Positions 1-27,919 of a stretch of DNA of 27,919 bases are shown one piece after another (position 1 is the first letter of the stretch; each line of letters opens with the position of its first letter). The stretch spans positions 1-27,919 of IMG/VR virus record IMGVR_UViG_3300000115_000137; one strand, given 5' to 3'. A program made the translations under genes and the position numbers. The notes beneath the pieces were generated by a model, which had not been told where the DNA came from, ran no database searches, and worked only from the letters and a program-made list of their open reading frames with translations. The stretch is from a virus.

Positions 1-39
1 AGCTAGTGTCTTTCCAGATATTTTTTTTATACAACTCAT
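1..39 (-). CDS. N-terminal fragment of an unknown gene cut by the left window edge
   Basis: An ATG at 39..37 overlaps the TGA stop of the fibre gene to its right in an ATGA junction, the usual coupling in this block. The frame stays open for 13 codons to the window edge (begins MSCIKKISGK). The product cannot be named from so short a piece. The junction is the main evidence that it is a gene. Confidence 0.45.
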   Translation of the reverse strand, partial: MSCIKKISGKTLA

Positions 40-1175
40 GCTACCCAAGTGATTGAGTTGGTAAGGTCCCAGCTATAGGTAGCAATGAGATTGTCGTACG
101 CGGCCTTAGCATTCGGATAGGTAGACTCACTTAACGTCCTTGTTACCATATTAGACATATTGACCCCCGTGCCTTGACCAACGCTATCCCAGCCTTCTAG
201 ACACAACGCTAAATTCGCATCGCTAATGCCGGAACCTTTAAAGAAGTTATTAGCATCCACGTTATTCTTAAACTGCCACGCTCCTAGATTTTGGTCAAAC
301 GAAAAAGCATTAGTAAACATACCGGCCATATTCGTCACGCCACTCACGTCCCAACCACTGATGTCCTGATTGAAGGAACTGGAACGAAACATAATGCCCA
401 TATTCTCCACAAGACCAATGTCCCAGCCGCTGATGTCTTGGTCAAACGCAGAAGCTCCGTCAAACATCCCAAACATAGTCTCCACAAGACCAACGTCCCA
501 ACCGCTGATGTCTTGGTCAAACGCAGAAGCTCCGTTAAACGCTAGAGAAAGAATCGTGACCGAGGAGGTGTCTAAATCATTAAGACCGGGCCTATTAAAT
601 AAAGGCGCCGCTTGAAAGACTCCCCCCAGAGAAGAAAACGCATCCAAAGACGCGTAGCCCGACATGCTTGTTGGCCCAACAAAAGAGGAACAATCCCTAA
701 AAGTATCGTTCTGAAAAAATTCAATCCCCGTTAGGTCTAAATAACCATTGAGAGGGATTGTAACAAGAGAAGCCCACCTCCTAAATCCTACACGTCCACA
801 GTCTCCAAAAGCAAGGACCTCTGTGATTTGTGTGTCCGGAGTGTCAAAGTTAGACAAACCAACCGTACGGGTTTGAGAACCTGTGAAAGGGGTCAGCGTT
901 ACATCGTATGTCCCGGCAGTAGCGTACGTATGAGGAGGAACGCCGGCTGTGCTAACCGATTCAGTAGGGCTCCCATCTCCCCAATCAATAACTCCAGTGC
1001 CGGAATTCATTCTAACTGTAGGGTCCCACTCGTCTCCATCATTGGCAATTGTCAACCGAAGAATTAATGGTGAACCTAAAAGTTGAACACCACTAATCCC
1101 AGCGATACTCGATACCGAAGACACACCTTCAATGTCAGTGACATCTACATTAGAAAACTTCTTGAGCCCCGGCAT
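36..1175 (-). CDS. PKD plus BspA-like (DUF285-type) repeat protein, probable tail fibre or adhesin
   Basis: This 379-aa protein has a PKD-like segment at about residues 35-105 (WGDGSP, then HTYATAGTYDVTL). It is followed by four units of about 25 residues of the type F(D/N)QDISGWDV..V..M..MF. That pattern is typical of the BspA-like/DUF285 repeat family of surface proteins. The C-terminus (YPNAKAAYDNLIA, ending NSITWVA) is related to the end of the protein at 3566-4405. It lies last but one in a minus-strand fibre block, and its ATG shares one base with the preceding TAA (TAATG). The repeats and neighbours suggest a receptor-binding role outside the virion; this is inference. A moron-type secreted adhesin is less likely, because no signal peptide is visible. 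Confidence 0.7.
   Translation of the reverse strand: MPGLKKFSNVDVTDIEGVSSVSSIAGISGVQLLGSPLILRLTIANDGDEWDPTVRMNSGTGVIDWGDGSPTESVSTAGVPPHTYATAGTYDVTLTPFTGSQTRTVGLSNFDTPDTQITEVLAFGDCGRVGFRRWASLVTIPLNGYLDLTGIEFFQNDTFRDCSSFVGPTSMSGYASLDAFSSLGGVFQAAPLFNRPGLNDLDTSSVTILSLAFNGASAFDQDISGWDVGLVETMFGMFDGASAFDQDISGWDIGLVENMGIMFRSSSFNQDISGWDVSGVTNMAGMFTNAFSFDQNLGAWQFKNNVDANNFFKGSGISDANLALCLEGWDSVGQGTGVNMSNMVTRTLSESTYPNAKAAYDNLIATYSWDLTNSITWVA
405..540 (-). repeat. 75-bp period tandem repeat encoding BspA-like units
   Basis: Two direct copies of about 61 bp begin at 405 and 480 and differ at only a few bases. The 75-nt spacing equals 25 codons, matching the protein repeat DQDISGWD. The near identity at DNA level shows recent duplication or homogenisation inside the fibre gene. 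Confidence 0.8.
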
Positions 1176-2083
1176 TACGCAATCTCAATCCAGTCTGGAC
1201 TCGGATTAAAATAAGTCTTGTATACACTGCCATCCTGCCCTAGGTAGGTGCCAATAACACGCACGACTTCACCTTGGGTGAGGCCGCTGATGTCATTAAT
1301 AATACTGCCACCGGCACCGAGATACAGTACATCGCCAGCAGTAAAAGGAGCGGCGACAGTCAAACAAAATATCCCGCTCTGTAAGAGGCCCGCGCTACCC
1401 AGTCCAATTCCCAATAGCCCCTTAGCGGAGGAAGGTGCCGCATTACTAGCTGCGCTCCATGTAGTGCCATTATACTGATAAACACCAACCGCTAATGAGC
1501 CAGTAAGACCAAAGGTGAATACGGTTCCTTCGTGGTCTTGGTCACTCGCGTATGCGGTGTCACGAACGACAAAAGAAAGGTCAATGCCCTCAGTGCTTCC
1601 GCCAGTGGAACTAATCTGAATTTCTCCAGTGCCAGTAACGACATCAACCTCAATGCCGTCACCGGCAGTGAGATTAATAGAGCCGGTCTCACCGTCAATG
1701 TCTGTAACGCCGCCGGAGGCGCCAGTAACAGTAATAGTGCTGCTGCCATCGTCAGTAATCGTAATACCGCCGGCACCGACAAGAGTAAGGTTGCCGTCTA
1801 GGTTGTTCAGGTTCTGTACACCAGAACCGCCGGCAGAACCAACGCCCAACCAGTTAGAGGCGTTTTGCCAAGCCGTGTCGTCAACAGTAGAGGCCGTATA
1901 CTGATACAGCTCGTCACTGCCCTTAATGACAGCCAAGGCACCGGGGATACGAACCGTAATGTTTAGCGCATCACGCTCTGCCGTAGTCTCAAAGATATTG
2001 ATTCCACGAACTTGATTCCCCGAAGCGTCCAGAGTAGGAGCGTTAGGGTTCGGGTTGATGAGTAGGTCGGGAAATTCAGCCAT
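1175..2083 (-). CDS. Phage tail fibre-like structural protein
   Basis: This 302-aa protein is rich in Gly, Ser and Thr. It has beta-type repeats in the middle (LTAGDGIEVD, GGITITDDGSSTITV) and a C-terminal domain around GLLGIGLGS, FTAGDVLYLG and FNPSPDWIEI. Such C-terminal domains are common in phage fibre or baseplate-attached proteins. The LTAGxGI pattern also occurs in the protein at 5810-6439. The ATG overlaps the end of the gene at 2076-3368 by 8 bp, so the two are co-transcribed. It is probably part of the host-recognition apparatus. The exact position in the virion cannot be told. Confidence 0.65.
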   Translation of the reverse strand: MAEFPDLLINPNPNAPTLDASGNQVRGINIFETTAERDALNITVRIPGALAVIKGSDELYQYTASTVDDTAWQNASNWLGVGSAGGSGVQNLNNLDGNLTLVGAGGITITDDGSSTITVTGASGGVTDIDGETGSINLTAGDGIEVDVVTGTGEIQISSTGGSTEGIDLSFVVRDTAYASDQDHEGTVFTFGLTGSLAVGVYQYNGTTWSAASNAAPSSAKGLLGIGLGSAGLLQSGIFCLTVAAPFTAGDVLYLGAGGSIINDISGLTQGEVVRVIGTYLGQDGSVYKTYFNPSPDWIEIA

Positions 2084-3368
2084 TAGATGAAATGTAGAAG
2101 TTGGTGCCTGTAGAGAAAGGACCAGTAAAGGGTGAACGGAGCAAGCGAACGGTTACACTCACACCAAAGTCGTTAGTGATGGTCTCAGTGCCGAAGTCGT
2201 CAAAGTTGACGATAGGACCTGTAGGGCCGCCCTGACGAAGCTCAGGAGCACCAAGGGAATCGTCATAGAGAATCCAAGCGTAGTTGCTTACGTCAGCCAT
2301 GGTAGCTACAGTAGAGAACGTCTCAGCAAACTCGCCAGCGAAAAGACGGAAGTAGCCGTCCGTAGCCGAGGCGTAAGAATTGTACAAAGCCTGACCGGGA
2401 GTAGCGCCAGAACCATCCAAAGAGCTTGCGATAAACATCATGGGAGGACGCATAGAAACCGTCTGGTCAGCACTGATGTTGGCATAGATGTCACCATCGT
2501 TGTCGCTCTGCGTATCCGAAACCTGCGTCGTATACGTAAAGTCAGTAGTAGGACTAGCAGGGGCATCTCCGGGAACAGCTAAAGTCTCGCTGGCAGGGTC
2601 ACCAATAACAGTGGCTGAAGCAAGCTCAGTAGCACCGCGATACACGCGAACCTCCGTCATAGGAACGTAGGTAGACATCTTCGTGGCTACACCTTCGATA
2701 CTACTAGCGTCATTACCCCACTCTCGGATAAGTCCAGTCTCGTCGGGAGAGCGACCGTCGTTGTCGGCTTCAACACTTGTCGTGACAGCAGGAACCATAT
2801 ACGCTTGCTGGGTAGCAATAGCTACGTCCTGAAGGAGCTGATTGCCCTCAGCATCAAAGATGTTCAGATAGTAGTAAACGTAGTTGATGACAAACTCCGG
2901 GAACGTAGGCAGCGTCTCATCCAAGAAAGTTCCGCTGCCGGGAGCAATGCCCGTCTGCAACTCTTCGATAGCCCCACCGTTGACGCGGCGAACCAAAGTC
3001 GCGTTGTCTCCACCGGTATACTGCCACTGAACATTGATGTCGATGTTAGTGAGGTTGTATTGCCAAGCAGGGATAGGAGTGGCACTGAAAGTCGCGCTCT
3101 GCATAATGAGAACGTCGCGGATGAAATCGACAACCGTTACACCACTATCACCAACAGGGTAGGTTCCGTTGCCAGAAAGGCGACCGAACGTATGTCCGTT
3201 AGTAAGGTTGTACAGGATATCGGTCTCAAAAATTCCGCCGCCGCCGCCGCCGCCAAACTCCTCAATGGTGTAGACGTCACGGTTGGCATTGCGGCTCGCG
3301 GACCCCTTGTTCTCTGTTTCGACGTCGGGAGCGACGCCGTGAAATTTTGTTCCGGGAGGTATAGGCAT
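2076..3368 (-). CDS. Virion fibre protein with shared N-terminal segment and polyglycine linker
   Basis: This 430-aa protein starts MPIPPGTKFHGVAPDV and reaches YTIEEF by residue 38. A run of seven glycines follows, and then an unrelated Thr/Ser/Asn-rich body. The protein at 5810-6439 begins with the same segment (MPIPAGTKFHGVA to YTIEEI). This suggests a common attachment or assembly module joined to different distal domains. The body contains short segments such as VRVYRGATELASATV that look like beta-sandwich units. No enzyme motif was recognised. It ends 8 bp inside the next gene and starts 3 bp after the stop of the small gene before it. Confidence 0.6.
   Translation of the reverse strand: MPIPPGTKFHGVAPDVETENKGSASRNANRDVYTIEEFGGGGGGGIFETDILYNLTNGHTFGRLSGNGTYPVGDSGVTVVDFIRDVLIMQSATFSATPIPAWQYNLTNIDINVQWQYTGGDNATLVRRVNGGAIEELQTGIAPGSGTFLDETLPTFPEFVINYVYYYLNIFDAEGNQLLQDVAIATQQAYMVPAVTTSVEADNDGRSPDETGLIREWGNDASSIEGVATKMSTYVPMTEVRVYRGATELASATVIGDPASETLAVPGDAPASPTTDFTYTTQVSDTQSDNDGDIYANISADQTVSMRPPMMFIASSLDGSGATPGQALYNSYASATDGYFRLFAGEFAETFSTVATMADVSNYAWILYDDSLGAPELRQGGPTGPIVNFDDFGTETITNDFGVSVTVRLLRSPFTGPFSTGTNFYISSNG
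3233..3254 (-). repeat. Trinucleotide (CCG/CGG) run encoding polyglycine linker
   Basis: Seven consecutive glycine codons, seen on the plus strand as repeated CCG, lie just after the conserved N-terminal segment of the 2076-3368 protein. Such a run can change length by slippage and marks the boundary between the shared anchor and the variable body. Confidence 0.7.
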
Positions 3369-3371
3369 GTC

Positions 3372-3569
3372 TTATTCTTCTGGTGCGTTAGGGTCGGGCC
3401 ACCCTTCAGCTACGTCCTCAGCTTCAGTAAGCTGAATAGAGCTGGGGGGGATGAGGTTTTCGAAAGGTACGTATCCTCCTTTATTCGCTTCGTCAGTGAC
3501 GTTCGGCAAAATAGCAAGGAACTCAGTAAGGTCGACCACAGGCTCAACTGGGAGATATACTTTGCTCAT
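3372..3569 (-). CDS. Small unknown acidic protein in fibre operon
   Basis: This 65-aa protein begins MSKVYLPVEPVVDL and ends in an acidic, proline-containing tail (WPDPNAPEE). The start at 3569 is chosen because its ATG forms an ATGA overlap with the stop of the upstream gene. A longer frame would need an ATT start at 3578. The small size and position between two fibre genes suggest an assembly or accessory virion protein, but no family was recognised. Confidence 0.6.
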   Translation of the reverse strand: MSKVYLPVEPVVDLTEFLAILPNVTDEANKGGYVPFENLIPPSSIQLTEAEDVAEGWPDPNAPEE

Positions 3570-4405
3570 GAGACCCAATTGATACTGTCTCCAAAGTCCC
3601 AGTTGGAGTTAGCAATGAGATTGTCGTAGGCCGTCTTAGCAGCAGGGTATACCGTCTCGTCTAAGTCTCGTATAGCACCCCCGCCACGAGGGTCGCTACC
3701 AAAAGGTCGTCCGGCAGCATCAACATTAATCCCTTGGTTTGCATTCGCTTCCCATTGAACCAAGCAAGACGCAAGGTCCGCGTCGCTAAGATTTGGGAAA
3801 GAACTAGCGCCAAAATCAGCGCCGTCACCAAACTTCCACTGACCGAAAGTGTCGCTCATAACAGATTCCGGTACCCCCGCAAACATGTCGTTGAACAAGG
3901 TTACCCCGTCAACTTTCCATAAGCCGATGTTAGAAGGCAATCCTGTAGCGCCACTAAAACATCCGATTAAACTCGATGAGATTTCAGCAGGAAGGGTAGA
4001 GATATCAGAGAAGTCTCGGTCTTCGTAATTGATGAACTCAGAACCCCCTACTATAAGATTATCGATACGTAAGACCTTGTTTATCCCAAATGAGCCACCT
4101 CTAGACCAATCTATTTCGACCTTAGCGCCAACAGATAAGCTGACATCAGTAGGGTTCGGGTCGGTAACGTTTACAGCAATCGTATCAGCGGAGCTGTTAA
4201 TCACGTAAGTGTCGTCGCCGATATAAACCTCAAAGGGGAAAGTGCTCAGTGAAGTAAATACAAACCTTGTAGTCTTAGGAATACGGTCCTCAGGGCGAAG
4301 CTTATACTGAAAAATAGGGGCCGTGCGAGAAGTGCCGCCACCGCCACCAGTGCCAGTGCCAGTGCCAGTGCCGCCGTTTACTGAATCACCAATGGCAATA
4401 AACAT
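3566..4405 (-). CDS. BspA-like C-terminal domain protein, probable fibre or adhesin
   Basis: This 279-aa protein has a Gly-Thr repeat linker near its start (about residues 11-25, DNA at 4340-4377). The middle domain contains TRFVFTSLSTFPFEVYIGDD. A C-terminal DUF285-like part follows: LIGCFSGATGLPSNIGLWKV, then FNDMFAGVPES and QWKFGDG. Its last 25 residues (YPAAKTAYDNLIA, ending DSINWVS) match the end of the 36-1175 protein. The two are therefore paralogues over their C-terminal region, with different N-terminal parts. It is likely a virion-exposed host-recognition protein; this is inferred from domain type and operon position. Confidence 0.6.
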   Translation of the reverse strand: MFIAIGDSVNGGTGTGTGTGGGGGTSRTAPIFQYKLRPEDRIPKTTRFVFTSLSTFPFEVYIGDDTYVINSSADTIAVNVTDPNPTDVSLSVGAKVEIDWSRGGSFGINKVLRIDNLIVGGSEFINYEDRDFSDISTLPAEISSSLIGCFSGATGLPSNIGLWKVDGVTLFNDMFAGVPESVMSDTFGQWKFGDGADFGASSFPNLSDADLASCLVQWEANANQGINVDAAGRPFGSDPRGGGAIRDLDETVYPAAKTAYDNLIANSNWDFGDSINWVS

Positions 4406-4406
4406 A

Positions 4407-4871
4407 TTACCAAAGGGCTATGATTCCGGCAGGAGGAGCAGGGGTAGCAAAGACGCGCAAAACCTGAACGGGAATGAAAGCGCCAGCAGCAACACCAGTA
4501 AATGTCACCTCGTCGTTGCCCGCCGTCAAAACCTTGATGTCTCCGCCAGCACCGCTGTACAAGACGCACCCCGTATTGGCGTCAGAGTAAATGACGTAAG
4601 CCTGACTGGAAGCAATAGTGCCAGTAATAGAAAGGGTATTGGCGTCAACTACGCCGATTACCTTATGAGCTGTAGTAGGCGTGTAAATGATACTTCCAGC
4701 AAGACCATTGATGTTTCCCGCCGTAAAGTCTTGGGCTGAGTCGACAAGCTGGTTAGTGCCCGTTCCATCAGTAGTGCCACTAAGTGTGGCGCCCGCAACG
4801 TTAGGGATGTTGATGGTGTCGCTGGCGATGACCTCAAGGGCCCGCTCGACTTGTAACTTCTGATATGCCAT
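4407..4871 (-). CDS. Small virion structural protein (head fibre or spike-like)
   Basis: This 154-aa protein starts MAYQKLQVERALEVIASDTI. It ends with GAFIPVQVLRVFATPAPPAG followed by IIALW. Proteins with this start and this 'xxIPVQVxRVFAT...IIALW' ending are frequent, as I recall, among small structural proteins of marine phages. No catalytic residues are apparent. The ATG shares a base with the stop of the preceding gene (TAATG), and one base separates its stop from the next start. The role as a capsid decoration or spike protein is inferred. Confidence 0.55.
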   Translation of the reverse strand: MAYQKLQVERALEVIASDTINIPNVAGATLSGTTDGTGTNQLVDSAQDFTAGNINGLAGSIIYTPTTAHKVIGVVDANTLSITGTIASSQAYVIYSDANTGCVLYSGAGGDIKVLTAGNDEVTFTGVAAGAFIPVQVLRVFATPAPPAGIIALW

Positions 4872-5017
4872 TATTCGTATGGGAACATTCGGTTTAATGT
4901 GTCACGACGCTTGTTGCACCCGCAATCCTTACCCGTTGCCTTGGCCACAGTATCAACCACCTTCTTAATGCCGGTGGCTTTGGTGACCTTCTCGATGCTG
5001 TCGCCTAAACCTTTCAC
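4871..5017 (-). CDS. 48-aa small protein with DCGCNKRR motif
   Basis: A GTG start at 5017 overlaps the previous stop as GTGA, and the stop at 4871 overlaps the next ATG as TAATG. Coupling on both sides supports a real gene. The product has an amphipathic KVTKATGIKKVVDTVAKATG stretch, then DCGCNKRRDTLNRMFPYE. Small proteins of this pattern are, as I recall, common near structural genes in phages of marine bacteria. The paired cysteines could bind metal or crosslink. Its function is unknown. Confidence 0.6.
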   Translation of the reverse strand: MKGLGDSIEKVTKATGIKKVVDTVAKATGKDCGCNKRRDTLNRMFPYE

Positions 5018-5220
5018 TTGCGAATGCAGCTTGAAAGGTGAGACTTAACGTTGTTTACGCGGCGAGTCTCTTCCATAGAATGGTCACCACCGTAAGCGTT
5101 CTTTCCGGAAGCCTTGCTTGCGCCCTTAGACTCGTTACGACGAGACTTCATGGACTGAGACTTTTTTCCGTGACGGGCCCCGAGAGATTCATCGAGGCGA
5201 GAGTTATATCCCTGTTTCAT
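5014..5220 (-). CDS. 68-aa basic small protein
   Basis: It begins MKQGYNSRLDESLGARHGKK and is rich in Lys, Arg and Ser. A longer in-frame extension upstream lies over the neighbouring gene, so the ATG at 5220 is preferred. That start falls 10 bp after the upstream stop. The GTGA overlap at its end couples it to the next gene. It belongs to a run of small basic proteins beside the fibre genes. It may be virion-associated or a scaffold or assembly factor, but nothing in the sequence proves this. Confidence 0.6.
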   Translation of the reverse strand: MKQGYNSRLDESLGARHGKKSQSMKSRRNESKGASKASGKNAYGGDHSMEETRRVNNVKSHLSSCIRK

Positions 5221-5230
5221 AGCTACTAAG

Positions 5231-5503
5231 TTAATACTTTCCTTTCCGACCGCTAGGGCTCGCCTTCTTGCTTCCGCCCTTGCCAGCCCATAACTTCTTG
5301 CACGCCCAGTAACGAGCCGTGAGCTTGTCGTTGGCCGTATCACATTTGTGTCGTGCCTTGAAACTCTTACGCGCAGCAGGACTGTAGTTATGACCGTAGC
5401 CCTTGGCTCCGAAATGGATAATCTTCTCCTTGCCACCAGAACAAGCCTTGACCATCATCTTCTTGCCCTTGCTCGTAGACCGGCGAGGCTTGTTGCAAGG
5501 CAT
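5231..5503 (-). CDS. 90-aa basic, cysteine-containing small protein
   Basis: The product begins MPCNKPRRSTSKGKKMMVKA. Its central motif IHFGAKGYGHNYSP continues to SFKARHKCDTANDKLTARYW and ACKKLW. The 'hydrophobic-HFG ... RH.C ... A.YW.C..W' pattern is, as I recall, shared by small uncharacterised proteins of phages and large DNA viruses. The ATG at 5503 is preferred because it lies just after the previous stop. An upstream GTG at 5521 would add six residues. The conserved His/Cys pattern could bind metal. The function is unknown. Confidence 0.6.
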   Translation of the reverse strand: MPCNKPRRSTSKGKKMMVKACSGGKEKIIHFGAKGYGHNYSPAARKSFKARHKCDTANDKLTARYWACKKLWAGKGGSKKASPSGRKGKY

Positions 5504-5510
5504 GTCTTTC

Positions 5511-5810
5511 TTACTCGCCACGGCGCTTCTTGTATTTGAAATACTTGCGGGGACGACCCAATGCGTTAGTCTTCTTCAACTCATACTCCCTCTTGAAGTC
5601 AGCTCCCTGAGGAGAGTTGTACCAATCCACCTCCTTCTGTACCGTAGGGTGACTGCGGGACTTCAAGAATTTATTGGTAAAAGGATTGACAGTGGCGCCA
5701 TGACCAGTGCCGTCGCCGCCAAGACGACGGTCGACACGAGCACTTTGTCGCTCCTTGTACTGGCGACCGCGTGCCTTTTTCACAATAAACCTGCGTGGAA
5801 TCCTACCCAT
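5511..5810 (-). CDS. 99-aa basic protein
   Basis: It is strongly basic (begins MGRIPRRFIVKKARGRQYKE, ends KYFKYKKRRGE) with a central segment SHPTVQKEVDWYNSPQGADF. It is coupled to the upstream gene by TAATG. No family with a known function was recognised. It fits the group of small basic proteins encoded next to the fibre genes, perhaps internal or DNA-contacting virion proteins. Confidence 0.6.
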   Translation of the reverse strand: MGRIPRRFIVKKARGRQYKERQSARVDRRLGGDGTGHGATVNPFTNKFLKSRSHPTVQKEVDWYNSPQGADFKREYELKKTNALGRPRKYFKYKKRRGE

Positions 5811-6439
5811 TACGTACTCTTTGCTTGGATGACAATCCAGTTGTTGCCGTCAGACCAGACAGCAATACCATTATACACCTTGTTAATCCTATACGATGCC
5901 TGCCCGTCAATGGTCTCAGAACCCGGAGCATAGACATCGACCTTGTCCTGTGCCGTGACAGTGCCGTCGTTGACGATACGCAGAAAACGATACGGGATGG
6001 CAGCAGCAGAAGGCAACGTAAGATTGTGGGTGCCAGCAGCTCCGACCCAAGTCAAGTCGACAATATTTTTGCTCGTAGTAATAGTAGATGAACCGCCGGG
6101 ACCAACAGTCATAAACTCAGGCTCCAAAACAGCTACGCCGCCAACGTTGTTGAGCGTATTGTCAATGGTGACGTTGTTACCGCCAGACTGAGAGAGACCG
6201 ATACCAGAACCAGCCGTGAGCTGGACAGTAGAGTTGAGGCCGCTGACAGCATCCAAGTTCAAGTCTACGTTGTCGCCGTCGGTGCTAGAGTTGAGCGTAT
6301 ACACGTCAGAAGTGCCCGAAGAAGCAATCTCCTCAATGGTATACGCGTCGCGCAAAGGCTGCACGGTAGCACTACCCCTATCGGTGGTGTCAACGCTCGC
6401 GGCGACGCCGTGAAATTTTGTGCCTGCGGGAATAGGCAT
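5810..6439 (-). CDS. Virion protein sharing the MPIPxGTKFHGVA N-terminal segment
   Basis: This 209-aa protein has residues 1-36 (MPIPAGTKFHGVA, ending RDAYTIEEI) closely matching the start of the 430-aa protein at 2076-3368. A fibre-like beta region follows (VDLNLDAVSGLN, LTAGSGIGLSQ, GGNNVTIDN). The C-terminal domain around LPSAAAIPYRFLRIVNDGTV to SDGNNWIVIQ is of a kind common in phage capsid- or tail-attached fibres. It lacks the BspA-like repeats. The shared N-terminus suggests that both proteins dock to the same virion component. Its ATG lies in a TAATG, but no clear upstream gene with a start codon ends there. Confidence 0.6.
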   Translation of the reverse strand: MPIPAGTKFHGVAASVDTTDRGSATVQPLRDAYTIEEIASSGTSDVYTLNSSTDGDNVDLNLDAVSGLNSTVQLTAGSGIGLSQSGGNNVTIDNTLNNVGGVAVLEPEFMTVGPGGSSTITTSKNIVDLTWVGAAGTHNLTLPSAAAIPYRFLRIVNDGTVTAQDKVDVYAPGSETIDGQASYRINKVYNGIAVWSDGNNWIVIQAKST

Positions 6440-6522
6440 TACGCTTTATTCTTTTTACAAGATACGGAATCACCCAGCGGGCAAGGCGCTTGACGCTCTT
6501 TCGGCTAAGGAACCGAATGAGC

Positions 6523-6642
6523 TTACTTGGAAGCACGACGAGGGCGAGACGGAGCCTCAACACCGTCTTCTTTAGCTTGGATGACTGCCTTGCGCCAATC
6601 GCGCAAAGACCGACGATACTCTTTCTTTTCTTGAACTGTCAT
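6523..6642 (-). CDS. 39-aa basic small protein
   Basis: The frame begins MTVQEKKEYRRSLRDWRKAV and ends PRRASK. It is mostly charged helix with an Arg/Lys-rich tail. It starts 12 bp after the stop of the preceding gene, in the same direction as the block. The composition matches the neighbouring small basic proteins. The assignment rests on position, composition and the intact frame only. Confidence 0.45.
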   Translation of the reverse strand: MTVQEKKEYRRSLRDWRKAVIQAKEDGVEAPSRPRRASK

Positions 6643-6654
6643 ATCCAAAGATAA

Positions 6655-6888
6655 TTATTTGCGACTAACTCTTGCCGCAGGAGTATTAGAAACGAACTGC
6701 TTCTTCCCAGCCTTCTTCTTACGCGCCGTAGCAGCACGCTGAGCCTTGCTTAAACTCTTGGCCTTAGACAGGGGCAGGCACCTATCTGGGCTCTTCTTGT
6801 TCTTGCTCGTGCCGCACTCGCCCTTGATGCTGCCATCCAAACCGATGCGCACCCACTTCTCGTCGCGCCACTTCTTGAGCTCGCCCAT
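6655..6888 (-). CDS. 77-aa basic small protein of a conserved phage DUF type
   Basis: It begins MGELKKWRDEKWVRIGLDGS and contains GECGTSKNKKSPDRCLPLSK, then AQRAATARKKKAGKK. The pattern 'WVRI...G.CG.SK.KK.PDRCLP..KA.SL.KAQRAATARKKK' fits a small uncharacterised family (DUF6321, from memory) found in phages. Two conserved Cys flank the Ser-Lys-Asn core. The Lys-rich C-terminal half would bind nucleic acid non-specifically. It is TAATG-coupled to the preceding tiny gene. Its function is unknown. Confidence 0.65.
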   Translation of the reverse strand: MGELKKWRDEKWVRIGLDGSIKGECGTSKNKKSPDRCLPLSKAKSLSKAQRAATARKKKAGKKQFVSNTPAARVSRK

Positions 6889-6971
6889 TACTTTTTCTTA
6901 GGCTTGCGGGGCTTCATAACCTTAGCCTTCACCTTAGCCGTACACGGCTTGCCATATCCTTTACTTGCCAT
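6888..6971 (-). CDS. 27-aa lysine-rich micro-protein
   Basis: A 27-residue frame (starts MASKGYGKPC, ends KPRKPKKK) is bounded on both sides by TAATG overlaps with neighbouring genes. This makes a real, translationally coupled gene likely in spite of its size. Lys and Arg are about half of its last 15 residues. Its role is unknown; DNA or RNA contact is possible. Confidence 0.5.
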   Translation of the reverse strand: MASKGYGKPCTAKVKAKVMKPRKPKKK

Positions 6972-7096
6972 TATTTCCTGTCAAAATTTTTGTCCTTGCA
7001 ATACCGGCTCGCATACATAGCGGCATAAGCACTCCACTTCTTGTACTTCCTCATTGCGGCGGCCTTGCCCGCTGGGCAAATCTTGTTCTTAGCCAT
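6971..7096 (-). CDS. 41-aa small protein with ICPAGKAAA motif
   Basis: The frame begins MAKNKICPAGKAAAMRKYKK and continues with WSAYAAMYASRYCKDK. The 'CPAGKAAA.RK...SAYA..YA...C' pattern is, as I recall, frequent in very small proteins of marine phages and some large viruses. It is coupled by TAATG to the downstream gene and overlaps the upstream gene by 8 bp. It has two cysteines about 26 residues apart. Its function is unknown. Confidence 0.55.
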   Translation of the reverse strand: MAKNKICPAGKAAAMRKYKKWSAYAAMYASRYCKDKNFDRK

Positions 7097-7181
7097 GAGT
7101 AAACTTATGGATAATCATACAGATGATGGCCCCGGCAATTCCGAAGCACACCATCTTATATGAAAACTCTTCGCGGGTCAT
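7089..7181 (-). CDS. 30-aa single-span membrane micro-protein
   Basis: The ATG at 7181 overlaps the stop of the upstream gene (TGATG), and the stop lies 8 bp inside the next gene. The product starts MTREEFSYK. One hydrophobic segment follows (VCFGIAGAIICMII), then HKFTHG. One span in 30 residues could be a small inner-membrane, holin-like or virion membrane-active peptide. The sequence does not decide between these. Confidence 0.5.
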   Translation of the reverse strand: MTREEFSYKMVCFGIAGAIICMIIHKFTHG

Positions 7182-7543
7182 CAGTACCGGCTTCTGGCCT
7201 TTTTGCTCGTAATACTCGCTCTAGACTTCCTCTTGCCAGAATCAGTATTTCCAGTAAACCCGTCTCCCATACCGCTCTTCTTGACAACAACCTTAGTGCC
7301 CTTGCTCTTCGCAGCAGAACCCTTACCCTTCTTGGACTTTGTCCGATAGTTGGTAGTGGTCCTAGAAGAGACGCGACCGTTTTTTGCGCTCGAAGAAGTA
7401 GTGGACTTAGACTGAGACTTAGTCTTGCCAAGCTTGCTCTTCGTTTTGGTGCGGGTTACTGTAGCCCCAGACTTAGTGGTCATGGTCCTAGTCTTCCTCT
7501 TGACACCGTCCTCTTGAGACTTAGTGGTTGTGATTCGTGGCAT
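7181..7543 (-). CDS. Low-complexity Ser/Thr/Lys-rich protein
   Basis: This 120-aa protein consists almost wholly of Lys, Arg, Ser, Thr and Gly (for example TKTKSKLGKTKSQSKSTTSS). It has no recognisable folded domain. The charge and composition resemble histone-tail-like or virion DNA-condensing proteins; this is inference. It is the first gene of the minus-strand structural block and starts only 28 bp from the divergent plus-strand gene at 7572. Confidence 0.5.
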   Translation of the reverse strand: MPRITTTKSQEDGVKRKTRTMTTKSGATVTRTKTKSKLGKTKSQSKSTTSSSAKNGRVSSRTTTNYRTKSKKGKGSAAKSKGTKVVVKKSGMGDGFTGNTDSGKRKSRASITSKKARSRY

Positions 7544-7556
7544 ATCAAATATCTTG
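7528..7556 (+). promoter_or_regulatory. Bacteroidota-type promoter for the lone plus-strand gene
   Basis: TTG at 7528-7530 and TATCTTG at 7550-7556 are separated by 19 nt. They fit the TTG-N19/20-TAnnTTTG consensus in its shortened form. The ATG of the gene at 7572 follows 15 bp later. Confidence 0.5.
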
Positions 7557-7571
7557 TGACAGCAAATTACA

Positions 7572-8000
7572 ATGAACTATTTAAAGTACTGGCGCGTCAT
7601 ACGATACTTCATAAGGGGTAAGTATGGGATAACCAACGCCGACCTAGAGATGCTCATCTTCCTATACGATGAGCCATACTTTACTAAAGCCAAATTCTCG
7701 GAATTTGACAAGGTCTTCTCATGGGATAAAGACCGCTTTGAACGATTGAGAAGGAATGGTTGGGTAGAGAAAGTATCCGTAGAGTCAAAGTCAAGACTCG
7801 GCGTATACAACCTGACATACAAAGCCAAGCGCGTGATAGGATATATGTACGCACTGATAGACGGCAAGGAGTTCCCTACCGATGACCAAAAGAACCCATC
7901 CTTTAAGCGCAACGTGAAGTATACCGATAAGGTCTACCGAAATGCCATGATGGAGATAAATGAGTTCACAAGACAACGACGACGTCGCGCTCAGAAATAA
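7572..8000 (+). CDS. Small basic protein, possible winged-helix DNA-binding protein
   Basis: This 142-aa protein begins MNYLKYWRVIRYFIRGKYGI. The segment TNADLEMLIFLYDEPYFTKA, then WDKDRFERLRRNGWVEKV and YNLTYKAKRVIGYMYALIDG, reads like the helix-helix-strand order of a MarR-type winged helix. The end is very basic (TRQRRRRAQK). Similar proteins are, as I recall, common in phages of marine Flavobacteria, without a proven role. It is the only plus-strand gene between two minus-strand blocks. Its 3' end overlaps groES tail-to-tail by 35 bp. A regulator or a DNA-contacting virion protein would both fit. Confidence 0.55.
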   Translation: MNYLKYWRVIRYFIRGKYGITNADLEMLIFLYDEPYFTKAKFSEFDKVFSWDKDRFERLRRNGWVEKVSVESKSRLGVYNLTYKAKRVIGYMYALIDGKEFPTDDQKNPSFKRNVKYTDKVYRNAMMEINEFTRQRRRRAQK

Positions 8001-8223
8001 TGGTGCGCGCAGTGCCGTCGATGAGCATGGTGTAGCTGGCACGCTTGTCGTAGTACAGGTCGTCGCCAGAGACGATGGTGCCTACGTCGGTGCCCGAAGC
8101 CACAACAATGCCACGACCGTAGCGGAGCTGGTTCTTGTCTTCGGCGCTGAGCAAAAGGCCACTCTCGGTGGTCACCTCCTCCTTGACCTCGTCGAGGATA
8201 ATGTATTTTCCTATAGGACGCAT
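7966..8223 (-). CDS. groES: Co-chaperonin GroES
   Basis: This 85-aa protein is slightly shorter than bacterial GroES (about 97). It begins MRPIGKYIILDEVKEE. It has a mobile-loop-like segment TTESGLLLSAEDK, where GLLL stands for the usual GIVL that contacts GroEL, followed by a GRGIVVASG turn. GroES caps the GroEL chamber for ATP-driven folding in the cytoplasm. Here it is the third gene of a groEL-unknown-groES operon, the reverse of the usual bacterial order, and overlaps the unknown gene by 13 bp. It likely works with the phage GroEL, perhaps on capsid or tail proteins; that target is inferred. Confidence 0.85.
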   Translation of the reverse strand: MRPIGKYIILDEVKEEVTTESGLLLSAEDKNQLRYGRGIVVASGTDVGTIVSGDDLYYDKRASYTMLIDGTARTIISERDVVVVL

Positions 8224-8468
8224 TGAATAAAAATTGGTGTCAGCGGACCCACATAGGCGCCCGCAATATTAAAATCGAAATACTCCATCGCCTCAACCTC
8301 ACTCATACCGTGCTCGTTGACGAGCAGCTCCATGATGCGGCCCGTATCGTAACACGTCCGCCAACCCTCGTCAACCTCCGTGATGCCGATGATGGCTTCG
8401 TCAAAACCGTCGGCGAAAAGGGTATTAGCGCCTAAAGGCTCCAGCCACCTCTCTATATATTCCCTCAT
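8211..8468 (-). CDS. Unknown 85-aa protein between groEL and groES
   Basis: It begins MREYIERWLEPLG and contains FADGFDEAIIGITEVDEGWR, a YDTGRIMELLVNEHGMS segment, and YFDFNIAGAYVG near the end. Proteins with an FADGFDEA...GMS..EA.EYF.FN..GA pattern are, as I recall, conserved in various phages without a known function. It has ATGA coupling to groEL upstream and overlaps groES downstream. One copy of the 14-bp dispersed palindrome (8312-8325) encodes its LVNE. Its co-expression with the chaperonin is clear; a part in folding is only a guess. Confidence 0.65.
   Translation of the reverse strand: MREYIERWLEPLGANTLFADGFDEAIIGITEVDEGWRTCYDTGRIMELLVNEHGMSEVEAMEYFDFNIAGAYVGPLTPIFIQCVL
8312..8325. 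repeat. Dispersed palindrome copy 1 (in the 85-aa gene)
   Basis: GCTCGTTGACGAGC, identical to the other copies. On the minus strand the host gene reads it as Leu-Val-Asn-Glu. Flanks T and A extend the symmetry to 16 bp. Confidence 0.9.
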
Positions 8469-9997
8469 GCCCGTGCGAGAGTAATGATGGCCCGAGTGCT
8501 GAGGATGGTGACGGCAACGCTGACAGCGTTTTGCAATGCCGTCTTGGTCACGCGAGCCGGGTCGATGATGCCCATCTCCATAAGGTCGCCGTACTCGCCG
8601 CTCTTAACATCGAAACCAAAGCCGTCGTCAGTCATACTGTAGTCGTAGTCGACACCAGCGTTGGTCATGATTTGGTCCATGGGGGCGCGAAGAGCCGCGC
8701 AAAGGATGTCGGAAGCAATGCCGCCAGAAAGGGTAGAGCTGATGTTGTACAGCGTGACGCCAGCGCCGGGAACGACGCCGTCCTGCATAGCAGCGCGGAC
8801 AGCGCACACAGCATCGTCGACACGGTCGTATAGCTCCTTCTGCTCCAAGTCAGTATGGCCACCGACCTCAATGACGCCAATGCCGCCGGTGAGGCCCGCG
8901 ATGCGTTGATGGATGAAGTCTTTGTCTCCCTTGCGCTGGGCAAGCTTATGAGCCTCGTGAAGCTCAGCAATGCGCTCGTCGACGCCGTCCTCGCGAGCCT
9001 CCTTGACGATGATTGTCTCGCCACGACCCACAACAATGCGGTCCGCAAAACCCAAGTCGCCAAGGTCCATAAGGCTTAAGTCGTCGCCCGTCTTCTCACT
9101 GTAGTACGTGGCACCAACAATAACCGCCAAGTCTTGCATAAGCTCGTGCTGCTTATACCCGAAATTGGGAGGAGGAACAACGCAGACCTTTAATCCCTTC
9201 TTGACCACATTGGCAGCAAGGGTGTTGATGACGTGAGTGCTGCACGGAGCAACGATGAGAAGACGCTTGCCCTCACGGATGATAGGACCCAAGACGTTCT
9301 CGATAGCCAAGACGTTGTTTATCTCACTGTCGCAAACCATAACGTGGCAGTCCTCTAAGACGCACTCGTCACGACTCTGGTCGTTGACAAACAACTCGCT
9401 CGAATAACCACGGTCGAGCTTGAGCCCGTGGGTGACGTTGAAGCCGGTGTCGCTGGTCATGCTCTTCTCGACAGTGACAACACCGTCTTTGCCCACCTTG
9501 CCATATACGTCAGCAATCAACTTCCCAATAGCCCTGTCGTTGTTGGCGCTGATAGTAGCTACGTTGCGAACGTGCTTCTTAGTTAAACGACGACTGCGAC
9601 TGTCAATGTCCGCAACAACACCGCGAGTAAGCTCGACCAACTCGCGCAATACATCCGTCTTGTTGGCGTCGTCCAGCTTAGCAATACCACCCTTGACCAA
9701 AGCCTCAGCCAAAACAATGCTCGTAGTAGTACCATCACCCGCCTCACTGGCCGTCCGGTCAGCAGCCTCCTTCATCATGCGGACAGCTAAGTTCTCGACA
9801 GGGTCAAGCAAGTCCACAGCCTTAGCCACAGTAACACCGTCCTTGGTAACTGTAATGCCATGGGTGTGGTGAGGACTCTCGATAAGTACCGTCTGGCCGC
9901 TCGGGCCAAGCGTGGACTTTACCGCCTTGGATAACTGCTCAATGCCACGGATGAGCTTGTCGCCTTCGAAGTGAAGGTCTTTAGGTATTTCATTCAT
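8465..9997 (-). CDS. groEL: Chaperonin GroEL (60 kDa family)
   Basis: This 510-aa protein is shorter than E. coli GroEL (548). It has the nucleotide-binding segments STLGPSGQTV (residues 28-37), TKDGVTVAKA (51-60) and AGDGTTT (86-92, with the conserved Asp88). A VDDAV...RAAMQDGVVPGAG segment near residue 390 holds the second ATP-pocket Asp region. It ends at ILSTRAIITLARA and has no Gly-Gly-Met tail. It folds proteins in the cytoplasm in an ATP cycle with GroES. It is the first gene of a leftward operon whose promoter lies at 10005-10035 and contains two TGTCGG-type boxes. It may help fold virion proteins or replace host GroEL; this is inference. Confidence 0.95.
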   Translation of the reverse strand: MNEIPKDLHFEGDKLIRGIEQLSKAVKSTLGPSGQTVLIESPHHTHGITVTKDGVTVAKAVDLLDPVENLAVRMMKEAADRTASEAGDGTTTSIVLAEALVKGGIAKLDDANKTDVLRELVELTRGVVADIDSRSRRLTKKHVRNVATISANNDRAIGKLIADVYGKVGKDGVVTVEKSMTSDTGFNVTHGLKLDRGYSSELFVNDQSRDECVLEDCHVMVCDSEINNVLAIENVLGPIIREGKRLLIVAPCSTHVINTLAANVVKKGLKVCVVPPPNFGYKQHELMQDLAVIVGATYYSEKTGDDLSLMDLGDLGFADRIVVGRGETIIVKEAREDGVDERIAELHEAHKLAQRKGDKDFIHQRIAGLTGGIGVIEVGGHTDLEQKELYDRVDDAVCAVRAAMQDGVVPGAGVTLYNISSTLSGGIASDILCAALRAPMDQIMTNAGVDYDYSMTDDGFGFDVKSGEYGDLMEMGIIDPARVTKTALQNAVSVAVTILSTRAIITLARA

Positions 9998-10015
9998 AGT
10001 CCAACGAAGGTACTA

Positions 10016-10192
<177 letters not shown>

Positions 10193-10198
10193 AAACAA

Positions 10199-10226
10199 GA
10201 ACACCCCGGACTTTTCCGAGGTGCTC
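10199..10226 (-). terminator. Possible minus-strand hairpin terminator
   Basis: On the minus strand the arms GAGCACCTCGGA and TCCGGGGTGTTC pair over 12 bp with two G-U pairs and an AAAG loop. A T-rich TTGTTTGT follows. It could insulate groEL from leftward transcription. On the plus strand the pairing has two mismatches. Confidence 0.4.
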
Positions 10227-10435
10227 CACCTTAACCAAATTGCTCGCACTTGTCTGCTTGCAATAAAAAGGTAGAGTTTTTTAAGTAGGTGTACGTAGTG
10301 TTTGGGTTCTATAGCGTTTGACGTAGGCCAGCCCAAATCTGAAGTCAACTTTTTTCGATAGGGGGGGGTCATGTTTTGGATTCCGCATCCGGATTGTTTG
10401 GCGTTTTCTGTGGGCGTACCACCACCGCCACCTCC

Positions 10436-10449
10436 GCTCGTTGACGAGC
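10436..10449. repeat. Dispersed palindrome copy 2 (non-coding)
   Basis: GCTCGTTGACGAGC in the C-rich part of the control region. A decayed relative (GCTCGTCGAACGACC) starts about 11 bp further right. Confidence 0.9.
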
Positions 10450-10612
10450 ACCACCACCCGCGCTCGTCGAACGACCACCTCCCGTCCCCTGCCTGTAACG
10501 AATGGCATCCCCCCACCCCATCCACGCATCCCCCGAAGAGACATGGGGAGGGTCCGCTTTACCCCACCCCATGTCCCGCTCACCTGTAACGTCTCGCCTG
10601 TAGCCCTGCACT

Positions 10613-10626
10613 GCTCGTTGACGAGC
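10613..10626. repeat. Dispersed palindrome copy 3 (non-coding)
   Basis: GCTCGTTGACGAGC with T and A flanks, 76 bp upstream of the TTG element of the 10737 gene's promoter. Confidence 0.9.
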
Positions 10627-10701
10627 ACCTTGTGTGTCTCGCCCTGTTGACGCGCTCCGTGGTCGGTTCACACCCGTTGGCTATTAAATATCACTTCTGT
10701 C

Positions 10702-10732
10702 TTGTGAGATTAGAAATGTTGTCGTACACTTG
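10702..10732 (+). promoter_or_regulatory. Bacteroidota-type promoter for the 10737 gene
   Basis: TTG (10702-10704), 20 nt, then TACACTTG (10725-10732). The AT-rich stretch before it (TTAAATATCACTTC) resembles those before the promoters at 12278, 13400 and 15233. The ATG lies 4 bp downstream, so the transcript should be nearly leaderless. Confidence 0.65.
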
Positions 10733-10736
10733 TGCT

Positions 10737-11435
10737 ATGCAAAATACAAACACCCCCCAAGCGGACGCGCCGACCGCTACCAACTACAAGTTCGGCGGAG
10801 GTTTCACCACCAACACCATCACCACTGCTGTCGACAAGATTGGCAAGCTAAAGGCTGAGGCTTTCGACAGGTCACTTGCCCTCGGCGAGAAATTGCCGCA
10901 GGTCTCAGAGGCTTGGAAGGAGACGCTGAAGGAGCAGTTCAAGGCTAACCCTGACTTGCCCAATGGATGGGACCAAGCTGTTCCCCACCTCACCAATGGC
11001 ATGAGCCGGTCATGGATGAACAAGCTGATTCAGGCGGCGAAGAGTGCCACCCCTGAGTTGGTCGAGGCGTACAAGTTGGCTGAGCAGGAGAAGAAGCAAG
11101 ACCCAAGTGTCGAGCGGTTCATCGACTACTGCAAGGCTTGCGCTGATTCGGCTGATGGCGAGAAGGTGGAAGCGGGCGATACGCGCTCGTCAACGAGCGG
11201 CAAGTACGTTGGTCAATTCCAAGTGAGCGGAGCTTGCCCACAGGCTGTTCGCATCACTCCCGGACGAGTCATCGAGACTGAGGCTGAGGAGGAGGACATC
11301 ATCGTCGGTCTCGCCATCCTGCGTGAGGCTCTCCTTGCGTCCGGCATGACCAAGGCGGCGGCGGCCATCCGCCCTGTCAAGGACGAGGAGCTGATGGCCC
11401 ATGTCACTTCATGGATGACCACCGAGCCTGCGTAA
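10737..11435 (+). CDS. Unknown 232-aa protein, first gene of the rightward region
   Basis: The ATG at 10737 (MQNTNTPQADAPTATNYKFG) is chosen because a promoter ends 4 bp before it. An in-frame GTG further upstream would start before that promoter. The product is mainly helical and charged in the middle (EAYKLAEQEKKQDPSVERF), with a short Ser/Thr part (DTRSSTSGKY) that comes from an embedded palindrome at 11185. It ends in an acidic-helical region (ETEAEEEDIIVGLAILREAL). No known family was recognised. As the first rightward gene with its own promoter and terminator it is likely well expressed, perhaps early. Confidence 0.7.
   Translation: MQNTNTPQADAPTATNYKFGGGFTTNTITTAVDKIGKLKAEAFDRSLALGEKLPQVSEAWKETLKEQFKANPDLPNGWDQAVPHLTNGMSRSWMNKLIQAAKSATPELVEAYKLAEQEKKQDPSVERFIDYCKACADSADGEKVEAGDTRSSTSGKYVGQFQVSGACPQAVRITPGRVIETEAEEEDIIVGLAILREALLASGMTKAAAAIRPVKDEELMAHVTSWMTTEPA
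11185..11198. repeat. Dispersed palindrome copy 4 (in the 232-aa gene)
   Basis: GCTCGTCAACGAGC, read in this gene as Arg-Ser-Ser-Thr-Ser rather than Leu-Val-Asn-Glu. C and G flanks extend the symmetry. Confidence 0.9.
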
Positions 11436-11437
11436 CT

Positions 11438-11451
11438 GCTCGTCAACGAGC
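11438..11451. repeat. Dispersed palindrome copy 5 (directly after a stop codon)
   Basis: GCTCGTCAACGAGC starts 3 bp after the TAA of the preceding gene and is followed by GGCCCCT and the terminator at 11460. Confidence 0.9.
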
Positions 11452-11459
11452 GGCCCCTG

Positions 11460-11487
11460 CCTCGCAACCTTCGGGTTGCGGGGTTTT
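11460..11487 (+). terminator. Rho-independent terminator with TTCG loop
   Basis: The stem CCTCGCAACC pairs with GGTTGCGGGG (10 bp, one G-U) around a TTCG tetraloop, and TTTT follows. It ends the 10737-11435 unit. Confidence 0.8.
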
Positions 11488-11518
11488 GGTGGTGCAACCC
11501 ATTAACAAACACAATGCT

Positions 11519-11935
11519 ATGAAGCGCAACAAGAGAAACAATGACGGCTACCAAGGGAAGGTAGAGTTCTGGGAGGACCAATTGGCCCTCGCAAAACAGG
11601 CGAAGGAGTTCGCCCTTGTGGACCACTCACGCTACTCCCTCGAGCGTTGCAGGGAGAGCCTTGCATACTTCAAGGGCAAGCGGGCCGCCTACCTTGAGCA
11701 AAAGGCAAAGTCGGATGCTCCGATGATGCCCCGTCCTGAGGACGCACATCAGCGGGCGTTGGATGCTTGCCGCAGTAAGTTCGAGGGCTTGTCTGAGTCC
11801 GAGCGACTGATGCTCGCCAACAAGTTCATCACGGACGGGTTGGGAGTGGGCATCCCGTTGAACAACACCATGGCCTTCCTACAGGAGGCGGGCGTGATAT
11901 CGGACACGGAGTTGATGCACTCCATCACGTTCTGA
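11519..11935 (+). CDS. Unknown 138-aa helical protein
   Basis: The ATG at 11519 (MKRNKRNNDGYQGKVEFWED) is chosen because the longer frame would run back through the terminator and palindrome of the previous gene. The protein is mostly charged helix (LALAKQAKEFALVDHSRYSL, YFKGKRAAYLEQKAK) with a C-terminal part SESERLMLANKFITDGLGVG. No catalytic motif is visible. It sits between two terminators in a single-gene unit, but no good promoter was found in the 30 bp before it. Confidence 0.6.
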   Translation: MKRNKRNNDGYQGKVEFWEDQLALAKQAKEFALVDHSRYSLERCRESLAYFKGKRAAYLEQKAKSDAPMMPRPEDAHQRALDACRSKFEGLSESERLMLANKFITDGLGVGIPLNNTMAFLQEAGVISDTELMHSITF

Positions 11936-11938
11936 ACT

Positions 11939-11952
11939 GCTCGTTGACGAGC
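11939..11952. repeat. Dispersed palindrome copy 6 (directly after a stop codon)
   Basis: GCTCGTTGACGAGC begins 3 bp after the TGA of the 11519 gene. GGCCCCT and a terminator follow, as after copy 5. Confidence 0.9.
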
Positions 11953-11961
11953 GGCCCCTCG

Positions 11962-11988
11962 CCTCGCACCTCTCCGGTGCGGGGTCTT
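11962..11988 (+). terminator. Rho-independent terminator
   Basis: The stem CCTCGCACC pairs with GGTGCGGGG (9 bp, one G-U) around a TCTCC loop, followed by TCTTGG. The T-tract is weak. Arms and layout resemble the terminator at 11460. Confidence 0.65.
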
Positions 11989-12008
11989 GGGGGTAGAAGA
12001 CATTCGAT

Positions 12009-12260
12009 ATGAGCAAAATAAATTGGAACCACTTGGTGGTCAGCTTCAGCGCACACGACCCTGAGACAACGACGGCCCGCATGGCCATGCTTTCGTTGAC
12101 CACAGGCATTCACCTCAACGACTTGGAAAATGCGGTTTGCGTTGCCTTCGAGACTGACTCCGTCATCGACGTCGAGGGCGGCGGCATTGTCCACCTCATT
12201 GAACCTGTGTCCCGCATCCCGAGCGGTGTTCGGTTCATCATCAGTAATATGCACCTTTAA
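12009..12260 (+). CDS. Unknown 83-aa protein
   Basis: It begins MSKINWNHLVVSFSAHDPET and is composed of alternating hydrophobic and acidic stretches (NAVCVAFETDSVIDVEGGGI). It ends IISNMHL. No family was recognised. It lies alone between a terminator and the next promoter. The frame is intact and its codon use resembles the neighbours. Confidence 0.55.
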   Translation: MSKINWNHLVVSFSAHDPETTTARMAMLSLTTGIHLNDLENAVCVAFETDSVIDVEGGGIVHLIEPVSRIPSGVRFIISNMHL

Positions 12261-12277
12261 ATTAAATGCTAATTCAC

Positions 12278-12308
12278 TTGCACAGACAAAACATTATTAG
12301 TACATTGC
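12278..12308 (+). promoter_or_regulatory. Bacteroidota-type promoter, near-leaderless
   Basis: TTG (12278-12280), 20 nt, then TACATTGC (12301-12308). The ATG at 12312 follows after 3 bp. The AATTCaCTTGCA context is shared with the promoters at 13400 and 15233. Confidence 0.7.
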
Positions 12309-12311
12309 ACT

Positions 12312-12602
12312 ATGTTTGAGATACAGCCCACCGCCCTCCTTGCCCCGACCTCTTCCGGGCATACTGACTTGACCGCAGTACTGGTCACCGAGTACGGCCC
12401 ATTGCAGGGTCATGCCTCACCTGTGATTAGCCGCCAAGAGGTATCGCGCTACCACAGGTTGGACTCTACCCACATCCGTGTTCGTAGGGTAGACAATGAC
12501 AACTGCTCGTTGACGAGCAGTCACGAGATGTGCTTTCACATTGGCCAACTCGTCTCTGATTCACCCTTGCTCGAAGCGGCAAAAATCGTCCTCAACAAAT
12601 GA
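12312..12602 (+). CDS. Unknown 96-aa protein
   Basis: It begins MFEIQPTALLAPTSSGHTDL and carries a Cys-Ser-Leu-Thr-Ser segment from an embedded palindrome (12505). It ends LLEAAKIVLNK. No family was recognised. The start is supported by the promoter just upstream, which implies a leader of only a few bases. Its stop overlaps the next ATG as ATGA, so it begins a three-gene coupled unit. Confidence 0.6.
   Translation: MFEIQPTALLAPTSSGHTDLTAVLVTEYGPLQGHASPVISRQEVSRYHRLDSTHIRVRRVDNDNCSLTSSHEMCFHIGQLVSDSPLLEAAKIVLNK
12505..12518. repeat. Dispersed palindrome copy 7 (in the 96-aa gene)
   Basis: GCTCGTTGACGAGC, read here as Cys-Ser-Leu-Thr-Ser. T and A flanks extend the symmetry to 16 bp. Confidence 0.9.
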
Positions 12603-12739
12603 CACACATTTATTTCTGCATCACCGTATTGCTGACTATCGGCATCTTCTACCTCCTGACATACGACCCTGCTGTGGGTCTCATGTTCTCCCTTCTCACG
12701 TTCGCATTCGTCGCGGCATATTGGTTGCGCTACTCATGA
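12599..12739 (+). CDS. 46-aa two-span membrane protein
   Basis: It is joined by ATGA overlaps to the genes on both sides, which supports a real gene. The product is nearly all hydrophobic: a first span MTHIYFCITVLLTIGIFYLL, a short TYDPAVG turn, then a second span (LMFSLLTFAFVAAYW) and a basic end. A small inner-membrane protein is clear. A holin or an anti-host membrane function is only possible. Confidence 0.6.
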   Translation: MTHIYFCITVLLTIGIFYLLTYDPAVGLMFSLLTFAFVAAYWLRYS

Positions 12740-13188
12740 GATATCTTATCACTGGATGGGCGGCATCGCCCAAGGGTAGCGACACTACCCTCATCGCCTC
12801 CTTTGAGACCAAGGAGGACGCGTTCGAACAAGCCAAGACCATGTGGGACAACCACATGACGGCCATGACGATTGAGGAGATACCCTCAAGCCGTTGGCCA
12901 AAGCGATGGAGACTGCGGTGGCCTATTGGTCGCGAGGTACAGATAACGCGAGTGGCAAACGACAGGTGCGACATCGGCTACCACTTGGTTGCTCCCCTCA
13001 TCAACGGCGACGTGAGCGGTCTTGAGGCCAACGAGGAGCATCAGCTTGAGCAGTTCATCAGTCAGTATCCTGACTGCGTCTTCGAGCCTGACGAGGACGA
13101 GAACGGACACATTCAACAATCGTTTGTCAGGTGTGAGGTCACGCAAAAGCGCAATATGTGCGTCACCATCAAAGTATTTGCACGATGA
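12736..13188 (+). CDS. Unknown 150-aa protein
   Basis: The ATG at 12736 (MRYLITGWAASPKGSDTTLI) is chosen for its ATGA overlap with the membrane-protein gene. The N-terminal part contains FETKEDAFEQAKTMWDNHMT. A basic stretch follows (RWPKRWRLRWPIGREV), and an acidic region leads into the end (FEPDEDENGH). No family was recognised. Confidence 0.55.
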   Translation: MRYLITGWAASPKGSDTTLIASFETKEDAFEQAKTMWDNHMTAMTIEEIPSSRWPKRWRLRWPIGREVQITRVANDRCDIGYHLVAPLINGDVSGLEANEEHQLEQFISQYPDCVFEPDEDENGHIQQSFVRCEVTQKRNMCVTIKVFAR

Positions 13189-13385
13189 CGAAAGAGAGAA
13201 TGTTCTTCAGCCAATTGAAATCAGGCAAGTGGCATTGGCACAAAGACCTGACGACCATCACCCTTGAGATGACGACTGCACAGATGTGGGTTGTATCCAC
13301 GTTGCTTCGGCTTGTGCCTTGGTACAGGGTTTTGGTTGCGAACCAAGCCAAGATGGAGCGTATCAGGAAGAGTTTCCTAAAATAA
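13185..13385 (+). CDS. Unknown 66-aa basic protein
   Basis: The ATG at 13185 overlaps the previous stop (ATGA); an earlier in-frame ATG lies inside the preceding gene. The product begins MTKERMFFSQLKSGKWHWHK and ends KMERIRKSFLK, with a mildly hydrophobic centre (WVVSTLLRLVPWYRVLV). It ends the unit started at 12312. The role is unknown. Confidence 0.5.
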   Translation: MTKERMFFSQLKSGKWHWHKDLTTITLEMTTAQMWVVSTLLRLVPWYRVLVANQAKMERIRKSFLK

Positions 13386-13399
13386 ATATATCAATTCGC

Positions 13400-13430
13400 T
13401 TGCATAGTTCAAACATTAGTTGTACATTGC
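13400..13430 (+). promoter_or_regulatory. Bacteroidota-type promoter
   Basis: TTG (13400-13402), 20 nt, then TACATTGC (13423-13430), with upstream AATAAATATATCAATTCGC. The first ATG lies 18 bp after the second element. Confidence 0.7.
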
Positions 13431-13448
13431 GTCATCATTCAATACACC

Positions 13449-13955
13449 ATGCCACACCCAACCCCGCTCGTTGACGAGCGCAAAACAATAGACATGAAAG
13501 ACAAACTCATCAATGCCAAGGTCATCTATCCTACCCTTGGTCACACCGTACTCAGTACGGGTCAGGATGTACACCGAGACGAGAACGTCGAGGTCATTGT
13601 TCATGTAGGCACTAAGGCTTCGGGCCATGCGTGGTTCGAGTTCCACGACACCAAGTGGGACGGCGAGAAATACTACGCCGAGGGTGGCCTTGAGATTCAC
13701 GGCGGCAAGCTCGTTGACTACGATGGTGTCGGGTCGTTGCCCACTGCGGTGATGGACATCCTTACCAACGAGTTCGGCATCGACGTGACGGAGGTGTACG
13801 ACAATGACGGACAGCCCAACAAGTACAAGGTGTTCAAGTACCACGTTGACGGCAAGGCGTTCGACGATTGGAACGATGCCTATGAGTACATCCACTCACT
13901 CAACCTTGACCGCGATGCTAACCGCGCCAAGTTCAATTCAATACAAGAGCTATGA
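13449..13955 (+). CDS. Unknown 168-aa protein with a palindrome-encoded N-terminus
   Basis: Residues 1-15 (MPHPTPLVDERKTID) are largely encoded by a palindrome copy. A second in-frame ATG (MKDKLINAKVIYPTL) at 13494 could be the original start. The rest is rich in Asp and His, with segments HAWFEFHDTKWDGEKYYAEG and LTNEFGIDVTEVYDNDGQPN. No family was recognised. It opens a tightly coupled unit (ATGA and TAATG joints) running to 15213. Confidence 0.55.
   Translation: MPHPTPLVDERKTIDMKDKLINAKVIYPTLGHTVLSTGQDVHRDENVEVIVHVGTKASGHAWFEFHDTKWDGEKYYAEGGLEIHGGKLVDYDGVGSLPTAVMDILTNEFGIDVTEVYDNDGQPNKYKVFKYHVDGKAFDDWNDAYEYIHSLNLDRDANRAKFNSIQEL
13466..13479. repeat. Dispersed palindrome copy 8 (near a gene start)
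   Basis: GCTCGTTGACGAGC, read as Leu-Val-Asp-Glu at residues 7-10. C and G flanks extend the symmetry. Confidence 0.9.
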
Positions 13956-14284
13956 GAGACCATATGATGCTCATCCTACGCTGTGTCCGCCACATTCAAG
14001 AGGGTTCTAACCCCCCCATGACAATGCTAAGCAACATTGAGACCGAGGCCATGAGGGCTTTGCAAGGCGACAAGGTCATCGTCCCAAGCGAGGTGTTCGG
14101 CGACATCGAAATCCCAAAAGACGTCATCACCTGCATGAGCAATGGCGACGATGACCTGTGGTTCAGCCACGGAGGCGCCTTGGACATCAACATATCCTAT
14201 GACAAGGAGTGGCTGTTCGAAATCCACCCCATCAAGAACGGAGACACCGACATCTTACACACCATTGAAGCAGGAAAGCTATGA
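13952..14284 (+). CDS. Unknown 110-aa protein
   Basis: It begins MRDHMMLILRCVRHIQEGSN through an ATGA overlap. It continues with MRALQGDKVIVPSEVFGDIE and an acidic, aromatic end (DISYDKEWLFEIHPIKNGDT-like composition). An internal ATG (MTMLSNIETEAM) is an alternative start. No family was recognised. Confidence 0.5.
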   Translation: MRDHMMLILRCVRHIQEGSNPPMTMLSNIETEAMRALQGDKVIVPSEVFGDIEIPKDVITCMSNGDDDLWFSHGGALDINISYDKEWLFEIHPIKNGDTDILHTIEAGKL

Positions 14285-14466
14285 AACCATTTTACTTCGT
14301 CGTCGAGACCGACGACCCACTAGACGAGGGCTTCGCCTTCAAGAGCCTTGACTACTACCTCGAGGACTTCAACAAGTACATGGATACAGAGTACCGCAAC
14401 GTCGATGAATTCAACGCCGGCGAGAGTTGTCGCCACATCTACATCATCGAAGAGATTAACAAATGA
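14281..14466 (+). CDS. Unknown 61-aa acidic protein
   Basis: It begins MKPFYFVVETDDPLDEGFAF and is rich in Asp, Glu, Tyr and Phe. Both ends overlap their neighbours by 4 bp (ATGA). Small acidic proteins made early by phages often bind and block host proteins. Nothing here shows a specific target. Confidence 0.5.
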   Translation: MKPFYFVVETDDPLDEGFAFKSLDYYLEDFNKYMDTEYRNVDEFNAGESCRHIYIIEEINK

Positions 14467-14702
14467 CCTATCAAGAGAAGATTGACAACATGGTCGAGCA
14501 TCTCAAGGGGTTCGGCTCGTTCCAACAGATGGCTCGGTTTGTATTGAGCCTTCAGGAAGAGGAAGAGGAGTGTCCGCAATGCGGCGGCGAGGGGTTCGTT
14601 TACACGGGCCACTACGCCGACCCCAACTCCACCACCCGCCGATGCGAATGCCAAGGCGAGCGTGACCCTGACGAGAAGTACGAACAACAGAACGAGAAAT
14701 AA
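14463..14702 (+). CDS. 79-aa zinc-ribbon protein, DnaJ-type cysteine pattern
   Basis: After a helical start (MTYQEKIDNMVEHLKGFGSF) and an acidic stretch (EEEEE), the segment CPQCGGEGFVYTG leads to RRCECQGE. The four cysteines are residues 37, 40, 61 and 63. The CxxCGGxG form is that of DnaJ-like zinc motifs, though the second pair is CxC rather than CxxC. A metal-binding adaptor is likely; its partner is unknown. It is coupled to the next gene by TAATG. Confidence 0.6.
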   Translation: MTYQEKIDNMVEHLKGFGSFQQMARFVLSLQEEEEECPQCGGEGFVYTGHYADPNSTTRRCECQGERDPDEKYEQQNEK

Positions 14703-14950
14703 TGGTAAGGACAAATCACCTCGACAAACACATGGCAGAGTTGTGCCGCAACCGCGCCGACCTCATGGCTGAGTACAACAGGCGCAACGGGTGGGAGGAC
14801 CTATGCGGTGATATAGCCAACGTCCGTGGCCTATCCCCTCTGCTTCGCCGCCACGCAAGTGACGAAGAGATACTAGAGTACATCGACAACATGGACACGG
14901 CTTGCCGTGAGCAGTTGCCGGAGATGGTGTGGAAGAAATTCGTAAGATGA
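14702..14950 (+). CDS. Unknown 82-aa helical protein
   Basis: It begins MVRTNHLDKHMAELCRNRAD and is helical and charged throughout (SDEEILEYIDNMDTACREQL). Its ATG lies in TAATG with the zinc-ribbon gene, and its stop overlaps the next ATG. No family was recognised. Confidence 0.5.
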   Translation: MVRTNHLDKHMAELCRNRADLMAEYNRRNGWEDLCGDIANVRGLSPLLRRHASDEEILEYIDNMDTACREQLPEMVWKKFVR

Positions 14951-15213
14951 AAAGACACAGAGCCTTCCATGTAGAGTTCTACGGACCTACTAACACCAAG
15001 GGTGCGCGGGTGCGCGTCAAGGATATGAGACAGGGTACGAGAGTATTCCTCGAATACGACTACGCCTTGGGCGATGTCCTTGAGCAAGCTTGCCGCTACC
15101 TCACGGAGAAAGGAATCACACCCGACGTGCTTCTCCTTCACGACACGGCCCGTGGATATACCATCGGCAGTGAGAACTTTGAAACCTTGCTAATGAGAAC
15201 AGATGAGCAGTAA
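14947..15213 (+). CDS. Unknown 88-aa protein
   Basis: The ATG at 14947 (MKRHRAFHVEFYGPTNTKGA) overlaps the preceding TGA (ATGA) and is preferred over an in-frame upstream ATG inside that gene. The protein alternates short strands and helices (RVFLEYDYALGDVLEQACRY). It is the last gene of the unit; the next promoter follows within 20 bp. Confidence 0.5.
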   Translation: MKRHRAFHVEFYGPTNTKGARVRVKDMRQGTRVFLEYDYALGDVLEQACRYLTEKGITPDVLLLHDTARGYTIGSENFETLLMRTDEQ

Positions 15214-15232
15214 AATAAATGTATCAATCCGC

Positions 15233-15263
15233 TTGCATAGTCCGGCTATTATTTGTATATTGC
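15233..15263 (+). promoter_or_regulatory. Bacteroidota-type promoter
   Basis: TTG (15233-15235), 20 nt, then TATATTGC (15256-15263), with upstream AAATAAATGTATCAATCCGC nearly identical to that at 13381. The gene start lies 19 bp downstream. Confidence 0.7.
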
Positions 15264-15282
15264 AGTATGATTCATAACTACA

Positions 15283-15513
15283 ATGAGAGTATACGTTCGG
15301 GCCAAGAGCAAGGCAGAACTCAACCGCCGATTGCGGGCGGGGGAGAAGATAGAGGTGCTAGAGTACGGGCTACTTCGTCACGGCGTAGGGTTCACCCTTG
15401 GGGTGGACGTTCATGACGGAGCCGAGGTTGCCATCTTCAGTAAAATTCAAAATGGGTTTCCATATGCGCACACCATGGCGACCTATATCAAAAATAAAAA
15501 TAAAGTGCAATGA
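15283..15513 (+). CDS. Unknown 76-aa protein
   Basis: It begins MRVYVRAKSKAELNRRLRAG, with AKSKAELNRRLRAGEKIEVL forming an obvious helix-strand unit, and ends KNKNKVQ. The promoter at 15233 precedes it, and an ATGA overlap joins it to the next gene. No family was recognised. Confidence 0.5.
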   Translation: MRVYVRAKSKAELNRRLRAGEKIEVLEYGLLRHGVGFTLGVDVHDGAEVAIFSKIQNGFPYAHTMATYIKNKNKVQ

Positions 15514-15938
15514 ACGAACAAGTTTCCCCCCCGCTCGTTGACGAGCAGTCAACCCCGGAAGTCACGCCGCAGACTCGTGACACATTACTCGAACAGCTCA
15601 ACTTCCTTATCGACGGAGCGCGTTCCAACCTGATGGACATGAAGGCAAGCCTTGCCATCGACGGCCCCTTGCTCAAGCCTGAGCCTCAGTATACCAAGGA
15701 GCAGGTCATCGAGATGTTGCGCTCTGCGTACGACCTCGGAGCTACGGCACACGAGGAGAGCATGGAAGTACAGACGGATAGTTGGAGGGGTGGCGTCGAG
15801 TTAAACGTCGAGGTGGAAAGCGGCGGCTTCAGTTACAACGGAGATGTCACTGTAGAAGAGGACGCCATCAAGGAGTTAGTCAGCTTTGCCGACCACAAAA
15901 TGTCCGACGAGCATATCGAAGGAATCCTCAAGTCATGA
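15510..15938 (+). CDS. Unknown 142-aa protein with a palindrome near its start
   Basis: Residues 1-16 (MNEQVSPPLVDEQSTP) include a palindrome-derived Leu-Val-Asp-Glu. Then comes a helical body (TRDTLLEQLNFLIDGARSNL, YTKEQVIEMLRSAYDLGATA) and an acidic C-terminal part. No family was recognised. Overlap joints on both sides show that it is part of an operon running through to the recombination genes. Confidence 0.55.
   Translation: MNEQVSPPLVDEQSTPEVTPQTRDTLLEQLNFLIDGARSNLMDMKASLAIDGPLLKPEPQYTKEQVIEMLRSAYDLGATAHEESMEVQTDSWRGGVELNVEVESGGFSYNGDVTVEEDAIKELVSFADHKMSDEHIEGILKS
15533..15546. repeat. Dispersed palindrome copy 9 (near a gene start)
   Basis: GCTCGTTGACGAGC, read as Leu-Val-Asp-Glu at residues 9-12. 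It sits in the same place relative to a start codon as copy 8. Confidence 0.9.
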
Positions 15939-16438
15939 AGAACAATTCTCAAACCCGCAGTTATGCGGAAGCCGTTGGTCAGGCTATGGCCTTCGGGCTT
16001 GGTGTCACCTGCTGTGACATCTTCAACAACCCTAAAGTGAGCGGCTACATTCACGGGGTCAATTCCGGCCAAGAGGTGCAGATGCCCGCTTCCCATGGGT
16101 TCACCATGGACAGCTACTTTTTTTGGAGAGAGATGATGTACAAGGCTGAGACCTTGGGGCATGAGCGCAAACAAGACCCGTGCGACTATGGCGTAGCCAT
16201 ACACCGCATGGGTGACGTACTCATAATGAAAACGGTGCGGTGTCATACGTTCTTTGAGAACGCCCTTGACGGAGCCGAGACAGAAGGTACAGAGAGTACA
16301 ATCATAGACGTGTCTGACTTAGACAAGAGCATCTATCTTGAAGAACACGGACGTGTACCGGGAACCTATGGAGAACTCGAAGAAGGAAGAAATGGTGGAG
16401 CTTCAGGCTTTACTGACGGAATTAGAGCGGGGCTATGA
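15935..16438 (+). CDS. Unknown 167-aa protein
   Basis: The ATG at 15935 (MKNNSQTRSYAEAVGQAMAF) overlaps the previous stop (ATGA). The middle contains HGFTMDSYFFWREMMYKAET and YGVAIHRMGDVLIM. Its last 24 codons overlap the next gene in another frame. The tail there (GRNGGASGFTDGIRAGL) looks like out-of-frame translation, so the true product could end differently or a frameshift may lie near 16370. No family was recognised. Confidence 0.5.
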   Translation: MKNNSQTRSYAEAVGQAMAFGLGVTCCDIFNNPKVSGYIHGVNSGQEVQMPASHGFTMDSYFFWREMMYKAETLGHERKQDPCDYGVAIHRMGDVLIMKTVRCHTFFENALDGAETEGTESTIIDVSDLDKSIYLEEHGRVPGTYGELEEGRNGGASGFTDGIRAGL

Positions 16439-16526
16439 GCAACGCTATGGAAAAGATTCAATATGGAATTCATTAAAGAAAACAATACATCATGTCCAGA
16501 AACAACTCCGTAGTCGAGACCAATGA
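16368..16526 (+). CDS. 52-aa coiled-coil-like protein
   Basis: The ATG at 16368 opens a frame with a long charged helix (MENSKKEEMVELQALLTELE, then RGYEQRYGKDSIW). It overlaps the preceding gene by 71 bp and the ParB-like gene by 35 bp. The heptad-like spacing of Leu argues for real coding. The long overlaps make one of the three borders uncertain. Confidence 0.45.
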   Translation: MENSKKEEMVELQALLTELERGYEQRYGKDSIWNSLKKTIHHVQKQLRSRDQ

Positions 16527-17232
16527 CTACTCTCAATTCTCGTTTATCAAACTCAACAGACACGTTGACGATGGCCACGTCAAGCGTCTTGCCAAAGACA
16601 TCCACGACAACGGCTTAAGCCAACCCATCCTCGTCGATGCCGAGGGTAACATTCTTGAGGGTCAGCACCGCTTCCTTGCTTGCCAATCGCTTGGCATCAA
16701 CGTCAAGTACATTGTTACTGACGCAATCAGCATCGACAGGGTGGTGGTTCTTAACAGCCTGTCCAAGGCGTGGACTCCGTTAGACAAAGCGCGTAGCTAT
16801 GCCGCCCAAGGCAACGACCATTACATCAGGCTACTTGACTTCCTTGAGGAGTGCCAAGCGGTCGAGCCCAAGGTGTCGTTACGCATCGCGAGTATGTTGG
16901 CTCAGGGCAGTGCCGCTACAGCCAACACCAAGCAGAAGAAGATGAACCTCGGCGGTGGCACATGGGAGTTTCGCGACAGCAAGGAGGCGGCCATGGAGAG
17001 GCTCGATGCTCTGATTCAGTTCCGGCGTTGGGATTTCTACCTGAAGTCTAACTTTGTAACTGCGTTCTTGCGGTGCTTGCGTACCATCGAAGGCTTCGAT
17101 TGGAAGACGTTGCTTGAACGCGCAGAGAAGAACCCGCACTTATTTGTTCATGCCGCCTCTACTGAAGAGTTCTTGCGTGTCTTCGAGAATGTATACAACT
17201 ATCGTCGTCGCTCTCACGTCAGATTCTTTTGA
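16492..17232 (+). CDS. ParB-like N-terminal (ParB/sulfiredoxin fold) domain protein
   Basis: This 246-aa protein has a ParB-type domain at about residues 16-85: VKRLAKDIHDNGLSQPILVD, then GNILEGQHRFLACQSLG. The box GQHR (57-60) matches the GxHR/GxxR motif that binds nucleotide in ParB proteins. The C-terminal half (WTPLDKARSYAAQGNDHYIR, later WKTLLERAEKNPHLF) is not a standard ParB helix-turn-helix but recalls ParB-like proteins of Bacteroidota phages and plasmids. Its roles could include binding DNA sites, regulation or nicking. It lies just upstream of the recombination genes. It is a candidate, by inference only, for binding the dispersed 14-bp palindrome. Confidence 0.75.
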   Translation: MSRNNSVVETNDYSQFSFIKLNRHVDDGHVKRLAKDIHDNGLSQPILVDAEGNILEGQHRFLACQSLGINVKYIVTDAISIDRVVVLNSLSKAWTPLDKARSYAAQGNDHYIRLLDFLEECQAVEPKVSLRIASMLAQGSAATANTKQKKMNLGGGTWEFRDSKEAAMERLDALIQFRRWDFYLKSNFVTAFLRCLRTIEGFDWKTLLERAEKNPHLFVHAASTEEFLRVFENVYNYRRRSHVRFF

Positions 17233-17234
17233 AG

Positions 17235-17450
17235 ATGGAATATATTTACCTCCTTCATTACGAGACTGAAACCCTTGGCACCGTGTGGTCTAAGGCATAC
17301 CGCAGTCAGCCATCAGCACACAATGGATTGAGCAAAGCATTGGGCGAGGAGTTGGCCCAACACAATCACTTCAAGTTCGGCGACCAAAACAATGTGGAGC
17401 TAAGGAACGGCAAGTTATACATCGAAGAAATTTTAATTGAAACAGAATGA
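17235..17450 (+). CDS. Unknown 71-aa protein
   Basis: The ATG at 17235 (MEYIYLLHYETETLGTVWSK) is preferred over an in-frame TTG six bases upstream. A strand-rich N-terminus precedes an amphipathic segment SAHNGLSKALGEELAQHNHF and an acidic end. No family was recognised. It is joined by ATGA to the next gene. Confidence 0.5.
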   Translation: MEYIYLLHYETETLGTVWSKAYRSQPSAHNGLSKALGEELAQHNHFKFGDQNNVELRNGKLYIEEILIETE

Positions 17451-17734
17451 AACGAGAAGTATTTGAAGAGTACACAGACAAGGTTACACAGCACTTCGAG
17501 GTAAGTCGCGAGCAACTATTCACCAAAGACAAGAACCGTGAGGTTGTTGACGCTCGTCACATCCTGTACTACCTGTGCAGTCATCGTCCCATGCCCAACA
17601 CGTACATCAAGAAGTACATGGGTGATAACGGATACGACATCGCTTTGTCTTCTATTGGTCACGGCATCAAGCGCATCGCCGAGCAGGTAGACACCGACCC
17701 TGACTACACCACCCTCATTAATAAACTGAAATGA
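17447..17734 (+). CDS. DnaA domain-IV-like helix-turn-helix protein (95 aa)
   Basis: Residues 30-78 (NREVVDARHILYYLC, then NTYIKKYMGDNGYDIALSSI and GHGIKRI) follow the order of the DnaA C-terminal domain. That order is an Ala-Arg-His helix, a helix of the 'eIG..fg' type, then a '.S.i.H.i..i' recognition helix. The AAA+ ATPase domain of DnaA is absent. Such short proteins may bind DnaA-box-like DNA, act as repressors, or recruit replication factors; which applies here is unknown. It lies directly before the annealase gene with an ATGA overlap. Confidence 0.6.
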   Translation: MKREVFEEYTDKVTQHFEVSREQLFTKDKNREVVDARHILYYLCSHRPMPNTYIKKYMGDNGYDIALSSIGHGIKRIAEQVDTDPDYTTLINKLK

Positions 17735-18324
17735 AAGAGTCCATCTACAACACGCTTCAGGCCATCGACGTCAGCTCATTCATTGAGAAGAAGGGCCATA
17801 ATGACTACCTGCCTTGGGCGCGGGCTTGGTCTTTGCTAAAGCAGAACTACCCCAATGCTCAGCGTATCATCTATGAGTCTGAGCACACGGGACTCAACTA
17901 CTTTACTGACGGCAGGTGGGCCTATGTTAAGGTGGGTATCGTCGTGGAGGAGCAAGAGCACATCGACATGCTTTGTGTCATGGACCACCGCAACAACTCC
18001 ATCCCGATTGACAAGGTCAATAGCTTCGAGGTCAACAAGACCATTCAACGCGCTACCGTGAAGGCTATTGCGATGCACGGCCTTGGACTTTCGCTGTGGC
18101 TGAAGGAGGATACCTCAGTCGCTAGTAGTAAGGCCAAGGAAGCACCCTCTAAGCCGCTCGTCAACGAGCGCATTAGTCTTGAGGTCGATGACAAGAACTG
18201 GGCCAAGGTCTTGAAGTTCGTCATTGAGCAGAAGGACAAGGGGCTTCCATGGATTCTTGAGCAGTTGCGCACCAAGTACAAGGTGAGCACCAAAGTCCAG
18301 AAGGCATTGAAGGAGAACCTATGA
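17731..18324 (+). CDS. Single-strand annealing protein, Sak3/DUF1071 type
   Basis: In this 197-aa protein, DYLPWARAWSLLKQNYPNAQ (residues 25-44), NYFTDGRWAYVKVGI and VNKTIQRATVKAIAMHGLGL (about 102-121) match the DUF1071/Sak3 annealase pattern. This is a Rad52-like group that pairs complementary single strands. The C-terminal domain (KVLKFVIEQKDKGLPW) is separated from the core by a linker that contains a palindrome copy. The exonuclease follows at once with an ATGA overlap, the usual phage recombination pairing. It acts on phage DNA in the cytoplasm. Confidence 0.8.
   Translation: MKESIYNTLQAIDVSSFIEKKGHNDYLPWARAWSLLKQNYPNAQRIIYESEHTGLNYFTDGRWAYVKVGIVVEEQEHIDMLCVMDHRNNSIPIDKVNSFEVNKTIQRATVKAIAMHGLGLSLWLKEDTSVASSKAKEAPSKPLVNERISLEVDDKNWAKVLKFVIEQKDKGLPWILEQLRTKYKVSTKVQKALKENL
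18156..18169. repeat. Dispersed palindrome copy 10 (annealase linker)
   Basis: GCTCGTCAACGAGC encodes Leu-Val-Asn-Glu at residues 143-146, between the annealing domain and the C-terminal domain. C and G flanks extend the symmetry. Confidence 0.9.
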
Positions 18325-19064
18325 GCGACATCATCGAGAACGTCATAGAAAAACTGCGGGATGACGAGAGCTACTACGGAGAGTTCGGCAGGCAGTACAT
18401 GTCCAACTCGGACATCAAGGTCTTGCTTGACGACCCGTCTAAGTTCGGTGTCCCCACCCCTGACAACCCTGTGTTTGCGAAAGGTCGCCTCTTTCATCAG
18501 CTCATCCTTGAGCCGGAGAAGGCAGCTAATGTAGCGTGTGTCGATGCCTCCCGCCGCGACACCAACAAGTACAAGGACGCGTGTGCAAACCTTGGTGTAC
18601 CGTTCATGCTCCTAACCAAGGAGATGCAGGAGATACATGGGTGGGCGCAGAAGATGCTTGGCAACTACGACTTCTTCGAAGCCATCCGTGATGACGCCAA
18701 CAAGTATGAGGAACCTATCGTAGGTAACATCATGGGTCGAGAGTTCAAGGGCAAGGCAGACATCCTCTGTCCTGACCGCGTCATCGACCTGAAGACCACT
18801 GGCAACATCGACGACTTCAAGTGGTCGGCACGCAAGTATGGCTACGACAGCCAATGCTACATCTATGAGACATTGTTCGGCGTACCGCTGGTGTTCTTCG
18901 TCATCGACAAGAAGACAGGCAGGATGGGCATGTACGAACCAAGCGAGGATTTCATCACCCGAGGGAGAGAGAAAGTCGAACGGGGCCTTGAGGTCTACGA
19001 CAAGTTCTTTGGGCCTGATGCTACAGATACAATTGAAACTTTTTATATAACCCAAACACTATGA
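18321..19064 (+). CDS. PD-(D/E)XK exonuclease (RecE/YqaJ-like)
   Basis: In this 247-aa protein, MSNSDIKVLLDDPSKF near the start and VFAKGRLFHQLILEPEK fit the RecE-type nuclease entry region. The catalytic residues are seen in EFKGKADIL (Asp147) and VIDLKTT (Asp156-x-Lys158), followed by YDSQCYIYE (Gln178). Such enzymes digest one strand of a duplex to make the single-stranded substrate for the annealase. It overlaps the annealase gene and the SSB-like gene by 4 bp each, so the three are co-expressed. Confidence 0.8.
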   Translation: MSDIIENVIEKLRDDESYYGEFGRQYMSNSDIKVLLDDPSKFGVPTPDNPVFAKGRLFHQLILEPEKAANVACVDASRRDTNKYKDACANLGVPFMLLTKEMQEIHGWAQKMLGNYDFFEAIRDDANKYEEPIVGNIMGREFKGKADILCPDRVIDLKTTGNIDDFKWSARKYGYDSQCYIYETLFGVPLVFFVIDKKTGRMGMYEPSEDFITRGREKVERGLEVYDKFFGPDATDTIETFYITQTL

Positions 19065-19345
19065 GTGAAGAGAAAGACAGGGTGTACGCACCCGGAATGA
19101 ATTGGAAGAAGCCCAACGAGGAGGCTCCAGATTTTATCAAAGCCAAGGTTGGCATCAAGGTCTTCGATGATGACGGCGAAGAGGGTGAGTTCCTCACCAT
19201 GATAAAGAACAATGCCAAGAGGGGATGGGTCAACTTCGAGATGAAGCTCAGCCAAGATGGCCGCTACTACTTCGAGCTTGACACATGGGAGCCGAAGCCG
19301 AAGGCTGAGGTAGAGCCCCCGACTGAGGAAGAGTCTCCGTTCTGA
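19061..19345 (+). CDS. Small single-strand-binding-like protein with SSB-type acidic tail
   Basis: This 94-aa protein has a strand-rich core (IKAKVGIKVFDDDGEEGEFL, KRGWVNFEMKLSQDGRYYFE) that could be an OB-like fold. An acidic/proline tail follows, ending PPTEEESPF. The final Pro-Phe after acidic residues is the hallmark of the SSB C-terminal peptide (DDDIPF) that recruits repair and replication enzymes. It is the last gene of the annealase-exonuclease unit, before a strong terminator. The fold is inferred, the tail is seen. Confidence 0.55.
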   Translation: MSEEKDRVYAPGMNWKKPNEEAPDFIKAKVGIKVFDDDGEEGEFLTMIKNNAKRGWVNFEMKLSQDGRYYFELDTWEPKPKAEVEPPTEEESPF

Positions 19346-19375
19346 TTCATCTCCCTTACTCCATCAGACGGAGCG

Positions 19376-19403
19376 AGAGGGGGGCAACGGCCCCCCTCTT
19401 TTG
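19376..19403 (+). terminator. Strong rho-independent terminator
   Basis: The stem AGAGGGGGGC pairs perfectly with GCCCCCCTCT around an AACG loop, followed by TTTTG. It closes the rightward unit that ends at 19345. Confidence 0.9.
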
Positions 19404-19407
19404 TCTG

Positions 19408-19571
19408 TGTCGAATGTCGATTTTCTTTCCCCCTTATAGAGAGAGAGAGAGTACTTTACTTTTCTTTTCTCCTACATACATACAAGGAGAATCGACATAA
19501 CCGACACTAAGACTGAGTATCAGTATTTTAACTACAATATATCGACACCAAAAGCGACACACCTATGTCGG
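19408..19571 (+). promoter_or_regulatory. AG/CCGACA control module, copy B, before the primase-helicase gene
   Basis: TGTCGA occurs at 19408 and 19415, TCGACA at 19492 and 19542, CCGACA at 19501, GCGACA at 19554 and TGTCGG at 19566. The order tgtcg-aatgtcgattt, TCCCCC(T)TAT, AG tract, TACTTT, then ccgacact and actgag.atcagt, matches 10016-10140 in the same orientation. The last box lies across the ATG of the 804-aa gene. No clear TTG-N20-TAnnTTTG promoter was found here, so the start site is open. Function as operator or origin is inferred. Confidence 0.6.
19438..19451. repeat. (AG)7 dinucleotide tract
   Basis: Fourteen bases of AG in the same context as the (AG)15 tract at 10046, in the second copy of the control module. 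Confidence 0.85.
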
Positions 19572-21979
19572 AAATCGTCACAATCTTCAAGAATATCCGG
19601 GACACCGAGACTCCGTTCCATCGTTCAGTAGCCTTCGTGCTCACAAGAATCAAGGAAGGAGCAAGCAAAGACCTCGTCACAAGAATCCGTAAGGAGAATG
19701 ACAAAGCTTTGCGTAACGAGATAAAGAAGAAGCTACCTGCGGTATGCTTCTCCGGCATCTTCAACAAAAGAAACGACTCTTCTATACAAGAACACAGCGG
19801 GTTCATCTGCCTTGACTTCGATGGTTATGTAACCAAGAAGGACATGAAGACCGAGCGCAGTAGGTTGGAGAAAGACAGACACATCTACTCCGTCTTCACC
19901 TCACCATCAGGCAATGGTCTCAAGGCCCTTGTCCGTATCCCTGAGGATGCAGACAACCACACCAACTACTTCAACGCACTCGACAAGCACTTCAACTCTG
20001 ACCATTTCGACAAGACCTGCAAGAACGTAAGCCGCGTGTGCTACGAGTCATACGACCCTCTCATTTATGTCAATGAGAAGAGTGAGCTGTGGACAGGCAT
20101 CGAAGACTCTGACTACGTCGAGGTAGAGGTCAGCCGAGACATGCCTACCATCGCAATCACCGATGAGAACAAGACGGCTGACATACTACTCAAGTGGTGG
20201 ACCAAGAAATACGGGCTAGTAGATGGTGAGCGCAACGCCAATGTGTTCAAGCTTGCTATGGCCTTCAATGATTTCGGCATCAACAGAAGCCTTGCTTCGC
20301 ACATCCTACGTCAGTTTGAGCAGTCCGACTTCACATCCAAAGAGATAGAGCGCACGCTGACCTCGGCGTACAGCCACACCGCCAACCATGGCACTCGATA
20401 CTACGAGGATACTGACCGCATCAACAACATCAAGGCACAGCTCAAGCGCGGTGTATCAAAAAAAGAAGTCCGCTCCCAACTAAAGGGCGAGGTTGAGGGC
20501 GACGTAGTAGAGGCCGTCCTCGAGCGTGTGGAGAGAGAGAACGAGGAGCAGACCTTCTGGCTCAAGACTGAGAAGGGTGTCATCAAGATTGTACCCCTCG
20601 ACTTCAAGACCTTCCTCGAAGACAACGGGTTCTACAAGTACGCCCCCGAGGGCAGTAAGAACTACGTCTTCGTCAAGGTGACCAACAACCTCATCGACCA
20701 CACGAGCGAGAAGGAGATAAAGGATTTCATCCTCGGCTACCTCCTCGACCTTGAGGACAAGACCATCTACAACTTCTTCGCCGATGCCGTGCGGTACTTC
20801 CGTGAGGAGTTCCTTACGCTGCTTGCCACCATCGATGTGTACTTCATGGAGGATACGTCCGCCACGGCATACCTATACTACCGCAACTGCGCGGTGCGTA
20901 TCACGCCCGAGGCGGTGACCATCATCGACTACCTCGACCTCGGTGGGTACGTCTGGCAAGACCACATCATAGACCGGCTGTTTACGACGTGCGAATACGA
21001 CGACTGCGACTACCAAAAATTCATCGGTAACATCTGCAACAACGAGGACAGCAGGACAACAACCATGGAGAGTACCATCGGGTATATGCTCCACGGGTAC
21101 AAGAACTTGAGCTACTGCCCCGCCGTCATCCTCAACGATGAGGTCATCAGCGACAACCCTGAGGGTGGTACAGGCAAGGGCCTGTTCATGAACGCACTGA
21201 GTCACATGAAGAAGCTCGTGGTGATAGACGGCAAAGCGTTCGCCTTCGAGCGTAGCTTCCCATACCAACTCGTAAGTGCTGACACTCAGATACTTTGCTT
21301 CGATGACGTGAAGAAGAACTTTGACTTCGAGCGTCTATTCAGCGTAGTAACAGAGGGTTTGACACTGGAGAAGAAGAACAAGGACGCCATCAAGATTCCT
21401 TTTGAGAAGTCCCCGAAGATTGGTATCACCACCAACTACGCCATCAAGGGTGCGGGCAACAGCTTCGCACGCAGGAAGTGGGAGCTCGAGCTACACCAGT
21501 ACTATAGCAAGTCGTTCACTCCGATACAAGAATTCGGTAAGCACTTCTTTGCCGACTGGGATGAGGACGATTGGTGCGCCTTCGACAACTACATGGTCGC
21601 GTGCTTACGCTCATACCTCGGCACCGGACTCATCGAAAGCAAGTTCATTAACCTCGGCATCAGGCAACTCAGTGCTGAGACCAGCCACGACTTCATCGAG
21701 TGGTGCGGCCTCGTCGGCGGTGAGCAGAACGCTGACCTTCAGGTCCACTACAAGCTGTACAAGGACACCCTGTACCATGACTTCATAGAACAGAACCCGG
21801 ACTACGCACCCAAGGCGAAGATGACTATCTCACGAACCAAGTTCTACAAGTGGCTCGTGGCATACTGCATATACAGACACGGCATATCGCCTGAAGAGGG
21901 CCGAGATAGCACGGGTCGATGGATGCGTATCCGCACCAAGCATGAGGGCGAACAGCAAAGCGAGATGTCATGGAGTTAA
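19565..21979 (+). CDS. Primase-helicase: VirE_N/BT4734-type N-terminus with SF3-type ATPase
   Basis: In this 804-aa protein, HSGFICLDFDGYVTKKDM (about residues 77-94) and SVFTSPSGNGLKALVRIP (about 110-127) match the VirE_N/BT4734 domain, a primase-type fold frequent in Bacteroidota mobile elements. The C-terminal half holds a Walker A motif EGGTGKG (533-539), a Walker B ILCFDD (576-581), and ITTNYAIKG in the sensor position, as in SF3/D5-type replicative helicases. It would prime and unwind phage DNA. It begins a new unit after the terminator and control module, and overlaps the next gene by 10 bp. Confidence 0.8.
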   Translation: MSEIVTIFKNIRDTETPFHRSVAFVLTRIKEGASKDLVTRIRKENDKALRNEIKKKLPAVCFSGIFNKRNDSSIQEHSGFICLDFDGYVTKKDMKTERSRLEKDRHIYSVFTSPSGNGLKALVRIPEDADNHTNYFNALDKHFNSDHFDKTCKNVSRVCYESYDPLIYVNEKSELWTGIEDSDYVEVEVSRDMPTIAITDENKTADILLKWWTKKYGLVDGERNANVFKLAMAFNDFGINRSLASHILRQFEQSDFTSKEIERTLTSAYSHTANHGTRYYEDTDRINNIKAQLKRGVSKKEVRSQLKGEVEGDVVEAVLERVERENEEQTFWLKTEKGVIKIVPLDFKTFLEDNGFYKYAPEGSKNYVFVKVTNNLIDHTSEKEIKDFILGYLLDLEDKTIYNFFADAVRYFREEFLTLLATIDVYFMEDTSATAYLYYRNCAVRITPEAVTIIDYLDLGGYVWQDHIIDRLFTTCEYDDCDYQKFIGNICNNEDSRTTTMESTIGYMLHGYKNLSYCPAVILNDEVISDNPEGGTGKGLFMNALSHMKKLVVIDGKAFAFERSFPYQLVSADTQILCFDDVKKNFDFERLFSVVTEGLTLEKKNKDAIKIPFEKSPKIGITTNYAIKGAGNSFARRKWELELHQYYSKSFTPIQEFGKHFFADWDEDDWCAFDNYMVACLRSYLGTGLIESKFINLGIRQLSAETSHDFIEWCGLVGGEQNADLQVHYKLYKDTLYHDFIEQNPDYAPKAKMTISRTKFYKWLVAYCIYRHGISPEEGRDSTGRWMRIRTKHEGEQQSEMSWS

Positions 21980-23193
21980 GGAGCTATCAACGGACCATTG
22001 TTGACAAGGCCAAGGTCATACTCAGGAAGCACAAATTTGTATACCTCGCCATGGAGGTGCGCACGGGCAAGACCATCACCTCACTGAAGATAGCTGAGGA
22101 GATGGGTGTCCAGAGCGTGCTGTTCCTGACCAAGAAGAAGGCGTTGGGTAGCATCGGAGAAGATGCCAAGAAGCTGTGTCTCCCGTATGAATTCTTCGCC
22201 ATCAACTACGAGAGCATGCATAAGCTCCCGAAGATTAACTGGGACCTCATCATCTTGGACGAGGCACACGGGCTTGGGGCCTTCCCTAAGGCTAGTAAGA
22301 GAGCTAAAGCCGTGCGGGATATGACGCGCAACAGGTTCGTCATCTTGCTGTCCGGCACCCCTACTCCGGAGTCGTACAGCCAGATGTACCATCAGGTCTA
22401 TGGGATAGACACCAACCCCTTCCGTGGGTACAAAAACTTCTACCGCTTTGCTGACGATTACGTCGACGTTCAGGAGCGCGTCATCAACTCGTTGCCAATG
22501 AAGTTCTACGACAAGGGACTGCCGTCTATCCTTCTGGCCATGAAGCCGTACATGATTAGCTTCAGTCAAAAGGACGCGGGCTTTCAGAGTCAGCTCAACG
22601 AGCATATCCTCCGCGTACCTATGGAAGACAGGACATACAGAATGTGCTCGGAGCTACGCAAGCACCGCGTCATCGACGGGAAGGAAGAGGTTGTGCTCGC
22701 CGATACCCCGGTCAAGCTTATGCAGAAGCTACACCAGATGTACTCGGGTACGGTGAAGTTTGAGAGCGGGGGGTATATGGTCTTCGACCACAGCAAGGCG
22801 CAGTATATCCACGACAGGTTTAGGTCAGACAAGGTTGCCATCTTCTACAAGTTCAAGGCTGAGCTACAGGCTTTGAAGAACGTCTATGGCGACGAGCTAA
22901 CCACCGACCTTACCGAGTTTGATACTACCGACAAAAGCATTGCGTTGCAGATAGTCAGTGGCCGCGAGGGCATCAGCTTACGCAAGGCTTCGGCGCTCGT
23001 GTACTACAACATCGACTTCTCCGCCACCAGCTACTGGCAGTCGCGAGATAGGATGACGACCAAGGACAGAAAAGAGAGCGACATCTATTGGGTATTCGCG
23101 GAACGTGGCATAGAAACAAAAATCCACAAAGCGGTGTCAGGTAAGAAGGACTACACGTTGAGTCACTTTCGAAGGGACGTTCTTACCTTGTAG
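21970..23193 (+). CDS. SF2 DEAH-type helicase (SNF2/restriction-like)
   Basis: In this 407-aa protein the motifs appear in order. They are LRSYQRTIVDKA (Q-like), MEVRTGKT (Walker A, about 28-35), IILDEAHG (DEAH at 97-100), LLSGTPTP (motif III, 127-133), IVSGREGISLRKA (motif V) and SYWQSRDRM (motif VI, 354-362). It would use ATP to move along or remodel DNA. It has no fused nuclease, but the next gene is a VRR-NUC nuclease. The pair may process branched replication or recombination intermediates. It overlaps the primase gene by 10 bp. Confidence 0.9.
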   Translation: MELRSYQRTIVDKAKVILRKHKFVYLAMEVRTGKTITSLKIAEEMGVQSVLFLTKKKALGSIGEDAKKLCLPYEFFAINYESMHKLPKINWDLIILDEAHGLGAFPKASKRAKAVRDMTRNRFVILLSGTPTPESYSQMYHQVYGIDTNPFRGYKNFYRFADDYVDVQERVINSLPMKFYDKGLPSILLAMKPYMISFSQKDAGFQSQLNEHILRVPMEDRTYRMCSELRKHRVIDGKEEVVLADTPVKLMQKLHQMYSGTVKFESGGYMVFDHSKAQYIHDRFRSDKVAIFYKFKAELQALKNVYGDELTTDLTEFDTTDKSIALQIVSGREGISLRKASALVYYNIDFSATSYWQSRDRMTTKDRKESDIYWVFAERGIETKIHKAVSGKKDYTLSHFRRDVLTL

Positions 23194-23198
23194 GTAAG

Positions 23199-23438
23199 AT
23201 GACGGAGCAGCAGATACAGTCGCGGAGAATCAAGGAATTGGAAGAGGAAGGCTACTATGTCATTAAGCTCATCAAGACCAACAAGAACGGCATCCCCGAC
23301 CTCGTAGCTATACCCCCTAACAGTGGCGTTCTTTTCTCCGAAGTCAAGAGGCCAACGGGCAAGGTGTCTAAGCTTCAGGAGTACCGCATGAAAGAGCTGA
23401 GACAACATGGTATCGAAACAGAAGTATATCGAGGTTGA
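23199..23438 (+). CDS. VRR-NUC domain nuclease
   Basis: This 79-aa protein consists of a stand-alone VRR-NUC domain. GIPDLVAI carries Asp34, and FSEVKRPTGKVSKLQ carries Glu48-x-Lys50 and the Gln further on. The PD-(D/E)XK-type active site is complete. VRR-NUC proteins of phages are thought to resolve Holliday-type or flap structures. It starts 5 bp after the helicase stop, and its end overlaps the next gene by 32 bp. Confidence 0.9.
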   Translation: MTEQQIQSRRIKELEEEGYYVIKLIKTNKNGIPDLVAIPPNSGVLFSEVKRPTGKVSKLQEYRMKELRQHGIETEVYRG

Positions 23439-23718
23439 AGAACCGTATGAGATTGACGAAGCCTTTGTCGACGGCATCATGAAGGTCGCGCCAAAGCATC
23501 GGGTTCGCGTACTGAAGCAGATAAAGGATTCGCTAGAGTACTTCGAGTTCAATGAAGAGGACACCTCCGAAGCGGGTGGCCGCGTCGACGGCGACCTATA
23601 CTACAAGATTGAGTACTACAATGTTGAGGAATGGGTACCTGTTCTCCTTGATTTTACTACCATCGATTGTGACGAATACCTCGACATGATGATAGACAAA
23701 AAACTAATATTACAATGA
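23407..23718 (+). CDS. Unknown 103-aa acidic protein
   Basis: It begins MVSKQKYIEVEEPYEIDEAF and is acidic throughout, with KHRVRVLKQIKDSLEYFEFN in the middle and an end DKKLILQ. The start lies within the VRR-NUC gene, in another frame. An ATGA overlap joins it to the following gene. No family was recognised. Confidence 0.5.
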   Translation: MVSKQKYIEVEEPYEIDEAFVDGIMKVAPKHRVRVLKQIKDSLEYFEFNEEDTSEAGGRVDGDLYYKIEYYNVEEWVPVLLDFTTIDCDEYLDMMIDKKLILQ

Positions 23719-24227
23719 ATGAACCTCCACACCACCCGAACCAAGTGAGTCGCCTTGCCGATATTTGTTTCGTGTGCTTTCACGGTGATGTATACAGCCG
23801 GTGTCGGGAGCGTCGATACGTTGACTCCCGTATATGTTTCTCTATGCTCGTCAACGAGCAGGGAGTTACGCCAACACACATCGGTCGCATCCTTGGTCGC
23901 AACCACTCTACCGTCCTTCATTACATACGGAAAGGAGAGATGTTGTTAGAGACCAACAAGCCCTTCCGAAAGAAATACATCTATGCCCGCGAAGAGTACA
24001 TCGGCGAAGACCCCGTATTCTACTACTCTCCACCTGAGTTGAGAGGTAAGTTCTTAGAGCTACAGAAGGACTACGAAGAGATACTCGACAAGTATCAGGA
24101 CCTGCGTAAGCACGTCAAGAGCGAGCGCCGTCTCGAGCGATTGATAGACTTGGTACGAGAACGCACCAAGCCCGGGACAGAACAAGAGGTGCTCATCCGA
24201 TTGAACAGGATATACAACGGACTATGA
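23715..24227 (+). CDS. DnaA domain-IV-like HTH protein with a coiled-coil tail (170 aa)
   Basis: Residues 36-75 (VDSRICFSMLVNEQ, then THIGRILGRNHSTVLHYIRK) match the DnaA C-terminal DNA-binding domain. GRNHSTV at 61-67 is close to the DnaA signature GRDHSTV. The ATPase domain is absent. A charged helix of about 80 residues follows (LELQKDYEEILDKYQDLRKH). A palindrome copy encodes Leu-Val-Asn-Glu (45-48) in the first helix. It may bind DnaA-box-like sites in phage or host DNA, to start or to control replication; this is inference. Confidence 0.75.
   Translation: MNEPPHHPNQVSRLADICFVCFHGDVYSRCRERRYVDSRICFSMLVNEQGVTPTHIGRILGRNHSTVLHYIRKGEMLLETNKPFRKKYIYAREEYIGEDPVFYYSPPELRGKFLELQKDYEEILDKYQDLRKHVKSERRLERLIDLVRERTKPGTEQEVLIRLNRIYNGL
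23846..23859. repeat. Dispersed palindrome copy 11 (in the DnaA-like gene)
   Basis: GCTCGTCAACGAGC encodes Leu-Val-Asn-Glu in the first helix of the DnaA-like domain. T and A flanks extend the symmetry. Confidence 0.9.
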
Positions 24228-24373
24228 AGTGCCCGGAGTGCCGTAAGACCATGACGTGGACCGGTGACCACGACTCCAAAGACGGAGACACCGATTTACT
24301 TATGGTCTCTTGGCGCTGCAAGAACGAGGACTGCGACGTTCGCTTTATCGATATACACTGGTCACTCGTCTGA
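24224..24373 (+). CDS. 49-aa zinc-finger protein resembling Ogr/Delta
   Basis: It is joined to the DnaA-like gene by ATGA. The product starts MKCPECRKTM (Cys3, Cys6) and has WRCKNEDCDVRFIDIHW (Cys32, Cys37). The spacing CxxC-25-CxxxxC followed by a basic and Phe residue is that of the Ogr/Delta zinc fingers that switch on late genes in P2-like phages. It is shorter than Ogr (72 aa). The last 12 bp overlap the end of the large leftward gene. A role as late-gene activator is inferred. Confidence 0.55.
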   Translation: MKCPECRKTMTWTGDHDSKDGDTDLLMVSWRCKNEDCDVRFIDIHWSLV

Positions 24374-27300
24374 CTCCGGCCTTGTTGTCTTCGGTATTCC
24401 CAGAGCTTCATAGGTACCCTCGGTAACCTCTTCTCCTTCCGCTATCTTATACAGACCACGGAACATATCAAAGTTGACTCCCAGTCCGTACTCAAATATC
24501 TCGGACACGGCACGCCCGTAACGCTCTTCTTTAAATGATTTTTTGACCTCACGTATTAAGCCTTCCAGTGGGTCCAAACCAACCGACGCTTTAAAGTCGT
24601 CGCCGGCGAGAGCGTTCATGACTTGCTTCACTTGAGCACCAACTATGGGTATAAGAGTAAGGGGACCCAAGGGAGACACAAGCATTCTCTTCAACGCCTT
24701 CTCTCTGTCTTCTTTATCTCCTTTAATTAGCAGAGAAGCGTTGGCTGCCATCGTCCATATTACGTGACCATATATTGCGTTAAGGTAGAAGCGGCGCACG
24801 TCCTTCGAGCTTGGCTTCTCTCCCTTTCTTATGGCCCTCAGGATTTTGTTTCCGGCCTGAATAGTGTTGTTGGCATAGAGGAAGTATGTGCTTCCGAAGG
24901 CTGTGAATAGCCGCAATATTCCGTTCTGATAAATCTGTACCGGAACCCTTTCCGAAGGTCGGCGCGACTGCTGTGTCACATTGAAGTCGTTGAACTTCTC
25001 CAGAGCTTCCTCCTTTGACATCCCGTTCTCAATGTTGCGGCGGTAGTTGACAAAGTATCCCATCACACCACCGATATCTCCGATGGCCGTGGTCATACCG
25101 CCAGCCCGTTCCATGCCCTTCACAAACCGCTGTCCCTTTTTGAACTTATCGCGTGGGTTTCGTATGCCTACGCTGCCTTGTTCCAAGGTGTATATGTCTC
25201 CGCTGAATCCTTGCTTTACCCGCTGCTGGAACGTAGCCGATATATCCATAGCCTCGGCTACAGGTCCCTTGTATTTCCCTAGCGTAGCGAGCTCAGCCAG
25301 CATGTGTACTGTAAGGCGAGCCACATCGAAGCTAAACATCAGGGCGTCAGTAAACCTGTTGGAGTCAGGGCGATACTTGTACCCCTCAAAAGCCATGGGG
25401 ATAGACGCAAATTGTTTGAATGCCTGAAACACCTTGAAGGCCAGCGCGGCAAAGGTGAATTTTTTAGTCATCCAATCCGCAAGTGGATACGACATCTCCG
25501 AAACAAATTGCTCGGGGTTGACACTGTTGTTGACCAACAGGTTCAGCATCTGGTTACCGTTGAATACCGTAAGCAGCGAGCGCAACTCTTGTGTGGAAAG
25601 GATGCTATTGATGTCCCTCGTTCCTTCCGCAAAAGCCTTGAACCTTTCCATGCTTTTGTTGTGCTGTTCCAGCACTTGGAAAAAGCTGAGGCCACCCGCT
25701 TCGGAGCCAAGGGCAATCTCACCCGTAGTTGCGGTACGCAACTTCAAAGCCGATGCCGTCTGTGCTGACGGCATGCCCAACAACCCCTCCTTCAGCTCAT
25801 TGATAGAAACCTTTGTCGGCACCAGCGTTTGTGTAGGGAAGTAGTTCTCTATGTGTGGGAGATTAACGCTATTGACGCTACGGTATACATCGTTGATGCC
25901 CTCGTAGTATTCGTTGGACAGGAAGTCTACCGTCTTCTCTACAAACTCCTTGAGCCTAGGGTCTATGATGGCGTCGAGCTCAGACATGTCTATGCCCATC
26001 TCTACAAGGCGCTGCCTCTGTAATGGGTTCAAAGACAAAGCATACAGCCGCATGAGGCTATCCATGAAGAAAGCCTGCTGCCTACCCTTCATGTTCAGGG
26101 TAAACATCTTTGTGTTGGACATCGCCAGCTCCGCTATCTCCGCATACCCGTCTTCAATACCGTCGATGCTGTTGGCCAGCTCATCTATTTTTGCAGACAG
26201 GTTGATTACCCCCCTGTTGTACTCCTCTTCCATCCTGTTGACCGAAGAGAAGATGTTCTCGTAGAAGTAGTCTCCGAGGATGCTGGAATATGTACCTAGG
26301 TGGATGCCTTGCCTAAGACCTTTGGCCAACTTTCCCGCGCTCTCTTGACTCATGGTCTTCATCAAGTCCTTGAGCATGTCGTATTTCTCCCGTGCGGTAG
26401 AGTCCTTCCACCGCGCTAGGATTACGCTACGCTTGGCACCAATCTCATTGTCGTTCATCGGAAGCCCATCGGGACCGAGGATAATAGACCCGTAGTTTGA
26501 CGCTACGTCTTCCGCTGCACCTTGACGTAGGGCTTCTGCCCTGCGTGCATTGATGAGTCGCTGCTGGTTGAGAGCAAAGCGGGAGAAACCCTCGTTGATA
26601 CGCAAGTCTTCGAGCACGGCCTCCCTCTCTTCGAGGTTCATGTCGAGCAGGCGGATGAACATATCGTATGCGCTGACCCTATCGAGTAGCGACTGTTCCT
26701 TTACGGTAAGCTTGGCGCCCTCGTTGCGAGCGTTAATCAGCTCGTTGACGAGCGCGTTATTTGCGTGCTCTTCTGCCATCCGCCCTAGCGTCTCGACATC
26801 GTTGTTCTTTATGGCGAGCATCACCCTCTCCGCCTCTTGGAAATAAGCCTGTCCGGCGGCGTCTAAGCCACGGGTACGCACCCTACCTGATGAGGTTTTG
26901 TATGTGCGTGCGGCCTTACGAACAAAGCGTTGTATGTCCTTCAGGACATTGTTGCTCATCTCCTGCCTCTTGGATTCTATGACCGAGATAAGTTTCTCTG
27001 CCTCTACCTGATAGTTTTTCTCATTGACCCTATCGATGATGCCAAGCATCCTTTTGACCTCACCTTTAGAATACACAGCTTTTGGCAAAGCCTCTTCCAT
27101 CAGGGCTCGCATCTGATTCTTCACCTCGGCAGCCGCCTTGGCTCCCTGCTTACGCATACTGATGTTGTTACGCAGCTCGCGCAACTTGTTTTGTATGCCC
27201 TTGTTGGCGCGGGTACTCATAGCCCTGTTAAAGCCTACGACCATCTTATCCTGCAAGTCGGGCGTCTGCTTCTTAAACTCTGGGTTCTCCGTCAGTAGCT

Positions 27301-27919
27301 CCATCGCCTTGGCTACCACCTCTGCCTTGGTTGGTGCTATTAGCTTCACCTTGCGCGGGTGGTCTTTCAGGAGCTGCTTATCGCTCTTCTCTTCCTCCTT
27401 CGGGAACTCCTTACGCAACTCCGCAATCCTATCATTACGGACCTTTCCTCTCAGTGGCTTAAGCTTCTCCTTCTTCGGTGAAGCAAACTCATCGAGCGCC
27501 TTCATGACGTCGATATAGATTTCTCTGCCTGCCTTTAGACCACCTTTGACATCACCAAAGACTTTGGGCATGGCACGGAAAATGTCGTAGTTGATGGCCA
27601 TTGCATTACTGATGGCCTTCATGTTCTTCCGTCCGTACTTCTTGATGAGCACCGCCACGATTACGGAGTCAGGCATATACCTTTCCCGTCCCCGGTCGAT
27701 GATGTCCTGCATGCTGTCGTCGGGCTGAGCCAATCGCTCTAGCTTCTGCTGCGATGACTTCACCTCAAAGTCCGACGCCTCAAACGGTGTGCCCTCTCGG
27801 AAGGCTTCCTCTACGTTCTTCTCCACCTGACGGCTAGGCGGAATCTGCCTACTTATGCGAGAGTCATCGGTACTAAACGTGGTGTTGCTCCCGTCAGCCA
27901 GCTTGATGGTGGGCTTGGA
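24362..27919 (-). CDS. Very large virion or polyvalent protein (5' end beyond the window)
   Basis: The frame is open from the stop at 24362 to the right edge, so at least 1185 residues are present and the true start is outside. A GTG at 27826 lies inside the frame and need not be the start. The protein is mostly helical: a Lys-rich N-terminal third, a middle with LNPLQRQRLVEMGIDMSELD, and a C-terminal region with FNVTQQSRRPSERVPVQIYQ, ILRLFTAFGSTYFLYANNTI and two or three hydrophobic stretches. This recalls the LPD38-type C-terminal domain of phage polyvalent proteins and large internal virion proteins ejected with the DNA. No protease or glycosidase motif was recognised. Confidence 0.6.
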   Translation of the reverse strand, partial: SKPTIKLADGSNTTFSTDDSRISRQIPPSRQVEKNVEEAFREGTPFEASDFEVKSSQQKLERLAQPDDSMQDIIDRGRERYMPDSVIVAVLIKKYGRKNMKAISNAMAINYDIFRAMPKVFGDVKGGLKAGREIYIDVMKALDEFASPKKEKLKPLRGKVRNDRIAELRKEFPKEEEKSDKQLLKDHPRKVKLIAPTKAEVVAKAMELLTENPEFKKQTPDLQDKMVVGFNRAMSTRANKGIQNKLRELRNNISMRKQGAKAAAEVKNQMRALMEEALPKAVYSKGEVKRMLGIIDRVNEKNYQVEAEKLISVIESKRQEMSNNVLKDIQRFVRKAARTYKTSSGRVRTRGLDAAGQAYFQEAERVMLAIKNNDVETLGRMAEEHANNALVNELINARNEGAKLTVKEQSLLDRVSAYDMFIRLLDMNLEEREAVLEDLRINEGFSRFALNQQRLINARRAEALRQGAAEDVASNYGSIILGPDGLPMNDNEIGAKRSVILARWKDSTAREKYDMLKDLMKTMSQESAGKLAKGLRQGIHLGTYSSILGDYFYENIFSSVNRMEEEYNRGVINLSAKIDELANSIDGIEDGYAEIAELAMSNTKMFTLNMKGRQQAFFMDSLMRLYALSLNPLQRQRLVEMGIDMSELDAIIDPRLKEFVEKTVDFLSNEYYEGINDVYRSVNSVNLPHIENYFPTQTLVPTKVSINELKEGLLGMPSAQTASALKLRTATTGEIALGSEAGGLSFFQVLEQHNKSMERFKAFAEGTRDINSILSTQELRSLLTVFNGNQMLNLLVNNSVNPEQFVSEMSYPLADWMTKKFTFAALAFKVFQAFKQFASIPMAFEGYKYRPDSNRFTDALMFSFDVARLTVHMLAELATLGKYKGPVAEAMDISATFQQRVKQGFSGDIYTLEQGSVGIRNPRDKFKKGQRFVKGMERAGGMTTAIGDIGGVMGYFVNYRRNIENGMSKEEALEKFNDFNVTQQSRRPSERVPVQIYQNGILRLFTAFGSTYFLYANNTIQAGNKILRAIRKGEKPSSKDVRRFYLNAIYGHVIWTMAANASLLIKGDKEDREKALKRMLVSPLGPLTLIPIVGAQVKQVMNALAGDDFKASVGLDPLEGLIREVKKSFKEERYGRAVSEIFEYGLGVNFDMFRGLYKIAEGEEVTEGTYEALGIPKTTRPESDE
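26740..26753. repeat. Dispersed palindrome copy 12 (in the large virion gene)
   Basis: GCTCGTTGACGAGC, read on the minus strand as Leu-Val-Asn-Glu within ANNALVNELINARNEG. The left flank is A and the right flank G. Confidence 0.9.

What the first reader, a model, noticed from the sequence alone, without database searches (positions are those of the whole stretch)
8312..26753. Twelve identical copies of a 14-bp near-palindrome, inside and between genes
GCTCGT(TG/CA)ACGAGC occurs at 8312, 10436, 10613, 11185, 11438, 11939, 12505, 13466, 15533, 18156, 23846 and 26740 without one mismatch. A given 14-mer is expected far less than once in 28 kb. Most copies extend to YGCTCGTYRACGAGCR. The centre is always TG or CA, never the symmetric TA or CG. 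TA or CG would also encode Val-Asn or Val-Asp, so the asymmetry is not a coding effect. None lies in the fibre block (1-7543). Inside genes it is read mostly as Leu-Val-(Asp/Asn)-Glu, which suits helices. This resembles in-frame palindromic elements (Rickettsia RPE) or highly iterated palindromes (cyanobacterial HIP1), but the sequence is unlike either. I know of no description of this one.
Basis: partly seen in the sequence, partly recalled or inferred. Interest (0 to 1): 0.88.

Follow-up and report, generated by a model that had tools for sequence, protein, structure and literature searches.

The report
Phage's scattered switch sites and binder
A phage carries a dozen identical 14-letter near-palindromes that are very probably the landing sites of its own DNA-binding control protein, and in dozens of related phages the landing sites and the protein have changed together, often beside self-cutting RNAs.

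Summary
In detail: 12 exact copies, no single-mismatch copy, 0 in shuffles. It is not an inserted or HIP1-like repeat. Many related phages carry their own dispersed palindrome with different arms.

The binder is very probably the first early gene (10737-11435), a predicted helix-turn-helix protein of no known family (here DBP). Its presence predicts a dispersed palindrome: 57 of 61 loci with it, 6 of 45 without. Its sequence tracks the palindrome after correcting for phage relatedness (partial r 0.66). Three control genes do not (0.05, 0.003, -0.16); one is weak (0.24). Its immediate neighbour does (0.48), but adds nothing once DBP is allowed for (0.09, p 0.19), whereas DBP still does (0.36, p 0.001). 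In 56 of 57 loci a site lies between groEL and DBP.

I infer a stoperator-like operator network that restrains transcription; binding and repression are untested. In 33 of 61 loci (not in the window) hammerhead ribozymes occur, and 56 of 63 scored lie within 20 nt of a site, 16 enclosing it. I found no description in seven paper searches.

The parts
8312..8325 (+). operator copy 1, inside the small gene 8211-8468 (-)
   Evidence: orthologues in G003 and G007 differ here by base substitutions, no insertion
10436..10449 (+). operator copy 2, divergent groEL/DBP control region
   Evidence: 56 of 57 related loci have a site between groEL and DBP starts
10613..10626 (+). operator copy 3, divergent groEL/DBP control region, 110 nt from the DBP start
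11185..11198 (+). operator copy 4, inside the DBP gene
11438..11451 (+). operator copy 5, 2 nt after the DBP stop codon
11939..11952 (+). operator copy 6, 3 nt after the stop codon of gene 11519-11935
12505..12518 (+). operator copy 7, inside gene 12312-12602; the G007 gene that resembles it by eye carries G007's own site
13466..13479 (+). operator copy 8, probable 5' leader, 14 nt before the ATG at 13494
15533..15546 (+). operator copy 9, about codons 8-13 of gene 15510-15938; G007 has its own site at the same codons
18156..18169 (+). operator copy 10, length-variable linker of the Sak-like annealing protein gene
23846..23859 (+). operator copy 11, inside the DnaA-C-like gene 23715-24227
26740..26753 (+). 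operator copy 12, inside the large gene on the - strand from 24362 that runs off the window end
10737..11435 (+). DBP: 232-aa predicted helix-turn-helix protein, proposed binder of all copies; first early gene
   Evidence: presence and sequence covary with the palindrome; AF2 models; no Pfam or PHROG hit
8465..9997 (-). groEL gene, divergent neighbour used as anchor and phylogenetic control
   Evidence: PHROG 5725, E 4e-123
7572..8000 (+). winged-helix-like (by eye) 'repressor' gene, tested and rejected as the binder
11460..11487 (+). terminator-like hairpin plus T run right after operator copy 5
   Evidence: read by eye; not tested
11962..11984 (+). terminator-like hairpin right after operator copy 6
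   Evidence: read by eye; not tested

Best explanation
The 14-mer is the operator of a phage-encoded, probably dimeric helix-turn-helix protein (DBP, gene 10737-11435), the first gene of the rightward early region. DBP binds its own control region, the junctions between early genes, and selected positions inside genes. It thereby represses or roadblocks transcription of its own and other phage genes, a stoperator-like dispersed-operator network. Shown here by computation: the sites, their positions, and the DBP-palindrome covariation. Inferred: direct binding as a dimer (about 0.9), a role in transcription (about 0.75), repression by blocking polymerase (about 0.55). Weaker still (about 0.3): the wholesale change of specificity between close relatives is driven by escape from a co-infecting or resident relative's DBP (immunity-like).
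For: (1) Many relatives have their own dispersed palindrome. (2) Having a DBP gene next to groEL predicts having one: 57 of 61 loci with DBP against 6 of 45 without (Fisher p 4.5e-18). One of the 6, L277, has what looks by eye like a diverged DBP that the profile missed. (3) DBP similarity follows palindrome similarity after removing groEL similarity: partial r 0.60 for the HTH segment in 47 non-redundant loci (p 0.0005, the floor of 2000 permutations) and 0.66 for the whole protein in 45 loci (p 0.001, floor of 1000). Controls: winged-helix gene r 0.05 (p 0.34) and GroES-like gene r 0.003 (p 0.48) in 45 loci; Sak gene r -0.16 in 31 loci (DBP there 0.68). (4) At groEL identity 0.80-0.95, HTH identity is 0.65 for 19 same-palindrome pairs and 0.22 for 4 different-palindrome pairs. 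(5) The confident model of a relative's DBP (mean pLDDT 93.2) has helices 76-84 and 88-98 spaced like an HTH. (6) A site lies between the groEL start and the DBP start in 56 of 57 loci. (7) 52 of 167 sites lie inside predicted genes, against 146 expected (p 7e-64). (8) The helicase site sits in the same codons in G008, G013, G014, G017 and, with its own arms (one mismatch), G016.
Against: No binding or expression experiment. The gene next to DBP also covaries with the palindrome (r 0.48, p 0.001, 37 loci; DBP 0.57 there) and a further early gene weakly (r 0.24, p 0.04, 33 loci): the region is inherited in blocks. The whole DBP covaries (N-terminal part r 0.66, C-terminal 0.54), so the data name the protein, not the contact residues; given the N-terminal part, the HTH segment adds only r 0.13, p 0.048. 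At groEL identity 0.50-0.60 same-palindrome pairs are no closer in the HTH than different ones (0.23 in 9 pairs, 0.21 in 43). The centre is oriented with transcription in the early regions (CA 144, TG 20), which a symmetric dimer does not explain; the window's own sites show no clear bias. Asymmetric half-sites favour G-U over A-C in the sense RNA (46 to 23, p 0.008), a hint of RNA-level selection. A promoter pattern was too weak to place sites relative to promoters (44 matches against 36 in shuffles). 4 of 61 DBP loci have only 2 exact copies. No integrase of two families was found, which weakens the immunity idea.
Confidence: 0.6

Rival explanations
1. RNA-level element: the palindrome acts mainly as a hairpin at mRNA 3' ends, made by hammerhead cleavage or termination, and DBP binds or tunes that RNA.
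For: 56 of 63 hammerheads lie within 20 nt of a site and 16 enclose it in stem III; intergenic tandem sites have extra flank pairing (3.75 of 7 against 2.61 background) and 13 of 89 are followed by a T run; G-U over A-C 46 to 23 and sense orientation of the centre.
Against: Sites in the divergent control region and inside genes show little extra pairing (2.73 and 2.85); 28 of 61 DBP loci had no hammerhead in my scan and the window has none; 55 half-site mismatches pair neither as Watson-Crick nor as G-U or A-C; DBP has an HTH-like helix pair.
Confidence: 0.15
2. Dispersed centromere: DBP is a ParB/SopB-like partition protein and the sites are parS-like, as in phage-plasmid N15 (recalled).
For: Weak structural matches to KorB, Spo0J and P1 ParB (Z 5.3, 5.1, 3.8) and SopB (Z 4.0); a separate ParB-like gene lies at 16492-17232.
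Against: No ParA match (PF13614) in 0 of 10 long contigs with 14 of 14 control genomes ringing; sites crowd gene junctions; the 16492 ParB-like gene has hits only in G003, G004 and G005 besides the window's own species among the contigs compared.
Confidence: 0.12
3. The winged-helix-like 'repressor' gene 7572-8000 is the binder.
For: Conserved near groEL in the family and annotated as repressor protein in MW202828.
Against: G003 and G007 have nearly identical copies but unrelated palindromes; partial r 0.05, p 0.34.
Confidence: 0.03
4. A selfish or host-derived iterated repeat (HIP1-like, RPE-like, uptake-sequence-like) with no phage-encoded binder.
For: Exact copies both inside and between genes.
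Against: Phage-specific arms that follow one phage gene; substitution in place at 7 of 11 aligned positions.
Confidence: 0.03

Closest known systems
Stoperators of Cluster A mycobacteriophages (L5, Bxb1, Trixie)
   Same: Many dispersed copies, most away from promoters; motif and repressor diverge together between related phages; sites mostly in one orientation relative to transcription (PMC6550527, passages seen).
   Different: Those are 13-bp sites; a monomeric repressor recognises an asymmetric sequence (PMC9283540, title and start of abstract in listings), in a group with lysogens. Here the sites are near-palindromes of 14-18 bp, arms differ strongly between relatives, the protein family is unknown to Pfam, and no integrase was found.
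SPBRE / MrpR of Bacillus phage SPbeta
   Same: A repeated 15-bp element in several promoter regions bound by one phage master repressor (PMC10516654, passages seen).
   Different: MrpR has a tyrosine-recombinase-like fold; DBP's AF2 model is small and mostly helical with only weak structural matches. Intragenic sites are frequent here.
KorB / OB of plasmid RK2
   Same: A regulator that represses plasmid promoters from OB operators, some more than 1 kb away (PMC11790492, passages seen); KorB's DNA-binding domain is the top, weak, structural match of a relative's DBP.
   Different: KorB is a CTP-binding ParB-family clamp; the DBP model shows no strand of 3 or more residues before residue 171, so no ParB-like N-terminal domain is seen.
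Hammerhead ribozymes of phages and prophages
   Same: Multiple hammerheads flanking genes in prophage genomes, proposed to process long transcripts (PMC3088659, passages seen).
   Different: No link to a protein operator is stated in the passages seen; here most of those scored lie beside or around one.

Membership tests
Stoperator-type repressor system | Many dispersed, nearly identical sites inside and between genes | tested here: met
Stoperator-type repressor system | Site sequence changes together with the phage regulator | tested here: met
   the adjacent gene co-inherits but adds nothing beyond DBP
Stoperator-type repressor system | Sites oriented with transcription | tested here: inconclusive
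   CA 144 against TG 20 across related loci, but mixed in the window; sites are inherited and not independent
Stoperator-type repressor system | Bound protein blocks transcription elongation | not testable with these tools
   needs in vitro transcription
Stoperator-type repressor system | Temperate life cycle with immunity | tested here: inconclusive
   0 of 10 long contigs match PF00589 or PF00239; extrachromosomal persistence not excluded, contigs may be incomplete
ParB/KorB/SopB family | HTH domain of the ParB type | tested here: inconclusive
   Z 5.3, 101 residues, 3.8 A to KorB; no PDB hit with Foldseek E below 0.001
ParB/KorB/SopB family | N-terminal CTP-binding alpha/beta domain | tested here: not met
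   AF2 model of a relative's DBP has no strand of 3 or more residues before residue 171
ParB/KorB/SopB family | Partner ParA ATPase | tested here: inconclusive
   0 of 10 by PF13614 only
Rickettsia RPE / in-frame palindromic elements | Inserted as a unit into genes | tested here: not met
   7 of 11 aligned site positions are substitutions in place, 4 lie in length-variable stretches
HIP1 | The octamer GCGATCGC repeated across a host lineage (motif recalled) | tested here: not met
   different sequence; arms change between related phages
Hammerhead ribozyme (elements beside the sites in relatives) | CUGANGA and GAAA core with three stems and GUH cleavage triplet | tested here: met
   (65 found, 0 antisense, 0 in one shuffle per locus); Rfam RF00008 E 8e-7 and 2e-5, RF00163 E 5e-4 and 5e-3, all below the gathering scores

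The most novel reading that the evidence does not exclude
In this phage family the operator and a self-cleaving hammerhead ribozyme form one composite switch at gene junctions. When DBP occupies the operator it stops polymerase before the ribozyme is complete; when it does not, the transcript is completed and cut just downstream of the palindrome, which becomes the 3' hairpin of the upstream mRNA. One protein would thus set both transcription and mRNA processing across the early region, and the whole network of 5 to 18 sites per contig would be rewired to a new specificity in different lineages.
Probability: 0.25. Interest if true: 0.88.

Novelty: new variant of a known kind. Interest (0 to 1): 0.76.

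Why it matters
Rewiring a regulator with a dozen sites should be hard, because protein and all sites must change together. Here dozens of environmental phages show many finished solutions, with some sites kept at orthologous positions under different arms, so regulator-operator co-evolution becomes directly measurable. The protein family is unannotated in Pfam and would give a set of natural DNA-binding specificities. The neighbouring hammerheads would give natural phage ribozymes a possible regulatory partner, bearing on the open question of what they do.

Tried and rejected
Rejected: chance; peptide-level selection (two reading frames plus intergenic copies); insertion as a unit; winged-helix-like gene as binder; the ParB-like gene at 16492 as common binder (hits only in close relatives); the gene next to DBP as binder (absent from 10 of 47 loci, no signal beyond DBP). 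Collagen-like AGGWCCT repeats that topped the motif scan in 5 loci look like coding repeats and were set aside.

Led nowhere: a Bacteroidota-type promoter pattern; Pfam, PHROGs and PDB sequence searches for DBP (PHROGs gave weak hits to families of unknown function for 2 of 8 relatives, Pfam scattered weak hits not shared by members); Foldseek against PDB (nothing below E 0.001); BFVD gave 4 unnamed relatives. A pattern-limited genome-contig scan with the primase found 5 contigs, all of metagenome-assembled genomes, so no host or prophage was established. Megablast of window bases 1-25000 (of 27919) against named phages: no match. DBP of relative L312 in named phages: one record, MW202828, at E below 0.001. 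No paper describing this was found; the library lacks most subscription journals and all preprints.

Rows dropped: 271 loci were fetched by groEL (L265-L535), and 8 long contigs, MW202828 and the window were added; 165 were kept after requiring more than 900 bases upstream and removing exact duplicates, so near-duplicates remain. 78 had DBP, 87 none found; motif scoring used the 106 with at least 4 kb (61 and 45), leaving 59 unscored. Of the 57 with a palindrome, 47 were used for covariation after a 93% groEL identity filter; 45 of these, and 37, 33 and 31. Hammerhead distances use 63 of 65, two lying in loci without a clear palindrome. The 167 mapped sites include the probable end duplicate of G002.
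Full report
What was checked. The 14-mer occurs 12 times at exactly the stated places, with no single-mismatch copy. Dinucleotide shuffles gave none; 200 codon-preserving shuffles gave a mean of 0.305 and a maximum of 2. Five copies are intergenic and seven intragenic. The intragenic ones fall in two reading frames, read as LV(N/D)E five times and as RSSTS or CSLTS once each. The element is therefore held at DNA or RNA level.

What the window is. It is an unnamed IMG/VR record of 27,919 bases. A near-identical contig of 64,877 bases (130 of 139 sampled 200-base words shared exactly) carries 16 exact copies, one with a TA centre; its ends overlap by 251 bases with 8 mismatches, so 15 are distinct. 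The closest named record is MW202828, an uncultured 60,850-base podovirus genome from Manatee Spring, with a 67% identical primase. The window carries groEL, a Sak-like annealing protein, an exonuclease, a primase-like protein and a helicase. The host is not established; Bacteroidota is likely from weaker relatives in Flavobacterium and Cellulophaga phages.

The key result. Many relatives found by the primase have their own dispersed near-palindromes with other arms, for example GTGTCTTCAAAGACAC, GTCCGTTCAAACGGAC, GAGGGTTTGAACCCTC, GTTCGGTGACCGAAC and ATTAATCCGGATTAAT; in others no motif stood out in the stretch held. MW202828 has 14 exact copies of the arms of GTGTCGTTAACGACAC in 14 kb. In 15 contigs, 167 sites (up to 2 mismatches, by contig) were mapped, of which 52 lie in predicted genes where 146 would be expected. 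The gene maps come from my own simple predictor.

Finding the binder. A winged-helix-like 'repressor' gene was the first candidate. It failed because G003 and G007 have nearly the same protein but unrelated palindromes. Listing the neighbours of groEL showed a protein of about 170-245 aa as an early gene close to groEL in most contigs. It is 39% identical between the window and G007 and has no blastp hit in G003 or G005, although many neighbouring genes are 50-95% identical; some other small early genes also lack hits. I call it DBP. Four groEL-anchored scans plus long contigs gave 165 distinct loci. Of the 106 with at least 4 kb of early region, 57 of 61 with DBP and 6 of 45 without have a palindrome with three or more exact copies. 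One of the six (L277, 10 copies) has what looks like a diverged DBP by eye.

Covariation. Across 47 non-redundant loci, HTH-segment similarity follows palindrome similarity with groEL similarity removed (partial r 0.60, p 0.0005). On 45 loci the whole DBP gives 0.66, while the winged-helix-like gene gives 0.05 and the GroES-like gene 0.003. Early-side controls made at the end are less clean: the gene next to DBP gives 0.48 (p 0.001, 37 loci; DBP 0.57), a further gene 0.24 (p 0.04, 33 loci; DBP 0.56), the Sak gene -0.16 (31 loci; DBP 0.68). With groEL and the neighbour both removed DBP keeps 0.36 (p 0.001); with groEL and DBP removed the neighbour keeps 0.09 (p 0.19), and it is absent from 10 of 47 loci, the window included. 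I read this as linkage. At the lowest groEL identities (0.50-0.60) the same-palindrome signal vanishes (9 pairs). By inspection, loci with GTGTCTT arms mostly read G(W/Y/F)Q-KS in this segment, those with GTCCGTT read GYN-KSFFYD, those with GGGGGTT read GY(K/A)D(R/K)S, and those with ATTAATCC read GL(S/A) followed four to five residues on by IP. The N-terminal part covaries as strongly as the HTH segment (0.66), so the contact residues are not mapped.

The protein. No Pfam family is hit by the window's DBP; scattered weak hits among 60 members are not shared. AlphaFold2 on a 46-row alignment gives a confident model for a relative (mean pLDDT 93.2) with an HTH-like helix pair at 76-84 and 88-98 and a C-terminal strand-strand-helix unit that could dimerise (the last point inferred). 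The window's own model is less sure (80.8). The best structural matches are weak: KorB with operator DNA (Z 5.3, 101 residues, 3.8 A), Spo0J with parS (5.1) and P1 ParB (3.8); for the window model, Leafy (4.1) and SopB (4.0). These fall in the range where a match may mean only a common arrangement.

How sites arise and move. In 7 genes aligned with their orthologues, 7 of 11 site positions are base changes in place and 4 lie in stretches of variable length. In the helicase, G008, G013, G014 and G017 carry GTGTCTT-type sites and G016 carries its own GTCCGTT-type arms (one mismatch) in the same codons. The window's site in gene 8211-8468 is a set of substitutions relative to G003 and G007. TerL and the Sak-protein linker involve indels. 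A site lies between the groEL start and the DBP start in 56 of 57 loci, mostly 190-280 nt before the first ATG of the DBP reading frame, which fits autoregulation.

Hammerheads. Reading the site contexts showed hammerhead cores beside the sites in relatives. A stem-aware scan found 65 in the sense strand of 33 of 61 DBP loci, none antisense and none in one shuffle per locus. Of 63 in loci with a clear palindrome, 56 are within 20 nt of a site and 16 have the palindrome inside stem III; the other 7 are 203-750 nt away. DBP-lacking loci have 15 in 12 of 45, so hammerheads do not need DBP. Rfam agrees for four at E 8e-7 to 5e-3, all below its gathering scores. None was found in the window.

Mechanism. 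I favour DNA operators of an autoregulated early repressor that also roadblocks polymerase at gene junctions. The nearest precedent is the stoperator system, where site and repressor also diverge together (PMC6550527, passages). Against a purely DNA view stand the sense orientation of the centre (CA 144, TG 20; not seen in the window) and the excess of G-U over A-C asymmetries (46 to 23). An added RNA role, as hairpin or ribozyme stem, is therefore kept open. No tyrosine integrase, serine recombinase or ParA match was found in 10 long contigs, so lysogeny and partition have no support, although contigs may be incomplete.

Novelty. Dispersed operators of a phage regulator are known. New here, as far as seven paper searches show, are the protein family, the many palindromic specificities in one phage group, and the operator-hammerhead pairing.

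Noticed in passing
L259, L232, L229 and other related loci, early intergenic regions: Hammerhead ribozymes of type I and III beside or around the DBP palindromes; also 15 in loci without DBP.
   Followed up: yes
window 10002-10140 and 19385-19565: Two intergenic regions, before groEL and before the primase-like gene, share GA-repeat tracts and several TGTCGG/CCGACA-like words (by eye); possibly a second regulatory or origin motif.
   Followed up: no
window about 12278-12309, 13400-13431, 15233-15264: Three similar promoter-like stretches (TTGCAYAG...GTAYATTGC type, by eye) upstream of small early genes.
   Followed up: partly
L304 early region (locus without DBP): Five copies of AACAAGGGGAGCGCAATGCTCCCCA at gene junctions: another dispersed palindrome without a recognised DBP.
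   Followed up: no
L277 (counted as without DBP): Ten TTTCCGACNNGTCGGAAA-like sites and a first early gene that looks like a very diverged DBP.
   Followed up: partly
L275, L356, L360, L372, L373: Repeats of the AGGWCCTNNAGGWCC type that look like collagen-like (Gly-Pro-X) coding repeats.
   Followed up: partly
G002 39426-52355: A predicted single gene of about 12.9 kb, which contains three of the operator copies; the window holds only its end.
   Followed up: no
L225:9398-9471 (-): A tRNA in the phage contig (Rfam 67.9 bits).
   Followed up: no
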